Below are positions 1 through 64,000 of a stretch of DNA of 64,000 nucleotides, piece by piece. The stretch's first letter is position 1; each line of letters opens with the position of its first letter. Position numbers and translations under genes: made by a program. This DNA comes from Dokdonia sp. PRO95 (GTDB taxonomy: Bacteria > Bacteroidota > Bacteroidia > Flavobacteriales > Flavobacteriaceae): NCBI RefSeq assembly GCF_000355805.1, contig NZ_CM001837.1:385434-449433 (forward strand). Reading direction: 5' to 3'. Under the pieces are notes generated by a model. It was not told where the DNA came from and searched no databases. It saw only the letters and a program-made list of their open reading frames with translations.

Positions 1-2
1 CT

Positions 3-386
3 CCTTATAAACCATCAAAGAAACATCACTTTAACATGTATCTAGATGGTGAGTATTACAGCCTCTACTTAAGACATAGCTTGCGCACTTTTGACACTCC
101 GCTAGATAGACTAGACACTCACATATTATATGAAACGGTACTTAAACCTATTTTAGGAATTATAGACTTGAGAAATGATGACCGCATAGTATATGTAGAT
201 GGAAGGCGTGATATCTCTAGCTTAACAGATCGTATAGATAGTAAAGAATATGCAGTGAGCTTTGGTATGCTCCCAGTAACTATCAATGAGCTAAAAGAAA
301 TAGCAGACGCTGGATTAAAAATGCCACCAAAAAGTACGTATATTGAACCTAAACTACGCAGCGGCGTAACCATTTACGAATTTTAA
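3..386 (+). CDS. DUF1015 family protein, C-terminal part (5' end outside window)
   Basis: The reading frame is open to the left edge, so only the last 127 or so residues are present. The tail MPPKSTYIEPKLRSGVTIYEF and the preceding GMLPVTINELKEIADAG stretch match the C-terminal pattern of DUF1015 proteins, a widespread family of uncertain biochemical role often found beside serine biosynthesis genes. The internal ATG at position 36 is not the start, because the residues before it (YKPSKKHHFN) continue the family pattern. The stop overlaps the next start (TAATG), so it is probably co-transcribed with yggS. The family call is from recognised sequence, and the function is unknown. Confidence 0.8.
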   Translation, partial: PYKPSKKHHFNMYLDGEYYSLYLRHSLRTFDTPLDRLDTHILYETVLKPILGIIDLRNDDRIVYVDGRRDISSLTDRIDSKEYAVSFGMLPVTINELKEIADAGLKMPPKSTYIEPKLRSGVTIYEF

Positions 387-1033
387 TGAGTATAGCAGAA
401 AATATCTTACGCTTTCGCGAAAACATTCCTTCACATGTTACTCTTGTAGCTGTTTCAAAAACAAAACCTGTTTCAGACCTTATGGAGGCGTATGAAACTG
501 GCCAACGCATTTTTGGAGAGAATAAGATTCAAGAAATGACAGACAAGTGGGAAGAAATGCCCAAAGATATACAGTGGCACATGATAGGTCACGTTCAAAC
601 CAATAAAGTAAAATTTATGGCTCCATACGTGAGCCTTATACATGCTGTAGATCGTTTAAAACTTATAAAAGAAGTAAACAAACAAGCAGCAGCAAATAAC
701 CGAGTAATTGATATTCTTATTCAGATTAAGATTGCTCGTGAAGATTCAAAATTTGGTATGGCAGTACAGGATGCGGTCAAGCTTTTTGAAGAAAACACAT
801 TAGATAATTATCCGCATGTAAATGTTGTTGGACTGATGGGAATGGCAACTTTTACAGATAACCAAGATCAAATTGCAGCAGAGTTTGAGTTGCTAGAAGG
901 ATTATTTTTACGCTTTCGCGAAAGCGCAAATCTCACCATACTATCCTCAGGAATGAGTGGTGATTATAAACTCGCAATTGACAAAGGGAGCACTATGATT
1001 AGAGTAGGAAGCAGTATTTTTGGTGCTAGATAA
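386..1033 (+). CDS. yggS: YggS/PROSC family pyridoxal-phosphate homeostasis protein
   Basis: This 215-residue protein has the single-domain alanine-racemase-like barrel of the YggS family. Lys25 in VAVSKTKP is the expected PLP lysine. Other family marks are GENKIQEM, WHMIGHVQTNK, a SKFGM segment and the C-terminal GSTMIRVGSSIFG. The family keeps free PLP in balance and has no strong enzymatic activity. The start overlaps the preceding stop by one base. The gene carries two copies of the window-wide palindrome, both read as the RFRES frame: a half-degenerate one in helix 1 (FREN, codons 10-13) and a perfect one near residues 176-181 (RFRESA). Length is slightly below the usual 220-235. Confidence 0.95.
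   Translation: MSIAENILRFRENIPSHVTLVAVSKTKPVSDLMEAYETGQRIFGENKIQEMTDKWEEMPKDIQWHMIGHVQTNKVKFMAPYVSLIHAVDRLKLIKEVNKQAAANNRVIDILIQIKIAREDSKFGMAVQDAVKLFEENTLDNYPHVNVVGLMGMATFTDNQDQIAAEFELLEGLFLRFRESANLTILSSGMSGDYKLAIDKGSTMIRVGSSIFGAR
411..424. repeat. Half-degenerate copy of the GCTTTCGCGAAAGC palindrome
   Basis: The core TTTCGCGAAA is at 413-422. The left arm is intact (GC) and the right arm ends AC. It is inside yggS, frame RFREN. Confidence 0.85.
911..926. repeat. Palindrome copy, 16 bases, in yggS
   Basis: Perfect CGCTTTCGCGAAAGCG, read as RFRES. It is the second copy in this gene, about 500 bases from the first. Confidence 0.95.
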
Positions 1034-1102
1034 CTTTAATTACTCTGACTTATATTTAAAATAACGTGATTCCCTAAAAACTGGAATTTTAAAAAATAGC
1101 AT

Positions 1103-2479
1103 ATTTACGCAATACTAGACATAGAAACCACTGGCGGTAAGTACAACGAAGAAGGTATAACAGAAATCGCCATATATAAATTTGACGGACATCAAGTTGT
1201 AGACCAATTTATCACTCTCGTAAATCCAGAACGCCCCATACAAGCATTTGTAGTAGGACTTACTGGCATTAACAACGGGATGTTAAAAGATGCTCCAAAG
1301 TTTCATGAAATAGCAAAGCGTATTATTGAAATTACTGAGGGATGTATTATTGTGGCTCATAATGCCCAGTTTGACTATCGCATTTTAAGTCTAGAGTTTG
1401 ACAGACTCGGATATCCGTTTGAAAGAACAACGCTATGCTCTGTAGAGCTCTCACAAGAGTTGCTCCCAGGTCATGATAGCTATAGCCTAGGCAAGTTAAC
1501 GAAGGCACTAGGAATCGCGATGTCTAACAGACATAGAGCAGATGGAGATGCTATTGCCACAGTAAAGCTTTTTAAGCTACTCCTAGAAAAAGATTCAGAA
1601 AAGACAATTATAACCAAGGCCATACGCTCTTTCCCAAAAAAGCATATGGATACCAAACTCAAGGACCTCATAAGAAGCGTTCCTTCTGAGACTGGTGTGT
1701 ACTTTATGCATAATGTAAATGGAACCATCATTTACATAGGCAAAAGTAAAAACATGAAAAAACGCCTTACGCAACATTTTACTAATGATAATCGTAAGAG
1801 TAAGCAAATACAAGATCAGGTAGAAACGGTTACTTACCAGACTACAGGTACTGAGCTCATTGCACTTCTAAAGGAAAATGAAGAAATAAAACGCAACAAG
1901 CCAAAGTTTAATAGAGCCTTACGTAGAACTAAATTTAAGGTACAACTCACTCACTATACAGACAGTGAAGGCTATATACACCTTAAGACTGAAAGAGCAG
2001 ATGCACGTAAGGAATCTATCACTACCTACAGCAACACCATGAGTGCCAAAGCTAATCTAGAGCGCATTATAGACTCGTATGATTTATGCCAGCATAAGAC
2101 ACTGTACAATGAGAAGAATGGTAACTGTTTTAATTACACCATTAAAAAATGTAATGGCGCTTGTATAGGTGAAGAATCACCAGAATCTTATAATAAAAGG
2201 GTTCAGGCTTTTTTAGATAAGCACAGCTATAAAAATAAGAGTATGGTCATTGTTGAGCGTGGTCGCACTTCAAATGAACGCTCTGTAGTACTTATAGAAG
2301 ATGGGGTTTTTAAAGGGATAGGTTATTTTAAACCTGACTTCCAACTTAACAATCTAGAAACACTCAAAGCTATTATAACTCCCATGGAGGATAACAGAGA
2401 TGCTAGACATATTATCCAAAGTTATTGTCGTAGTAGAAAACGACTTAAGATTATCCCGCTAGACCAGATTACTAACTAG
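1103..2479 (+). CDS. DEDDh exonuclease / GIY-YIG nuclease fusion protein
   Basis: This cytoplasmic protein of about 458 residues joins two nuclease domains. Residues 1-165 form a DnaQ-like 3'-5' exonuclease: LDIETTG (Asp6, Glu8), AHNAQFD (His86, Asp91) and HRADGDAIAT (His144, Asp149). Residues about 195-275 form a UvrC/Cho-type GIY-YIG domain (GVYFM, YIGKSKNMKKRL), followed by a Cys-containing segment (LCQHKTLYNEKNGNC...CNGAC). The first ATG (1280) would cut off the first exonuclease motif. The frame is open back only to a stop at 1097-1099, and no ATG, GTG or TTG lies between that stop and ETTG. Alignment with the family's usual MYAILDIETTG places the start at an ATT codon, 1103. A role in nucleotide excision repair is likely from the family. 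The start codon is inferred. Confidence 0.85.
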   Translation: MYAILDIETTGGKYNEEGITEIAIYKFDGHQVVDQFITLVNPERPIQAFVVGLTGINNGMLKDAPKFHEIAKRIIEITEGCIIVAHNAQFDYRILSLEFDRLGYPFERTTLCSVELSQELLPGHDSYSLGKLTKALGIAMSNRHRADGDAIATVKLFKLLLEKDSEKTIITKAIRSFPKKHMDTKLKDLIRSVPSETGVYFMHNVNGTIIYIGKSKNMKKRLTQHFTNDNRKSKQIQDQVETVTYQTTGTELIALLKENEEIKRNKPKFNRALRRTKFKVQLTHYTDSEGYIHLKTERADARKESITTYSNTMSAKANLERIIDSYDLCQHKTLYNEKNGNCFNYTIKKCNGACIGEESPESYNKRVQAFLDKHSYKNKSMVIVERGRTSNERSVVLIEDGVFKGIGYFKPDFQLNNLETLKAIITPMEDNRDARHIIQSYCRSRKRLKIIPLDQITN

Positions 2480-2524
2480 CACAGAAAACACTATTTTTAA
2501 GCCACTGTATAAAAATTAGATATT

Positions 2525-3388
2525 TTGACAAAAGAGGGTACATCATTCTGGCGCAGGAAACTACATGATATTATTTACGAAGCAGATACACCTGCTGGAA
2601 AATTATTTGATGTAGTACTACTTGTTCTCATACTAGCGAGTATTGCATTAGTCATGCTGGAGAGTGTAAAGAGTTTAGATGCAAAATACCATGATGTTTT
2701 TGAGGTAGGAGAATGGATTATCACCATCTTCTTCACGCTAGAATACTTTGCGAGAATTATAACGATAAAGAAACCTACAAAATATATTTTTAGCTTTTAC
2801 GGGCTTATCGATTTCTTCTCAACGATACCACAATATCTTGCATTTTTCTTTATTGGTTCAAACGCCTTACTCACTGTAAGAGCACTGCGCCTCTTACGAG
2901 TATTTAGGATTTTAAAAATCACGAGATACGTAGGTGAGTCTAATAAGTTATCAAAGGCACTACGAGATAGTAGAGCTAAGATTAGCATTTTCTTATTTGC
3001 CGTACTCATTCTGTGTATAATCGCTGGTACTATTATGTATATGGTAGAAGGAGAAGAAAGTGGTTTTTCAAGCATACCTGTAAGTGTTTACTGGTGTATT
3101 GTAACACTCACAACGGTAGGTTTTGGTGATATTGCACCCGTTACTCCACTTGGACAACTTATTGCCGCTATCATCATGATTCTAGGATATGGTATTATTG
3201 CAGTACCTACAGGTATTGTAAGTGCAGAATATGCAAAAGACATGAGCTCAGAAAAAATCACGATAGATGGTGAAGATTATGTGCATATGAACACGCAAGC
3301 ATGCGTAAACTGTAATGCAAAGAAACATCGTGATGACGCAGAGTTTTGTCATAAATGCGGACACACGCTTAATGTCTCACATGAGTAA
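2525..3388 (+). CDS. Voltage-gated-type potassium channel with C-terminal zinc ribbon
   Basis: This 287-residue inner-membrane channel has the six-helix ion-transport fold. S1-S3 lie at about 28-110. S4 has regularly spaced arginines (R119 to R134, RALRLLRVFRILKITR). The pore loop carries TTVGFGD (196-202), the GFG form of the K+ filter, and S6 follows. After the membrane domain, four cysteines (C260, C263, C275, C278) form a CxxC-x11-CxxC zinc-ribbon-like tail. The start is TTG at 2525, just after the nuclease gene. The last eight bases overlap the proposed miaA start (ATGAGTAA). Selective K+ permeation is inferred from the filter. The role of the metal-binding tail is unknown. Confidence 0.9.
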   Translation: MTKEGTSFWRRKLHDIIYEADTPAGKLFDVVLLVLILASIALVMLESVKSLDAKYHDVFEVGEWIITIFFTLEYFARIITIKKPTKYIFSFYGLIDFFSTIPQYLAFFFIGSNALLTVRALRLLRVFRILKITRYVGESNKLSKALRDSRAKISIFLFAVLILCIIAGTIMYMVEGEESGFSSIPVSVYWCIVTLTTVGFGDIAPVTPLGQLIAAIIMILGYGIIAVPTGIVSAEYAKDMSSEKITIDGEDYVHMNTQACVNCNAKKHRDDAEFCHKCGHTLNVSHE

Positions 3389-4292
3389 ATATCTCATCCC
3401 CATCGTAGGACCTACTGCAATAGGTAAAACTGCACTTTCTATTAAAGTTGCACAATATCTTAAAACAGAAATTCTATCTGCAGACTCTAGACAGTTTTTT
3501 AAAGAGATGTACATAGGCACCGCTGTTCCAGAACCTGAGGAACTCAACGCAGCTCCACATCACTTTATACAGCACCTTTCGGTAGATCAAGATTACAGTG
3601 TAGGTCACTTTGAAAAAGACGCTATCAAGAAAATTACGGCACTACATAAAAAGCATGACACACTCGTTATGGTAGGTGGCTCAGGCATGTACGTGGATGC
3701 TGTCATTAATGGCTTAGATGAGTTTCCACCTGTAAAGGATGGTGTACGAGCAAAGCTCAAAGATTTACACGAGAGCGAAGGCATTGAAGCACTACAGGAA
3801 CTTCTATTAGAAAAAGACCCTACCTATTACAAGCAAGTTGATATACAGAACACACAGCGTGTCATAAGAGCTTTAGAGGTATGTCTTTCGGCAGATGAGC
3901 CTTTTTCATTTTACAGAAATAGACCTAAACCTAAGCGCAATTTTGAAACCATCAAAATAGGATTACAAGCAGACCGTAAAATCATGTATGATCGTATTAA
4001 TTTACGCGTAGATCTTATGATTAAAAATGGTCTGGTTGAAGAGGTGGAAAGTTTGCTTTCGCGAAAGCATAACAACGCCCTTATAACTGTAGGCTACAGA
4101 GAACTTTTTGAATATTTTGAAGGCACAGTTACTCTAGAGAGAGCTATTGAAAATATAAAAACAAATACCCGTCGTTTTGCAAAAAGACAAATGACCTGGT
4201 ATCGTCGTGATGAGACTATCAATTGGTTTGACTACAAGACACCTTTTGAAGAAATAGCGTCGTTTATAAATAAAAAAACGCACCACTCATAG
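3381..4292 (+). CDS. miaA: tRNA dimethylallyltransferase MiaA
   Basis: MiaA transfers a dimethylallyl group to N6 of A37 in tRNAs that read UNN codons. The 303-residue protein starts MSKYLIPIVGPTAIGKTALS, with the P-loop GPTAIGKT. It also contains ILSADSRQFFKEM, GTAVPE, GGSGMYVDA and the C-terminal RRFAKRQMTWYRRD, all typical of MiaA. I chose ATG 3381 because the P-loop then falls at the usual distance from the N terminus; an upstream ATG at 3372 is possible. The gene overlaps the channel gene by eight bases. A palindrome copy (4055-4068) is read in the LSRK frame. The stop codon lies inside the hairpin of the terminator. Confidence 0.96.
   Translation: MSKYLIPIVGPTAIGKTALSIKVAQYLKTEILSADSRQFFKEMYIGTAVPEPEELNAAPHHFIQHLSVDQDYSVGHFEKDAIKKITALHKKHDTLVMVGGSGMYVDAVINGLDEFPPVKDGVRAKLKDLHESEGIEALQELLLEKDPTYYKQVDIQNTQRVIRALEVCLSADEPFSFYRNRPKPKRNFETIKIGLQADRKIMYDRINLRVDLMIKNGLVEEVESLLSRKHNNALITVGYRELFEYFEGTVTLERAIENIKTNTRRFAKRQMTWYRRDETINWFDYKTPFEEIASFINKKTHHS
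4055..4068. repeat. Palindrome copy, 14 bases, in miaA
   Basis: GCTTTCGCGAAAGC, read as LSRK (frame 3 of the repeat). Confidence 0.95.
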
Positions 4293-4306
4293 AGTGGTAC
4301 GTTTTT
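4273..4306. terminator. Bidirectional terminator between miaA and the response regulator
   Basis: ACCACTC/GAGTGGT with a three-base loop, extended by AAAACG and CGTTTT, serves both convergent genes. The miaA stop codon lies in the hairpin. Confidence 0.8.
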
Positions 4307-4343
4307 ATAGGTACACTAATATCGTTTATACCGATATTGGCTA

Positions 4344-5054
4344 TTAGTCGTCTTTCTTTACAACCAGACGGAATCCTTCTCCGTGTATGTTTAAGATCTC
4401 TACAAGGTCATCCTTTTTAAGGTACTTACGTAATTTTGCAATATATACATCCATACTTCTAGATGTAAAGTAATTATCATCTCTCCAGATTTTTGTAAGG
4501 GCTAGTTCTCGTGGCATTAAATCATTTTCATGAAGTGCAAGCATGCGTAATAACTCATTTTCCTTAAGAGACAATTTTATAGGCTCTTCTTCTTTATACG
4601 TTAAGAAACGTAGCTTTGAATTTAAGTGGAAGTTACCAATATTGAATTCAAACTGCTTAGAATCTGCCACAGAATCAACAGATTTACGCTGTATGATTGC
4701 CTTAATCTTCATAAGAAGGACTTCACTATCAAATGGCTTGTTTAGGTAGTCATCTGCTCCTACTTTATATCCTTTAAGGACATCTTCTTTTAGCGCCTTA
4801 GCTGTCAAAAAGATGATAGGAATATCTTCATTCTTCTCTCTTATCTCTTTGGCTAGTGTAAATCCGTCTTTATAAGGCATCATTACATCAAGGATACAAA
4901 GATCGTAATCGTCTTTTTTGATTTTTTCAAATCCTTCCATACCGTTGTTTGCATGAGTGACATTGTAGTCTTTCATCATAAGGTAATCTTTAAGAACTGT
5001 TCCGAAGTTCGGATCGTCCTCTACTAGTAAAATCTTTTTGTTTTCAGTTTCCAT
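4344..5054 (-). CDS. OmpR/RprY-type response regulator
   Basis: This 236-residue DNA-binding response regulator has an N-terminal receiver domain with the acidic pair in VEDDPNFG, phospho-acceptor Asp56 in DLCILDVMMP, and the conserved Lys in DDYLNKPFD. A winged-helix output domain fills the C-terminal half (RSMDVYIAKLRKYLKKD). It starts one base after the histidine kinase gene ends and is read the same way, so the two form a cognate pair. The closest known type by layout is Bacteroides RprY. The genes it controls cannot be read from this window. Confidence 0.93.
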   Translation of the reverse strand: METENKKILLVEDDPNFGTVLKDYLMMKDYNVTHANNGMEGFEKIKKDDYDLCILDVMMPYKDGFTLAKEIREKNEDIPIIFLTAKALKEDVLKGYKVGADDYLNKPFDSEVLLMKIKAIIQRKSVDSVADSKQFEFNIGNFHLNSKLRFLTYKEEEPIKLSLKENELLRMLALHENDLMPRELALTKIWRDDNYFTSRSMDVYIAKLRKYLKKDDLVEILNIHGEGFRLVVKKDD

Positions 5055-5055
5055 A

Positions 5056-6663
5056 TTAATATGATATTAGTGGTATTTTGATTATGAATGCACTTCCCAT
5101 TCCTTTTTCACTTTCAACGGAGATTTCTCCTTGGTGGTCGTCTACGATTCTTTTTGCGTAGGCAAGTCCCAATCCGTGGCCTTTTACGTTATGTATGTCT
5201 CCTGTATGCTCACGATAAAATTTGTCAAATACTTTTTTCTGTACTGCCTTGGTCATACCATCACCTTTGTCTTTAATCTTGATGATAATTGAGTCCTTTG
5301 TGTTTTCTGTATAGACGTCAACCTCTGGCGCTCTATCTTCTGGAGTGTACTTTACAGCATTATCCATAATATTTACTAAGACATTAGTAAAGTGTGACTC
5401 ATTTGCTAGTACTGGTGTACGCTCTGCATCTAGATGAAGATCTATATAACCGCCGCGATCTTCTACTATTAATAGTACGTGATTGCTAGCGTCTTCTACT
5501 AGTTCATGCATATCTAAACGTTCCTTTTGAATATCTAGTTCATTCTTTTCAAGTTTTGAAATACGTAAAACGTTTTCTACTTGACCATGCATTCTTTTAT
5601 TTTCTTCTCTTATAAGTCCTTGATAATAACTAACCTTTTCGGGATTAGCACTTATTTTTGAGTTTTTAAGGGCATCTAGCGCAAGGTTTATAGTTGCTAT
5701 AGGCGTTTTAAACTCATGCGTCATATTATTTATAAAATCTGTTTTTATTTGAGAGATTTGACGCTGCTTATTAAGTTGATGTAATGCGCTTGAATATGCT
5801 ATAACGATAATGAGTGTAAATATTATAGACAGGCCAGCCATTCCTAAAATAGAAGAAATTACAAACTTCTTTTCCCCTGGAAACTGTACATATAATGAGT
5901 AGTCACTTAAGTCTTGATTATATAGAAATATTGGCTCGCTATATCCTGGAGCAGATTTTCTAAATTTAAAATTTTCTGATCTTACCTTAGTAAGTAAATC
6001 ATTACTATACACTCCAAAATCAAAATCTGTTTCTAGATTTCTCTCTGCAAGCTCTATCGTTAACAGTCTTTCTATTTCTTCTGCAGTTAGTCTTTTATGA
6101 ATAGGAATCTTAGTCGCTATCTCACTCACTATATCAGAAAATCTAAACTTCTCATAGTCAATAAGACGTGAAAACTCTTGTATTCTATTTGAGGTGGTTT
6201 CTTCTCCTCCTTCTACGTTATTCTTTCTTATAATTTGAGTAGACTTTCTGTTTGCATAACGTTTAAAGGCAATACTATCACCTTTTTCACCTATAAAACC
6301 AGGTGCTGTTATTTTAAAATCTTCTTGAAGAATACCGCTTGTATAAAGAATAAGTTCATTATTTACTAGATCCTCATTTAGATAAAAATACTCATCAAAT
6401 GTAAGATCATCCGGCACACCAATACTATCTACCATATTCTGCACAGGGTAATAGTAATCTTCCAATTCTCTGTTTTCAATTTTATCTACAACGGCAGATA
6501 AAGCTTGTCTAGCATTAAAGCTAAATTGCTCTCGCTTTGTCTCAACACTACTTGTTATCCAGTAACCTTGAACAAAGATGATTCCTATGAGTGAAAGACT
6601 CATAAGAATGATTAATAAGTAAAACAGTTTTTTATTCACTATCCAAAAGTAAGATTTTAACAT
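5056..6663 (-). CDS. Membrane sensor histidine kinase (RprX-like)
   Basis: This kinase of about 535 residues has a first membrane helix near residues 13-36 (LFYLLIILMSLSLIGIIFVQGYW), an extracytoplasmic sensor region of about 230 residues and a second helix near 275-295. The HisKA box NNMTHEFKTPIATI has the phospho-accepting His near residue 316. The HATPase domain has N (DNAVKYTPED), G1 (IKDKGDGM) and G2 (GHGLGLAYAKRI) boxes. The open frame extends to a TTG at 6687, but ATG 6663 is a better start. A GTG at VNKKLF is also possible. It is directly upstream of its response regulator. The signal sensed is unknown. Confidence 0.93.
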   Translation of the reverse strand: MLKSYFWIVNKKLFYLLIILMSLSLIGIIFVQGYWITSSVETKREQFSFNARQALSAVVDKIENRELEDYYYPVQNMVDSIGVPDDLTFDEYFYLNEDLVNNELILYTSGILQEDFKITAPGFIGEKGDSIAFKRYANRKSTQIIRKNNVEGGEETTSNRIQEFSRLIDYEKFRFSDIVSEIATKIPIHKRLTAEEIERLLTIELAERNLETDFDFGVYSNDLLTKVRSENFKFRKSAPGYSEPIFLYNQDLSDYSLYVQFPGEKKFVISSILGMAGLSIIFTLIIVIAYSSALHQLNKQRQISQIKTDFINNMTHEFKTPIATINLALDALKNSKISANPEKVSYYQGLIREENKRMHGQVENVLRISKLEKNELDIQKERLDMHELVEDASNHVLLIVEDRGGYIDLHLDAERTPVLANESHFTNVLVNIMDNAVKYTPEDRAPEVDVYTENTKDSIIIKIKDKGDGMTKAVQKKVFDKFYREHTGDIHNVKGHGLGLAYAKRIVDDHQGEISVESEKGMGSAFIIKIPLISY

Positions 6664-6709
6664 TTGAAGCCGATTCGGTTTAACCAAATGTTAACAAGCA
6701 GCTATTTTA

Positions 6710-7309
6710 CTACTTCCACCCCCTACTAATGCGCATCATAATGTGAGTGTGAATGCGACCTACAGCGTCTTTGGACAAGTCTAAAAACTCATTTTCTATT
6801 AGTACATCTGCCATAGCGGTCTTACGATTATCTGTCCATTGTGAATTCATGCGTTTAATTACGTCATTTTCTGACGCTTGATCCCTCTTCATAACACGTG
6901 CAATTCGATCGCTTTTTGGAGCAGTAACTAAAATAGTATAATCACAATCTAGGTGACCGCCATTTTCAAAAAGTATAGCTACTTCTTTAATAACGTAAGG
7001 AGCGTTTTGTTCTGAAGCCCATTTTAAAAAATGTTTTTTTACTGCCGGATGCACTATGCTATTAAGCCTTTTTAATAGTTTAGGACTACTAAACACCTCA
7101 TTTGCGATATAAGCTCTATTTAGCTTACCGTCTATATAAGACTGATCGCCTAGTAAAAATGTAATTTGCTTTATTAAGACCTCATCTGTGTTCATGAGTT
7201 TCTTAGCCTCCACGTCTGCAATATAAATGGGCACTCCTAGCTCGTTAAAAAACGAACCTATTGTTGTTTTACCACTTCCTATTCCTCCTGTGAGACCTAC
7301 AATAATCAT
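6710..7309 (-). CDS. coaE: Dephospho-CoA kinase
   Basis: CoaE phosphorylates the ribose 3'-hydroxyl of dephospho-CoA, the last step of coenzyme A synthesis. The 199-residue protein begins MIIVGLTGGIGSGKTTIG, with the P-loop GGIGSGKT, and has the family segments VPIYIADVEAKKLM, LNSIVHPAV and VLIENEFLDLS. It follows the YbbR gene by four bases, so it is in the same operon. Another CoA gene (coaBC) lies about 6 kb away in the same direction. Confidence 0.96.
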   Translation of the reverse strand: MIIVGLTGGIGSGKTTIGSFFNELGVPIYIADVEAKKLMNTDEVLIKQITFLLGDQSYIDGKLNRAYIANEVFSSPKLLKRLNSIVHPAVKKHFLKWASEQNAPYVIKEVAILFENGGHLDCDYTILVTAPKSDRIARVMKRDQASENDVIKRMNSQWTDNRKTAMADVLIENEFLDLSKDAVGRIHTHIMMRISRGWK

Positions 7310-7313
7310 ACTC

Positions 7314-8258
7314 TTAGTTTACTACAATAAATTTAACTTGCTTATTAATAAGTCGTACAGACTTAACTCCTTTAGGTTCTCTAGCAATTTTGAGCGTTAA
7401 ATATGCGTCTGCATTACTTGCTGTAGCATAATCACAAGTCACTAAAAAGTCTGATGGTGTTATACTTTCAAAATTCTCAAGTTCTACCAGGTAAATAATT
7501 TCGGCCGTTTTTGGTAAGATTTTTACACGCTTCTCCGGATCATTTAATACAGTTATAGGTACCGTAATTTTACCTTCTGTAAATTTTGCAATTTCCTGAT
7601 GTAGTGTTATCGACTTATGAGATATCTTAAGTTCATCTGGCAGGGCATCAAGTGATAGCTGCACTTTTTCTGAAAGATCTGTATTGATATTTAAAATTTC
7701 CTTTTGTTCTGTAGGAATGAAACGTATGTTTGATAACAACGAACTAGGACCAACAACGGTAACACTGTCTGGTACTATAGTCATTTTATTACGTCCTCCA
7801 TAACCACTTTTATAGTCAAGGGTCGCCTTGGATATCACCGGGACCTGTTTTGATGCAACAGAATCTATTGTTATAGTAATTTGAGAAGGTGTCATCGATA
7901 GTATAGACAGATCACCATTCATAACACTTTTGATCACTTGCTGGTTTTCATTTGTATTAAATACAAAGTCCCTTTTAGACACTTGATCTAATTGCTCATA
8001 AGGTATTGCCGCCACTGGAGCATCTAATGCATTTGCAAGTAAAGAGAATCCAGATCCCTCTGTTTGAATTTTAATAAGCTCCGGCGCTATGGTTTGTATC
8101 GTTCTATCTAGTGGAACATCTGTGACGCTTAGTGCTACTTCGTATTGTGTATTGTATGTTTTTGAAAGCTTTATAAGAGCAGCGACAATGGTAGTAAGCA
8201 AGAGAAAGAAAAAGAATTCTCGCGCAGTTACACTATTAATCTTAATTCCCTTAGACAT
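7314..8258 (-). CDS. YbbR-like domain protein (CdaR type)
   Basis: This 314-residue protein has one N-terminal membrane helix (about residues 13-28, FFFFLLLTTIVAALIKL) and an extracytoplasmic portion with YbbR-type repeats, seen in VTVVGPSSLLSNI and KVQLSLDALPDELKISHKSITLHQEI. In firmicutes YbbR (CdaR) proteins regulate a membrane diadenylate cyclase. No cyclase gene is in this window, so that role is only a family analogy. It sits between the glycosyltransferase and coaE with short spacers. Confidence 0.82.
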   Translation of the reverse strand: MSKGIKINSVTAREFFFFLLLTTIVAALIKLSKTYNTQYEVALSVTDVPLDRTIQTIAPELIKIQTEGSGFSLLANALDAPVAAIPYEQLDQVSKRDFVFNTNENQQVIKSVMNGDLSILSMTPSQITITIDSVASKQVPVISKATLDYKSGYGGRNKMTIVPDSVTVVGPSSLLSNIRFIPTEQKEILNINTDLSEKVQLSLDALPDELKISHKSITLHQEIAKFTEGKITVPITVLNDPEKRVKILPKTAEIIYLVELENFESITPSDFLVTCDYATASNADAYLTLKIAREPKGVKSVRLINKQVKFIVVN

Positions 8259-8273
8259 AAATTACAAATCGTT

Positions 8274-9284
8274 TTACCCCTCTAATGTACTAAAAAAAAG
8301 GTGTGGATACCGCTTGCGGGGCTCCTTGCCTAACCATTTAATTTGCATTGTAGAATCCAGAAAGCCTGTACCATAACCATAAAACTGTATAAATGTGGCC
8401 ATTACACTAAGTAATCCAATAGCTATACTTTTATTAATAATAGAGGCATGTAAAAATATGAGAGCAGTGTATAGTGCATAAAAACTTATTGCAAGATAAT
8501 ATCCCGCTAAAAGAAGCACTAAGCTCACAACAAGTCCTAATATAAAGAGTGTAGGAAACCAGTACGTTATTTTGGCCGTAGTGGGATGCCATTTATTTAA
8601 GATAGGCCGCACAAGTCCAAATTTATTTACTTGTATATAAAATTTCTTCCAAGAAATGCGGCGTTTGTGATATACAAAAGCTTGTGGAATAAGTGCTGTT
8701 TTAAAATTAAGTTTCCATAACCTCAATACTAAATCTGGATCTTCACCTGGGTGGATATTCCCAAAACCTCCACTTGCCTCAAATGCTTTTTTAGAGAGAC
8801 CCATATTAAAACTTCTAGGCTGGAATTTGCCTGTATCTTCTCCTCCACCTCTTATTCCGCCAGTGGTGAACAGAGAGGTCATACTATAACTTATTGCCTT
8901 TTGTAAATTTGAAAAATCAGGGTGCGCAGCGTCTGGACCTCCAAAACAGTCTACATAATTTTTCTGTAATTGTTCATCCATAACACCCACATATGATGGA
9001 GGCAGTATGCAATCAGAATCTAAAATTATAAAGTAATTACCACGAGCTCGTTGCATACCATAGTTACGAGAGCTTCCTGGTCCAGAATTTGGTTTTGGTA
9101 AATATGTTATATCTAGATGGGGAAATGCAGCAATTTCATCCTCGCAAGAGATTGTAGATCCGTCTTCAATGATTACTATCTCGTAAGGTATTGTAGATTC
9201 TTGCGCGTCAAAACTTGCTAGTAATTCGGCGATTTCATCTGGGCGATTAAAAACGGGTACAATAAAAGAATAAGATAATTGCAT
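8274..9284 (-). CDS. Family 2 glycosyltransferase with C-terminal membrane helices
   Basis: The first 220 or so residues are a GT-A fold: SFIVPVFNRPDEIAELLASF for nucleotide-sugar binding, IVIIEDGS, and the metal-binding DSDC in FIILDSDCILP. PGEDPDLVLRLWK matches the acceptor-side ED motif. Three to four hydrophobic helices follow (residues about 240-320), so it is probably anchored in the inner membrane. It likely adds sugar to a surface polysaccharide or glycolipid; the substrate cannot be told. It is 15 bases upstream of the YbbR gene. Confidence 0.88.
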   Translation of the reverse strand: MQLSYSFIVPVFNRPDEIAELLASFDAQESTIPYEIVIIEDGSTISCEDEIAAFPHLDITYLPKPNSGPGSSRNYGMQRARGNYFIILDSDCILPPSYVGVMDEQLQKNYVDCFGGPDAAHPDFSNLQKAISYSMTSLFTTGGIRGGGEDTGKFQPRSFNMGLSKKAFEASGGFGNIHPGEDPDLVLRLWKLNFKTALIPQAFVYHKRRISWKKFYIQVNKFGLVRPILNKWHPTTAKITYWFPTLFILGLVVSLVLLLAGYYLAISFYALYTALIFLHASIINKSIAIGLLSVMATFIQFYGYGTGFLDSTMQIKWLGKEPRKRYPHLFFSTLEG

Positions 9285-9326
9285 ATTAAGACAAAGCTAA
9301 CGGTTACACCATAGGGAAGCAATAAA

Positions 9327-9354
9327 AAACCATCGAGGATGTGTCGATGGTTTT
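9327..9354 (-). terminator. Rho-independent terminator after fabI
   Basis: An inverted repeat CCATCGA/TCGATGG with a seven-base loop is flanked by A-rich and T-rich runs. It lies just downstream of fabI on its strand and before the glycosyltransferase gene. Confidence 0.8.
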
Positions 9355-9367
9355 AATGTGATATTAG

Positions 9368-9387
9368 TACGCTTTCGCGAAAGCGTA
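9368..9387. repeat. Palindrome copy, 20 bases, downstream of fabI
   Basis: Perfect TACGCTTTCGCGAAAGCGTA, between the fabI stop and the fabI terminator. Confidence 0.95.
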
Positions 9388-9399
9388 AAAAATAAAAAT

Positions 9400-10227
9400 C
9401 TATTCGTGCCCTTCTGCTTTCATAAAAGATTCCATCACCTCATTACTCACACCAGTGTTGCTAAAACCTCCATCATTATAAAGGTTTTGCATAGTCACAC
9501 GCTTTGTAAGATCTGAAAATAATGAAATAGTATAATCTGCACAATCTTGAGCTGTAGCATTACCTAACGGGCTCATTTTTTCTGCATAAGCTATAAACCC
9601 ATCAAATCCTTTTACCCCTTGTCCAGCCGTAGTAGGCGTAGGAGATTGAGAGATCGTATTTACACGTACGTTTTTCTCTTTACCGTAAAAGTAACCGAAG
9701 CTACGCGCGATAGACTCTAAGTATGCCTTATTATCTGCCATGTCATTATAATCTGGAAAAACACGCTGTGCTGCCATATAGGTAAGAGCAACGATACTTC
9801 CCCACTCATTCATTGCATCTTGCTTATAAAGCGTTTGCATCACTTTATGGAAAGACATTGCAGAGACGTCTGTTCCCTTTTGTGTCCAGTCATACTTTTG
9901 GTCTGTATAAGCACGACCTTTACGTACGTTTATAGACATTCCAATAGAGTGTAAAACGAAGTCTAATTTACCACCTAAAATTTCTTGAGCCTTAGAGACA
10001 AGAGCATCAAGATCTTCTAGAGAGGTTGCGTCTGCAGGTATGATTTCTGAACCTGTCTTTTCGGCAAGGTCATTAATTTGTCCCATACGCATAGCGATAG
10101 GCGCGTTTGTAAGAACAAAAGTCCCTCCTTCTTCGTGCACACGCTCTGCGGTTTTCCAAGCGATTGAATTAGGATCCAATGCTCCAAAAATAATTCCGCG
10201 TTTTCCTTTAAGTAAATTATAACTCAT
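9400..10227 (-). CDS. fabI: Enoyl-[acyl-carrier-protein] reductase (NADH)
   Basis: FabI reduces enoyl-ACP in the last step of each fatty-acid elongation cycle. The 275-residue protein has the short-chain dehydrogenase fold with GKRGIIFGALDPNSIAW (nucleotide binding), HSIGMS, and the FabI-type catalytic pair YNDMADNK (Tyr-x6-Lys) near residues 157-164. Q-S-P-T-P-T-T-A-G in the substrate loop and the GGFSNTGVS end also fit FabI. A perfect 20-base palindrome and a terminator follow the stop codon. Confidence 0.96.
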   Translation of the reverse strand: MSYNLLKGKRGIIFGALDPNSIAWKTAERVHEEGGTFVLTNAPIAMRMGQINDLAEKTGSEIIPADATSLEDLDALVSKAQEILGGKLDFVLHSIGMSINVRKGRAYTDQKYDWTQKGTDVSAMSFHKVMQTLYKQDAMNEWGSIVALTYMAAQRVFPDYNDMADNKAYLESIARSFGYFYGKEKNVRVNTISQSPTPTTAGQGVKGFDGFIAYAEKMSPLGNATAQDCADYTISLFSDLTKRVTMQNLYNDGGFSNTGVSNEVMESFMKAEGHE

Positions 10228-10318
10228 AATATTATTAATGGTTTGATGTGTTTTGTTATGCTCTCTAGCTTGTTGTTGCTAAAAGAGTGTAAATATCGTA
10301 GTTTCTGTGCAAACAACC

Positions 10319-11971
10319 CTAATTAAGTAAATTTTTTGCGTGATCTATTGCGGCTTGACTTTTCTGGCTACCACCTAGCATTGCCGCTATCTCCACAATA
10401 CGACCATCTTCATCTAGCTGCTCGATAAATGTCTGGGTGCGCTCATCTGTGTCTTTCTTATACACTTTAAAATGAGAAGCACCTTGTCCAGCTATTTGTG
10501 GTAAGTGAGTTATACTTATGAGCTGCATGGTGCGACCCATTTTTTTAAGTATACCCCCCATCTTCACAGCAATATCTCCGCTTACTCCAGTATCTATTTC
10601 ATCAAAAATGAGTGTAGGCAACTGTTTGTGTTTACTTAGTACAGACTTCAGAGCGAGCATAACCCTTGAGAGTTCTCCTCCAGAAGCACCTTTTCCTAAG
10701 GGCTTTAACTCACTCCCCTTATTTGCCGAGAATAAAAATTCTAACGTATCATTACCTGCGGCGTGAAGATCTTCTTGAGCAGCTAGTGATACTTGAAATT
10801 GCGCATTAGGCATCCCTAATTCTACTAACAATTTCTCTACTAGAGATTTTAAATGGGGTGCTGCCGTCGCACGCTCTTTATGAAGTTTTGTTGCTAACTT
10901 AATAGCTTTGTCATATTGCGTTTTGATCTTATTTTCTAGCGTGTCAATCTTATCATCAACGCCTGCAATATCCTGCAAATCGTTATCAAGATTGTTTCTA
11001 ATATCGATAAGTTCTTTTACAGTCGCTACTTGATGCTTTTTGAGTAGCGAGTGCAGTAATTGCATTCTATTATTAAGTCGCTCTAGTGCAAGAGGATCTG
11101 CATCTACCGCATCAGACATCTCACTTAAAGTTGCTCCTATATCTTCGAGTTCTAAAAGAGCACTATTAAGCTGCTCATAAATTGCAGTATACTGATTACC
11201 ATAACTACTTAATCGAGATAATGATGCTCTAGCCGCCGTGAGCTGATCTATTGCTCCACTTTCATCTAGGGAGATATTTTGAACAGCAGTAGCAAGCTGC
11301 TGCATAATCTCATCTGCATTACTTAGCGTATTAAGCTCTTCTTCTAAAGACTCATACTCACCTTCTTTTAAAGAGGCTTCATCTAGCTCATTAAAAAGGA
11401 AAGATTGATAGTCATATTCTAGCTGGGCTTGCTTTTTCTTTTCTAACAATTCCTTTAGCTCGTTCTGTAGTACTTTCCAAGCTTTAAAAGACTCTTTGTA
11501 TTGTCCAAGTAATTTAAGGTTATCAGAAAATGTATCAATCATCTCAAATTGAAAATCATTTTCAACTACTTGTAATGTTTTATTCTGGCTATGTATATCA
11601 ACTAACCTTGACCCTAAAATTGTAAGCTGCGCTAGCGTTACAGGAGTGTCATTAATAAATGCTCTACTTTTTCCAGATGGTAAAATCTCCCTCCTTACTA
11701 TTGTCGCACTTTCGTAATCAAGATCGTGTTCTTTAAAAAAAGGATTAAGTTGATATCCCTCTATATGAAAAACACCTTCTACAATACATTTTTGTGTAGC
11801 ATCTCCAGCACTTGACATATCTGCACGTTTACCAGTAATAAGTCCCAGTGCGCCCAGTAATATAGATTTACCTGCACCAGTCTCACCAGTAATTACAGTA
11901 AAACCCTTGTCAAATCTGAGTTGAACAGACTGGATAAGTGCATAATTTTTTATAGATAATGATGTAAGCAA
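10319..11971 (-). CDS. recN: DNA repair protein RecN
   Basis: RecN is an SMC-like ATPase for double-strand break repair. The 550-residue protein has Walker A GETGAGKSILL (near residues 30-40), a long central coiled coil with many Leu/Glu/Lys residues, the ABC signature GGELSRVMLALK and Walker B PTLIFDEIDTGVSG. The order and spacing are those of RecN and the length is normal. It lies between porD-like/coaBC genes and fabI. Confidence 0.97.
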   Translation of the reverse strand: MLTSLSIKNYALIQSVQLRFDKGFTVITGETGAGKSILLGALGLITGKRADMSSAGDATQKCIVEGVFHIEGYQLNPFFKEHDLDYESATIVRREILPSGKSRAFINDTPVTLAQLTILGSRLVDIHSQNKTLQVVENDFQFEMIDTFSDNLKLLGQYKESFKAWKVLQNELKELLEKKKQAQLEYDYQSFLFNELDEASLKEGEYESLEEELNTLSNADEIMQQLATAVQNISLDESGAIDQLTAARASLSRLSSYGNQYTAIYEQLNSALLELEDIGATLSEMSDAVDADPLALERLNNRMQLLHSLLKKHQVATVKELIDIRNNLDNDLQDIAGVDDKIDTLENKIKTQYDKAIKLATKLHKERATAAPHLKSLVEKLLVELGMPNAQFQVSLAAQEDLHAAGNDTLEFLFSANKGSELKPLGKGASGGELSRVMLALKSVLSKHKQLPTLIFDEIDTGVSGDIAVKMGGILKKMGRTMQLISITHLPQIAGQGASHFKVYKKDTDERTQTFIEQLDEDGRIVEIAAMLGGSQKSQAAIDHAKNLLN

Positions 11972-12036
11972 TGGCTATAAATATTTAATTAATCTTAATG
12001 CTATTTACGTTTACAAATGTCGATTAAAGCTAATGA

Positions 12037-12061
12037 AAAATTCCCGCAAGACGGGAATTTT
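12037..12061 (-). terminator. Rho-independent terminator after the porD-like gene
   Basis: Perfect ten-base arms AAAATTCCCG/CGGGAATTTT enclose a five-base loop. The site is 30 bases past the stop of the DUF4835 gene and 66 bases before the start of recN. Confidence 0.85.
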
Positions 12062-12090
12062 AAACATTGATTATTTTAGAATAACTGATT

Positions 12091-12978
12091 TTAAAATTTA
12101 ATCTGCCTCCAAAAATTAGATTTAGTAGGCGCTACTTGATTAAGTACTTCTACAAGTGATGTTATATTAACCGATGGCCCTGAAGAAAATATAGATGCGA
12201 TTTCCTCCGCTTTTGTATCGAAGAACACACGTGTTAAAAAGTTATTAGGCCTTTTTTTATATAAAGATTGAAACTGTGATAAAGTAGTCGATATTGCTTG
12301 TTTACTACGCTTCTTATCATCAACCATAAAATCTAAACCTGTACGGTGATAGCTATACATAATCCCAGCAAACTCTCTAAAGTTAGGAGACAATAAATCT
12401 TCGTTTAAACGATATCTCGATTGCGCGCCATCTTGAGGATTCCAACCAGTCTGGCTATTAGGTTGAGCTGTAGTTACAATTTGCTTTGCTTCTTGAAAAT
12501 ACTTACCCCCATCATTAAGCTTAAAGGTATTTGCATCCATACCTATAATTGTATAAGCATAAAAAGCCATAACCGAAACTAAGTTAGAGTCAAAAGTATT
12601 GGGGTTATAAATAAGAGGCTGAAACTCTGTGTATTCAAAATCAAACTGCTTGTCATTAAAGTTAAAAGTAGCTGTATCGTAATTAGATCCATACACAGGT
12701 CTTGATGCTCCTACTTGCACAGTAGCTCTAAAATTATTTCCATCTTGCTGGGTGATGATAATATTAAAAGAACAATCTATGCGCTCTTGCTGTTTGAATC
12801 TACGATCTGTCCACTTTGTATTATTAACAAACTCTGTAAGTGATCTTTCTAGCGTTTTAAACACCTGAAGATCTGCCTTGTTAGTTTGCTCTGCGTTAAT
12901 AACAACAACAGCGTTAAGCTCTTGAGCTATAGAATTTAAAGAAAACAATAAGACTATTAATAATGTAAAGGTTCTCAT
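12091..12978 (-). CDS. porD: DUF4835 family, type IX secretion PorD-like protein
   Basis: This 295-residue protein has an N-terminal signal peptide (TFTLLIVLLFSLNSIAQE). It contains segments typical of DUF4835: QERIDCSFNIIITQ, RPVYGSNYDTATFNFND, and VLNQVAPTKSNFWRQIKF at the end. The family is annotated in Bacteroidetes as PorD, a component or accessory of the type IX secretion and gliding machinery. The start ATG overlaps the coaBC stop (ATGA), so the two are translationally coupled. The function is taken from the family name; the sequence shows only an exported soluble protein. Confidence 0.82.
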   Translation of the reverse strand: MRTFTLLIVLLFSLNSIAQELNAVVVINAEQTNKADLQVFKTLERSLTEFVNNTKWTDRRFKQQERIDCSFNIIITQQDGNNFRATVQVGASRPVYGSNYDTATFNFNDKQFDFEYTEFQPLIYNPNTFDSNLVSVMAFYAYTIIGMDANTFKLNDGGKYFQEAKQIVTTAQPNSQTGWNPQDGAQSRYRLNEDLLSPNFREFAGIMYSYHRTGLDFMVDDKKRSKQAISTTLSQFQSLYKKRPNNFLTRVFFDTKAEEIASIFSSGPSVNITSLVEVLNQVAPTKSNFWRQIKF

Positions 12979-14183
12979 AGTACTTGTGATGCTATTTTAT
13001 CAAATATATCAATAGATACTGCAGCCTTAGATTTTAACTCATATGGTGTTGCGGTACCTTCTTTATCAATAAACGTAATTTTATTGGTTTTGGTCTGAAA
13101 ACCAGCACCTTTATCATTAAGCGAATTTAAAACAATCCCATCAAGATTCTTTTTCTTTAATTTTTTTCGTGCATTTTCAATTTCATTTTGAGTTTCTAAT
13201 GCAAAGCCAAGAAGGTATTGATGTTTTTTAATCTCACCTAAAGAAGCTAGAATATCCTTAGTTTTCACTAATTCAATACTCATTGAGCTATCATTCTTTT
13301 TTATTTTTTCTGTAGCAACAGTAGCTGGTTTATAATCTGCCACAGCGGCAGATGCTATTGCCACATCAACATCATTAAAGATCGCATGTGCCGCATCATA
13401 CATTTGCTCTCCAGAGACTACATTATGCACAGTAATAGCGCTGTTTGACACTTTAATTGCACTAGGCCCAAGTATTAAATCTACTTGAGCACCTAGACTT
13501 GCGGCCCTAAGAGCTAGCTCTACTCCCATTCTACCGCTACTATGATTTCCTATAAAACGCACAGGGTCTATAGCTTCATAAGTAGGTCCAGCCGTAATCA
13601 TCACACGTTTCCCTTTAAATGGTAGTTTATTAAGAATGTCTTTCTCTATAAATGAGACGATATCCTCTGGCTCTGCCATTCTTCCTTTTCCTACAAGACC
13701 AGAAGCTAGCTCACCACTAGTGGCTTCTATCATCACATTCCCGTAGGATTGTAATTTCTGAAAAGAATTTTCGGATGAAGGGTGGATGTACATATCTAGA
13801 TCCATTGCTGGAGCAAAATACACTGGACATTTTGCACTCAGATATGTTGCAAGTAGCAAATTATCTGAGGCGCCATTTGCCATTTTTGAGAGTGTGTTTG
13901 CCGTAGCAGGAGCTATTACCATAAGATCTGCCCATAAGCCTAACTCTACATGATTAGTCCATACCGCATTCTCATCTCCTTCAATTGTAAATGATGAGTG
14001 TACTGGATTACGAGAGAGTGTACTCAATGTAAGTGGAGTTACAAATTCCTTTGCTGCCTCTGTCATTACTACTTGCACAGAAGCGCCAGCCTTTATGAAT
14101 GCTCTCACAAGACTGGCGCTTTTGTATGCTGCAATGCCAGCGGTAACTCCTAAAAGTATTTTTTTACCGCTTAAAACTGACAT
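12975..14183 (-). CDS. coaBC: Bifunctional phosphopantothenoylcysteine decarboxylase / synthetase
   Basis: This 402-residue enzyme joins CoaC and CoaB. Residues 1-190 are the flavin-dependent decarboxylase (KILLGVTAGIAAYKSASLVR, NHVELGLWADLMVIAPATANT, APAMDLDMY). Residues about 190-400 are the phosphopantothenate-cysteine ligase (RVMITAGPTYEAIDPVRFIGNHSSGRMG, ASAAVADYKP, KTKDIL). It makes 4'-phosphopantetheine for coenzyme A. It is encoded just after rpoZ and overlaps the porD-like gene. Confidence 0.96.
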   Translation of the reverse strand: MSVLSGKKILLGVTAGIAAYKSASLVRAFIKAGASVQVVMTEAAKEFVTPLTLSTLSRNPVHSSFTIEGDENAVWTNHVELGLWADLMVIAPATANTLSKMANGASDNLLLATYLSAKCPVYFAPAMDLDMYIHPSSENSFQKLQSYGNVMIEATSGELASGLVGKGRMAEPEDIVSFIEKDILNKLPFKGKRVMITAGPTYEAIDPVRFIGNHSSGRMGVELALRAASLGAQVDLILGPSAIKVSNSAITVHNVVSGEQMYDAAHAIFNDVDVAIASAAVADYKPATVATEKIKKNDSSMSIELVKTKDILASLGEIKKHQYLLGFALETQNEIENARKKLKKKNLDGIVLNSLNDKGAGFQTKTNKITFIDKEGTATPYELKSKAAVSIDIFDKIASQVL

Positions 14184-14187
14184 CTAT

Positions 14188-14538
14188 CTAATCGTTACTT
14201 TTTCCTTCTTCAGTAGCAGTTGTGTCTCTATGGTAGATACGATCTTCTAACCACTCTTGCACTGCAAGTGCATGTGCTTTAGGAAGGCGCTCGTAAAACT
14301 TAGAAACTTCTATTTGTTCTTTATTTTCAAAGATCTCTTCAAGACTATCATTAAATGTTGCAAATTCATCCAACTTTTCTGACAATTCCTTCTTGATTTC
14401 AGTGTTGATTTGTGTAGCACGTTTTGAGATGATTGATATCGCCTCATAGATATTATTTGTAGGTGCATCTACAAGATTTTTATCAATAGTCGTGGTACTC
14501 AATGGTGCATCAATGTCCTTGATATTCATAGTATTCAT
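14188..14538 (-). CDS. rpoZ: RNA polymerase omega subunit (Bacteroidetes type)
   Basis: This 116-residue protein contains NNIYEAISIISKRATQINTEIKKEL and KFYERLPKAHALAVQEWLEDRIYHR, the recognisable core of the Bacteroidetes omega subunit, which helps assemble RNA polymerase. The position between bamD and coaBC is the usual one in Flavobacteriia. A second ATG three codons in could be the true start. It is two bases from bamD and four from coaBC. Confidence 0.88.
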   Translation of the reverse strand: MNTMNIKDIDAPLSTTTIDKNLVDAPTNNIYEAISIISKRATQINTEIKKELSEKLDEFATFNDSLEEIFENKEQIEVSKFYERLPKAHALAVQEWLEDRIYHRDTTATEEGKSND

Positions 14539-14540
14539 CT

Positions 14541-15353
14541 TTAATTTAATAGATCATTTGCTTGCAGCGCTTCATTAATCTCTGCAAGTTCCTTTGCTGC
14601 CTCATCAGCATATTTTCCTTGAGGATAATATTTTTCTAGTGCGTTGTAAGCTGCTTTTGCAGCTTTTAAACGTTCTACTTGACGACGTTTTACACTCCCC
14701 ATAGCAAGCTGGTATGCAGAGTTAAACTTCCAGTATAAAGCATCTTCTCTGTAAATAGAGCCTGGGTAATCAAGCAAGAAATTATCAAATGCACTTATCG
14801 CATTTGGAAAAGTAAGCCTACTAGCCCCAATTTTATTGTACCCTTTTGCTATCTCATACGCTTTGCGCTCAAGCTTAGTTCTTAATTCTTGCACCTTTGC
14901 ATTAGCCTCATCTAATTGCTCAGAATCTGGATACTCATTGATAAATCCTTGTAGCTTCTCTAGTGCTATATACGTATCCCCTTGATCTAAATTAAATCTA
15001 GGCGATCTTCTATAGTAACTCTCTGCACTCTTAAATGCAGCTTCCTCTCTTTTTGTACTCTGAGGAAATGACTTCACAAAACGCTCAAACTGATAACCAC
15101 CACTATAGTAATCACCTAGTTCATAAAACGTATTTGCATATAAATAAGTAACACGTTCTGCTTGGGGTCTCCCTCTATATAAAGGAACAATTTGTTCCCA
15201 AAGCCTTAATGCTTTCTTGTATTTCCCTTGACTATACAAGGAATCTGCAAATTCATATTTTGCTTTAATATCATCGTTCTTGAGAACATCTTGATATGTT
15301 GAACAAGAGCTCAATAACACTACGGAAACTAATAGGAAAAATATATTCTTCAT
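14541..15353 (-). CDS. bamD: Outer-membrane assembly lipoprotein BamD
   Basis: This 270-residue lipoprotein has the lipobox LLSSC (Cys17) and TPR-type helical pairs throughout: YSQGKYKKALRLWEQIVPLYRGRP, YANTFYELGDYYSGGYQFERFVKSFPQSTKREEAAFKSAESYYR, YPGSIYREDALYWKFNSAYQLA. This is the YfiO/BamD pattern. BamD works with BamA to insert beta-barrel proteins in the outer membrane. It is the first gene of the rpoZ-coaBC-porD group on this strand, with a 113-base gap to dapA. Confidence 0.93.
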   Translation of the reverse strand: MKNIFFLLVSVVLLSSCSTYQDVLKNDDIKAKYEFADSLYSQGKYKKALRLWEQIVPLYRGRPQAERVTYLYANTFYELGDYYSGGYQFERFVKSFPQSTKREEAAFKSAESYYRRSPRFNLDQGDTYIALEKLQGFINEYPDSEQLDEANAKVQELRTKLERKAYEIAKGYNKIGASRLTFPNAISAFDNFLLDYPGSIYREDALYWKFNSAYQLAMGSVKRRQVERLKAAKAAYNALEKYYPQGKYADEAAKELAEINEALQANDLLN

Positions 15354-15466
15354 AAGGGTCTGAAACAGCAGGCAAAACTACGTAAAATCAATTACATAAC
15401 ATAACTTAATTAATAGTGCTCAAAAATAAACGCTTTGACCCTGCTAATTATTTTGTTATGATACGT

Positions 15467-16351
15467 TTAACTTTTTTGAATAACAGAGAGCGCGTCACCT
15501 ATTTTTTCATGTAATACATCACTCGCTGCCATTAATGGCAATCGCACATAAGGCTCGCAAATTCCTTGATGAGATAATAACGATTTGATTCCAGCGGGGT
15601 TTCCTTCTTCAAAGATTAAATCTATCATTGATAGGAGCGGTAAGTGTTTTTGGTACGCTTTCGCGAAAGCGTTATTCAAACCATCATTCATAATCTGAGA
15701 AAAATAGGAAGGTAATCCTTGACCTATTACAGAAATAACACCACTACCACCTGCCGATACTAACGATAACGCAAGTGCATCATCTCCAGAAAGCACCACA
15801 AAATCTTCTGGCACCTTGTGTATCAAGTGTAATACTTGAGCCATATCATTTACAGCTTCCTTTATAGCCACGATGTTCTCAAAATCACTAGCTAGTCTTG
15901 CCGAAGTCACTGGCAACATATTACTAGAAGTTCTACCTGGCACATTGTACAAAATGATAGGCAAAGGACTTGCCGCTGAAATAGCTGCAAAGTGCTGATA
16001 TATTCCTTCTTGAGTAGGCTTATTATATGCGGGCGATACTGAGAGAATCGCTGTAATCCCATCAAGATCTGTCGTGCTAAGCTCCTCTACTACTGCAGCT
16101 GTATTATTACCACCTACACCTAACACTATAGGCAAACGTTTATTTGTAACTTTTACTATATGAGCAACAATCTGTTTCTTTTCTTGAATGGTAAGTGTTG
16201 CTGTTTCGGCAGTAGTACCTAGTGCTACTAGATAATTAATACCTCCAGCAATACAATGCTCTATAAGACGTGTAAGCCCGTCAAAATCTACAGATAAATC
16301 TTTGTGAAATGGCGTTACAAGGGCAACACCCGTTCCTCTCAACTCTTTCAT
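15467..16351 (-). CDS. dapA: 4-hydroxy-tetrahydrodipicolinate synthase
   Basis: DapA condenses pyruvate and aspartate semialdehyde in lysine and diaminopimelate synthesis. The 294-residue barrel shows GTTAETATL, the conserved Tyr in ILYNVPGRTS, the Schiff-base Lys in IVAIKEAVND, and LSGDDALAL. The start overlaps the DUF6913 stop by one base. A palindrome copy at 15655-15672 is read as NAFAKA in the C-terminal helices. dapB, the next enzyme of the pathway, is near 51.5 kb. Confidence 0.97.
   Translation of the reverse strand: MKELRGTGVALVTPFHKDLSVDFDGLTRLIEHCIAGGINYLVALGTTAETATLTIQEKKQIVAHIVKVTNKRLPIVLGVGGNNTAAVVEELSTTDLDGITAILSVSPAYNKPTQEGIYQHFAAISAASPLPIILYNVPGRTSSNMLPVTSARLASDFENIVAIKEAVNDMAQVLHLIHKVPEDFVVLSGDDALALSLVSAGGSGVISVIGQGLPSYFSQIMNDGLNNAFAKAYQKHLPLLSMIDLIFEEGNPAGIKSLLSHQGICEPYVRLPLMAASDVLHEKIGDALSVIQKS
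15655..15672. repeat. Palindrome copy, 18 bases, in dapA
   Basis: ACGCTTTCGCGAAAGCGT, read on the minus strand as NAFAKA. Confidence 0.95.
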
Positions 16352-16872
16352 TAATGTATAACTTTTAAAATCTTTAAATACTTTTCAAACTCTTTTATAA
16401 AAACTGACTCTTGTCCATCATCTACATGAATGGTAAGATCATTTACAGATTCCATTTCTGGAGATACTCCTATTTTTAAAACTGCATTAGACATTGCCGT
16501 CATTGCCCTAAGAGCAAGTGCGTCTGTGTGATAGTAACTTATAAGAATATCAAAACGCTGTTTTTTAAAATCCTCAAGAGGTGCTGTTTTAAATACACCT
16601 TTCCACCCTATTTGTTTTTCTGAGAAAAGTGACGGAAGTTCTTTCTGCTCCTTAGTCAACGCTTTCACGTACTCAAGCGTCACCAGATCTTTTTCTGAAA
16701 GATTTAAAATCTTAAGAATCTTTTTGAGAGATGCAGGATCAAAAGGCTTTGTACTGTCTTGTAATAATCCTACAACAACCGGTTTTGTCCCAGTAGGCTT
16801 ATAATCGCGTTTGCGTAGTTGCTTGTCTATTTGCTTATGAATAGATTTTGCTTTTAATCCGTTTAAAAACAT
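16351..16872 (-). CDS. DUF6913-type protein of unknown function
   Basis: This 173-residue protein has no signal peptide or membrane helix. The basic N-terminal region (LKAKSIHKQIDKQLRKRDYKPTG) is followed by an alternating alpha/beta pattern (PVVVGLLQD, FDILISYYHTDALALRAMTAMSNAVLKIGVS, LTIHVDDGQ). It is commonly found upstream of dapA in Flavobacteriia and is listed as DUF6913 or hypothetical. It is coupled to dapA by a one-base overlap. No function can be given. Confidence 0.7.
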   Translation of the reverse strand: MFLNGLKAKSIHKQIDKQLRKRDYKPTGTKPVVVGLLQDSTKPFDPASLKKILKILNLSEKDLVTLEYVKALTKEQKELPSLFSEKQIGWKGVFKTAPLEDFKKQRFDILISYYHTDALALRAMTAMSNAVLKIGVSPEMESVNDLTIHVDDGQESVFIKEFEKYLKILKVIH

Positions 16873-16928
16873 GTAACTTTACTTTCATACAAATGTAGCC
16901 AAAATATACTGCTACTTATGACACAAAA

Positions 16929-17702
16929 ATGAAGAGAACAACGCTTATAACTATCATTAGTTCTATTGTTATATATACAACAGTAGTCTCATGCAAAAAA
17001 GAAGTCCACTACGCACCAGAACGAATAAAAAGTGAACTCATAACTGTAAATAATAACACAGAAGGAAATGCTGAAATTGTATCGTTTATAAATCCTTACA
17101 AAAATGCCATACAAGCAGAAATGGACAGTGTGCTTGCTGTAGCACCTGCGTCTTACACAAAAAAAGATGGCAAGTTCAATACAGCAGTAGGAAACATGAT
17201 GGCAGATGCAGTTTTTGAAATGACAAATCCAGTTTTTGAAAAAAGAGCAGGATATCCTTTTAATGCTGTTCTCTTAAATTATGGAGGGATACGCTCTGCT
17301 CTTAACCAAGGATCAATCACAACGAGAACGGCCTATGAATTAATGCCTTTTGAAAACGAAGTAGTGGTTGTTGAGTTAAGTGGCAAGCAAATGAAGGCCA
17401 TGTTTCAATACTTAAAAAATGGAACTGCACACCCTATTTCTGGAATGGAAATTCAACTGTCAAACGACGGCGAAATAAAAAAAGCACTTATCCAAGGAGA
17501 AGAGGTTACTGACAATAACACTTACTTTATCGCCACAAATGACTACCTGATGAATGGCGGAGATAACATGACCTTTTTTGAAAACCCTATAAGTGTACTT
17601 CGTTTAGATTATAAAATTAGAAATGTACTTATAGATTACTTTAAGAAATACGACACCATAGCACCAGTGAGAGATAATAGATTTACAAGAGATAGCAAAT
17701 GA
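16929..17702 (+). CDS. 5'-nucleotidase C-terminal domain lipoprotein
   Basis: This 257-residue protein has a lipobox (TVVSC, Cys22) and only the C-terminal, nucleotide-binding domain of UshA-type 5'-nucleotidases: FNTAVGNMMADAVFEM, LNYGGIRSALNQGSITTRTAYELMPFENEVVVVELSG, and TNDYLMNGGDNMTFF. The metallophosphatase half is the next gene, overlapping by four bases (ATGA). The pair would act outside the inner membrane to take phosphate from nucleotides or sugars. The order is C-terminal domain first, the reverse of the single-chain enzymes. Confidence 0.9.
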   Translation: MKRTTLITIISSIVIYTTVVSCKKEVHYAPERIKSELITVNNNTEGNAEIVSFINPYKNAIQAEMDSVLAVAPASYTKKDGKFNTAVGNMMADAVFEMTNPVFEKRAGYPFNAVLLNYGGIRSALNQGSITTRTAYELMPFENEVVVVELSGKQMKAMFQYLKNGTAHPISGMEIQLSNDGEIKKALIQGEEVTDNNTYFIATNDYLMNGGDNMTFFENPISVLRLDYKIRNVLIDYFKKYDTIAPVRDNRFTRDSK

Positions 17703-18622
17703 TACGTAGAAAATTTTTAAAACAAACTGCAGCTGCTAGTAGCCTCATAGGGTTAGGAGGGTTAACTATGGGAATGAATAGCAATTCACTCTTAGAGCCA
17801 AACAAAAAGCACATCACCATACTTCACACTAATGATGTTCATAGTCATGTAGAACCCTTTCCTTCTAATGATCCTAAATATGCAAATCTAGGTGGTGCAG
17901 CGCGTAGGATGAACATTATTCAAAATGTGCGCAAAGAAAATCCAAACACACTTCTTCTAGACGCGGGAGATATCTTTCAAGGCACTCCATACTTTAACTT
18001 TTATGGTGGAGAACTAGAGTTTAAGCTTATGTCTATGATGGGATATGATGCGGCAACGATAGGTAATCATGATTTTGATAATGGAATAGGCGGTCTTGCT
18101 GCTCAGATCCCTAATGCGTCATTTGAACTACTTTCGTCTAACTATGACTTCTCAAACACCATTATGGATGGTCTAACAAAGCCCTATAAAGTTTTTGTAA
18201 AAGATGGAGTACGCATAGGCGTTTTTGGAGTAGGAATACAACTCAGCGGACTTGTAAATAAAACAATGTTTAAAGAGACTTCCTACCTCGATCCGATAGA
18301 GCTAACCACAGACACTGTAGATGCACTAAGAAACAAAGAACAATGTGATATAGTAATTTGTTTGTCGCATCTAGGGTATTCTTATAAGAATGAGAGCAAA
18401 ATCTCTGACTTAACGCTTGCTGCAAAAACCTCTGGAATTGATTTAATAATAGGCGGACACACCCACACATTCTTAGAAAAACCAACAATCGTTCAGAACA
18501 AAAATGAAAAGTTTGTACTAGTTAATCAAGTAGGCTGGGGAGGCATCAACCTAGGCAGAATAGATTTCTATCTTGATGAATCAAAAAACCTTGAATCATC
18601 AAGTCTGGTGCTAGACGTATAA
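17699..18622 (+). CDS. 5'-nucleotidase N-terminal metallophosphatase, Tat-exported
   Basis: This 307-residue protein has a Tat-like signal (MIRRKFLKQTAAASSLIGLGGL, with RRKFLK). The calcineurin-like metal site motifs are in order: LHTNDVHSH, LLDAGDIFQG, TIGNHDFDNG, CLSHLGYS and IIGGHTHTF. These carry the dinuclear metal ligands of UshA-type enzymes. It lacks the C-terminal substrate domain, which is in the preceding gene, so the two products probably act together. Confidence 0.93.
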   Translation: MIRRKFLKQTAAASSLIGLGGLTMGMNSNSLLEPNKKHITILHTNDVHSHVEPFPSNDPKYANLGGAARRMNIIQNVRKENPNTLLLDAGDIFQGTPYFNFYGGELEFKLMSMMGYDAATIGNHDFDNGIGGLAAQIPNASFELLSSNYDFSNTIMDGLTKPYKVFVKDGVRIGVFGVGIQLSGLVNKTMFKETSYLDPIELTTDTVDALRNKEQCDIVICLSHLGYSYKNESKISDLTLAAKTSGIDLIIGGHTHTFLEKPTIVQNKNEKFVLVNQVGWGGINLGRIDFYLDESKNLESSSLVLDV

Positions 18623-18679
18623 ATCTTATAGCACCATCATTCTTTTTTAAATATTAAAATGAAAAATAATTCTGGGGTA

Positions 18680-19321
18680 TTATATATACTCCTTATCTAT
18701 TTTCTTAGTGTTTTCTAGTCGCGTTAGAAACATAGCAAACATAACTTTGGCTATCCCAGCACAAAAAAGGGTAACTAAAAGAAAAAAATGAATATCAAGA
18801 ATATAGGTGTAAATAAATGCAAAAGCAGACTCTACCAGCACTGCAGTAGCAACAAAGGTCAATAAAAGGTTTGACGGATGCTTATTAAACAATGGAATTG
18901 CATACAGCAATGTAATAAAAACAAGCAACCCAGCAAATGAGATCAAAAAGACGGTTAAATGAACTATTTCCGGAAGTATCTCATAAGCTAAATAACCAAT
19001 AAAAGTAGTCACCGAAAAAACTCCCAATAACACCTCAAGGTATAAGTGTTTAGGAAAGTTCTCAACTCGAAAGCGCATAACTTCCCTTAGTGCATAGAGC
19101 ATTGATAAAAAGCAAAAAACCATTGCTATAGATACGATGTAGATGTACCTATTAAAATCGATTAAAAAGAATATCTCTGCAGTAATTCCTGAAATAAGCG
19201 TAATCAGGAAAGGAAAGTGAAATTGTCCAATTGCCTTGTAGACATATACAAACAATAAGATTCCAAATATTGGATAAAGATAAAAGGAAGCCTCAAGACT
19301 TAAAACCATCGCTACAATCAC
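18680..19321 (-). CDS. Multi-helix membrane protein, paralogue of the gene at 19569-20285
   Basis: This polytopic protein (213 residues from the GTG at 19321) has about seven hydrophobic helices. It is clearly similar to the gene just upstream: both have SFYLYPIF, a Y-K-A or YKAN loop, EIFFLIDF/EILFLFDF and a NKHPSNLLLTF/NKHTGNISLFG segment. I know no function for it. In-frame residues before the GTG (HGRNYRLAAITTTIL) match the paralogue's N terminus (KGRAYRTAGLITGLM), yet the open frame back to the stop at 19391-19393 holds no ATG, GTG or TTG. Either a rare start codon is used, up to 19390, or the gene has lost its start. Confidence 0.6.
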   Translation of the reverse strand: MIVAMVLSLEASFYLYPIFGILLFVYVYKAIGQFHFPFLITLISGITAEIFFLIDFNRYIYIVSIAMVFCFLSMLYALREVMRFRVENFPKHLYLEVLLGVFSVTTFIGYLAYEILPEIVHLTVFLISFAGLLVFITLLYAIPLFNKHPSNLLLTFVATAVLVESAFAFIYTYILDIHFFLLVTLFCAGIAKVMFAMFLTRLENTKKIDKEYI

Positions 19322-19568
19322 AATTAAAATCGTAGTTGTAATTGCCGCTAGTCTATAGTTACGTCCGTGTATGTAATATGCTCTATCGATTTATCAAAGC
19401 TAATTAATTCAAATCAATTAACTTACACATTACCTGCGTTTTACACAAACATTTAATTACGAGAACGTTTTCATAAAGTATAATAATGAAAGTAATAAAC
19501 AACTCAACACGACCCTTTTTCTACTAGCAATATGAAATCTCAATAAAGATGCTCCGTTAAGTAGATTC

Positions 19569-22329
<2,761 letters not shown>

Positions 22330-22348
22330 CTATTTATTATATAAAAAG

Positions 22349-23050
22349 TTAGTCTTCTATAAATAGATTTCTAACTAATGCAGCACAAATACCTCCTGCA
22401 ATAGGTGTAACAATAAATAACCATAACTGGCTCATCGCTTTACCTCCAGCAAATAGTGCAGGACCTAAACTTCTTGCAGGGTTTACAGACGTACCTGTAA
22501 TAGGGATTGCAACCATATGTATTAAGGCTAAAGAAATTCCAATAGCTAGACCTGCCATAAGAGGAGATGCATTTTTTGCCGTTGTTCCAAAGATCACGAG
22601 TAAAAACAAAAATGTAAATACAAACTCTGCAATGAGAGCAGATGTCATATTATAATTACCCAGATAGCCTTCACCCCAGCCATTACTACCTAGACCCCAC
22701 TCTGGCATAGTAAAACCAGCACTTCCAGAGGCTAATAGATATAACACGCCTGCAGCTAGTATCGCTCCAATGCATTGTGATATCACATAACCTACGGTAT
22801 CTTTTGCGCTAAGTTTACCTGCAACAAGCATTGCAATTGAAATAGCTGGATTAATATGACAACCAGAAATTGGACCAATAGCATATGCCATCACAACTAC
22901 CGAAAATCCAAAAGCAAGCGAGATACCTAAGAGTCCTATTCCTTCGGGACCAGATTGTGAGACACTAGCAATAGTTGCCGCTCCACAACCAAACAAAACC
23001 AAGGCAAATGTGCCCAAACCTTCTGCAAAAAATTTTTTCTTTGTGTTCAT
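22349..23050 (-). CDS. aqpZ: Aquaporin of the MIP family (AqpZ-like)
   Basis: This 233-residue inner-membrane protein has six helices and two half-helix NPA motifs (GCHINPAIS and TSVNPARSLGPAL), the Arg after the second NPA being the selectivity-filter arginine. The start EGLGTFALVLFGCGAA is typical of MIP proteins. The sequence around the second NPA is closer to water channels than to glycerol facilitators, which usually have D after NPAR. It probably conducts water. It is followed by its own terminator, so it is likely a single-gene unit. Confidence 0.93.
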   Translation of the reverse strand: MNTKKKFFAEGLGTFALVLFGCGAATIASVSQSGPEGIGLLGISLAFGFSVVVMAYAIGPISGCHINPAISIAMLVAGKLSAKDTVGYVISQCIGAILAAGVLYLLASGSAGFTMPEWGLGSNGWGEGYLGNYNMTSALIAEFVFTFLFLLVIFGTTAKNASPLMAGLAIGISLALIHMVAIPITGTSVNPARSLGPALFAGGKAMSQLWLFIVTPIAGGICAALVRNLFIED

Positions 23051-23196
23051 TTGTAAATAATTGTTTTAGTTAATTACTACAAACTAGACATTTTTAGGCA
23101 AAAGCTTAAACAAAATAAAGATACCTCTCAAGTAATAGACAAAAAACGCTTTTGCATCGCTTAAGAGTAAACTACGTGCAAACTAACAGAGCCAAA

Positions 23197-23793
23197 CTAC
23201 TCATTATCAGACAACGAAGCTTTTAACCACTTAGGCATTGCCATAGGCTCAAAGTTCTCCATCTGATCTAGAAGACCATCAATGGTAGTGTCTACAAGAA
23301 GGATGTCATAATTTTCTTGTTTAAGAAAACCTTTGTCTACCATATTTTTAAGCGCACTTAGAAGATCATCATAAAAGCCATTTACATTGAGCATCCCCAC
23401 AGGTTTTTTATGTAAAGCTAGCTGGCTCCAAGTAAGCACCTCAAAAAGCTCTTCCATCGTTCCGAAACCACCAGGAAGTGTTATAAAACCGTCAGACAGT
23501 TCTTGGAGCTTCATCTTGCGCTCGTGCATTGTCTCATTTACTATAAGCTCTGTAAGGCCTGTATGCACCACTTCTTTAATTTGTAAAAATGCCGGAATCA
23601 CCCCAATCACTTTACCATTTGCATCAAGAGCGCCCTGAGCAACAGCTCCCATAACTCCTATTTTGGCAGCACCGTATACAAGTGTCATATCCTTTTTTGC
23701 CAGTGTGGCTCCTAGCAAGCGAGCTTGATTTATAATCTCTGGATCAGTTCCTGCACTGCTACCACAGTACACACAAATAGATGCTAACTTCAT
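23197..23793 (-). CDS. LOG family protein (cytokinin-type nucleotide phosphoribohydrolase)
   Basis: This 198-residue Rossmann-like protein has the LOG signature PGGFGTMEELFEVLTW and the N-terminal SICVYCGSSAGTDPEI, plus GVIPAFL and ERKMKLQELSDG. Family members split nucleoside 5'-monophosphates, such as cytokinin ribotides, into base and ribose 5-phosphate. In bacteria they may act on purine nucleotides. It lies alone between the aquaporin and prmC. Confidence 0.9.
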   Translation of the reverse strand: MKLASICVYCGSSAGTDPEIINQARLLGATLAKKDMTLVYGAAKIGVMGAVAQGALDANGKVIGVIPAFLQIKEVVHTGLTELIVNETMHERKMKLQELSDGFITLPGGFGTMEELFEVLTWSQLALHKKPVGMLNVNGFYDDLLSALKNMVDKGFLKQENYDILLVDTTIDGLLDQMENFEPMAMPKWLKASLSDNE

Positions 23794-23843
23794 ACGATTT
23801 CTTTTTTTCTAACAATTGTTTTAATATTTAGACGCACTTAGAT

Positions 23844-24713
23844 TTAAGCCATACACGCCTTAATCATTCTATCTTTACCAAACATATCTTTTCTAAGCAC
23901 AACGTCTGTAAAGCCAATATTTTTTAATAACGCTACTGTCTCTCTACCCAGATATTCATTAATCTCAAAATACAGAGCTCCTGTGGTTGCTAAGCTTTTA
24001 CTGGCCAGCTCACCAATCTTTCTATAAAAAATAAGAGGATCTTGATCTGAAACAAATAGTGCACTATCTGGCTCATTGCTCAGCACGTTTGCTCTCATCA
24101 TTGCCTTTTCTTGCTCTCTTACATACGGCGGGTTACTCACGATAACATTATAAACCTCATCGAGGGCTTGCGTCTCAAGGATGTTCTGGTTATAAAAGTC
24201 TACTTTCACGCCATTTGCCTTAGCATTTTGATATGCTGTGGCAAGTGCATTCTGGGAGATATCTACCGCTTCTACTGTTGCTTTATTAATATTTTTTGCA
24301 AGTGTAATTGCTATACAACCAGAACCTGTACCTATGTCTAAAAGACGTAGCGTATCTTTGGCTTCCTCTTTTATTAGACCTTGTGCCACATCATCAATAA
24401 TCCAGGCAACGAGCTCTTCGGTTTCTGGTCTAGGTATTAATGTAGCCGGGTTTACCTGAAAGTCAAGCCCGTAAAATGACGAGCTACCTGTGATATATTG
24501 TATAGGCTCACTCTTAGACAGTCTAGCTGTTATATCTTCAAGCTCTTTACGTTGTGATGGGTGTATGTTTTGCTTTCGCGAAAGCGAGATCTCAACCCTA
24601 TTCATTTTCAATACGTGCTCAAGCGTTAAGAAGCATAGGTTCTCGACCTCTTCTGGCTCATAAAGTGCGGCCAGTTGCTCCCTAAAATCTGCGCGAAAAT
24701 CGTCTATACTCAT
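23844..24713 (-). CDS. prmC: Release factor glutamine methyltransferase
   Basis: PrmC methylates the Gln of the GGQ motif in release factors. The protein (289 residues from ATG 24713) has an N-terminal helical domain and a SAM-binding domain with LLDIGTGSGCIAITLAK and the catalytic NPPY in VSNPPYVREQE. An upstream ATG at 24740 is possible, but ATG 24713 overlaps the GNAT stop as ATGA and fits family length. A palindrome copy at 24572-24585 is read as LSRK in the N-terminal domain. Confidence 0.95.
   Translation of the reverse strand: MSIDDFRADFREQLAALYEPEEVENLCFLTLEHVLKMNRVEISLSRKQNIHPSQRKELEDITARLSKSEPIQYITGSSSFYGLDFQVNPATLIPRPETEELVAWIIDDVAQGLIKEEAKDTLRLLDIGTGSGCIAITLAKNINKATVEAVDISQNALATAYQNAKANGVKVDFYNQNILETQALDEVYNVIVSNPPYVREQEKAMMRANVLSNEPDSALFVSDQDPLIFYRKIGELASKSLATTGALYFEINEYLGRETVALLKNIGFTDVVLRKDMFGKDRMIKACMA
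24572..24585. repeat. Palindrome copy, 14 bases, in prmC
   Basis: GCTTTCGCGAAAGC, read on the minus strand as LSRK, the same frame as in miaA. Confidence 0.95.
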
Positions 24714-25195
24714 AATGTAATAAGCATATGAACGGGACACGAAAAGTGACCCGTATTACCCATAGGCCCATCTATATAGTCAAAACCGGTGCGCTTGTAT
24801 AATTTTTGTGCTGCCTCCATATAAGGCATCGTCTCAAGATAGCATTGCTCAAACCCAAAATCACGAGCCGTATCTAGGCACTTCTTCATCATAGCCGACC
24901 CTAGACCCTTGCCTCGTGCTTCTTCTAAGAAGTACATCTTTTGCAACTCGCACACATTACCATCATAATTATCAAGTTGTGCGATGCCCGCACAGCCTAT
25001 TACCGTACCATCATCTTCTACCACAAAGTATGCAGCTTTAGGCCTATCATAATGCTCATACATAGTATGTAGCGCCGCATCTGCATAAGCGGTTCCTTCC
25101 TTTGGAGCGCCCATATCTAAAATTACCTTACGCACTAAGGCTGCTACCTGTGCATTATCTTCCTTTTGAATAGGTCTAATGATTGGTTTGTTCAT
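24710..25195 (-). CDS. GNAT family N-acetyltransferase
   Basis: This protein of about 161 residues has the acetyl-CoA-binding signature EEARGKGLGSAMMKKCLDTARDFGF followed by CYLETMPYMEAAQKLYKRTGF, the usual GNAT order. The substrate is unknown. I placed the start at ATG 25195 (MNKPIIRPIQKED), because the longer frame upstream runs into the promoter and start of ribD. It overlaps prmC by four bases. Only 26 bases separate its start from the divergent ribD start. Confidence 0.9.
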   Translation of the reverse strand: MNKPIIRPIQKEDNAQVAALVRKVILDMGAPKEGTAYADAALHTMYEHYDRPKAAYFVVEDDGTVIGCAGIAQLDNYDGNVCELQKMYFLEEARGKGLGSAMMKKCLDTARDFGFEQCYLETMPYMEAAQKLYKRTGFDYIDGPMGNTGHFSCPVHMLITL

Positions 25196-25221
25196 CACAA
25201 TTAAACGTTTACTTTTGCGAT

Positions 25222-26223
25222 GTGAAGATACACAACACCTATATAAAAAGATGTATTGCCCTTGCAAAAAATGGGCTTCCAGCAGCAATGCCTAACCCCT
25301 CGGTAGGAGCCGTACTTGTGCATAATAACACGATTATTGCAGAAGGCTATACAAGTGCATATGGCGGTCCTCACGCAGAGGTAAATTGTATCGCTTTCGC
25401 GAAAGCGAATACCCCAGAACTCATTGCCAAATCTACCTTATACGTATCTCTAGAACCCTGCTCACACTGGGGAAAAACCCCTCCTTGTGCAGATCTCGTT
25501 ATAGACTCAGGAATTAAACGCGTAGTGATAGGCACCATAGACCCTTTTGCCAAAGTAGCCGGCGCTGGCATAAAAAAACTTATGCAAGCTGGAGTTGATG
25601 TTACCGTAGGCGTGCTTGAAAAAGAATGTCAAGAGGTAAATAAACGCTTCTTTACCTATCACAATGAGAAGCGACCATTTATAATTTTAAAATGGGCCGA
25701 AACCGCAAATGGTTTTATAGCTCCTGCTACCAGAGATAAACAAGAACCGGTGTGGATTACAAACCCCCACTCAAGACAACTAGTGCACAAACTACGTAGC
25801 GAGGAGATGGGCATTTTAGTGGGCGGAAAGACCGTTATAGAAGATAACCCTACACTTACCACACGTGACTGGCACGGCAGCAACCCGACTAGAATCGTGA
25901 TTGACACACAAGGTAACCTCCCTGAGGAGTTACACATATTTAATAATGAAGCTCCTACAATAGTGCTTAACGACAGTGACCCAAAAAGCATCTGTAAAGA
26001 ACTTTTTGAGCATAACATACAATCTGTTATTGTAGAAGGTGGCGCTGCTACCCTACAACGCTTTATAGATGCAGCTTTATGGGATGAGGCTAGCGTATTT
26101 ACAGGCCTTACAAACTTTAATGCAGGTATAAAGGCTCCCAAGAAAACAAGCCAATTTACACTACAATCTACTCAACACATACAAGGTGACAGGTTGGATA
26201 CTTACACACGCAACGACACTTGA
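25222..26223 (+). CDS. ribD: Bifunctional pyrimidine deaminase/reductase RibD
   Basis: RibD does the deamination and side-chain reduction steps of riboflavin synthesis. The 333-residue protein has an N-terminal cytidine-deaminase-like zinc domain (GGPHAEVNC, EPCSHWGKTPPC) and a C-terminal reductase domain (ILKWAETANGFIA, GGKTVIEDNPTLTTR, VIVEGGAATLQRF). The start is GTG 25222, giving MKIHNTYIKRCIALAKNG. A palindrome copy (25391-25408) gives AFAKA just after the HAE motif. ribH lies at 59.5 kb. Confidence 0.96.
   Translation: MKIHNTYIKRCIALAKNGLPAAMPNPSVGAVLVHNNTIIAEGYTSAYGGPHAEVNCIAFAKANTPELIAKSTLYVSLEPCSHWGKTPPCADLVIDSGIKRVVIGTIDPFAKVAGAGIKKLMQAGVDVTVGVLEKECQEVNKRFFTYHNEKRPFIILKWAETANGFIAPATRDKQEPVWITNPHSRQLVHKLRSEEMGILVGGKTVIEDNPTLTTRDWHGSNPTRIVIDTQGNLPEELHIFNNEAPTIVLNDSDPKSICKELFEHNIQSVIVEGGAATLQRFIDAALWDEASVFTGLTNFNAGIKAPKKTSQFTLQSTQHIQGDRLDTYTRNDT
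25391..25408. repeat. Palindrome copy, 18 bases, in ribD
   Basis: TCGCTTTCGCGAAAGCGA, read as AFAKA. Confidence 0.95.
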
Positions 26224-27089
26224 TTTACTTATTACTAAGCATAGCGGCTTCCAGCCTCATATTTGTAATCTTCAAGTTATTTTCAAAATTTGAAGTAAAT
26301 ACGCTACAAGCAATTATCGTAAACTATGTGGTGGCCTTTACTTGTGGCATCTTGTTTTATGAGGGCGATACGACACTAGCACAAGTCCCAGAGCAAGAGT
26401 GGTTTTATGCATCTGCTGGGCTAGGTGTGCTCTTTATTATTGTATTTAACTTAATGGCATACACTACACAAAAGAGTGGCCTCTCTGTGGTATCGGTTGC
26501 GACCAAGATGAGTGTGGGGATTCCCATACTTTTTGGCGTTTTCTATTACAACGAGTCGCTAGGGTTCTACAAAAGCCTTGGGATTATACTTGCTTTAATA
26601 GCCGTTTATCTCGCCTCTGTAAAAGCAAAAGATGGGATTGCTATAAAGAAAGAAAACCTCATCTTCCCAATTCTTGTGTTCTTAGGTAGTGGCGCGATAG
26701 ATACTAGTCTTAAATTTATAGAGGGTGCTTATGTAAGTAATGGCGATGTACCCATTTTTAGTGCAACTATCTTTGGCGCTGCTGCCTGTATTGGCTTTTT
26801 AATTATAGGGTATCAAATCATCACTAAGACATTTACATTTAAGCTCAAAAATATTGTGGCAGGTGTCGGTCTGGGTATACCTAACTACTTTTCTATCTAT
26901 ATGCTTGTACAGGCTTTGCGAGATCCAAGATTTGATAGTTCTACACTTTTTACCATAAACAATGTTGCCATTGTGATGGTAAGTACCTTTATAGGAATTT
27001 TGTTTTTTAAGGAAAAACTTCTCCTCAAAAACTGGATAGGTATTGCACTTGCCGTAGTGAGTATTTTGCTTGTAAGTTTATTTAATTAG
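26220..27089 (+). CDS. DMT/EamA superfamily transporter
   Basis: This 289-residue membrane protein has ten hydrophobic helices in two similar halves, as in drug/metabolite transporters. The N-terminal half has NYVVAFTCGILFYEG and KMSVGIPILFGVFYYNESLGFYKSLGIILALIAVYL, and the C-terminal half has FTINNVAIVMVSTFIGILFFKEKLLLKNWIGIALAVVSILLV. The TTG start overlaps the ribD stop, so it is coupled to riboflavin synthesis. A flavin-related cargo is possible but not shown. Confidence 0.85.
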   Translation: MIYLLLSIAASSLIFVIFKLFSKFEVNTLQAIIVNYVVAFTCGILFYEGDTTLAQVPEQEWFYASAGLGVLFIIVFNLMAYTTQKSGLSVVSVATKMSVGIPILFGVFYYNESLGFYKSLGIILALIAVYLASVKAKDGIAIKKENLIFPILVFLGSGAIDTSLKFIEGAYVSNGDVPIFSATIFGAAACIGFLIIGYQIITKTFTFKLKNIVAGVGLGIPNYFSIYMLVQALRDPRFDSSTLFTINNVAIVMVSTFIGILFFKEKLLLKNWIGIALAVVSILLVSLFN

Positions 27090-27109
27090 AAAATAATTCT
27101 ACTTTTTTT

Positions 27110-27129
27110 TACGCTTTCGCGAAAGCGTA
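27110..27129. repeat. Palindrome copy, 20 bases, after the DMT transporter
   Basis: Perfect 20-mer directly after a run of eight T; could also serve as a terminator-like hairpin. Confidence 0.95.
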
Positions 27130-27276
27130 CTCAACCACCCTCGCCCTATAATTCTACTAGCCCTGTTTATCCAAACATCACGCTAAAACTCCGTTAACAA
27201 AGGGATTACAACACACAAGCTCTGTAACATTTTATAAATTACCTCAACATATCTATGTAACCAAAATGAAAATGAT

Positions 27277-27585
27277 ATGGGATTCGGTGGAGCAGCTCTT
27301 GCAGCAAATCAAGTAATAAAAAACAATAGAAACCTTCTTAAGCAAAAGCGTAAGAGAGGCGATCTATCTTTTGTATCTACTGTAAACGAAAAGTGGGTAG
27401 ATCCTAAAAAAGCGTCTTTTGATCAACTTATGGAAATACGTAAACGCATACGCAGAGATAACAAACGCTATAGACGCAAGGTCCTAATGGTTACAATTAT
27501 TGCCTTTATACTATTTGTACTTGCGATAGCTGTAATACCGTGGGATCTCATTTTTACAAATGGTTTTAATCCTCACAAGTATTAA
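27277..27585 (+). CDS. Small basic single-helix membrane protein
   Basis: This 102-residue protein has a strongly basic middle (KQKRKRGDL, RKRIRRDNKRYRRK) and one C-terminal helix (VLMVTIIAFILFVLAIAV) followed by a short tail. A cytoplasmic basic region and a single anchor are what can be seen. The family is unrecognised. It comes after a 187-base gap that holds a perfect palindrome. Confidence 0.6.
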   Translation: MGFGGAALAANQVIKNNRNLLKQKRKRGDLSFVSTVNEKWVDPKKASFDQLMEIRKRIRRDNKRYRRKVLMVTIIAFILFVLAIAVIPWDLIFTNGFNPHKY

Positions 27586-27599
27586 TACCAAATCACAGA

Positions 27600-28775
27600 T
27601 TACTCTCTACGGTACTGCTTTGTCTCTTCAAAAACGTGATCAAGTATAGCGATGTCTTGTTCTGTAAGTTCTATATCACGACGCGCCATTGCTATTTTTG
27701 CCGTCTCGTAGGCCTTATTTGTTTTGTGCGTCACAAAGCCACTAGCACCTCCCCAAGAAAATGAAGGAACAAAATTACGTGGAAAACCACTCCCAAAAAT
27801 ATTAGAAGCCACGCCCACTACGGTACCGGTATTAAACATTGTATTAATACCACACTTAGAGTGGTCACCCATCATTAGACCACAAAACTGTAGCCCTGTA
27901 TTTGCAAAGCGACCCGTCTCATAATCCCATAACTTTACGGGAGCATAATTATTTTTAAGGTTTGAGTTGTTTGAATCTGCACCTATATTACACCATTCTC
28001 CTAGCACACTATTGCCTAAAAAGCCATCGTGACCCTTTGAAGAGTACCCCATAAGCACGGAGTTATTTACCTCTCCTCCTACTTTACAGTGAGGACCTAA
28101 AGTGGTGCCGCTATAAATTTTGGCGCCCATTTTTACAGCTCCGTGATCACATACTGCAAAAGGTCCTCTTACAAGTGCACCTTCCATAATCTGCGCATCT
28201 TTACCTATATAAATAGGGCCATCTGTCGCATTAAGATGTGAGTAGTGAACTGTTGCTCCTTCCTCAATAAATATTTGTTCTTTATTTATTGCTATTACGT
28301 GCTCTGGAATGTCTTGAGACTCTCTATCTTCGGTAAACATCTCAAAATCTCTAGTGATTGCTTCACCGTTTTTAGCAAAAATATCCCAAGTATGCTCGAT
28401 TCTTAAAACATCTGATGCTGTATAATCTATGCTCTCATAAGTATCAAAGTCTACTTCTTGTCCTTCTTGTACTGAAAATGCGATTATTTCCTCCCCATCA
28501 AGCAACACCTGCTTTGATGATAAATTTTTAATAATCTCAGCTAAATTGTCTGAAGGAAGATAGGATGCATTAATCATCACGTTTTCTTCAAGCTCTATCA
28601 TAGGCCACTTATCTGAAAGATACTCTTCTGTTACAGTTGAGGTTGTTGAGCCAAGTACAAACTCCCACTTTTCTCGTATAGTCATAATGCCCACGCGCAA
28701 GTCAGCGACTGGTTTTGTATACGTAAATGGTAAAAGCTGATTGCGTACGTTTCCGTCAAAAAGGATAAAGTTCAT
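27600..28775 (-). CDS. GlmU-like sugar nucleotidyltransferase family protein
   Basis: This 391-residue protein starts MNFILFDGNVRNQLLPFTYTKPVADLRVGI, like the Bacteroidetes GlmU-related family. The C-terminal part shows hexapeptide repeats of a left-handed beta helix (GPIYIGKDAQIMEGALVRGPFAVCDHGAVKMGAKIYSGTTLGPHCKVGG). The usual GlmU pyrophosphorylase motif LAAGxGTRM is absent, so nucleotidyl transfer is unproven. It may act on sugar nucleotides for envelope synthesis. Confidence 0.82.
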   Translation of the reverse strand: MNFILFDGNVRNQLLPFTYTKPVADLRVGIMTIREKWEFVLGSTTSTVTEEYLSDKWPMIELEENVMINASYLPSDNLAEIIKNLSSKQVLLDGEEIIAFSVQEGQEVDFDTYESIDYTASDVLRIEHTWDIFAKNGEAITRDFEMFTEDRESQDIPEHVIAINKEQIFIEEGATVHYSHLNATDGPIYIGKDAQIMEGALVRGPFAVCDHGAVKMGAKIYSGTTLGPHCKVGGEVNNSVLMGYSSKGHDGFLGNSVLGEWCNIGADSNNSNLKNNYAPVKLWDYETGRFANTGLQFCGLMMGDHSKCGINTMFNTGTVVGVASNIFGSGFPRNFVPSFSWGGASGFVTHKTNKAYETAKIAMARRDIELTEQDIAILDHVFEETKQYRRE

Positions 28776-28855
28776 GGGTTAGATTTTAGTCTCTATACAA
28801 AGTGTGCGAGACAGATAGACTTAAAGATAAAACTTATTGAAAACGAAGTTACTTA

Positions 28856-29323
28856 TTATTTACGAGGCTTCTTTACTAAAAGTGTCCACTCAAAGTTAAA
28901 CTCAGAAACCTGCACACCGTCTTTATTTGTCCCTACAGCCTTCATCCAGCATGTTTGTCCTTCTCCTGTAGCTACAGCATTTGCTATAGCTTCTTTAATA
29001 GCTTGACCATCATCACACACAAAGTGTATTCTCCCAGTTGCTTTTTTTGTAAAGCTTGCATTATTGTTTGCAACAAGCATTGATATTTTCTGACCGCTTT
29101 CTTGTATGTGTGCAATAACAAGTGCTCCTGTGGCAAGCTCTGCAGCCATACCTTGTACTGCCCAAAACATACTATTAAAAGGGTTTTGGTTAATCCATCT
29201 GTGTTTTACAGAGGTCGTACAAGAGCTAGGAGAGAGTTTTTTTACACGTACTCCCGTAAGCCACGCAGATGGCAGCTTAAACATTGTGAACGTATTGAAT
29301 TTACCAGGTAAGGGGAATGACAT
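28856..29323 (-). CDS. DUF4442 hotdog-fold protein
   Basis: This 155-residue soluble protein has the pattern of DUF4442: KHRWINQNPFNSMFWAVQGMAAELATGALVIAHI, which is the central helix region of a hotdog fold, and beta strands after it. Members are related to thioesterases. The catalytic role is not established and no substrate can be named. It stands alone between the GlmU-like gene and a terminator. Confidence 0.78.
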   Translation of the reverse strand: MSFPLPGKFNTFTMFKLPSAWLTGVRVKKLSPSSCTTSVKHRWINQNPFNSMFWAVQGMAAELATGALVIAHIQESGQKISMLVANNNASFTKKATGRIHFVCDDGQAIKEAIANAVATGEGQTCWMKAVGTNKDGVQVSEFNFEWTLLVKKPRK

Positions 29324-29356
29324 AATCTATTGTTTTGCGGTAAAAATAGGGAATAA

Positions 29357-29382
29357 AAAAGGTTCCCAAATGAGAACCTTTT
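29357..29382 (-). terminator. Rho-independent terminator after the C1q-like gene
   Basis: Nine-base arms AAAAGGTTC/GAACCTTTT flank an eight-base loop, 20 bases past the stop of the gene at 29402-30091. Confidence 0.8.
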
Positions 29383-29401
29383 AAGAAAAGATGTATAAAT
29401 T

Positions 29402-30091
29402 TTAATTGTTGAGAAGTTCTATTTTAAGGTAACTACCTATACCAGTACCACTATTTCCTACGGGATTAGCTAGTAACACAAAATTTCCTGAAGCAAATCC
29501 AAAATTGTAAGATCCTCCAGCCGTAAGCTCTGCAATACCTGTATATGTTTTTGCACTCCCTACAGCACCTGTTCCGTTCACCTCCTCTCTAGGCATTGAA
29601 AAACGCATTACCCATTTTCCATCAGCATCCATTAACCCAGCAACATAGTTACTACTTGTTGTGGATATCCCAGATACTGTCAACGTGATTGTCACTTCAT
29701 AAACACCATCTAGCGGAGCTACAAATGTACTTGTAGCATCGTTAAAGTCACTACCAGAATCAATAAGCTCTGTAATAGTATTAATCTTATAAATACCATT
29801 ATCATTGGCAATATTACCGGCAAGTCTAGAATCATAATCAGAAATTAAGCGACCTCTAAAGTTACCTACAAGACTATTAAGTTGCCTCTTTACATTACCA
29901 TGGCTATCAATTACTAGAGGTACATCATCTGTAGATGTACTAGCTGCTGCATTACGCACTCGCAAATCACCATTTACATCTAGCATTGTGGTGGGATGAG
30001 CAGTATTAACGCCGACCTGAGACCACACTATCTGAGATAATAATAGGACTATTATACATAAGGGAGTTTTAAAAATATGTCTTACTTGCAT
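29402..30091 (-). CDS. Secreted protein with C1q/TNF-like beta domain
   Basis: This 229-residue protein has a signal peptide (LCIIVLLLSQIVWSQ). The mature part starts VGVNTAHPTTMLDVNGDLRVR, a segment common at the start of Bacteroidetes surface and tail-fibre-like proteins. The C-terminal 130 residues are rich in beta strands (FVAPLDGVYEVTITLTVSG, YLKIELLNN), which look like a C1q/jelly-roll fold. No C-terminal type IX sorting domain was seen. It may be a surface or envelope adhesin. Function unknown. Confidence 0.65.
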   Translation of the reverse strand: MQVRHIFKTPLCIIVLLLSQIVWSQVGVNTAHPTTMLDVNGDLRVRNAAASTSTDDVPLVIDSHGNVKRQLNSLVGNFRGRLISDYDSRLAGNIANDNGIYKINTITELIDSGSDFNDATSTFVAPLDGVYEVTITLTVSGISTTSSNYVAGLMDADGKWVMRFSMPREEVNGTGAVGSAKTYTGIAELTAGGSYNFGFASGNFVLLANPVGNSGTGIGSYLKIELLNN

Positions 30092-30343
30092 TACTATTTA
30101 ATTATAAAAAACCTGAATTGGTTTCAGTAGGACAAATTTAAGGCGGGCCTATAAATGTTAAATTTTAAAAAGTCGCAAACTATAATTTTCAGACAAAAGA
30201 ACATTTTCACAAGCTGTAATACGCAACACAACTGTATTTACAAGACATTAGTTATTTATTCTACTTAAAACATATAAGTTTTAATTCCTTAAATAAATGT
30301 TAATATTTAGTACTATGCGTAACAAAGTACCTTTTTTTAGACA

Positions 30344-30351
30344 TATATTTG
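30344..30351 (+). promoter_or_regulatory. Possible -7 box upstream of the DUF4870 gene
   Basis: TATATTTG matches the Bacteroidetes TAnnTTTG element and lies 19 bases before the ATG at 30371. No clear -33 TTG was found at the usual distance, so the call is weak. Confidence 0.4.
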
Positions 30352-30370
30352 CATAAGACATTAATAGACT

Positions 30371-30901
30371 ATGGAAACTAGCATACCCACACATCACAAA
30401 AATGTAGGAACCTTAATACACCTTTCTACCTTCTGTAAATACCTTTTCCCTTTTGGAAATTTTATTGCGCCGCTCATTTTATGGAGCGCTCAAAAGCGCA
30501 ACTCGTTATTTATAGACAAGCACGGTAGAGATGCCATAAACTTTCAGCTCAGTATACTTTTATATTTTATTGCGCTGGCGGTAATAAGCATTCCGTTCTT
30601 TATTTACTTTATAGTAAGTGCTGGTGAAGGAAGTGCTAGCTTGCTTAACAATGGATACATAAATGACCCTAGTGACTTTGCAGATCTAGGTGGTTTTCTC
30701 ATCACTGCCATTGTGGTAGGTGTGCTGGCTATAGGATTATTTCTTATAGAGATTATCACAGTAATTTCGGCAGCAGTGCAGGCATCACAAGGAGGCATTT
30801 ATAAGTTTCCGCTTCTTATAAATTTTATTAAAGCTTCTGCCGTTGCAGAAACCCCAGATACTCAAGAGGACTCATCAACTCAAGAGCAACCTACTATGTA
30901 A
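30371..30901 (+). CDS. DUF4870 membrane protein
   Basis: This 176-residue protein has three to four membrane helices. TLIHLSTFCKYLFPFGNFIAPLILWSAQKRNSLFIDKHGRDAINFQLS is the recognisable DUF4870 start, followed by helices near 65-85 and 105-135, and an acidic, Glu/Gln-rich tail. The family is often next to PspC/PadR genes, as here. It may sense or shape the membrane; no function is proven. A palindrome follows at 30920. Confidence 0.8.
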   Translation: METSIPTHHKNVGTLIHLSTFCKYLFPFGNFIAPLILWSAQKRNSLFIDKHGRDAINFQLSILLYFIALAVISIPFFIYFIVSAGEGSASLLNNGYINDPSDFADLGGFLITAIVVGVLAIGLFLIEIITVISAAVQASQGGIYKFPLLINFIKASAVAETPDTQEDSSTQEQPTM

Positions 30902-30919
30902 TGTAGTGGTATGACTATG

Positions 30920-30939
30920 TACGCTTTCGCGAAAGCGTA
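30920..30939. repeat. Palindrome copy, 20 bases, between DUF4870 and padR-like genes
   Basis: Perfect TACGCTTTCGCGAAAGCGTA in the 112-base gap. Confidence 0.95.
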
Positions 30940-31013
30940 ACAACAATTAATCAATCACCTGACCCAAATCAGGACCAAAACGAACAGTTTAATGTATTTA
31001 AAAATGGAAATCT

Positions 31014-31355
31014 ATGAAGATTGAAAACACCAAAGCGCAAATGCGAAAAGGCGTGCTAGAATACTGTATCCTCTCTGTATTAAAAGACGAAGATGCATAT
31101 GTAGCAGAGATCTTAGGCACGCTTAAAGACGCCAAGTTGCTGGTGGTAGAGGGTACAATTTATCCGCTTCTCACTAGACTTAAAAACGCTGGTTTACTCA
31201 ACTATCGCTGGGAAGAATCTACCAGTGGTCCACCACGTAAATATTATGGACTTACCGAAACGGGTAAGATATTTTTAAAAGAACTCTCAACCACTTGGGA
31301 TGAGTTACAGACAGCAGTAGCCGTAGTTACATCCACTAAAACCACAAAAAAATGA
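31014..31355 (+). CDS. PadR family transcriptional regulator
   Basis: This 113-residue protein is a PadR-type winged helix: QMRKGVLEYCILSVLKDEDAYVAEIL, then VVEGTIYPLLTRLKNAGLLNYRWEES and SGPPRKYYGLTETGK. PadR proteins usually repress an adjacent gene. Its stop overlaps the start of the PspC-domain gene (ATGA), so it probably controls its own operon, the stress module that follows. Confidence 0.93.
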   Translation: MKIENTKAQMRKGVLEYCILSVLKDEDAYVAEILGTLKDAKLLVVEGTIYPLLTRLKNAGLLNYRWEESTSGPPRKYYGLTETGKIFLKELSTTWDELQTAVAVVTSTKTTKK

Positions 31356-33391
31356 ACAAGACAGTTAATATAAATTTAGCAGGAGTATTTTTTCATATAG
31401 ATGAAGATGCTTACGGTAAATTACAGAGATATCTCGCTGCCATCAAACGTTCTTTTGAAGGTATGCAAGGTGAAGATGAAATTATAGCAGATATAGAAGC
31501 TCGTATCTCTGAGCTATTTTCTGAGCGCATTAAAGACGAGCGCCAGGTAATAGGCTCACAAGAGCTAGACGAGGTGATTGCTGTAATGGGACAACCTGAA
31601 GACTATATGGTAGATGACGATATTTTTGAAGATGAGCCTGCAGCTAGCAGCAACTCCTCAAAAAAGTCAAAACAAGCACCACGTATCGCACAACGCCGTT
31701 TTTACAGAGATACAGATAATGCTTATATAGGCGGTGTATCTAGCGGTATGGGACACTATCTGGGTATAGATCCATTATGGGTACGTATAGGCTGGGTGTT
31801 ACTTATAGCGCTTACTTGGTTTACACTAGGAGGTACTGCACTTATCTATCTTGCCCTATGGGTTTTTGTACCAGAGGCACAAACCACGGCAGATAAACTC
31901 GCAATGCGGGGAAAGGCAGTTAACATTGACAATATCACAGAAAAAGTAAAAGAAGGATTTGAAAATGTGGCTGACACCGTAAAGAGTGTAGATTATGATA
32001 AGTATGGCAATAAAGTAAAAACAGGAGCTCAAGGTTTTTTCGGGACCATTGGTAAGATTATTATGTTTTTCTTTAAAGTCCTTGCAAAGATTATAGGGGT
32101 ACTCCTTATTATAACTGGAGCTACCGTAGTTATCTCATTACTTATCACCTTCTTAACTGGTGGTGTAGTAGATATTTTCACCCCTAATCTAGCCGATTTA
32201 CCTTGGGTAAATAATGAGACAGGATTGCCTATCTGGCTTGTACTTCTTCTCACGTTATTTGCAGTTGGGATACCTTTCTTCTTCCTGTTTTATTTAGGAC
32301 TTAAGATTGTTTCTTCTAACTTAAAATCTATGCCGGTGAGTGCAAAGCTTAGCCTCTTTGGGTTATGGCTTGTATCTGCGATAGTAATAGGTGTATTTTC
32401 TGTAAAAGAAGCTATTAAGTATTCTAACACAGAAACTGGTAAAGTAGTAGAGCGCACAGAGCTTGCTATAACGGCAAGTGACACGCTGCGCATACAGATG
32501 CGAGAGAGTGATCGTTATGAAATTCCTTTTGGGCGATCTACTGGGTTTATGAGAACAATTAAGAGTGACACAGAAAATGTGACTATAGAGCGTGACGTAC
32601 GTCTTATTGTGAGAAGTACTAAAGATAGCAATGGCTACATCCAGATAGAAAAACGAGCAGATAACTTCACGTATGAAGAAGCACGTGAGCTAGCCTCATC
32701 TATACAGTATGATTTTAAACTAGAAGACGATGTTTTATCACTAGATGGCTTTCTTACCTCACCTACTCAAAAATCATATGGCCACTGGAATGATCGCGAG
32801 GTACAAGTGATTGTATACCTTCCAGAAGGAACTACCCTCATTGCCGATGATAATACATACTCATACCACCGCAATGATAGCAGGTACCGTGACATACTAG
32901 ATAATGGAACAGAAGAGCAATACCTTACCGTAGGTAATGGCAAGCTTCTTTGTGACGGCTGTCCAGAAGATCGCAGTTATGATTACAATGATGATGATAA
33001 CTCTTGGGAGCAATCTGGTAATGATTCTTGGGAAGAACGCAGTTATGAAGAAGGAGAAAATGCTCCAGAATTTACAGAAATTACAGAAATCAAGGGCTTA
33101 AATATAAGTGAGAATGTAGTCTACTTCAGGATCACTGAAAAGACTACGAGAAAACAATTAGCTAGTGCTCGAAAACAACTTAAAGATGCAAAAAATATTG
33201 ATATAGACTTCTCTCAATCATCTTTTTATCAAAATGGAGTAATCAAAAGTTTAACGCTATCGGTAGAATGTAATGATGGCTATAACGGTAAGCTTACCAA
33301 ATGGACATCTAATCTTAAAAATTACAAAACTGGGTTTGTAAGAGATTATCGTAAAACTACAAGTAAACCGTTTGTTATTGGCAAAATATAA
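31352..33391 (+). CDS. PspC-domain membrane protein with large C-terminal region
   Basis: This 679-residue protein begins with a soluble region of about 90 residues (VNINLAGVFFHIDEDAYGKLQRYLAAIK and a bacterial Asp/Glu-rich HAAS-like segment). The PspC domain is at about 108-175 (RFYRDTDNAYIGGVSSGMGHYLGIDPLWVRIGWVLLIALTWFTLGG). More membrane helices follow at about 225-250, 285-310 and 325-345. The long C-terminal part has beta-rich, Asp/Glu-rich sequence, perhaps a Toastrack-type domain. PspC proteins help sense damage to the inner membrane. The operon with PadR, DUF4870 and a GIN protein suggests a membrane-stress function. The C-terminal domain is only tentatively identified. Confidence 0.88.
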   Translation: MNKTVNINLAGVFFHIDEDAYGKLQRYLAAIKRSFEGMQGEDEIIADIEARISELFSERIKDERQVIGSQELDEVIAVMGQPEDYMVDDDIFEDEPAASSNSSKKSKQAPRIAQRRFYRDTDNAYIGGVSSGMGHYLGIDPLWVRIGWVLLIALTWFTLGGTALIYLALWVFVPEAQTTADKLAMRGKAVNIDNITEKVKEGFENVADTVKSVDYDKYGNKVKTGAQGFFGTIGKIIMFFFKVLAKIIGVLLIITGATVVISLLITFLTGGVVDIFTPNLADLPWVNNETGLPIWLVLLLTLFAVGIPFFFLFYLGLKIVSSNLKSMPVSAKLSLFGLWLVSAIVIGVFSVKEAIKYSNTETGKVVERTELAITASDTLRIQMRESDRYEIPFGRSTGFMRTIKSDTENVTIERDVRLIVRSTKDSNGYIQIEKRADNFTYEEARELASSIQYDFKLEDDVLSLDGFLTSPTQKSYGHWNDREVQVIVYLPEGTTLIADDNTYSYHRNDSRYRDILDNGTEEQYLTVGNGKLLCDGCPEDRSYDYNDDDNSWEQSGNDSWEERSYEEGENAPEFTEITEIKGLNISENVVYFRITEKTTRKQLASARKQLKDAKNIDIDFSQSSFYQNGVIKSLTLSVECNDGYNGKLTKWTSNLKNYKTGFVRDYRKTTSKPFVIGKI

Positions 33392-33406
33392 TAGATTTTC
33401 TTCACT

Positions 33407-33853
33407 ATGAAAAACCCAACCAATCTTCTTTGGATCCTGTTGCTGCTCCCCTTGATCGGAGTGGCGCAGGTGTCTAAGGATAGCAAACTTTATAAAGATA
33501 TTCTTGCTATAGACACTGCTCTTTTTGACTCGTATAATAATTGTGACCTCGCAACTCACGAAACTCTCATCTCAGAAGATCTTGAGTTTTATCACGACAA
33601 GGGTGGACTTTCTACTAGCAAAACAGAGTATATGAAGTCGCTCAAGGAGAATATTTGTAATAAAGTACAGAGAACACTTACTCCAGACACCTTTGAGGTG
33701 CACGAGATAGCGGGTTTTGGCGCTATATCACTTGGAAAACATAGTTTTCACAACCTAGTAGAAGACAGCCACTCAGAACCATCTAAGTTTATAACCATAT
33801 TAAAAGACACCCCAAAAGGCTGGAAAATTACACGAGTGATAAGCTTGCACTAG
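33407..33853 (+). CDS. Exported NTF2-like (DUF4440) protein
   Basis: This 148-residue protein starts with a signal peptide (LLWILLLLPLIGVAQ). The mature part fits the small NTF2-like/SnoaL fold: KDILAIDTALFDSYNNCDLATHETLISEDLEFYHDKGGL, and the closing strands FITILKDTPKGWKITRVIS. No catalytic residues can be assigned. It follows the PspC gene by 15 bases, so it is likely in the same operon. Confidence 0.78.
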   Translation: MKNPTNLLWILLLLPLIGVAQVSKDSKLYKDILAIDTALFDSYNNCDLATHETLISEDLEFYHDKGGLSTSKTEYMKSLKENICNKVQRTLTPDTFEVHEIAGFGAISLGKHSFHNLVEDSHSEPSKFITILKDTPKGWKITRVISLH

Positions 33854-33898
33854 CAATCTATACAACTCAGTCATAAATTATTACAGTTGGGTAGGTTA

Positions 33899-33914
33899 CG
33901 CTTTCGCGAAAGCG
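33899..33914. repeat. Palindrome copy, 16 bases, upstream of the GIN gene
   Basis: CGCTTTCGCGAAAGCG, about 80 bases before ATG 33995. Confidence 0.95.
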
Positions 33915-33994
33915 GACTTATCTACATCTTTACACCATCAATCAAAAACAATCAATCAAACAAAAACGAACCAATCACCAAAAAACCAATCATT

Positions 33995-34732
33995 ATGACA
34001 ACGCTCATCAAAACAATTTTAGGAATCCTTACTGCTTTACTCGTCACCTCTTGTCAGTTTGACATTAATCTAGGGCAAATAAGCGGAAACGGAAATGTAG
34101 TTACAGAAGATCTGAACATCACAGAAGACTTTGACGAAGTAGTCGCTGGAAATGGCTGGGAAGTATTTTTAGAAAAAGGAAGCACAAACGCCGTAATACT
34201 TGAAGCAGACCAAAACCTAGTAGACGCTGCCGAAATTTATGTAAAAGACGGGAAGCTTAAAATATACTGCGAAGACAATATCAAAAGTGCTACCTCAAAA
34301 AAGGTGTTTGTAACCTACTCAGAAAATCTTACTGATGTGAGCGTAAATAGTGGTGCAAGTCTCACTACAAAGGAAACACTTACTGGAGATGACATTGAAT
34401 TTGACGCATCTTCTGGAGGGACAATGCGCGTACAAGTTTCTGCAAAAAATGTAGAGACAGATGTTAGTAGCGGTGGCGTGGCTCGTATCTCTGGTAGTGC
34501 AGAGCGACTAGATGCTTCGGTTTCTAGTGGTGGTGTAGCGAGAATAAGTAAACTCAAATCTGTGAGTGCAAAGGCAGATGCTTCATCTGGAGGTGTGATG
34601 GATGTTTATGCTTCTCAGGATCTTAAGGCAGAGGCCTCTTCTGGAGGAATCATAAATTACTACGGTAGCCCAAGAAATGTAGATAAGCCTAAAAAGAGCT
34701 ACTCTGGCGGGGTTATAAGAAGCAAAGAATAA
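33995..34732 (+). CDS. DUF2807 (GIN/Toastrack) lipoprotein
   Basis: This protein of about 245 residues has a lipobox (LLVTSC, near residue 18) and then the beta-helix-like GIN domain: ISGNGNVVTEDLNITEDFDEVVAGNGWEVFLEKG, and a repeating Ser-Ser-Gly-Gly pattern (DASSGGTMRV, DVSSGGVARISG, SVSSGGVARIS, DASSGGVMDV, EASSGGIINYYG), about every 18 residues. The start is ATG 33995. The longer frame upstream includes the palindrome and untranslated leader. DUF2807 proteins share the Toastrack fold found in PspC/LiaF-type stress modules, so envelope stress is likely. Confidence 0.85.
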   Translation: MTTLIKTILGILTALLVTSCQFDINLGQISGNGNVVTEDLNITEDFDEVVAGNGWEVFLEKGSTNAVILEADQNLVDAAEIYVKDGKLKIYCEDNIKSATSKKVFVTYSENLTDVSVNSGASLTTKETLTGDDIEFDASSGGTMRVQVSAKNVETDVSSGGVARISGSAERLDASVSSGGVARISKLKSVSAKADASSGGVMDVYASQDLKAEASSGGIINYYGSPRNVDKPKKSYSGGVIRSKE

Positions 34733-34762
34733 TTACAACAAATAACATCAATCAATCAACAC

Positions 34763-34793
34763 AAAAAATGCTCGATAGTATCGAGCATTTTTT
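34763..34793 (+). terminator. Rho-independent terminator after the GIN gene
   Basis: Arms AAAAAATGCTCGAT/ATCGAGCATTTTTT enclose a three-base loop. The perfect symmetry also suits the convergent regulator gene, which ends at 34815. Confidence 0.88.
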
Positions 34794-34814
34794 TATGTGT
34801 ATAATAGTTAAAAG

Positions 34815-35570
34815 TTACAATCCAGCCTTTATTTTCATAAACTGGGCTTCTAGCATTGCCATTTTTTCTTCTAGTCCATCTGCCAGTTCTGGCACTCTGT
34901 GATAGAAGACGTAGCGTATGCGCCAGAGTTCTTTAATTTCTTTTATAGGAAACTCTAGGTCGTCTATATTTTTATGATCTGCTCTAAGGGTGATAGTGTT
35001 ACCAGAGAGGTAGCAACGTCTTAATACTAGTCTATCATTAAAAACGGCTAGAATGAGATGTCCATTATTGAGCTTTTTATAAACGTTTTTGGGGATGTGC
35101 TCACCTATTACTATATCTTTTGGAAAGAGTCCTTTGTCATTACTACTCATCTCCAAGTTATCTACTGTAAAGGCTCTGAAATCTTTTTCTGGGTTTACGG
35201 GTAGTTGTAAGACAGGCATATCTGCTACAAAAGCTTCCCTGTCATTATATAGTAGATAATCGTTTGTGTTTTTTGGGGTGATGCAAGGTATGGTAGCAAA
35301 AGTTTCTTTTGTAATCTGCTCGTGATTTGTAGTAAGGTCTGCTTTAAATTTGAGCAAACTATTTACGGTAAGCTCTTTTGTGAGCAAGTCATCTATAGGA
35401 ATGCTAAAATAATTAGCAATTTTAATTACCGTATCTATTTTAGGTTCACTCCTGCCCTCCTCATAAGCCCCTAACGTCCCTCTTTTCAGGTCAAAGAGCT
35501 CTGCAAACGACTGCTGACTAAGCGTCTTTACGGTTCTTATTTTTCGAATGTTTTTACCAAAGAATGACAT
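34815..35570 (-). CDS. XRE-type regulator with S24/LexA-like C-terminal domain
   Basis: This 251-residue protein has an N-terminal helix-turn-helix domain (FGKNIRKIRTVKTLSQQSFAELFDLKRGTLGAYEEGRSEPKIDTVIKIANYF) and a C-terminal domain like the peptidase S24 domain of phage repressors: FTVDNLEMSSNDKGLFPKDIVIGEHI and LVLRRCYLSGNTITLRADHK. The usual catalytic Ser in a VxGdSM context is replaced by Glu (VDNLEM), and the expected Lys region reads RRC. It probably binds DNA or senses a ligand but does not self-cleave. It is divergent from the PspA-flotillin-ATPase cluster, with a 9-base inverted pair in the gap, so it likely regulates those genes. Confidence 0.85.
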   Translation of the reverse strand: MSFFGKNIRKIRTVKTLSQQSFAELFDLKRGTLGAYEEGRSEPKIDTVIKIANYFSIPIDDLLTKELTVNSLLKFKADLTTNHEQITKETFATIPCITPKNTNDYLLYNDREAFVADMPVLQLPVNPEKDFRAFTVDNLEMSSNDKGLFPKDIVIGEHIPKNVYKKLNNGHLILAVFNDRLVLRRCYLSGNTITLRADHKNIDDLEFPIKEIKELWRIRYVFYHRVPELADGLEEKMAMLEAQFMKIKAGL

Positions 35571-35571
35571 A

Positions 35572-35635
35572 TTTTGCTAATTTTATTTGCAAATGACAAA
35601 ATTGTTTGTATATTTACCTAACAATTTTAGCAAAA
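35572..35635. promoter_or_regulatory. Inverted TTTTGCTAA pair, candidate operator
   Basis: TTTTGCTAA (35572-35580) and its exact reverse complement TTAGCAAAA (35627-35635) flank the start of the divergent XRE-type regulator. A related TATGCTAA follows at 35646-35653. The layout, 55 bases between the arms, suggests a regulator binding site. No binding evidence can come from sequence alone. Confidence 0.4.
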
Positions 35636-35663
35636 AGAATTCACTTATGCTAATTTATTTAGC

Positions 35664-35680
35664 TTTTTCGCGAAAGCGTA
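35664..35680. repeat. Half-degenerate palindrome copy in the regulator/PspA gap
   Basis: TTTCGCGAAAGCGTA with left arm changed to GCTTT; lies between the XRE-type regulator and the CesT-like gene. Confidence 0.85.
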
Positions 35681-35836
35681 ATAGCATCATCAAACATTCA
35701 TCAATCAAAAATCAAACATTATGACCACTTTAATTATTTACATCCTGAGCCACTTATAAACAATTGGGTATTTACAGAGACAAGTTTTCGTATTATTAAC
35801 CTTCCAATGTATTGGAACACAACATTGACACTCTTT

Positions 35837-36232
35837 ATGAAGAACCACTTTACAATTACTCGAGATTTTTTATTAGAACTCAATTTTAATATCACTACAG
35901 AAAATACGGCAGATGGTATTATGGTTGTACAAAAGGAAAACTCAGGTATCAAAAACCTGATTCTGGGCATTGCTCCTCCTATTCTAATTATCGAGCAATT
36001 TATTTTTACCATCAATAACCAGTCAGAAAAGATTTTTAAAAGTCTGCTGCAAAAAAACCGAGATATCATACACGGCGCTTTTGTACTAGATGATACTGGT
36101 AAAAAGGTCATCTTTAGAGATACCCTACAGATAGAAAATCTTGACCTCAACGAGCTAGAGGGAAGCTTGAACTCCCTGAGTTTACTTATGAGTGAGTACT
36201 CAGAACAGATTATAGAATTTTCAAAATATTAA
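35837..36232 (+). CDS. CesT/YbjN-like small protein linked to PspA
   Basis: The protein is 131 residues long from ATG 35837 (MKNHFTITRDFLLEL) or 141 from ATG 35807; I prefer the later start. The core resembles type III chaperone-like (Tir-chaperone/YbjN) proteins: ILIIEQFIFTINNQSEKIFKSLLQKNRDIIHGAFVLDDTGKKVIFRDTLQIENLDLNELEGSLNSLSLLMSEYSEQIIEF. Proteins like this are often annotated as Tir chaperones in Bacteroidetes, although no type III system is implied. It sits just before pspA. A partner or adaptor for the PspA/ATPase system is an inference. Confidence 0.75.
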   Translation: MKNHFTITRDFLLELNFNITTENTADGIMVVQKENSGIKNLILGIAPPILIIEQFIFTINNQSEKIFKSLLQKNRDIIHGAFVLDDTGKKVIFRDTLQIENLDLNELEGSLNSLSLLMSEYSEQIIEFSKY

Positions 36233-36244
36233 AAAAACGACATT

Positions 36245-36958
36245 ATGAACATATTTAAACGACTTTTTAAAATAGGACAAGCAGAGGCAAATGCATCTAT
36301 AGATAATATGGAAGATCCTATCAAGATGACAGAGCAAGGCATACGAGATATGAAAGAAGATCTTGCCAAAAGTGTAGAGGCTATGGCTCAAGTAAAAGCA
36401 ATGGCCATACGCGCAAAAAACGAGCGTGACGAGCACGATGCAAAAGCAAAAGACTACGAGAGCAAAGCCATCGCTATTCTTAAAAAAGCTCACGCAGGAT
36501 CTATGGATGCGACAGATGCAGACAGACTAGCCAAAGAAGCCCTGGCCAAAAAAGAAGAAGCACAGTCACACGCGACACGCGCTGGTGAGGATACCTCAAA
36601 ATTTGAAGGTAATGTAGCACAACTACAAGGCTCTATCCAGACTATTAAAGATAACATAAGCAACTGGGAGAACGAGCTTAAAACACTCAAGGCACGTGTA
36701 AAAGTGAGCGATGCTACTAAGAATGTAAACAAGCAAATGGCAGCCCTAGATAACACTGGTACCGTGAGTATGCTAGAACGAATGAAAGAAAAAGTAGCGC
36801 AAGAAGAAGCACTTGCAGAGGCTTATGGAGACATCGCAGATACTAATAAAAGTATAGATGATGAGATAAACGCCGCTGCAGATACTAGCGAGGAGAAAGT
36901 AGATGATGAGCTTGCAAAACTTAAAGAACAATTAGGGCTAGGTAAAGACAACGCCTAG
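36245..36958 (+). CDS. pspA: PspA/IM30 family protein
   Basis: This 237-residue protein is almost all alpha helix with long coiled coils, starting MNIFKRLFKIGQAEANASIDNMEDPIKMTEQGIRDMKEDLAKSVEAMAQVKAMAIRAKNERDEH, the PspA hallmark with an amphipathic N-terminal helix. PspA/IM30 proteins form ESCRT-III-like assemblies that protect or repair the inner membrane. The gene is followed after 28 bases by the YqiJ-like gene. In E. coli PspA is controlled by PspF, but no PspF-type activator is here, so regulation differs. Confidence 0.93.
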   Translation: MNIFKRLFKIGQAEANASIDNMEDPIKMTEQGIRDMKEDLAKSVEAMAQVKAMAIRAKNERDEHDAKAKDYESKAIAILKKAHAGSMDATDADRLAKEALAKKEEAQSHATRAGEDTSKFEGNVAQLQGSIQTIKDNISNWENELKTLKARVKVSDATKNVNKQMAALDNTGTVSMLERMKEKVAQEEALAEAYGDIADTNKSIDDEINAAADTSEEKVDDELAKLKEQLGLGKDNA

Positions 36959-36986
36959 CCATCATAAACCTTAAAACCATCAACCA

Positions 36987-37700
36987 TTGGACAACTTTAT
37001 AAATCTCATATTTTCAGAAGTTAATATCATCTTGAGCGTCTTATTGATACTCTTGATCATTTACTGGATACTTACCTCGGTGAGCGGTATTGATTTTGAC
37101 TACGATATGGACATCGACATTGATCTCGATGTAGATGTAGATGCAGATTTTGACATCAACACCGTAGACTCTGGTAGTATGGATTTTGAAGATGTCTCAA
37201 GTGCAGAGGTAGACAGGTCACACGTTGTAAATAAAAGACGTAAACCGCTTAAGTGGTGGCAAGTATTGTTAATTTACTTCAACTTTGTAGGTCTTCCATT
37301 TATGTTCACCTTTACGGTATGGGTATTTTTATGGTGGCTTTGCACCCTAGTAACCACAAGTATTACCGGTAGCTATGCAACAAGTTTTGGTTACATACTT
37401 ATGTTGAGCTGTATGATCCCTGCTTTGTTCCTTACTAAGATATTTACCACTCCATTTAAGTCGTTTTTTAAAAACTTGAATAAAGATGGTGATAAGGCTA
37501 CAGACTTTTTAGGTCGTGACGCAGTGTTGCTATCTACCATTTCTGGAGACAAGATGGGTAATGCAGAGGTACTAGCAGATGGCAACCCTATGAGTATTTA
37601 TGTAAAATCACTAGATGGGTCAGAAATACGCTTTCGCGAAAGCGTACTCATCATCAAACAGTCACCAGATAAAAATTACTTTTTAGTCAGCAAATATTAA
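36987..37700 (+). CDS. YqiJ/NfeD-type membrane protein with OB-like C-terminus
   Basis: This 237-residue protein starts at TTG 36987. It has one helix at the N terminus (INLIFSEVNIILSVLLILLIIYWIL), an Asp-rich stretch (about residues 33-55, alternating D with I, V or L), and two more helices (VLLIYFNFVGLPFMFTFTVWVFLWWL; TSFGYILMLSCMIPALFL). The last 80 residues look like an OB-fold, as in NfeD and YqiJ proteins (DFLGRDAVLLSTISGDKMGNAEVLADGNPMSIYVKSLDGSEIRF). Such proteins partner flotillins, the next gene. The final domain contains a palindrome read as RFRES. Confidence 0.82.
   Translation: MDNFINLIFSEVNIILSVLLILLIIYWILTSVSGIDFDYDMDIDIDLDVDVDADFDINTVDSGSMDFEDVSSAEVDRSHVVNKRRKPLKWWQVLLIYFNFVGLPFMFTFTVWVFLWWLCTLVTTSITGSYATSFGYILMLSCMIPALFLTKIFTTPFKSFFKNLNKDGDKATDFLGRDAVLLSTISGDKMGNAEVLADGNPMSIYVKSLDGSEIRFRESVLIIKQSPDKNYFLVSKY
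37627..37646. repeat. Palindrome copy, 20 bases, in the YqiJ-like gene
   Basis: Perfect 20-mer in coding sequence, read as IRFRESV in the OB-like domain. Confidence 0.95.
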
Positions 37701-37754
37701 TTAAGCGTGTAAACGCACATTCATAATCAACCAAAAACAAAAATCATCAATTTT

Positions 37755-39821
37755 ATGGAAAACCTACCATCTATCGCCATCGCCCTTGTTGTGGGTATTG
37801 TGGCACTCATTGTTATTTACTTCCTCATCATCGCGATGTTCTACAAAAAGGTACATCAAGGTCAAGCCTTGGTTCGTACAGGTTTTGGCGGGACAAAAGT
37901 AGCGACAGATAAAGGGCTCTATGTGGTTCCTGTCTTTCACCGTGTAGAAGTAATGGATATTTCTGTAAAGAAAATCCAGATTGAGCGTCTTGCATCAGAG
38001 GGTCTTATTTGTAAAGACAATATGCGTGCAGATATCAAGGTAGCCTTCTTTGTACGTGTAAATAATGAAGTAGAGTACATTAAGAAAGTAGCTCAAACCA
38101 TAGGTGTGCAACGTGCATCACGTCAAGAAACGCTAGAAGAGCTTTTTGAGGCAAAATTTTCTGAAGCGCTTAAAACCGTGGGTAAAAAGTTTGACTTTAT
38201 ACAGCTTTATGAGGCTCGTCGTGAGTTTCGTGATGAGATTGTAGACATTATAGGTACAGATCTTAATGGATATACTCTTGAAGATTGTGCGATAGATTAC
38301 CTAGAGCAAACTGCAGTTACACATCTTAAGGCAGATAACATACTTGATGCAGAAGGTATCAAGAAAATCACAGATCTTACAGCTGCACAAAACATCAAAG
38401 CAAACCTTATTAAACGTGATGAGGAGAAAGTAATACGCAAGCAAGATGTAGAGGCTCGCGAGGCGATACTAGAACTAGATAAGCAACTCGCCGAAAAAGA
38501 AGAACAGCAAAAACGTGAGATCTCAAACATAAAATCTCGTGAAGAGGCAGAGATTCTTAAAGTTGCCGAAGAAGAGCGTCTCAAGTCTGAAACAGCTCGC
38601 ATTGCTACCGAAGAAAAAGTAAAAGTAGCCGAAGAAAATATGCAACGCCAGATTATCGTTGCTGAGAAAAACAAGCAACGTACTGACAAGGTGGAGACAG
38701 AGCGTGTGGAGAAAGACCGTATGCTAGAACTTACCGAGAGAGAGCGCGTAGTAACACTGGCTCAAATCGAAAAAGAGAAAGTTGTTGAAGTTGAGAAAAA
38801 GAACATTCAAGATGTGATACGAGACCGCGTGATGCTAGAGAAAGGTGTGGTAGAGGAGCAAGAAAATATGAAAGATATTGAGGCTTTCAAAACTGCAGAC
38901 CGTTCTAAGCAAGTAGCAATTACAAATGCGGAGGCAGCAGCTCAAGAAGATCTTATTAAGACCATAAAAGCAGCCGAAGCATCAAAAGAAGCAGCAAAAC
39001 AAAAAGCCGAAGAAATTAATATCGAAGCACTAGCGCATAAAGAAGCAAGTGAGAAAGAGGCAGATGCACGTAAAATTCTTGCCGAAGCACAAGCTAAGGA
39101 AGAAGCAACCGTGGGTATGTCTGAGGCACAAGTAATGCACGCTAAGGCAGATGCAAACGAGCGTCAAGGTATTGTTGAGGCAACTGTTATCGAGAAAAAG
39201 GCACTTGCAGAAGCTGCCGGAATTGAAGCAAAAGCAGAGGCAAAACGTAAAGATGGTCTTGCAGAGGCAGATGTAATTAAAGAGAAAGCCCTTGCAGATG
39301 CCGCAGGTATCGAAGAGAAAGCAAATGCTATGAAGAAACTTGACGGTGTAGGTAAAGAACACGAAGAGTTTAAACTACGTCTTGATAAAGAACTTCAAGT
39401 AGATCTTGCAGAAATTAATATCCAGAAAGATATTGCAGATGCGCAAGCACAAGTTATAGGCGATGCTCTTAAAGCTGCAAATATTGATATTGTAGGTGGT
39501 GAGACTATGTTCTTTGACCAGATTATAGGGCAAATTACAAAGGCCAAAGGTTATGACAGACTCGTACACCACTCAGAAACGGTGACAGAGGTAAAAGATG
39601 CCATTTTAGGTAGTGATGATGTAAAAGGAAACTTGCTTGAAAAAGTAAAAGAATTTGCAGATAAGTACGGCATCTCTTCTGAGGATCTTAAAAATGTGAC
39701 CATTGCAAACTTACTGATGGATTTAAAATCTAAATCTTCAGACAGCGATGAGCAAACCTTATTCAGTAACCTATTTAACCTTGCAAAGGGATTAGGATTA
39801 TCTGACAAGAAACTGAAATAA
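37755..39821 (+). CDS. Flotillin-like (YqiK-type) SPFH protein
   Basis: This 688-residue protein has an N-terminal membrane helix (AIALVVGIVALIVIYFLIIAMFY), an SPFH/band-7 domain at about residues 30-210 (VHQGQALVRTGFGGTKVATDKGLYVVPVFHRVEVMDISVKK) and a very long Glu/Ala/Lys-rich coiled coil (about 215-560), as in YqiK/FloT flotillins. The end (VIGDALKAANIDIVGGETMFFDQIIGQITKAKGYDRL) is also typical. Flotillins form membrane microdomains. Its position between a YqiJ-like protein and a giant ATPase suggests a shared membrane complex. Confidence 0.92.
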   Translation: MENLPSIAIALVVGIVALIVIYFLIIAMFYKKVHQGQALVRTGFGGTKVATDKGLYVVPVFHRVEVMDISVKKIQIERLASEGLICKDNMRADIKVAFFVRVNNEVEYIKKVAQTIGVQRASRQETLEELFEAKFSEALKTVGKKFDFIQLYEARREFRDEIVDIIGTDLNGYTLEDCAIDYLEQTAVTHLKADNILDAEGIKKITDLTAAQNIKANLIKRDEEKVIRKQDVEAREAILELDKQLAEKEEQQKREISNIKSREEAEILKVAEEERLKSETARIATEEKVKVAEENMQRQIIVAEKNKQRTDKVETERVEKDRMLELTERERVVTLAQIEKEKVVEVEKKNIQDVIRDRVMLEKGVVEEQENMKDIEAFKTADRSKQVAITNAEAAAQEDLIKTIKAAEASKEAAKQKAEEINIEALAHKEASEKEADARKILAEAQAKEEATVGMSEAQVMHAKADANERQGIVEATVIEKKALAEAAGIEAKAEAKRKDGLAEADVIKEKALADAAGIEEKANAMKKLDGVGKEHEEFKLRLDKELQVDLAEINIQKDIADAQAQVIGDALKAANIDIVGGETMFFDQIIGQITKAKGYDRLVHHSETVTEVKDAILGSDDVKGNLLEKVKEFADKYGISSEDLKNVTIANLLMDLKSKSSDSDEQTLFSNLFNLAKGLGLSDKKLK

Positions 39822-39830
39822 AACTCAGTA

Positions 39831-39879
39831 AACAACGGCAGCTTGCAACCAGTGAGATGGCAAGCTGCTGGTTGTTTTT
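39831..39879 (+). terminator. Hairpin with T-run between flotillin and ATPase genes
   Basis: GCAGCTTGC (39838-39846) and GCAAGCTGC (39860-39868) form a strong stem, lengthened by AACAAC/GTTGTT, and followed by five T. It could end the flotillin transcript or reduce read-through to the ATPase gene. A perfect palindrome begins in the T-run. Confidence 0.7.
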
Positions 39880-39898
39880 ACGCTTTCGCGAAAGCGTA
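39879..39898. repeat. Palindrome copy, 20 bases, after the flotillin hairpin
   Basis: Perfect 20-mer that begins in the T-run of the hairpin at 39831-39879. Confidence 0.95.
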
Positions 39899-39968
39899 AT
39901 TACTACCACATCTCACAACTTTCATCACAAGAATCAATCAACAAACCAACGATTAGTTTCCAACATTT

Positions 39969-42900
39969 ATGGCAAACGAAACTCCAGATATACAACCTAA
40001 AGCAACGCAAACTCTTGACGGCGGCACCTATGAGATTATACAAGGTAGACTGCAAAAACAAAAAACCGACTTACAAAAGCGGCTACAAGAACTTAACGAG
40101 GAGCGTAAAAATGTTTTTGGTTCACTAGAAACAAAGCTCATTGCAAATGACCGTATCAATACAGAAAATAACTGTATTGCTCGTGATATTGTATCGCTTA
40201 AAAACTTGTGTTTATTTGGCTACAATGTGCATTTTGGACTACGTACAGACATACACCTAGGAGATGTTTTTAGTGCCTATGAGTTTAAAGACAATCGTTT
40301 TGAACCTCGTGATCTTTCACTTTTACAAGACGACACTTTTCTACTAGACTTTGCAAACCTGTACAAGTATTACCGTAATACCATCTTTTCAAAGTTTGCG
40401 ATTATAGGTAACTACCTGTATATGGTTTTTCAGCTTAGTGATAGTGTTACAGATATTAAAACATTTAAGTGGCTCATAAAAGAAGATACGTTACAGTATG
40501 TAGATAACCGTAGTGAGCACGAGTATCGCTTCCCACAGCAACACGATTTTAAGTGGCAAGAGGCTACGCGTGATATGCACCGTTATGGTGAGCACGCTCA
40601 CGTGTCTATTTTAGACAAGGTGTTTGTAGAGACTATAGGTGGTGATCTTACCATAAAAATAGAAGATAATACAGATCAAGGTAAAGGAATATTAGATGAG
40701 CCCGTAGAGCTTATAGACCAGACACTAGATGATGGCCAGTATCGCTATGCAGATCTGGGTAACCTACTTGCGCTAGAGATTAAACCCTTTCAAGAAGAGC
40801 CTCGCTATTTTGTATTTAATAACAAACTAAAGGAAGTTCAAAAAATACAGAGTGTTAAGGACACCTGTGTCTTGCTTCCAGATGATCAAGGTATCATTTT
40901 CCCAACAGGCTACTACTTACAAACAGGAGAATACAACATTTTTGATAATGCCATCCCAAATGTAAAATTTCAGCAGAAGGTGAGTTCGCCTAACGGGGAG
41001 GACTTTTTATATGTCTTTTACTCGCCAGAAGAGGCGCTGTACAACTTGATGTCATATAATGTGATTACTCAAGAGATAAAAACACCTATTATCTGTAATG
41101 GTTTTACCGTATTGCAAGATGGGCAGCTATGCTATTTTAGAACCGAAAATGAGCAAACCAAGCATCACGTGATACAGATCTGGCAAACCCCATTTTTAAA
41201 GGGGGACTATATGCCTTCTCAGCACGAAGACACGTTACTTTATAAAATAGGAAATAAGGATATTGTAAAAGCAATGGCAGAGGTAAATAGCCTCATCACA
41301 CTGCTCAATAAAGAAGATAATTACGACGGACTGTATAGCGATATTGCTAAGTTCTCAAAAGATATACTAGATGCTTACTACTGGCTTCCAGAAGCAGAAA
41401 CCAAGCAACTCAACGTACCACTTGCAGAAATAAATGGAGCTGCAAATGCCGCTATAGATGAGTTTCAAAAAGTAGTACAACTCAAGCGCAACGCTGCCAA
41501 ACAAACTAAAGAAGTTGAGACCAAAGCCTCTGAGATTTTTGGCAAAATAAAAAGCACCTCTTTTAAGTCTATTAATGATTTTGTGGCGCTGCTCACGCAG
41601 TTGCGATCATTACGTGGAGAGACCATCTCGCTTAATGACATACGCTATGTAGATCCCACTTTCGTGAAAACGCTAGAGGAAGAAATTGCTGTGCAAACAC
41701 AAAAAATTTCTGAGAAGTGTGTACAGTTCTTACTAGATGACAAAGCGTTAAAACCATATCACGATGCCGTAGCCGAAAAGAAACAGGTGATGGATGGCAT
41801 CAAGAAAGTCATTGAAGCCAAAAAACTCGAAGAAGAAGTAAACCAGATTGCAACAGATCTTGAGTTACTTATCGACATTGTTTCAAATCTTGATATAGAA
41901 GACACCTCCCACTCTACTAAGATAATTGATGATATCTCGCTCATTTTTGCAACTATCAATCAGTTAAAGGCTGGGATTAAGAATAAGAAAAAATCACTGG
42001 GAAGTGCAGAGGCACAAGCCGACTTTGCTGCCCAACTTAAGTTAATTGATCAAAGTATCATAAACTACCTAGATATTGCCACCACGCCAGAAAAGTGTGA
42101 TGAGTTCCAAACTAAAATCTCTATCCAGCTAGAAGAGCTAGAAGGAAAGTTTGCAGACTGGGATGAGTTTATCACGCTCATTATTGAAAAGCGCGAGGAA
42201 GTATACGGAGCTTTTGAAGCACGTAAAAATGCACTGATAGAAAAGCGCAACAAAAAGGCAATGGCATTAAAAAATGCCTCAGAACGCATTTTAAAAGGCG
42301 TACGTAAAAAAGCCGAAAGCTTTAAAACAGCTTCGGAAATAAACGGATATTTTGCCGCAGACCTTATGATTAATAAGGTGCGTGATATCATACAGCAACT
42401 TAAAGAGCAAGAAGATACCGGAAAGGCAGAAGAGATTGAGACTGGACTTAAAACAGCCCGTGAAGATGCGCTGCGCAAGCTCAAAGACAAACTAGATCTC
42501 TATGAAGATGGAGATACGGTGATACGACTTGGCAAGCATAAATTTGGTGTAAACAAACAACCGCTTGACCTCACTATTGTGCTTAAAGATGGCGCGCTTA
42601 ACTATCACCTCACAGGCACCGATTTTTATCAAGAACTCTCAAACGAGACCCTTCTCGCCTCTCGCCACATCTGGGATCAAGAATTTGTATCAGAAACTAG
42701 CGAGGTGTACCGCAGTGCCTACCTAGCTTATAAATTATTTAATAAACTAGACAAGCACACCCTACTAGAAGCCGGTGATGATGCGCTACTTGGGATAGTA
42801 CAAGAAGAAAGCCGCAATGATTATGCAGAGGGCTATGTAAAAGGTGTGCACGATGTAGACGCGACTAAAATTTTAAAGGTACTCGTACACAAACACAACG

Positions 42901-44846
42901 AGCTAGGACTACTCACCTACGCCCCAGAAATTAGAGCATACGCTCAGTATTTCTGGAACAGCATTGACCCAAGTACTCAAAAAACACTTAACCAATCTAT
43001 AAAGGCTTCGGGAGAGGTGTTGCAGTTTTTTCCAGATGCAAAGGAGTACCAATTTATTGTTGATACTTTAAGTGAGGAGATACACGCTTTCGCGAAAGCG
43101 GAATCCCTTTTCTCACCCGAGTTAAGTCAGACCATTGCGACCTATATCTTTGACGAGCTTCAAGGTGACACAGAGTTTGTGCGTAGTAGTGTTGCGGTGC
43201 GTTTAAAAGACGCTTTCGCGAAAGCGTTAAAACAACAACAGGCAGATCTCAAGTTTAAAAAGAGTTATGAGTCACTCCCTAGCCTAAAAGGGAAAGTGCA
43301 GCTCGTAAAACAGTGGGTGACGGCATTTGTACGCACCCAAGAAAGCCTAACCGATGTACGCTACGTAGATGAAGTAGTGTGTTTACTACTCTTTGAAGAT
43401 GAGTCGGTTTTAAAAACAAAAGCGGCTTCTCCAAATGAGAAAATTACTGGTTTAAGCGGTGATCACAGCACGATAACCGAAGGTGTTTTCAACTTTAACT
43501 ACCACGACTTTACGGCAAGGCTCAACTTATTTGTAACAGAGCAAGTACCCGCATTTGAAACTTTTAAGAAAGCAAAACACACGGTTACTGAAGAGTTAAA
43601 AGAAGCTTTAAAACTAGACGAATTTAAACCAAGAGTGCTTACATCCTTTGTGCGTAACAAGCTGATTGACCAAGTGTATTTCCCATTGTTTGGTGATAAC
43701 CTTGCAAAGCAATTAGGAACCGTGGGCGATAACAAACGTACCGACCGTATGGGTATGTTGCTGCTCATCTCACCACCAGGATACGGAAAAACCACCCTGA
43801 TGGAATATATCGCAAACCGTCTAGGTCTTGTTTTTGTAAAAATTAACGGCCCAGCGATAGGTCACGAAGTTACGTCTGTAGATCCAGAAAGTGCTACAAA
43901 TAGCGCTGCACGTGAAGAGCTCAAAAAACTCAACGTCGCTTTTGAGATGGGTAACAATGTGATGCTATACCTAGACGATATACAGCACTGTAATCCTGAG
44001 TTTTTACAAAAATTCATCTCCTTATCTGACGGTACACGTAAGATAGAAGGTGTGTACAACGGGAAGTCAAAAACTTATGACCTACGTAGCAAGAAATTCT
44101 GTGTAATAATGGCGGGTAACCCGTATACAGAGAGTGGAGAGAAATTCCGCATACCAGATATGCTTGCAAACAGGGCAGATATTTATAACCTGGGAGATAT
44201 CATAGGAGATACGGAACACCTGTTTAAATTGAGTCTTATTGAGAATTCGCTCACTGCAAATCCGCTACTGCAGCAGTTAAGTAGTAGTCATTTTGAAGAT
44301 GTGTATACCTTAATAGACCGCATAGAAAATGGGACTCAGGACAGTCAGCTCAAAGGAAATCACACCGCACAAGAGGTGGCAGATTACACAAAGGTACTAG
44401 AGAAGGTAATCACCATACGCAACACAGTACTTAAGGTAAATGCAGAATACATACGCAGTGCCGCGCAAGAAGATGCTTATCGTACAGAGCCGTCATTTAA
44501 ACTTCAAGGATCATACCGTGATATGAATAAACTCGTAGCCAAAGTAGTTCCCATTATGAACGACACTGAGCTCGCGACCTTGCTCCTATCGCATTATGAA
44601 AGCGAGTCACAAACACTCACTTCAAGCGCAGAAGCAAACCTCTTAAAGTACCGCGAACTCATAAATGCGCTAGATGAAACGCAGCAACAGCGCTGGAACA
44701 CGATGAAAGAAACCTTTGTAAAAAATAATAAACTCAAAGGTTTTGGTGATAAAAATGAAATGGCACAGGTGCTCTCTCAAATGATGGAGTTTACCGAGAA
44801 TCTTGAAGGGATAAAAAAGGCGCTTGAGAAGGGGTTGGAGCGGTAA
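39969..44846 (+). CDS. Giant AAA+ ATPase (DNA-repair ATPase family, PspA/flotillin-linked)
   Basis: This 1625-residue protein has an N-terminal beta-rich region (about 1-430) that includes DUF3686-like sequence, a long coiled-coil portion (about 480-870) and a C-terminal AAA+ ATPase. Walker A is PPGYGKTT (Lys1274), Walker B VMLYLDDIQ (Asp1336, Asp1337) and a sensor-like segment IMAGNPYTESG near 1383. Homologues are commonly called DNA repair ATPase, but that name has little support; the neighbourhood points to the membrane. Two palindromes, 110 bases apart, are read as AFAKA near residues 1040 and 1082. It is followed by a strong terminator. No signal peptide or membrane helix was seen. Confidence 0.88.
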   Translation: MANETPDIQPKATQTLDGGTYEIIQGRLQKQKTDLQKRLQELNEERKNVFGSLETKLIANDRINTENNCIARDIVSLKNLCLFGYNVHFGLRTDIHLGDVFSAYEFKDNRFEPRDLSLLQDDTFLLDFANLYKYYRNTIFSKFAIIGNYLYMVFQLSDSVTDIKTFKWLIKEDTLQYVDNRSEHEYRFPQQHDFKWQEATRDMHRYGEHAHVSILDKVFVETIGGDLTIKIEDNTDQGKGILDEPVELIDQTLDDGQYRYADLGNLLALEIKPFQEEPRYFVFNNKLKEVQKIQSVKDTCVLLPDDQGIIFPTGYYLQTGEYNIFDNAIPNVKFQQKVSSPNGEDFLYVFYSPEEALYNLMSYNVITQEIKTPIICNGFTVLQDGQLCYFRTENEQTKHHVIQIWQTPFLKGDYMPSQHEDTLLYKIGNKDIVKAMAEVNSLITLLNKEDNYDGLYSDIAKFSKDILDAYYWLPEAETKQLNVPLAEINGAANAAIDEFQKVVQLKRNAAKQTKEVETKASEIFGKIKSTSFKSINDFVALLTQLRSLRGETISLNDIRYVDPTFVKTLEEEIAVQTQKISEKCVQFLLDDKALKPYHDAVAEKKQVMDGIKKVIEAKKLEEEVNQIATDLELLIDIVSNLDIEDTSHSTKIIDDISLIFATINQLKAGIKNKKKSLGSAEAQADFAAQLKLIDQSIINYLDIATTPEKCDEFQTKISIQLEELEGKFADWDEFITLIIEKREEVYGAFEARKNALIEKRNKKAMALKNASERILKGVRKKAESFKTASEINGYFAADLMINKVRDIIQQLKEQEDTGKAEEIETGLKTAREDALRKLKDKLDLYEDGDTVIRLGKHKFGVNKQPLDLTIVLKDGALNYHLTGTDFYQELSNETLLASRHIWDQEFVSETSEVYRSAYLAYKLFNKLDKHTLLEAGDDALLGIVQEESRNDYAEGYVKGVHDVDATKILKVLVHKHNELGLLTYAPEIRAYAQYFWNSIDPSTQKTLNQSIKASGEVLQFFPDAKEYQFIVDTLSEEIHAFAKAESLFSPELSQTIATYIFDELQGDTEFVRSSVAVRLKDAFAKALKQQQADLKFKKSYESLPSLKGKVQLVKQWVTAFVRTQESLTDVRYVDEVVCLLLFEDESVLKTKAASPNEKITGLSGDHSTITEGVFNFNYHDFTARLNLFVTEQVPAFETFKKAKHTVTEELKEALKLDEFKPRVLTSFVRNKLIDQVYFPLFGDNLAKQLGTVGDNKRTDRMGMLLLISPPGYGKTTLMEYIANRLGLVFVKINGPAIGHEVTSVDPESATNSAAREELKKLNVAFEMGNNVMLYLDDIQHCNPEFLQKFISLSDGTRKIEGVYNGKSKTYDLRSKKFCVIMAGNPYTESGEKFRIPDMLANRADIYNLGDIIGDTEHLFKLSLIENSLTANPLLQQLSSSHFEDVYTLIDRIENGTQDSQLKGNHTAQEVADYTKVLEKVITIRNTVLKVNAEYIRSAAQEDAYRTEPSFKLQGSYRDMNKLVAKVVPIMNDTELATLLLSHYESESQTLTSSAEANLLKYRELINALDETQQQRWNTMKETFVKNNKLKGFGDKNEMAQVLSQMMEFTENLEGIKKALEKGLER
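43085..43100. repeat. Palindrome copy, 16 bases, in the giant ATPase gene (first)
   Basis: CGCTTTCGCGAAAGCG, read as HAFAKAE. Confidence 0.95.
43210..43227. repeat. Palindrome copy, 18 bases, in the giant ATPase gene (second)
   Basis: ACGCTTTCGCGAAAGCGT, read as DAFAKAL, 110 bases from the first copy. Confidence 0.95.
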
Positions 44847-44883
44847 AAGGCTTATCAATACTCAATACATATACTCATTACAT

Positions 44884-44929
44884 AACTCATACATACTATT
44901 GACTCATTTATAGTATGTATGAGTTTTAT
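44884..44929 (+). terminator. Strong terminator after the giant ATPase gene
   Basis: Perfect 15-base arms (AACTCATACATACTA and its complement, 44884-44898 and 44911-44925) enclose a 12-base loop and lead into a T-rich run. It marks the end of the PspA-flotillin-ATPase unit. Confidence 0.85.
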
Positions 44930-44957
44930 TTGGCGCTACTTTTAAATAAAAAATAAA

Positions 44958-45944
44958 ATGAAAGCACTTCATTTACTTTGGTTATTAGCTTGTCTAAGTT
45001 CTGTTTCTTGTAATTCTTCTCTAAAGACTTTTAGCGGCAATGCTCAAGGGACTTTGAACAAACACAATAAAATCGTAATCACTAGAAATGACAGCCTAAA
45101 CAAACTTAAAGCAGCACTTACTAGAGGCGAAATTTCAATTGCTGAGTTTTTTTCAATGGGTCAAAATATCAATAAAAACAAAATACTCGTAAAGGCAAAG
45201 AATAATGGGAATTTTAGAATAAGAGCATCTAGAAAGGATACTTTAGTCTTTAGTTCTTATCGATTTATAAGTCAAAAAATAGCTGTAGCTGATTTTGAAA
45301 AAAATAAAGGTATTCACATAAGATTAGAACCTCAACCGTGCAAAGAGTATGTACCGTGCGAGGAGAAGCCTAAATTACATATTGCCATATTAGAAAAGAT
45401 TAAGGTTGAAGGAGAAGAAAACACATACTATTGCAATAGAACTAGCATCCCGTTTGACAGAAAATTTAAAGGCACCTATAAAGTTATAGAAAACGTTTAC
45501 GGTGACTTTAAAACAGATACTATATCTTTTAGCATTTACGATCACTACGGAAGACCTCCTGCTGAGCAATATGAGAAAGTTATTTTCTATGTGTATGATA
45601 ATTGTGGCGTTCTTAATAGTAGAAAATACACTTACACCATTCCCGTAAAATCAAATAATGGTGAATGGGTTGTTCCATTTCGATATCAATCAAAAGAGTT
45701 TTTACAATTGAAAAAAGAAGGATTTTTAGATTTACTACCGAAACCTATGACTTTTGAGAAAAAGATTAATTTCATCGTCAAAGAAAATATATCTAATGAC
45801 TCAATAAAAAAATTATATCCTTCACCTTATTTTATAACAAAAGGTAGACAAGTCGAGGTAAAATATGGAAATACGCTTGAAGAATTATTAGAAATAAAAA
45901 GAAGAACGATTTTTGATAACACCGATTTTTTAGATTTGAACTAA
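44958..45944 (+). CDS. Lipoprotein with carboxypeptidase-regulatory-like N-terminal domain
   Basis: This 328-residue protein has a lipobox (LSSVSC, about Cys19). Residues 75-115 (ILVKAKNNGNFRIRASRKDTLVFSSYRFISQKIAV) resemble the small beta-sandwich found at the N termini of Bacteroidetes TonB-linked proteins, but no barrel follows. The rest has a Cys-containing segment (EPQPCKEYVPCEEKPK) and no recognised catalytic motif. It lies after a terminator and is probably a separate unit. Function unknown. Confidence 0.65.
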   Translation: MKALHLLWLLACLSSVSCNSSLKTFSGNAQGTLNKHNKIVITRNDSLNKLKAALTRGEISIAEFFSMGQNINKNKILVKAKNNGNFRIRASRKDTLVFSSYRFISQKIAVADFEKNKGIHIRLEPQPCKEYVPCEEKPKLHIAILEKIKVEGEENTYYCNRTSIPFDRKFKGTYKVIENVYGDFKTDTISFSIYDHYGRPPAEQYEKVIFYVYDNCGVLNSRKYTYTIPVKSNNGEWVVPFRYQSKEFLQLKKEGFLDLLPKPMTFEKKINFIVKENISNDSIKKLYPSPYFITKGRQVEVKYGNTLEELLEIKRRTIFDNTDFLDLN

Positions 45945-45998
45945 TCTAGGTTTCAATTGTTAGAAGTAAACTAATCCGTCGTAAAACATCTCCCCTAG

Positions 45999-46098
45999 CC
46001 CCTCTTCAAAGAGGGGAAAATACTCACGATACTTTTTAATTTTGCTTTGCAAAATTAAAAAGTATCAAACCACAACAGTGTCCCTCTTTGAAGAGGGA
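45999..46098. repeat. Cluster of three hairpins between 45.9 and 46.1 kb
   Basis: Three inverted repeats lie in 100 bases: CCCCTCTT/AAGAGGGG (45999-46016), a perfect 18-base stem with a TTT loop (46028-46066, arm GATACTTTTTAATTTTGC), and TCCCTCTT/AAGAGGGA (46081-46098). The outer two are near-copies of each other in opposite sense. The set may be a small intergenic repeat unit, as known in other Bacteroidetes, or a composite terminator. No gene was seen here. Confidence 0.7.
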
Positions 46099-46165
46099 AA
46101 AAAGATGTCCGCAAAAAGGAGATAAAGTCACAAGACGAGAGATGTCCACAAAGAATCACAAATAA

Positions 46166-46193
46166 AAAAACGACAGCTCTCGCTGTCGTTTTT
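46166..46193 (-). terminator. Rho-independent terminator after trxB
   Basis: AAAAACGACAGC/GCTGTCGTTTTT with a four-base loop, 24 bases past the trxB stop on its strand. Confidence 0.88.
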
Positions 46194-46216
46194 AAATTCT
46201 ATATAAGGTATGTCAT

Positions 46217-47224
46217 TTACTGACGTGCAGCTGGAACCTCGTCCACATACGTAGAGCCTACTCCTGGCTCATCTTGTGGAAGCTCGTCTTTTGACGCTAG
46301 GTAACGTTCTGCATCTAGTGCAGCCATACATCCTGTTCCGGCAGCGGTAATTGCTTGACGGTACACGTGATCTGCCGCATCTCCAGATACGAATACTCCC
46401 GGTACGTTTGTTTTAGAAGTTCCTGGTGTATTGATGATATATCCAGTCTCATCTAAATCTAAGTAGTCCTTAAAGATATCTGTGTTAGGCTTGTGCCCTA
46501 TCGCTACAAAAAATCCAGTTGCTGGGATATCGTGCTCCTCACCGGTTACATTATTCTTTACTCTTGCTCCAGTCACACCTACATCGTCACCTAGCACCTC
46601 AACAGTTTCTGTATTGAAAAGGATTTCGATGTTTTCTGTTTTCTGTACACGAGCAGCCATAATTTTTGATGCTCTAAACTCGTCACGACGTACGAGCATT
46701 GTTACTTTCTTACATAATTTAGAAAGGTAGTGTGCCTCCTCACAAGCGCTATCTCCAGCACCTACAATTATGGTTTCTTGGCCACGATAAAAGAATCCGT
46801 CGCAAACGGCACAGGCAGATACACCTCCACCCATTTTTAAATACTTCTGCTCAGAAGGTAATCCTAAATATTTTGCACTCGCTCCTGTAGATATAATCAC
46901 AGACTCTGCGTGTATTTCCTTTTCTCCGTTGATCCACGCTTTGTGCACATCTCCAGAAAAATCTACTTTAGTCACCCATCCGTCACGTACATCTGTATCA
47001 AAACGCTGTGCTTGTTTCATTAACTGCACCATCATTTCTGGTCCAGTCACACCATCTACATAACCAGGGAAGTTCTCCACCTCGTTTGTCGTGGTAAGCT
47101 GTCCTCCTGGCTGCTGCCCTTGGTAAAGAACTGGTGCCATATTTGCACGTGCTGCATAAATTGCTGCGGTATATCCCGCTGGTCCTGAACCTATGATAAG
47201 GCATTTTACTTTTTCTACTGACAT
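46217..47224 (-). CDS. trxB: Thioredoxin-disulfide reductase
   Basis: This 335-residue flavoprotein moves electrons from NADPH to thioredoxin. It has the FAD-binding GSGPAGYTAAIYAARA, the redox pair in CAVCDGFFYRG, the NADPH-binding VGAGDSACEEAHYLSKL and VFVSGDAADHVYRQAITAAGTGCMAA. The last 25 residues (SKDELPQDEPGVGSTYVDEVPAARQ) extend slightly beyond the E. coli protein. A palindrome is found 17 bases upstream of the start. Confidence 0.97.
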   Translation of the reverse strand: MSVEKVKCLIIGSGPAGYTAAIYAARANMAPVLYQGQQPGGQLTTTNEVENFPGYVDGVTGPEMMVQLMKQAQRFDTDVRDGWVTKVDFSGDVHKAWINGEKEIHAESVIISTGASAKYLGLPSEQKYLKMGGGVSACAVCDGFFYRGQETIIVGAGDSACEEAHYLSKLCKKVTMLVRRDEFRASKIMAARVQKTENIEILFNTETVEVLGDDVGVTGARVKNNVTGEEHDIPATGFFVAIGHKPNTDIFKDYLDLDETGYIINTPGTSKTNVPGVFVSGDAADHVYRQAITAAGTGCMAALDAERYLASKDELPQDEPGVGSTYVDEVPAARQ

Positions 47225-47240
47225 ACTGTATTATTTTTAA

Positions 47241-47254
47241 GCTTTCGCGAAAGC
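47241..47254. repeat. Palindrome copy, 14 bases, upstream of trxB
   Basis: GCTTTCGCGAAAGC, in the leader of trxB, 17 bases before its start. Confidence 0.95.
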
Positions 47255-47302
47255 GTAACAAACACTTTTACAATCGCACAATTCTTATTTATATCTTCCT
47301 TA

Positions 47303-47334
47303 CAAAAGTAGGTTTTACAAGCCAAACCTTACAA
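47303..47334 (-). promoter_or_regulatory. trxB: Bacteroidetes-type promoter of trxB
   Basis: On the minus strand TACTTTTG (47303-47310) matches the TAnnTTTG -7 box, with a TTG 21 bases upstream (47332-47334). The leader of about 70-80 bases contains the palindrome. Match by eye only. Confidence 0.5.
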
Positions 47335-47507
47335 TCAAGTTATCAAGAAAACGAATGGCTTTATCACCAAAAGTGATATAACTCATCACGAGCTTACTCT
47401 TGCATAGATTAAAGATAAGATTCTAACCTCTAACACGTGTTTTCAAATTGTTAATACATCATAGAGTGTGGTGATAATTCTGTAATTTGCCGTTAAAATC
47501 TGATACT

Positions 47508-48623
47508 ATGAAAAGTCGTTTTACTTATATCTTATTATTACTTGTTGCAAGTGTAGCTTGCGCACAAGAAACTAGAGAAAATGATGTCACACTAGCCTCA
47601 AACCTAGATTACACCTATGAGGTTATTGTTCCAGAACTTACTAACCCTTGGGGATTAGCTGTATTGCCAGATGAGTCTATGCTTATCACTGAAAAAAGTG
47701 GAGAACTCATACACTTTAAGGATGGTAAAAAAACAATGATTACTGGTGCTCCAGAGGTGGTGACGCGTAATCAAGGTGGTTTACTGGACATACGCTTGCA
47801 TCCAGATTATGTAACTAATGGCTGGATATACATCACGTACTCATCGCCAGAAGGCGAAGAAGATGGAGCGATGACAGCACTTATGAGAGCAAAATTAAAA
47901 GACGGCGCGCTTACCGAAAAGAAGGTGTTATATAAAGGAAGCCCAAATACGAGAAAGGGACATCACTTTGGCAGTCGCGTGCGTTTTGACAAAGATGGTT
48001 ATGTGTACTTTTCTATAGGAGATCGTGGTGCGAGAGATGAGAATCCGCAGGATATTACTCGTGATGGAGGTAAGATTTATAGACTTAATGCAGATGGTAG
48101 CATCCCTGCAGATAATCCTTTTGTAGGTAAAGACGGAGCAAAAGAAGCTATCTTCTCTTATGGACATCGTAATCCGCAAGGAATGACTGTGCATCCTGAG
48201 ACAGGTAAGATATGGATACACGAACACGGACCTCGTGGTGGGGATGAGATTAATATCCCTGAGGCTGGTAAAAACTTTGGGTGGCCAATAATCTCTTACG
48301 GTATTAATTACAGCGGAACTACATTTACAGAAATTACAGAAAAAGAGGGAATGGAGCAGCCAGTGTATTACTGGGTTCCTTCTATCGCTCCTTCTGGGAT
48401 GGCTTTTGCAAACAATACTGGTGATGCAAAACTTGATGGTAACTTATTAATAGGTTCGCTTAAATTTGAATACCTAGAACTTGCCATTTTAGAAAATAAC
48501 AAGGTGGTTGCTCGTGAAAAGTTACTAGAAGATGTAGGTCGTGTGCGCAATGTGATTAATCACAATGGCACTATCTATGTAGGTGTTGAGGGAAAAGGAA
48601 TCCTTAAACTAGTTAAGAAATAA
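47508..48623 (+). CDS. PQQ-dependent sugar dehydrogenase family protein
   Basis: This protein of about 371 residues has a signal peptide (SRFTYILLLLVASVACAQE) and a six-bladed beta-propeller typical of glucose/sorbosone dehydrogenases: ELTNPWGLAVLPDESMLITEKSGEL, LDIRLHPDYVTNGWIYITYSSP, SRVRFDKDGYVYFSIGDRG, FSYGHRNPQGMTVHPETGKIWIHEHGPRGGDEIN. The start is ATG 47508; an earlier ATG (47487) would lengthen the signal. It oxidises a sugar using PQQ in the periplasm, and the cytochrome c encoded next, overlapping by one base, is the likely electron acceptor. Confidence 0.9.
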   Translation: MKSRFTYILLLLVASVACAQETRENDVTLASNLDYTYEVIVPELTNPWGLAVLPDESMLITEKSGELIHFKDGKKTMITGAPEVVTRNQGGLLDIRLHPDYVTNGWIYITYSSPEGEEDGAMTALMRAKLKDGALTEKKVLYKGSPNTRKGHHFGSRVRFDKDGYVYFSIGDRGARDENPQDITRDGGKIYRLNADGSIPADNPFVGKDGAKEAIFSYGHRNPQGMTVHPETGKIWIHEHGPRGGDEINIPEAGKNFGWPIISYGINYSGTTFTEITEKEGMEQPVYYWVPSIAPSGMAFANNTGDAKLDGNLLIGSLKFEYLELAILENNKVVAREKLLEDVGRVRNVINHNGTIYVGVEGKGILKLVKK

Positions 48624-49048
48624 TGAAACTACTTATAAGTTTATGTACGGCAGGAGTTAGTGTGTTTTTATTTTTCGCGAAAGCGGAAAAAGAAGTTTAC
48701 ACCTCTCAAGACCCACTTGCAGAATCTATAGAACGTGGTGCAGAGGTATACCAAGACTTTTGTATACAGTGTCACCTAGGTAAGGGTGAAGGTGTGGCAG
48801 GGACTTTCCCGCCGCTTGCTGGATCAGACTGGCTTACAGAAGATCGCTATAAAGAAGCCATAAAAGCTGTAAAGTATGGCCAGCAAGGTCCTATTACCGT
48901 AAATGGTGTCGCATATAATGGCGTGATGGCAAACCTTGAGCTTTATGAAGATGAGGTGGCAGATGTAATGAACTACATTATGAACAGCTGGGGCAATAAA
49001 CAGAAAGAAATGATTACTGAAGAAGCGGTGAAAGCTATCTCAAAATAA
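48623..49048 (+). CDS. Exported class I cytochrome c
   Basis: This 141-residue protein has a signal peptide ending in FFAKA, then one haem site CIQCHLGKG (Cys, Cys, His) and an axial Met candidate in NGVMANLELYEDEVADVMNYI. It follows the sugar dehydrogenase by a one-base overlap, so it probably receives its electrons. The palindrome at 48673-48686 encodes the signal-peptide end, and the signal peptidase would cut after AKA. Confidence 0.9.
   Translation: MKLLISLCTAGVSVFLFFAKAEKEVYTSQDPLAESIERGAEVYQDFCIQCHLGKGEGVAGTFPPLAGSDWLTEDRYKEAIKAVKYGQQGPITVNGVAYNGVMANLELYEDEVADVMNYIMNSWGNKQKEMITEEAVKAISK
48673..48686. repeat. Half-degenerate palindrome copy in the cytochrome c signal peptide
   Basis: TTTCGCGAAAGCGG with the left arm changed to TT. 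Read as FFAKAE at the signal peptide end. Confidence 0.85.
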
Positions 49049-49132
49049 AACCAAGAGTTTTTATTTCATAATTATTGGAAATAGTTGTCTTGATTTTACT
49101 GGTGTAATCCACTACTTTTTAAAATATCGATG

Positions 49133-49159
49133 AGCCGAGAATATTCTTCTCGGCTTTTT
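49133..49159 (+). terminator. Rho-independent terminator after the cytochrome gene
   Basis: AGCCGAGAA/TTCTCGGCT with a five-base loop is followed by five T. It separates the dehydrogenase/cytochrome unit from parA. Confidence 0.88.
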
Positions 49160-49225
49160 CATTTCTAATCCATTTCAATTACCCATTTTAAATTGTATTT
49201 TTACCTCCTAATCGTCCTCAAATTT

Positions 49226-49993
49226 ATGGGTAAAATAATTGCTATTGCAAACCAAAAAGGTGGTGTAGGCAAGACCACTACTTCTGTTAATCTCGCAGCC
49301 TCTCTAGGTGTGCTAGAGAAAAAAGTACTCCTCATTGATGCAGACCCTCAGGCTAATGCAACCTCAGGTTTAGGTATTGATGTAGAAAGTGTAGAGGTGG
49401 GTACGTACCAACTTCTGGAGCATACTAATAATGCAGAAGAGGCAATCATAAAAACGTCTTCACCTAACCTTGACCTTATACCGGCACATATTGATCTTGT
49501 TGCTATCGAGATTGAACTTGTTGATAAAGAGTCACGAGAGTACATGATGAAAAAAGCGATAGGTCACCTTAGAGATAAGTATGACTATATCTTGATAGAC
49601 TGTGCACCATCATTAGGACTGCTTACTCTTAATGCCCTCACATCTGCAGACGCTGTGATTATCCCAATACAGTGTGAGTACTTTGCACTAGAAGGATTAG
49701 GAAAACTATTAAATACCATAAAAAGTGTTCAAAAAATTCACAATCCAGATTTAGATATCGAAGGATTGCTACTCACAATGTTTGACTCTAGACTACGATT
49801 ATCTAATCAAGTGGTAGAAGAGGTTCAAAAACATTTTAGTGAGATGGTTTTTGAAACAATCATACAGCGTAATGTGCGTTTAAGTGAGGCACCTAGTTAC
49901 GGAGAAAGCATTATTAATTATGATGCCGCAAGTAAAGGAGCAACCAATTACTTGAGCCTAGCTCAAGAACTTATTACAAAAAATAATAGCTAG
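49226..49993 (+). CDS. parA: Chromosome-partitioning ATPase ParA/Soj
   Basis: This 255-residue ATPase starts MGKIIAIANQKGGVGKTTTSVNLAASLG with the deviant Walker A KGGVGKTT. DYILIDCAPSLGLLTLNAL is the Walker B region and PIQCEYFALEGLGKLL is typical of Soj proteins. It moves chromosome origins with ParB, the next gene. The open frame extends back to 49193, but ATG 49226 gives the family start. No parS-like TGTTTCACGTGAAACA was seen in the window. Confidence 0.96.
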   Translation: MGKIIAIANQKGGVGKTTTSVNLAASLGVLEKKVLLIDADPQANATSGLGIDVESVEVGTYQLLEHTNNAEEAIIKTSSPNLDLIPAHIDLVAIEIELVDKESREYMMKKAIGHLRDKYDYILIDCAPSLGLLTLNALTSADAVIIPIQCEYFALEGLGKLLNTIKSVQKIHNPDLDIEGLLLTMFDSRLRLSNQVVEEVQKHFSEMVFETIIQRNVRLSEAPSYGESIINYDAASKGATNYLSLAQELITKNNS

Positions 49994-49994
49994 A

Positions 49995-50900
49995 ATGGCT
50001 AAAGCAACAAAAAAACAAGCGCTAGGTCGCGGACTTTCGGCATTACTGAAAGATCCAGAAAATGATATAAAAAGCGCCGAAGATAAAAATGCAGACAAGG
50101 TTGTAGGTAATATCATTGAGCTTGATCTAGATGATATAGATGTAAACCCTTTCCAACCTCGTACAAGCTTTAATGAAGAAACTCTAAGGGAGCTCGCCTC
50201 ATCTATTAAGGAACTAGGCGTTATACAGCCTATTACGGTTCGTAAGATGAGTTTTGGAAAATACCAACTGGTTTCTGGAGAACGTCGTTATAGAGCGTCT
50301 AAGCTTATAGGTAACAAAACAGTACCTGCATACATACGTATCGCAAATGATAATGAGAGTCTCACAATGGCTCTTGTTGAAAACATACAACGTCAAGATC
50401 TTGACCCAATAGAAATTGCACTTTCATACCAGAGATTAATAGACGAGATCAACCTCACGCAGGAGCAAATGAGTGATCGCGTGGGTAAAAATCGATCTAC
50501 AATAACTAATTATCTGCGTTTATTAAAGCTTGATCCTATTGTACAGACTGGTATGCGAGATGGCTTCTTGTCTATGGGACACGGGCGCGCACTTATAAAT
50601 GTAGATGATACTGGTGACCAACTAGATATTTATGAAAAAATCTTACAAGAAAAGCTTTCTGTAAGACAAACGGAGGCATTGGTAAAAAATTATCATGCTA
50701 CCTCTAACATTGAAACACCTAAAGAGCAAAAAGAAGAAACTCCTAAATTCATTAAGAAAGGAACTAAAGAGTTTGCCGAGTATTTTGGAGCAAAGGTGGA
50801 TATCAAAGTAGCAAAAAATGGCCGCGGAAAGATTTCTATTCCGTTCTCTTCAGAAGAGGACTTTAATCGATTACAGAAATTAATCAAAGGTGCAAAGTAA
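49995..50900 (+). CDS. parB: Chromosome-partitioning protein ParB
   Basis: This 301-residue protein binds parS sites and spreads on DNA. It has the N-terminal LGRGLSALLKD, a CTP-binding ParB/Srx segment (NPFQPRTSFNEETLRELASSIKELGVIQPITVRK, GERRYRASKLIG), a helix-turn-helix (LTQEQMSDRVGKNRSTITNYLRLLKL) and a C-terminal dimerisation region. It starts one base after parA. The last 11 bases overlap the DUF5683 gene. Confidence 0.96.
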   Translation: MAKATKKQALGRGLSALLKDPENDIKSAEDKNADKVVGNIIELDLDDIDVNPFQPRTSFNEETLRELASSIKELGVIQPITVRKMSFGKYQLVSGERRYRASKLIGNKTVPAYIRIANDNESLTMALVENIQRQDLDPIEIALSYQRLIDEINLTQEQMSDRVGKNRSTITNYLRLLKLDPIVQTGMRDGFLSMGHGRALINVDDTGDQLDIYEKILQEKLSVRQTEALVKNYHATSNIETPKEQKEETPKFIKKGTKEFAEYFGAKVDIKVAKNGRGKISIPFSSEEDFNRLQKLIKGAK

Positions 50901-51492
50901 CAAATACCTCTTACTGGTTTTTTTATTGTGTTTTTACGCTTTCGCGAAAGCGCAACAAGACTCCCCTGCAGAAACTATTATTGATGCAGATGAGGTAGAG
51001 GGCATATCTAGTAAAGAACCTTATGACCCTCTAAGACCAGCAAAAGCTGCCTTTTACGGCGCTGTACTCCCTGGATTAGGTCAAATTTATAATAAAGATT
51101 ACTGGAAACTTCCACTAGTGTACGGAGCTTTAGGCTCTACAATTTACGGTGTATCATATAATAGCAAACAGTCTGAGCGTTTTAGAACTGCCTTTAAAGA
51201 TAGACTGGCTGGTCGTATAGACGAGTTTACTACAGTTAATGAAGATGGTACGACCACAGAAATCTTTTCTGATGATGCTCTTATTAATGGTCAAGATCAA
51301 TTTAGAAGAAGAAGAGATCTGTTTATCTTAGTATCTGCTGGAGTCTATGTTCTCCAGATTATAGAGGCAAATGTAGATGCTCACTTATCACAATATGATG
51401 TAGATGATGACTTAAGCTTTGGACCTGCACTTTATTATGACGACTTAGGGCAGACCATGAATTATGGACTCTCTTTTAATTACAAGTTTTAG
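50890..51492 (+). CDS. DUF5683 exported membrane-associated protein
   Basis: This 200-residue protein has a signal peptide whose end, FYAFAKA, is encoded by a palindrome (50937-50952). The mature part has PYDPLRPAKAAFYGAVLPGLGQIYNKDYWKLPLVYGALGSTIYGV, which is the DUF5683 hallmark, and two hydrophobic segments. In Bacteroidetes this family regularly follows parB. Its function is not known. The start overlaps parB by 11 bases. Confidence 0.82.
   Translation: MQSNKYLLLVFLLCFYAFAKAQQDSPAETIIDADEVEGISSKEPYDPLRPAKAAFYGAVLPGLGQIYNKDYWKLPLVYGALGSTIYGVSYNSKQSERFRTAFKDRLAGRIDEFTTVNEDGTTTEIFSDDALINGQDQFRRRRDLFILVSAGVYVLQIIEANVDAHLSQYDVDDDLSFGPALYYDDLGQTMNYGLSFNYKF
50935..50954. repeat. Palindrome copy, 16-base core, in the DUF5683 signal peptide
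   Basis: CGCTTTCGCGAAAGCG at 50937-50952, read as YAFAKAQ at the signal peptide end. Confidence 0.95.
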
Positions 51493-51495
51493 TAT

Positions 51496-52200
51496 ATGAA
51501 AATAGCACTCCTAGGCTATGGAAAAATGGGTAAAACCATTGAAAAAATTGCCGCAGATAGAGGCCACGAGATTGTTGCAAAAGTAAACTCTCCTGAGAGC
51601 TTTACACTAGCAGATGCAGATATTGCCATTGATTTTAGTATTCCAGATAGTGCTGTAAATCATCTAACAAAATGTTTTGAAGCAGGTGTACCGGTTGTTT
51701 CTGGAACGACAGGCTGGCTAGACAACTATCAAGATATGGTTACCCTTTGTAATACTAATAATGGAGGATTCATTTATGCTTCAAACTTTAGTGTAGGCGT
51801 TAATTTATTTTTTGAGTTTAACAGAAAACTTGCAGCTATCATGGCACCTCATAAAGACTATAAAGTTGATATGACAGAGATTCACCATACTCAAAAACTA
51901 GACGCACCTAGCGGTACAGCCATTACACTTGCCGAAGGCGTTATGGAAGCATCAGACTACACAGGCTGGGCTCTTAATGAGGGACAGCATATACAAGAAA
52001 ACCATCTCCCAATCACTGCCGAGAGAGAAGGAACTGTACCCGGCACACATATTATCAATTACAAAAGTGAGATAGATACTATTACTCTAAGCCACGAAGC
52101 CCACTCTAGACAAGGATTTGCTCTGGGAGCCGTAGTTGCAGCAGAATGGTTACAAGGAAAACAAGGGGTTTTCAACATGAGAGACGTTTTAGGACTTTAA
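51496..52200 (+). CDS. dapB: 4-hydroxy-tetrahydrodipicolinate reductase
   Basis: DapB reduces the dapA product in lysine/diaminopimelate synthesis. The 234-residue enzyme has the NAD(P)-binding start MKIALLGYGKMGKTIEKIA, VVSGTTGW, ASNFSVGVNLFFEFN and the catalytic EIHHTQKLDAPSGTAITLAE. It is a little shorter than the E. coli enzyme, as usual in Bacteroidetes. dapA is at 15.5 kb in the opposite orientation. Confidence 0.96.
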   Translation: MKIALLGYGKMGKTIEKIAADRGHEIVAKVNSPESFTLADADIAIDFSIPDSAVNHLTKCFEAGVPVVSGTTGWLDNYQDMVTLCNTNNGGFIYASNFSVGVNLFFEFNRKLAAIMAPHKDYKVDMTEIHHTQKLDAPSGTAITLAEGVMEASDYTGWALNEGQHIQENHLPITAEREGTVPGTHIINYKSEIDTITLSHEAHSRQGFALGAVVAAEWLQGKQGVFNMRDVLGL

Positions 52201-52254
52201 CTTGTAACATTATCTAATAACGTAAGACCAACTTACAGATTCAAAATATTACAG

Positions 52255-53874
52255 ATGACACTTATACAATGGTTTATATTTTTTCTAATTGTTCAAGCAG
52301 TACACTTTGCTGGAACTTGGAAACTCTATGTACGCGCTGGACGTAAAGCATGGGAAGCAGCAGTACCAGTTTACAATGCAGTAGTACTCATGGGTATTAT
52401 AAATCGTCCTAAGTGGTGGACCATTTTACTATTTATACCTATTGTAAATCTTATTATGATACCTGTCGTTTGGGTAGAGACTGCCCGGTCTTTTGGATTC
52501 AACACCTTTAAAGACACTGCACTTACGATTTTTACAGGAGGATTATATTTATACTACATCAATTATGCGACAGATGCTCCGTATAAACACGATAGAGATA
52601 TTAATCCAAAATCGTCTAGTGGAGAATGGACAAGTTCTTTACTGTTTGCCATAGTTGCAGCAACATTAGTGCATACATATTTTATGCAACCCTTTGTAAT
52701 ACCGACTTCGTCGTTAGAAAAAACCCTCTTGGTAGGCGATTGGTTATTCGTGAGTAAATTTCATTACGGAGCACGAACTCCCCTTACCACAGTAGCTACA
52801 CCTATGCTACACGATACTATTCCTGTTATAAAAGAAAAAAGTTACTTATCAAAACCACAACTACCATATTTTAGACTTCCTGGTTTTCAAAAAATAAAAA
52901 GAAATGACATCGTCGTTTTTAACTGGCCAGTTGATACACTTGTAGATATTACCCCTGGAAGCATGCGCGGTAGTGTGCGTAAACCTATTGACAAAAAATC
53001 TAACTATGTCAAGAGAGCTGTAGGAATAGCTGGAGATTCTCTTGAAGTACGCGATGGCTATGTGTATATCAATGGAGAGCAAAACGATCTTCCAGATCGT
53101 GCTCGTATTCAGTTTACTTATAACATTGTATCGAAAGTTCCTTTAGTTAAAAACGCAACTAATGCAAGTGGATATTACACCTTCCCAACGGATCTTATTA
53201 ATGGAAGATATGAGATATCAGACATTGTTTTAACAGGAAATAGTGGAGGTAACGGGCCTTATTCTCATAGCGCCCAAGTAAGTGAAGCTGCTATTGAAAA
53301 ACTTAAGAATAACTCAAATATCATAAGTATTGAGCGAGCACATTATGATGCTAAAGAAAATAACACAGGGATCTTTGGAGCCATGCCAGGTAGAGCTTCT
53401 AGCGTAGATAACTTTGGACCTATTTATATTCCTGAAGAAGGAACGACGGTAGCTATAAATACTGAGAGTCTGCCTTACTACAAACGTATTATCGAAGTGT
53501 ACGAAGGTTATGAAATGGGTAGAGAGCGTGAAATCACAGTAAACGGTAACCAGATATTAATGAATGGCGAGCCTCTTACTGAGTATACTTTTGAGCAAAA
53601 TTATTATTGGTTGATGGGTGATAACCGTCATAACTCGCAAGATGCAAGAGCTTGGGGTTACGTTCCTTTTAATCACGTAGTAGGTAAGCCTGTGTTTGTA
53701 TGGTTTAGTAAAGACGCAAACGTTCCTGGTTTTAACGGAATACGATGGAATCGTGTATTTACAACCGTAGGTGGCGATGGACCTTTAGTGAGTTACCGCT
53801 ACTGGTTTTTAGGAGCCTTATTATTATACATAGGATGGTCTTTCTTTAGAAAGAAAAAACAGGCTAAGAAGTAA
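52255..53874 (+). CDS. lepB: Signal peptidase I (long Bacteroidetes form)
   Basis: Signal peptidase I removes signal peptides from exported proteins. The 539-residue protein has several N-terminal helices (about residues 1-115), then a membrane helix before the catalytic site YFMQPFVIPTSSLEKTLLVGDWLFVSKFHYG. The catalytic Ser is in PTSSLEKTL, and the general-base Lys is in NYVKRAVGIAGDSLEV. GDNRHNSQDARAWGYVP is the box E motif. It is much longer than E. coli LepB (324) because of a large insert between boxes, typical for the phylum. It lies after dapB. Confidence 0.95.
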   Translation: MTLIQWFIFFLIVQAVHFAGTWKLYVRAGRKAWEAAVPVYNAVVLMGIINRPKWWTILLFIPIVNLIMIPVVWVETARSFGFNTFKDTALTIFTGGLYLYYINYATDAPYKHDRDINPKSSSGEWTSSLLFAIVAATLVHTYFMQPFVIPTSSLEKTLLVGDWLFVSKFHYGARTPLTTVATPMLHDTIPVIKEKSYLSKPQLPYFRLPGFQKIKRNDIVVFNWPVDTLVDITPGSMRGSVRKPIDKKSNYVKRAVGIAGDSLEVRDGYVYINGEQNDLPDRARIQFTYNIVSKVPLVKNATNASGYYTFPTDLINGRYEISDIVLTGNSGGNGPYSHSAQVSEAAIEKLKNNSNIISIERAHYDAKENNTGIFGAMPGRASSVDNFGPIYIPEEGTTVAINTESLPYYKRIIEVYEGYEMGREREITVNGNQILMNGEPLTEYTFEQNYYWLMGDNRHNSQDARAWGYVPFNHVVGKPVFVWFSKDANVPGFNGIRWNRVFTTVGGDGPLVSYRYWFLGALLLYIGWSFFRKKKQAKK

Positions 53875-53877
53875 TTT

Positions 53878-54513
53878 ATGAAACCAGCTCTTATTACCGT
53901 AGGCTACTGTGCTCCTATTATACAGTACGCAGTAATTTATCAAACCGAACAACTTCACATTGAAGCTAAGGGGAATTTCCAAAAGCAATCGTACCGCACG
54001 CGTATGAAGATTGCTACATCTACTGGTGAGTTAACACTCATAGTCCCTATTCTTCACCGAAAGGATAAAACAGAGCGCCAGCAGTATTATGATGTGAAGA
54101 TTGAAAATAAATTTCACTGGCAGCGCGACCACTGGCGGTCTCTTAAAATCGCATATCAAACCTCTCCTTACTTTGAATATTATGAGGATGAATTTGAGCA
54201 TCTATACCATACTACCTATGACAGTCTTATAGACTTCAACAACGCTTGTCATACCGTTATTATGGAGTGTTTACAGTTAGAAATTACACCCATTCTTACT
54301 GAAGAGTATTTTAAAAATCCTGAACAATTAGATTATAGACATCTAGTACAAGCCAAAAAAGAACCTAACTACCCATTACCAGAGTATCACCAACTCTTTA
54401 ATGAAAATCACGGCTATTTATCTAACCTAACTATTTTAGACCTGCTATTCAATCTCGGCCCTAGTGCACAAGATTATCTTGCTAAGGTTGATCTTTCTAA
54501 CGAGCTAGCATAA
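53878..54513 (+). CDS. WbqC-like family protein
   Basis: This 211-residue protein fits the WbqC family: GYCAPIIQYAVIYQTEQLHIEAKGNFQKQSYRTRMKIATSTGELTLIVPI and HWQRDHWRSLKIAYQTSPYFEYYEDEFEHLYH. Some family members lie in O-antigen gene clusters, but the reaction is unknown. It follows lepB by three bases. Its 3' end overlaps the convergent endonuclease/exonuclease/phosphatase gene by 17 bases. Confidence 0.88.
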   Translation: MKPALITVGYCAPIIQYAVIYQTEQLHIEAKGNFQKQSYRTRMKIATSTGELTLIVPILHRKDKTERQQYYDVKIENKFHWQRDHWRSLKIAYQTSPYFEYYEDEFEHLYHTTYDSLIDFNNACHTVIMECLQLEITPILTEEYFKNPEQLDYRHLVQAKKEPNYPLPEYHQLFNENHGYLSNLTILDLLFNLGPSAQDYLAKVDLSNELA

Positions 54514-55522
54514 AAGTCGCCATAGAAGGCTTGTGATCACTTAAATCTACATCGTAGGTTTCAAAGTTTGTAACCGGTAAAGACTCGTCTACTAAGATAA
54601 AGTCTATACGTAAAGGTATGATATCAAACCAGAAGGTTGCTCCAGTTCCTGATCCCGCTTTCGCGAAAGCGTCAACTTTATCACCTTTCACCTTGCGATA
54701 CATATAAGAGGTAGCGCTATTGTTAAAATCTCCTGTAACAACAACTGGAAAAGGAGATAGTGCTTCACTCTGTAAAAACTTAGCTACCTGAGCTTCTTGC
54801 TTTTCAAAAGCTTGACCTAATCTACCCAGTAATTTTTTTGAATTCTCCTTTTGTAAGTTTACTAGATTAGGCGATAAGCTGAATGATTGAAAATGCATAT
54901 TATACACCCTTACAGTATCAGTAGCTGTTGCAATATCTGCATAAATCCCATTATTACCCGTATTTTCAAAATCCAATGAACCACTATTAATAATTGGATA
55001 TTTTGAGAAAATCACTTGACCAAAAGATTTACTAGGCGATGTCATTACTTTATACTCGTATGGATATACCTTCTCATCGGGTTTAAATCCTGGATAATAT
55101 TCTTGAAAGGAAACGACATCAGGATCTTTATCAGAAATTAGCTGCACAACACGCTCACCTACTTTCACTTCATCAGACCAACCGTGTATATTAAACTGCC
55201 TTACATTATAGGTAAGCACTTTTAACGCATTTGAATTATCTACCTCTTCCCCTCCGCCCAAGCGTATGAGAGAGAAAATATGAGTTATACCCAGAGCGAG
55301 TACAATTGCTGAGAGCAACAGTTGTCTTCTACCCCTAAAAAACCAATAAACAAAGAATATAAAATTTATAATAAGCAGTACAGGAAGTACAAGGCTAAGC
55401 ACAGAAAGTGCAGGAAAAATATGTGGAGGTATAAATGGTAATAAATAACTAGCTAGTAGGAGTACGGCAAATATGCTATTTACAAAGAAGATAATCTTAC
55501 CGAAGAATTCGAGCTTTTTCAT
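54497..55522 (-). CDS. Membrane-anchored endonuclease/exonuclease/phosphatase family protein
   Basis: This 341-residue protein has three N-terminal hydrophobic helices (about residues 10-85) and then an EEP metal-dependent hydrolase domain: LTYNVRQFN, VVSFQEYYPG (metal-binding Glu), TGDFNNSATS and the closing DLSDHKPSMATF with its catalytic Asp-His. The substrate is unknown. A palindrome in this gene (54656-54671) is read as AFAKA. Confidence 0.9.
   Translation of the reverse strand: MKKLEFFGKIIFFVNSIFAVLLLASYLLPFIPPHIFPALSVLSLVLPVLLIINFIFFVYWFFRGRRQLLLSAIVLALGITHIFSLIRLGGGEEVDNSNALKVLTYNVRQFNIHGWSDEVKVGERVVQLISDKDPDVVSFQEYYPGFKPDEKVYPYEYKVMTSPSKSFGQVIFSKYPIINSGSLDFENTGNNGIYADIATATDTVRVYNMHFQSFSLSPNLVNLQKENSKKLLGRLGQAFEKQEAQVAKFLQSEALSPFPVVVTGDFNNSATSYMYRKVKGDKVDAFAKAGSGTGATFWFDIIPLRIDFILVDESLPVTNFETYDVDLSDHKPSMATFMLAR
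54656..54671. repeat. Palindrome copy, 16 bases, in the EEP-family gene
   Basis: CGCTTTCGCGAAAGCG, read on the minus strand as DAFAKAG. Confidence 0.95.
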
Positions 55523-55525
55523 CTC

Positions 55526-56410
55526 TTATTCCTTACCGGCTTTAAATAAAAAGTCCTTCTCAGCCTTAGACAGACTGTCGTAACCACTTTTACTTATCTT
55601 ATCAAGAATAGCATCTATGCGTTGCTGCTGTTCAGATTTTGATCCAGTCGCAGGTCTTCTCGATTTTGAGGTCGTATTATTTGCCGTTTTATGTACGGTA
55701 CGAAGTGGGGATTTCTTTTCTTTTTTAGGAGTTTTAGTAAACCAACTTGTTACTGAATCCATGATTTTTTCAAACCACAATCCTATATCATTCCCTTTAA
55801 GTAATTGCTTTGCATAAACAAACCCAAAAGCAGCACCACCTAAGTGTGATATTAGTCCGCCAGCGTTTCCAGAATCTAGCATTAATAAATCTCTAAGCAC
55901 TACAAAAACAGCAATCCACCAGAGCTTGATATTAAATGTAAATATCCTTATCTCTGCATTAGGTGTGTATGTCCCTATGAAAACGACAATTGCATTTACA
56001 GCTGCGCTTGCACCTAGTAAAACGCCTGTCCCTCTAAAGGCTGGAAGTACGTTGTATAACAAAGCAAAAAGTGTTCCTCCGGCAATTGCTCCCAAGAGGT
56101 AAATAGCAAGAAATTTCTTTTCAGAAAAAATGTTTAATACAAACCGTGAGAAGACATAAAGCCAGACCATATTCCAGAACAAATGTCCAAAACCAGCATG
56201 TAAAAAAGCATATGTAAGTATACCCCACGGCTGCTGTAAAAATCTCACAAAGTCTGATGGCAACACAAAGTATCTACTAAAGAAATCTGATCCTAAACCA
56301 GATATCCATGGAACGATATTAAAAAGCAAGTACACGGCTACGTTAATTACAATCAGTTTGATTGCAATATTTGCGGTACTATATTTATATGCTAATGATG
56401 TATTTGCCAT
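55526..56410 (-). CDS. Rhomboid-family intramembrane serine protease
   Basis: This 294-residue protein has six or more membrane helices. The catalytic Ser is in LLGASAAVNAIVV and the catalytic His in GGLISHLGGAAFGFVYA, with HAGFGHLFWNMVWLYVF from the loop. A basic cytoplasmic tail of about 85 residues follows (PKKEKKSPLRTVHKTANNTTSKSRRPATGSK). Rhomboids cut membrane proteins inside the bilayer. It lies nine bases past the second rhomboid gene. Confidence 0.92.
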   Translation of the reverse strand: MANTSLAYKYSTANIAIKLIVINVAVYLLFNIVPWISGLGSDFFSRYFVLPSDFVRFLQQPWGILTYAFLHAGFGHLFWNMVWLYVFSRFVLNIFSEKKFLAIYLLGAIAGGTLFALLYNVLPAFRGTGVLLGASAAVNAIVVFIGTYTPNAEIRIFTFNIKLWWIAVFVVLRDLLMLDSGNAGGLISHLGGAAFGFVYAKQLLKGNDIGLWFEKIMDSVTSWFTKTPKKEKKSPLRTVHKTANNTTSKSRRPATGSKSEQQQRIDAILDKISKSGYDSLSKAEKDFLFKAGKE

Positions 56411-56419
56411 ATGTAACTA

Positions 56420-57154
56420 TCAATATTGACCTAATCCTTTTTTCTTCCAGTAAAACATCATTACAAACCCAAATAGCGCACCTCCAAAGTGAGCCCAGTG
56501 TGCGATGTTTGCTCCAAAAATTGAGAAGCCTGTCACCCCAGAAAATAAATCTATCCCTACAATGATAGGAATAAAGTATTTAGCCTTGATAGGCACAGGA
56601 ATAAACAGCAATCCCAAAGAAGCATTAGGAAATAACATCCCAAACGCTACAAGTAATCCCATTATTGCCCCAGAGGCACCTACTGCAGGCACAGCAAAAG
56701 ATTCATACAACTCTTGAGCCGTTTCTCTCGGTATAATCTCACTAAACTGCCCTGTACTTAGAATAGCTTTTATATCCTCAGTATTGAAGCCTAAAGCCAT
56801 GATTGCATCACTCGCGCTATTAAAATGATAATAGTTAACGAGTGTATGTATCAGAGCTGCTCCAAGACCAGCTGAAAAATAAAAGAAGATAAATCGTTTC
56901 TGTCCAAGTGCATTTTCTATAGGACTCCCAAACATCCACAAGGCATACATATTAAAAAGTATGTGCATAGGGCTCCCCATATCATGCATAAACATATGCG
57001 TAAGTGGCTGCCATACTTGCCAGCTTGGATTTTCAACAAACCACAATGCAAATAATTGCATTGCTGGATCTGGCTTTATAATAAACAGAGATCCTAGATA
57101 GAAAATCACATTAACTATCAGTAGTATTTTTACTGTCTCAGTTATTCTCCCCAT
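56420..57154 (-). CDS. Rhomboid-family intramembrane serine protease
   Basis: This 244-residue protein shows FMHDMGSPMHILFNMYALWMFG, the Ser motif VGASGAIMGLLVAFGM and the His motif HWAHFGGALFGFVMMFYW. It is a simpler form than the neighbour, with only a short basic tail. Both catalytic residues are present, so both tandem rhomboids should be active. It is two bases past mutL. Confidence 0.92.
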   Translation of the reverse strand: MGRITETVKILLIVNVIFYLGSLFIIKPDPAMQLFALWFVENPSWQVWQPLTHMFMHDMGSPMHILFNMYALWMFGSPIENALGQKRFIFFYFSAGLGAALIHTLVNYYHFNSASDAIMALGFNTEDIKAILSTGQFSEIIPRETAQELYESFAVPAVGASGAIMGLLVAFGMLFPNASLGLLFIPVPIKAKYFIPIIVGIDLFSGVTGFSIFGANIAHWAHFGGALFGFVMMFYWKKKGLGQY

Positions 57155-57156
57155 AC

Positions 57157-59031
57157 CTACTTAAATTTTCTTTCTAAGTCTTCACTTGTCATGGTCACAA
57201 AGGTCTTGCGATTAGTAGGTGAAATACTTGGTTCTTTACAAGCAAAAAGACTATTAACCAGATGTTCTCGCGAGGCACTGTCTAGTGCAACACCACCTTT
57301 CACAGCAAGACTTTTTGCCATACTCTTAGCTAGAGTATCTGTCTGGCTAAAGCCACTATCTGGCACCTCATTCTCAAGATCACTTAATAATTGATCAATC
57401 ACCACTGGCACTTGGCTCTCTGTGATAGAAGTAGGAATTCCGTTTATTTCAAGAATGTCACCGCTTATGGCGCCAAAAATAAAACCTGTGTTTTCTAAAC
57501 CAGCTTTGAGTTCTTTAATAAGCTCCAATTCTGTAGTACTATAAGCCAATGTTAATGGAAATAACAATTGCTGACTTACAGACTCCTTTACCGTAATGTT
57601 ACGCAAGAATTCTTCATAAAGCACACGCTGGTGCGCTCTATGTTGATCTATAATCACCATTCCGCTTTTTATGGTACTAACGATGTATTTATTATTGAGT
57701 TGATAGGTAGATGATTCATTTTGAGAAGATGAACTCGTAGTACTACTCTTAGTAGCATTAAGTCCACTCTCAAACATATCTGGTGTGCTTACCTCCTTTT
57801 CAAAAGTCATCGTACTTGCAGCCGTTGCCTGAGACTCCATGCCTTCGTACATGCTTTCCCAACCAGCAGCACTAGGCTTCTCAAATTCTGGACGTTGCGC
57901 TCCACGTTTTGGTGGTGCTACATTTTCAAATGGATTGAAAGTACGGTCTACCTCTATTTTAGGTGTTACAATACCCTTATTTTTATACTCATATGGCGTA
58001 TCAAGCTCACTATCGCGATTAAAATCAAGTACGGGCGCAATACTAAATTGCCCTAAACTATGCTTGATGGTACTGCGCAACATTGCGTACAAGGCATGCT
58101 CATCATCAAACTTTATTTCTGTCTTGGTAGGATGTATATTGATATCAATCGTACTTGGATCTACCTTGAGATATAAAAAGTAGCTCGCTCTAGCTCTATC
58201 TGGCAAGAGGCCATCAAAGGCTGCCGTTACAGCATGATTGAGATAAGCGCTTTTTATAAAACGGTCGTTTACAAAGAAAAACTGCTCTCCGCGTGTCTTC
58301 TTAGAAAACTCAGGTTTTACCACAAATCCATTTATGGTAAGAATATCTGTCTCCTCTTGTACGGGAACTAACTTCTCATTAGTCTTACCGCCAAAAATAG
58401 CCACAATGCGCTGCTTAAGATTGCCAGTAGGGAGTTGAAATAGTTCACCCTCGTTATGATACATTGTAAAAGCAATATCTGGGTGTGCCAATGAAACGCG
58501 TTGAAACTCGTCAATCACATGACGTAACTCAACACTATTAGATTTTAAAAAATTACGCCTTGCAGGTATATTAAAAAATAGATTTTTTACAGATAGTGAC
58601 GTTCCTTTTGGGGTTGCACAAACTTCTTGCACATTAATCTTACTACCTTCTATCTCTATGCGTGTTCCGACCTCTGCTCCTTCTGGTCGCGTCTTGAGCT
58701 CTACGTGAGCAACTGCCGCAATAGAGGCAAGTGCTTCCCCACGAAATCCTTTTGTATTTAAATTGAATAAATCATCGGCTGCTGTGATTTTTGAAGTGGC
58801 GTGGCGTTCAAAACTCATACGAGCATCTGTATCACTCATTCCTTTCCCGTCATCTATAATCTGGATCAGGGTTTTACCAGCATCTTTTACTATAAGTTTA
58901 ATGGTAGATGCTCCTGCATCTATAGCATTCTCAAGTAATTCCTTTACCACAGAAGCTGGGCGCTGCACAACTTCTCCCGCAGCGATCTGGTTTGCTACGT
59001 GATCGGGTAAGAGTTTAATAATGTCTGCCAT
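57157..59031 (-). CDS. mutL: DNA mismatch repair protein MutL
   Basis: This 624-residue protein has the N-terminal GHKL ATPase (ELLENAIDAGAS, IDDGKGM, GFRGEALASIAAVAH), a transducer domain and a linker (about 345-435). The C-terminal dimerisation domain starts near 440. Its site reads DQHRAHQRVLYEE, where the endonuclease form DQHAxxExxxxE has Glu in place of the Gln seen here. The CPHGRP motif is also not seen. The nuclease activity may therefore be weak or lost; family data would decide. Confidence 0.95.
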   Translation of the reverse strand: MADIIKLLPDHVANQIAAGEVVQRPASVVKELLENAIDAGASTIKLIVKDAGKTLIQIIDDGKGMSDTDARMSFERHATSKITAADDLFNLNTKGFRGEALASIAAVAHVELKTRPEGAEVGTRIEIEGSKINVQEVCATPKGTSLSVKNLFFNIPARRNFLKSNSVELRHVIDEFQRVSLAHPDIAFTMYHNEGELFQLPTGNLKQRIVAIFGGKTNEKLVPVQEETDILTINGFVVKPEFSKKTRGEQFFFVNDRFIKSAYLNHAVTAAFDGLLPDRARASYFLYLKVDPSTIDINIHPTKTEIKFDDEHALYAMLRSTIKHSLGQFSIAPVLDFNRDSELDTPYEYKNKGIVTPKIEVDRTFNPFENVAPPKRGAQRPEFEKPSAAGWESMYEGMESQATAASTMTFEKEVSTPDMFESGLNATKSSTTSSSSQNESSTYQLNNKYIVSTIKSGMVIIDQHRAHQRVLYEEFLRNITVKESVSQQLLFPLTLAYSTTELELIKELKAGLENTGFIFGAISGDILEINGIPTSITESQVPVVIDQLLSDLENEVPDSGFSQTDTLAKSMAKSLAVKGGVALDSASREHLVNSLFACKEPSISPTNRKTFVTMTSEDLERKFK

Positions 59032-59043
59032 TAGGACTTACGG

Positions 59044-59331
59044 TTATAGCGGATTTGTAAATATGGATAAGTCGAAGTCTATAATCCAAAGAAATAATAA
59101 TACCATGAGAATAAATATAATGGCGATTGTACGGTTATATCCACCTTTACGACTTTCTTGAAGCTCGTCCCACGCAGTAGTAATTTTTTTCTTAAGCCCA
59201 CCGTTGTAGTCGAGCGTTTTACGGTGCTCATCAAAGCGTCCTTCTATCTTAAAAGGGCTCCCTTCCTTATCGCTATTATAATAGCGCGGCTCGTAACTAT
59301 ACTTCTTATTTGTGCGTTTTATAATTCCCAT
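59044..59331 (-). CDS. Small single-helix membrane protein
   Basis: This 95-residue protein has a basic, hydrophilic N-terminal part (MGIIKRTNKKYSYEPRYYNSDKEGSPFKIEGRFDEHRKTLDYNG) and one C-terminal helix (TIAIIFILMVLLFLWIID). Homologues in Flavobacteriia are often mislabelled as riboflavin synthase subunits because they lie near ribH. The sequence has no such enzyme domain. It is 12 bases past mutL and may be co-transcribed. Confidence 0.65.
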   Translation of the reverse strand: MGIIKRTNKKYSYEPRYYNSDKEGSPFKIEGRFDEHRKTLDYNGGLKKKITTAWDELQESRKGGYNRTIAIIFILMVLLFLWIIDFDLSIFTNPL

Positions 59332-59479
59332 AATACTATTGTTTCAAAGATACAATTTCGTATCCAAAAAGCGTACCGTTCCATTCATTCTCCCTACAGA
59401 ATTAAGAACAATCATATTAAAAAGAAGCACAAATAGCACGACAGCTACTGTGAGATATAGTAGGTAGTTATTTGCTTAT

Positions 59480-59499
59480 TACGCTTTCGCGAAAGCGTA
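59480..59499. repeat. Palindrome copy, 20 bases, downstream of ribH
   Basis: Perfect 20-mer in the gap between ribH and the small membrane protein gene. Confidence 0.95.
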
Positions 59500-59511
59500 A
59501 CCCTACACAAT

Positions 59512-60009
59512 TTAAAACTTTGCGTCTTTTCTTAATTGCGCCATTTTTATAGCTGCAATCGCTGCTTCCGTCCCTTTATTACCATGTATGCCACCACTAC
59601 GAGCTCTTGATTGCTCTATGTTATTATCTGTAAGCACACAGAAAATAACAGGAATATCTTGTTGTAAGTTCAAGTCTTTAATCCCTTGAGTCACTCCTTC
59701 ACATACAAAATCAAAATGCTTAGTCTCACCTTGAATCACGGTACCTATGACGATAATAGCATCTAGCATATCATATGCTTGCGTCATTTTTTTTGCTCCA
59801 TAGATGAGCTCAAATGCTCCTGGAACATTCCAACGCACAATATTGTCATTAATCGCTCCACAATCCTTTAAAGCGTCAAATGTGCCTTGAAAAAGTCCCT
59901 CTGTGATCTCATCGTTCCACTCAGAAACAACAATCCCAAACTTGAAGTTTTTCGAGTTTGGGATGGTTGTTTTATCATAGGCCGAGAGGTTGTTACCTAC
60001 TGTTGCCAT
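59512..60009 (-). CDS. ribH: 6,7-dimethyl-8-ribityllumazine synthase
   Basis: RibH makes the lumazine precursor of riboflavin. The 165-residue protein shows FGIVVSEWNDEITEGLFQGTFDALKDCG, VPGAFELIYGAKKM, VIGTVIQGETKHFDFVCEGVTQGI and VIFCVLTDNNIEQSRARSGG, the standard order. ribD is at 25.2 kb in another unit. It starts 49 bases past the TPR gene. Confidence 0.96.
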   Translation of the reverse strand: MATVGNNLSAYDKTTIPNSKNFKFGIVVSEWNDEITEGLFQGTFDALKDCGAINDNIVRWNVPGAFELIYGAKKMTQAYDMLDAIIVIGTVIQGETKHFDFVCEGVTQGIKDLNLQQDIPVIFCVLTDNNIEQSRARSGGIHGNKGTEAAIAAIKMAQLRKDAKF

Positions 60010-60058
60010 AATAATAATTTATGTTACAATGTAAAGCGCTCTTGCGCTAGACACTATG

Positions 60059-60844
60059 TTATTGTGCTGCTTGCGCGCGACCTAAGTATAAGTCTACTTG
60101 ACTTGCATACTCAGATGTTGCATACTCTTCCTTAATACGAGTAAGATGCTTTACTGCTGCGTCCATCTTTCCAAGATCGATTGCTGCTACACCTGCTTTA
60201 AATAAGAAACGTGGTGTTGTAAAGTCATTTGCATTCATCCCTGCTGCTTTCTCATAATAATCAAGAGCCTCATCTGCTTGACCTAGTTGCATGAATGCGT
60301 CACCTATTGCTCCTTTTGCAAGTGGTGCTAGCATTTTATCATCACTAGAAAAATCTTGCAAGTGAGTAATTGCGTTTTGATAATCTTTAATCTCAAGGTA
60401 AGACATTCCAGCATAATAGTGAGCAAGGTTACCAGAAGGAGTTCCTCCATAGTTATCTGCTACGTCTAAAAGACCGTACTTACCGTTCTTTCCATTAAGT
60501 GCCACCATGTATAGTGAGTCTTTAACAGAAGTATTTGTTGCTTCTAGTGCTGTTGTAAAGCTCTCTTGAGCTACTACAAGCTCATTTGCAGCTTCTGCTC
60601 TTGCAGGTTCTGCAATAAATTTATTGTATGCTAGATACAATAAAGCAATAACTAGGATAGCGATGATAACTCCTATTACAGGTTTTTGGTTTTTCTCAAA
60701 CCACTCCTCTGCTCTATTGGCTCCTTCATCTAGTGATCCAAAGACCTCTGCAGTTGTGCTTTCGCTATCATCTATAAACTCTTCAACTTCTTCCTTTACA
60801 GGCTTCGTTTTCGGTTTATATCCTCTTTTATTATATGTTGCCAT
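60059..60844 (-). CDS. TPR-repeat membrane-anchored protein
   Basis: This 261-residue protein has a Glu/Lys-rich cytoplasmic N terminus (about 1-53), one membrane helix (KPVIGVIIAILVIALLYLAYNKF) and then TPR-like helical repeats (GNLAHYYAGMSYLEIKDYQNAITHLQDF, APLAKGAIGDAFMQLGQADEALDYYEKAAGM, FLFKAGVAAIDLGKMDAAVKHLTRI). It resembles the YfgM type. It may take part in envelope protein folding. It is divergent from recF. Confidence 0.85.
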   Translation of the reverse strand: MATYNKRGYKPKTKPVKEEVEEFIDDSESTTAEVFGSLDEGANRAEEWFEKNQKPVIGVIIAILVIALLYLAYNKFIAEPARAEAANELVVAQESFTTALEATNTSVKDSLYMVALNGKNGKYGLLDVADNYGGTPSGNLAHYYAGMSYLEIKDYQNAITHLQDFSSDDKMLAPLAKGAIGDAFMQLGQADEALDYYEKAAGMNANDFTTPRFLFKAGVAAIDLGKMDAAVKHLTRIKEEYATSEYASQVDLYLGRAQAAQ

Positions 60845-60866
60845 ATTTCGTCGTTTATTAGTCGGG

Positions 60867-60874
60867 CAAAAATA
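60867..60874 (-). promoter_or_regulatory. Possible -7 box of the TPR gene
   Basis: On the minus strand TATTTTTG matches TAnnTTTG and lies 22 bases upstream of the start at 60844. No good -33 TTG was found. Confidence 0.35.
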
Positions 60875-60952
60875 TAATATTTATTGAATTATGAAAGGGA
60901 AATTAATGCTTAATTTTGAAGACTAATAAAGCACTATTACTAGATGTACTAA

Positions 60953-60966
60953 GCTTTTGCAAAAGC
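60953..60966. repeat. Variant palindrome GCTTTTGCAAAAGC upstream of recF
   Basis: Perfect 14-base palindrome with the centre TTTTGCAAAA in place of TTTCGCGAAA. Possibly a decayed or alternative copy. Confidence 0.5.
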
Positions 60967-60987
60967 GTTGCACACCTACACCACCCT

Positions 60988-62079
60988 ATGATTCTAAAAT
61001 CTCTCTCCCTTATTAACTACAAGAATTTTGAGTCCAAGGACTTTATCTTTGATGCAAAAATAAATTGTTTCGTTGGAAATAACGGCGTGGGGAAGACTAA
61101 TATACTTGATGCGATTTACCACTTATCCTTTGGTAAAAGCTACTTTAATCCCGTTACAAGTCAAAACATAAATCACAGTGCAGATTTCTTTGTGGTTAAT
61201 GGCGTTTATGAAAAAGATGACCGTGAAGAGAAAGTTGTTGTTAGCGCAAAAAAAGGCAGCAAGAAAGTTATAAAACGCAATGCCAAGGTGTATGAGCGCT
61301 TTGCAGATCACATAGGTTTTTTACCGCTTGTTATTATTTCTCCCGCAGATAGAGATTTAATTACCGAAGGAAGTGACACCCGCCGTAAATTTATAGACGG
61401 CGTGATCTCACAAAGTGACAAAAGCTACTTATCTAACCTTTTAGGTTACTCAAAAATATTATCACAACGCAACGCACTCCTTAAATACTTTGCTGCAAAT
61501 AACACTTTTAATGCAGATACACTTGCCGTGTACAATGAGCAACTAGAGGGTTTTGGAACTCCTATCTTTGAAAAGCGCAAACAATTTTTAGAACGTTTTG
61601 CACCAATATTTAATGAGCGCTACAAAGCAATAAGTGGTGGTACAGAACATGTTACTCTCACATACAGTAGTACCTTAAGCGACATGCCTCTTAAGCACTC
61701 GCTTACCAATGCACTAGCAAAAGATCGCTCCTTACAATACACAAGTGTAGGTATTCATAAAGACGACCTCCAATTTGAAATCAATGGACATCCCGTAAAG
61801 AAGTTTGGGAGTCAAGGACAGCAAAAATCATATCTCATTGCCTTAAAACTAGCACAGTTTGATTTTATAAAACAAGAAAGTGGCACCACGCCCTTACTGT
61901 TACTTGATGATATTTTTGACAAGCTGGATGAGAGCCGAGTGCAACATATCATTGAACTAGTAAACACCAATGATTTTGGCCAACTATTCATAAGTGACAC
62001 CCATCCGGAACGCACGGAAAGTGTGGTTAAAAATATTCATCAGAGTTATGAGCTTTTTCATCTGGAACGCGCTCAATAA
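60988..62079 (+). CDS. recF: DNA replication and repair protein RecF
   Basis: RecF loads RecA at gaps. The 363-residue protein starts [52 protein letters not shown] (Walker A GNNGVGKT). It has [34 protein letters not shown] (signature) and Walker [18 protein letters not shown]. The frame is open upstream to 60916, but ATG 60988 gives the family start. A palindrome variant (GCTTTTGCAAAAGC, 60953-60966) lies 21 bases upstream. Confidence 0.96.
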
Positions 62080-62126
62080 GACATTCTTTTTATCGTATTT
62101 TGCATTTCAACTTTTAGTACACTTTC

Positions 62127-62543
62127 GTGAAAAATTTATACCTACTACTCATTCTAGCCATCACTCTAGGCTGCACACAGTCTAATGAGGAAAAACTAAG
62201 CCACATAAGCGGTTATTGGGAAATAGCTTCTATTGAAAATCCTAACGGACAAGTAAAAGAGTTCAGCATGAGTCAGAATATTGACTTCTTTGAAGTAAAT
62301 GCAGACGGAAAGGGTGTTCGTAAAAAAGTACAACCTAACATAGTAGGAGAATTTACAACGTCGCAATCTAGCGAAAACATCAATGTAGTTTACAAGGGTG
62401 ATTTATTACTACTAGAATATGCTACAGCTATGGACACCTGGCAAGAAACCGTAAAGAAAGCAACTACAGAAGAGCTAGTCTTAATTAACGAAGATGGACT
62501 CATTTATACCTACAGAAAATACACACCCCTAGCACTCGATTAA
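62127..62543 (+). CDS. Small lipoprotein of lipocalin-like type
   Basis: This 138-residue protein starts at GTG 62127 and has a lipobox (AITLGC, Cys16). The mature part (SGYWEIASIENPNGQVKEF, FFEVNADGKGVRKKV, LLEYATAMDTWQETVKKATTEELVLINEDG) resembles small lipocalin-like lipoproteins that follow recF in Flavobacteriia. The function is unknown. Its stop overlaps the start of the DUF721 gene (TAATG). The GTG lies within a degenerate palindrome (TTTCGTGAAA). Confidence 0.72.
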   Translation: MKNLYLLLILAITLGCTQSNEEKLSHISGYWEIASIENPNGQVKEFSMSQNIDFFEVNADGKGVRKKVQPNIVGEFTTSQSSENINVVYKGDLLLLEYATAMDTWQETVKKATTEELVLINEDGLIYTYRKYTPLALD

Positions 62544-62836
62544 TGGCAAAAAGAAATACAGACCCTATATCTATAAGTCAAGCCTTGGGAGAATTTGTTG
62601 AAAAGAACAAACTCAACAAAGGAATAGACAAAGTAGACGTGACAGGCGCATGGTTTGCACTCAATCCAGCGTTTGAGACCTACACTACTTCCATACGTTT
62701 TGAAAGGGAAACACTATTTGTAAATCTAAGCTCTTCTGTCTTTAGAGAAGAACTCTCTTATGGAAAGGAAAAAATTCTTAAAATGATCAATGAAGAATTA
62801 GGCAGAGAGGTTGTGAAGAAGATTGTGTTGCGGTGA
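62543..62836 (+). CDS. DUF721/DciA-like protein
   Basis: This 97-residue protein belongs to DUF721: SISQALGEFVEKNKLNKGIDKVDVTGAWFALNPAF, TTSIRFERETLFVNLSSSVFREELSYGKEKILKMINEELG. DciA proteins help load the replicative helicase in bacteria without DnaC-type loaders. It is in the recF unit, as often in Bacteroidetes, and is coupled to the lipoprotein by a one-base overlap. Confidence 0.88.
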   Translation: MAKRNTDPISISQALGEFVEKNKLNKGIDKVDVTGAWFALNPAFETYTTSIRFERETLFVNLSSSVFREELSYGKEKILKMINEELGREVVKKIVLR

Positions 62837-62881
62837 AATCTTGATTGAAGGGTTCAGGTTTAAAGTTGAAAACCACTTTAT

Positions 62882-63847
62882 CTATCTGCCGTGATACTCC
62901 ATATTAGGTAATGGAGCATCGTTTTTTAGATATTTATCAAACCAATTAATAACGTCTTTGTTAACTTCTGTTCTGAATTCTCTAATTCCGTGATCTCCTC
63001 CTTCAAAAATTTTCAGTCGATAAGGGATTCTATATTTCTCAAATTCAAGTGCTAGCCTGAGCGATTTTTCAGCCTTTACTCTCCAATCTGAATTCCCGTG
63101 AAGCATTAATATTGGAACATCTTTAGGAAATTTGTTAGCCCAATAAATTGCTGAACGGCTTTCTAATTCTTTCTTTTTATTTATCTCATAATTGGGGATT
63201 AACTCAGCAAATACATTAGTTTCCATTTCTGGTCTATCTATTTGTGTTAAATCACTCTCTGCCCCTCCCACAACTGCAGCTTTAATGTTATCTGAATTTT
63301 TTAAAGCAATATAAGTCATCATTCCTCCTCTACTCCAACCATACATTCCAATTTTTTCAGTATTAGCACTCTCTACTTCTTTCAGGACGTCCGTTAAAAT
63401 TAATACATCATTAATATCTTTACCGCCAAATTCTTCTTTGCCTTCACCACCTGCGTTACCCCTATATTGACTAGCTATTACAACGTAGCCTTCTTTTGCC
63501 ATTTCTCCCAAAGTTGTAACGGCTCTACCAACATTCAATGCACCAAAATCTCTATTACCGCCTCTATTATAAATAATACACGGATAATTCCCTTCTTTTT
63601 TTGGCTTCACCATTAATCCTTCGACTTTCAAGCCATCGCTTAGGTAAGTAATACCATAAATATCAATGCTATCTAAATACTTAAAGTGATCTTTATATTG
63701 AACGACCCCATCCTTATACTCTATAAGATTGGGATATACTGGATCTTCTGATAGCTCTATAATTCGAGAATCAATAATTAATTTCTCAGATTGAGCTTGA
63801 CAACTAAGAAATGTCAAGAAAATTAAAGCCAAATAAGACATTCTCAT
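62882..63847 (-). CDS. Exported alpha/beta hydrolase of the S9 peptidase type
   Basis: This 321-residue protein has a lipobox-like signal (ALIFLTFLSC, Cys16). The catalytic Ser is in GMYGWSRGGMMTYIAL, the His in FEGGDHGIREFR and a possible Asp in MLHGNSDWRVKAEKS. This is the prolyl-oligopeptidase catalytic domain without the propeller. It could be a peptidase or esterase at the outer membrane. No partner gene is next to it. Confidence 0.88.
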   Translation of the reverse strand: MRMSYLALIFLTFLSCQAQSEKLIIDSRIIELSEDPVYPNLIEYKDGVVQYKDHFKYLDSIDIYGITYLSDGLKVEGLMVKPKKEGNYPCIIYNRGGNRDFGALNVGRAVTTLGEMAKEGYVVIASQYRGNAGGEGKEEFGGKDINDVLILTDVLKEVESANTEKIGMYGWSRGGMMTYIALKNSDNIKAAVVGGAESDLTQIDRPEMETNVFAELIPNYEINKKKELESRSAIYWANKFPKDVPILMLHGNSDWRVKAEKSLRLALEFEKYRIPYRLKIFEGGDHGIREFRTEVNKDVINWFDKYLKNDAPLPNMEYHGR

Positions 63848-63900
63848 ATGTAATCATTTTTGTGATAGCTAAAAAAGACACAACCCTAAACTTAGGAAAG

Positions 63901-64000
63901 TTACATACGCTCTGGAACGTCAATCCCAAGTAAGCTAAAGGCACTTTCTATGACCTGCCCTACTTCTTTACTTAGGGCTACACGGAAACTTTGATCCTCT
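63901..64000 (-). CDS. argS: Arginyl-tRNA synthetase, C-terminal end (rest outside window)
   Basis: The minus strand encodes EDQSFRVALSKEVGQVIESAFSLLGIDVPERM before a stop at 63901-63903. This is the ArgS end as seen in Bacteroidetes: the C-terminal anticodon-binding helices and the family-typical GIDVPERM. The rest of the gene lies beyond the right edge. Confidence 0.85.
   Translation of the reverse strand, partial: EDQSFRVALSKEVGQVIESAFSLLGIDVPERM

Follow-up and report, generated by a model that had tools for sequence, protein, structure and literature searches.

Here, we show that a palindrome centred on GCTTTCGCGAAA is a clade-limited signal present in about 800 copies per genome. In the window, by which we mean the whole 64-kb stretch of DNA analysed, the exact 14-mer GCTTTCGCGAAAGC occurs 17 times, against 0 in 100 dinucleotide-preserving shuffles, and a search allowing up to two mismatches returns 22 matches where 0.22 are expected. 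The 10-base core TTTCGCGAAA is found 21 times (one per 3.0 kb), 17 times within exact 14-mers and four times outside them, with starts at 413, 20593, 35666 and 48673. Judged by eye, 15 of the 17 exact copies extend to at least 16 bases and 9 to at least 18, while 6 contain the 20-mer TACGCTTTCGCGAAAGCGTA. The preliminary description of this DNA had reported 17 perfect and four core-only copies at about one per 3 kb, many of them extending to 16-20 bases, with a chance expectation of about zero, and each of these statements is reproduced here; the iterated palindrome as observed in the window is confirmed as real and far above chance. The sites are listed by window coordinates, with no strand assigned.

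411..424, site, core intact, one arm altered (GCTTTCGCGAAAAC); mismatch search and core listing
912..925, site, exact 14-mer; exact-match search
4055..4068, site, exact 14-mer; exact-match search
9371..9384, site, exact 14-mer; retained in genomes G003, G016 and G004 though the flanks are gapped
15657..15670, site, exact 14-mer; missing from G004
20591..20604, site, core intact, one arm altered; missing from G004
24572..24585, site, exact 14-mer; exact-match search
25393..25406, site, exact 14-mer; exact-match search
27113..27126, site, exact 14-mer; exact-match search
30923..30936, site, exact 14-mer; exact-match search
33900..33913, site, exact 14-mer; exact-match search
35664..35677, site, core intact, one arm altered; one substitution destroys the core in G016 and in G006
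37630..37643, site, exact 14-mer; retained at all 5 of the Nonlabens loci aligned
39882..39895, site, exact 14-mer; exact-match search
43086..43099, site, exact 14-mer; exact-match search
43212..43225, site, exact 14-mer; exact-match search
47241..47254, site, exact 14-mer; exact-match search
48671..48684, site, core intact, one arm altered; mismatch search and core listing
50938..50951, site, exact 14-mer, within the gene after parB; exact-match search
54657..54670, site, exact 14-mer; exact-match search
59483..59496, site, exact 14-mer; missing from G004

The whole genome (3.3 Mb) holds 794 exact 14-mers, or one per 4.2 kb, and none of the same pattern read backwards as a control. Two checks put forward in the preliminary description, a codon-aware shuffle and a count over the genome and its relatives, were both run. 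In the predicted coding sequence of a sample of 864 kb, 93 exact copies compare with a mean of 0.82 and a maximum of 3 in 50 synonymous-codon shuffles, and the 17 other genomes of the genus that were searched carry 369-905 copies each. Across the family, more than 500 cores are found in 6 of 397 genomes, belonging to three genera, and at most 37 in the other 391; the carriers with names are Dokdonia and Nonlabens. The outer arms of the palindrome differ among genera, those of the other genera being known from few cores (16 and 11). A one-gene tree places the carriers in a supported group, eight rows in size, that has one Winogradskyella row inside it, and therefore a single origin is not demonstrated by that gene.

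The sites keep their places much more rigidly than the sequence around them, and differences between related genomes arise by point mutation. Between two species 108 of 112 copies keep their positions, and at about 75% local identity 15 of 19 copies are retained, as against 8% of control 10-mers. Positions are common to species and in part also to genera; the site in the gene after parB lies at an identical offset in G013, G010, G017 and G225, and is missing at that place in three g11 genomes. G000 and G006 differ at 12 cores; in 10 cases a single base has changed with no gap, and the other two cases are an alignment slip. Several core losses are C-to-T or G-to-A at CG steps, with no clear excess (counted by eye, some 7 among 12 clean single changes, where 4 of the 10 core positions are CG). 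Shared DNA contains 3.5 cores per 10 kb, and accessory DNA a single core in 11 runs (31 kb), a density about tenfold lower.

The unit can be written as TTACGCTTTCGCGAAAGCGTAA, a palindromic consensus of 22 bp with mirror flanks over about 56 bp. These flanks are C-poor on the left and G-poor on the right to about 28 bp from the centre, T-rich first and A-rich after, and their bias is alike in coding and intergenic copies. No covariation is seen between the arms, and pairing at positions 12-15 is below expectation, which favours recognition of the duplex over a hairpin. The strict symmetry, combined with independent variation of the two arms, leads us to infer that a putative sequence-specific homodimer reads the duplex, one subunit per arm. 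The first 100 sites are evenly spaced (CV 0.67 vs 0.99), with two gaps under 1 kb vs 20.7 expected. Copies had been said to lie in unrelated genes and in gaps, in agreement with the 203 sampled here, of which 110 are intergenic and 93 fall within predicted genes; in co-directional gaps most of them sit no more than 100 bp past the upstream stop.

What might such a palindrome be? A perfect inverted repeat, more often intergenic than genic and, in co-directional gaps, mostly placed shortly past a stop codon, could be a structured RNA or DNA element, such as a terminator, a REP-like hairpin or a mobile palindrome, yet we regard this as very improbable. The flank order is the opposite of a terminator's T run, which together with the genic copies and the lack of covariation leads us to reject an intrinsic terminator; the lack of covariation likewise rejects a hairpin function, and presence or absence by substitution rather than insertion (see the G000-G006 differences above) rejects spread as a REP or MITE. 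The confinement of a genome-wide iterated palindrome to one clade is instead reminiscent of HIP1 and the alternate HIPs of cyanobacteria (PMC4390886), HIP1 being the best known palindromic iterated word, with a role that the cited account describes as little known (PMC4390886). HIP1 is, however, an 8-mer, GCGATCGC, with orphan methylases for its inner words, whereas the word here spans 14-22 bp plus flanks and is not associated with a C5 methylase. The palindrome could nevertheless be a word of the HIP1 type, maintained either through methylation-dependent repair or by an orphan methylase whose target is an inner word such as TCGCGA or CGCG, a proposal for which its restriction to one clade and the core losses at CG steps (without clear excess) speak. 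We consider it improbable, as a C5 methylase (PF00145) is missing from 8 of 13 carriers, TCGCGA outside the palindrome is not enriched and the constraint extends 28 bp from the centre. Both the C5-methylase association and avoidance of TCGCGA (70 outside sites vs 67.5 expected) are rejected, so that the earlier suggestion of TCGCGA as a methylation or restriction target finds no support as regards C5 methylases or avoidance; CGCG overall is mildly low (777 vs 930.7 expected).

A close rival, which we consider quite possible, is that the palindrome is the site of a putative nucleoid-associated or segregation protein private to the carrier genera, whose dimer would wrap about 56 bp every few kb, each site being preserved for its effect on architecture. 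This would suit the strict palindrome with its extended flanks and independent arms, the even spacing, the strong conservation in place, the similar occurrence in genes and gaps, and the presence of copies in all 41 sampled stretches. The sites of parS, Noc, SlmA and MatP are palindromes bound by chromosomal proteins, and the TTTC...GAAA arms resemble those of parS and Noc sites; unlike all four, the palindrome described here has far more copies and a different centre spacing. Against such a protein stand the lack of sites in accessory runs as long as 12.6 kb, a copy number that does not track genome size within one genus (570 in 4.3 Mb; 905 in 3.3 Mb), the weak dependence of sites on how far they lie from the putative origin (Spearman -0.35, P 0.024), and the fact that no binder is known. 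Moreover, ParB is neither extra nor re-specified: 12 of the 13 carriers have a single ParB and G010 has two, the core HTH stretch shows no carrier-private change in an alignment of six carriers from a single genus and 12 non-carriers, and each of the 13 carriers has a parS-like site that deviates by no more than one mismatch. A ParB/Noc switch is rejected, ParB and the parS-like sites being ordinary here; ParB_N scores are slightly lower in carriers (108.9-115.4 vs 113.7-120.5 bits).

The reading that we tentatively favour is that the palindrome labels the DNA of kin for uptake or for homologous exchange, in the manner of DNA uptake sequences, which serve a type IV pilus-type uptake machine. 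Fragments with a site would preferentially enter or recombine, and this preference would restore lost sites, give them an even spacing (once a fragment carries one site, another adds nothing), keep them within the shared genome and let genera drift into dialects. The uptake sequences of Haemophilus and Neisseria, in the cited account, are evenly spaced, in excess in non-coding DNA, changed by point mutation and known in two versions, with 1471 copies per genome in H. influenzae and 1965 in N. gonorrhoeae (PMC1939737). Our palindrome is like these USS/DUS of Pasteurellaceae and Neisseriaceae in its copy number (of the order of 1000), its even spacing, its non-coding excess with many genic copies, its gradual change by point mutation and its versions that differ in related species, and unlike them in being a 22-bp palindrome with mirror flanks at about one per 4 kb (PMC1939737). 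The known uptake sequences covered in that account are not palindromic, which counts against the exchange reading (PMC1939737). HIP1, uptake sequences and nucleoid-protein sites had all been offered in advance as likenesses, and we judge them the fitting comparisons. The mirror flanks, the restriction to three genera and the in-place conservation of single copies across species could not have been read off a single window.

The genome is mosaic, which supports exchange. In seven filtered exchange tracts between G000 and G016 there are 21 cores vs 12.8 expected (P 0.005), from one genome pair in which two tracts make up about 70% of the bases, and a second filtered count for this pair gives 20 vs 13.2. 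The filter drops merely conserved tracts and leaves no tract for G006/G016. An initial unfiltered test, which alignability could bias, gave 29 vs 20.2 (P 0.012). In the coordinates of a third genome the counts are 28 vs 19.5 (P 0.007) and 12 vs 8.4 (P 0.066), with 25 vs 18.9 (P 0.022) and 12 vs 8.0 (P 0.034) in further comparisons, the four overlapping one another. Counting against exchange, 10 of 17 tracts of at least 500 bp hold a site vs 9.99 by chance, and tract ends lie no closer to sites than chance (P 0.32), by which breakpoints at sites are rejected. ComEC and DprA are parts of competence; ComEC is present in 13 of 13 carriers and 18 of 19 other genomes, and DprA in 13 of 13 and 19 of 19; their presence in every carrier suits the exchange reading, and their being equally common without the motif counts against it. 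An association with a T2SS/T4P-type ATPase is rejected, as five of the 13 carriers have a PF00437 match above the cut-off and the other eight, this genome among them, have none, which counts against the exchange reading and is a further difference from USS/DUS.

A fuller version of the exchange reading, unlikely as it stands, is a pilus-independent palindromic signal of Flavobacteriaceae, in which a dimer would open or cut the duplex, whether incoming or chromosomal, at the palindrome's centre, giving 3'-ended strands fit for strand exchange, and preferential recombination among kin would drive sites through the shared genome. Opening or cutting there would, we speculate, leave both sides ending in a C-poor, G/T-rich 3' strand. 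Chi, too, is an over-represented word linked to exchange; one of its strands is rich in G and T, and it is non-palindromic and acts in one orientation; the word here is likewise over-represented with a G/T-rich strand and, unlike Chi, palindromic.

Few iterated genome-wide words are known, and the one described here is long and position-stable. In the open-access library covered here the 14-mer appears in no paper, no title among papers containing the 10-mer core concerns this group, searches on an iterated palindrome in flavobacteria and on palindromes with Dokdonia and Nonlabens returned no paper, and a search on uptake sequences, Bacteroidetes and palindromes returned Neisseria work only. 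The carrier genera include named isolates, which opens both binder and function to direct experiment. An NCBIfam search with three window genes found little, and one window gene searched against plasmids gave distant matches only. In virus sequences, the palindrome occurs mostly as single copies per stretch among the matches listed.

Both the 17 exact copies of the palindrome GCTTTCGCGAAAGC and the 4 further copies of its 10-base core that the preliminary description had counted were found again in the window, and the exact 14-mer appeared in none of 100 shuffles of that sequence. The window spans bases 385434-449433 of the Dokdonia sp. PRO95 genome (G000; 3,305,093 bases, one contig), and across this genome there are 794 copies of the 14-mer and 0 of the backward-read pattern used as a control. 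An 864-kb sample, made up of the window and 40 spaced stretches of the same genome, yielded 203 exact copies, 21 single-mismatch places and 60 double-mismatch places, against averages of 0, 0.03 and 0.9, respectively, for permuted control palindromes. The excess also stands under the codon-aware shuffling proposed earlier as a check: the sample's 93 coding copies compare with a mean of 0.82 and a maximum of 3 in 50 synonymous-codon shuffles of 778 predicted genes. The other 110 copies are intergenic, in the 14% of the DNA that is intergenic by our gene calls. Coding copies use all three frames (55, 12, and 26), and the peptide AFAKA, encoded by the commonest frame, occurs 60 times in predicted proteins. 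The first 100 sites are evenly spaced (CV 0.67 vs 0.99 expected), with 2 gaps below 1 kb where 20.7 were expected, a value never reached in 5000 simulations. In contrast to this general avoidance of close pairs, the exact copies at 43086 and 43212 of the window lie 126 bp apart in one gene. A putative origin was placed at about 1.23 Mb by parS-like sites, and site density declines weakly away from it (Spearman -0.35, P 0.024).

The 17 other genomes searched from the same genus carry 369-905 copies each, a number that does not track genome size. Of 18 genomes in the family but outside this genus, G027 has 578 copies, G029 has 6, and the remaining 16 have none, and the 14-mer is absent from the 23 genomes searched from other families of the order. 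Within the phylum it is present in 24 of 392 genomes, exceeding 6 copies in G000 only. The core reaches 559-1107 copies in 6 of 397 family genomes (genera g1, g11, and g205); in the remaining 391 it never exceeds 37, a level at which the backward control itself gives up to 28. Among the 80 loci listed, six with named sources carry the 14-mer, one from Dokdonia and five from Nonlabens. Clusters of the motif also occur in otherwise motif-poor genera, at loci L368-L372 (G197:C1:300001-335000 and parts of G029:C18:70001-146000), where tested genes include RND efflux pumps, a multicopper oxidase, and P-type ATPases, with a ParB-domain gene near the G029 cluster. These clusters are possibly islands from carrier hosts.

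The sites are conserved in place. Over 384 kb compared with two relatives, G006 retains 108 of 112 aligned cores and G016 retains 70 of 82. Where local identity to G006 is about 90%, the figure is 41 of 43 (control 10-mers, 39%); where local identity to G016 is about 75%, it is 15 of 19 (control 10-mers, 8%). Window sites are retained at 21 of 21 positions in G008 and at 10 of 14 aligned positions in the more distant G004. Site 37630 is present in all 5 aligned Nonlabens loci, and site 50938, in the gene after parB, lies at an equal offset in G013, G010, G017, and G225 (another genus), with no equivalent in that gene in three g11 genomes. The comparison of G000 with G006 gives 12 core differences, of which ten are gap-free single-base changes; the remaining 2 are an alignment slip at one intergenic spot where both genomes have the site. 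Accessory runs of at least 1 kb (n=11) total 31,284 bp and contain a single core, and the 243,162 bp aligned to both G006 and G016 contain 85.

The consensus in the 864-kb sample is TTACGCTTTCGCGAAAGCGTAA. All 58 cores short of the full 14-mer keep one GC arm intact, the altered arm reading ATGTGA six times and ATTTGA five times among 54 such cores in the 40 stretches. A 22 bp weight matrix, trained on exact-core sites and with its 31 bits inflated by that choice, scores at least 6 at 302 places, against 2 in one simulated control. Beyond the GC, the outer arm is most often GTAA in G000 and is GGAA in 16 of 31 arms in g11; named Nonlabens loci are mixed (GTAA 5 and GAGA 4 of 24 arms), and g205 has no clear form (11 cores) and less C-poor flanks as well. 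After masking, the commonest 12-mer left in the sample is GCTTACGCGAAA (13 copies); such near-variants are possibly weaker versions of the site. GCTTTTGCAAAAGC, at 60953-60966 of the window and at L142, departs from the word by two changes that keep it palindromic; some relatives carry the unaltered form there.

C makes up about 5-8% of left-flank bases 9-24 bp from the centre and 11% of those near 28 bp, compared with about 17%, and G and T are raised; the right flank is the mirror image. The same flanks accompany intergenic copies, and coding copies show them on either side irrespective of the coding strand. We sought covariation between the arms and found none at positions 9-11, and at positions 12-15 pairing is below expectation. 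We read this as pointing to a word that a dimer would recognise in duplex DNA rather than to a hairpin.

Might the word serve DNA exchange? At 20.3-28.4 and 30.3-49.0 kb the window shares about 97% identity with G003 and 95-97% with G016, and elsewhere about 90% with G006 and G008; we read this mosaic as a recent exchange between species. The switches between the two lineages are sharp (20300-49050, interrupted at 28394-30287). Near-identical tracts shared with G016 recur across the 384 kb. Once merely conserved tracts are removed, 7 remain, covering 38 of 252 kb and containing 21 of the 84 cores, where 12.8 are expected (P 0.005, circular shifts); counted in G016, these tracts have 20 cores, with 13.2 expected (P 0.007), a result not independent of the first. 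On the other side, distances from tract ends to sites are no shorter than chance, and 10 of 17 tracts of at least 500 bp contain a site, no excess over the 9.99 expected. We mildly favour the exchange reading.

Uptake sequences are described as evenly spaced, in excess in non-coding DNA, changed by point mutation, and found in differing versions (PMC1939737), and all of these features are seen in this palindrome, whose versions differ between genera. The flavobacterial word is additionally biased to the shared genome. By this analogy, its working appears most like that of uptake sequences. However, we do not class it as one, because it is palindromic and 8 of 13 carriers have no pilus-type ATPase over the cut-off. 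Nearly as likely is that it is the site of a chromosome-organising protein, and neither class explains the strand-asymmetric mirror flanks well. In our boldest reading, which we only infer, the duplex would be opened or cut at the palindrome centre, so that the 3' end on either side would be formed by the C-poor strand.

A gene-family survey of 32 genomes (13 carriers and 19 others) identified none of ParB, C5 methylases, T2SS/T4P-type ATPases, ComEC, or DprA as the carriers' common factor. ParB and DprA are in all 32 genomes (a parS-like site with at most 1 mismatch is in 13 of 13 carriers), ComEC is in 13 carriers and 18 others, C5 methylases in 5 and 11, and T2SS/T4P-type ATPases over the cut-off in 5 and 5. 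At G000:C1:2994546-2996633, a single 700-aa frame has two C5 methylase matches. GGATCC is depleted in the 864-kb sample, with 28 occurrences where 68.9 would be expected, a deficit that resembles the effect of a restriction system targeting it.
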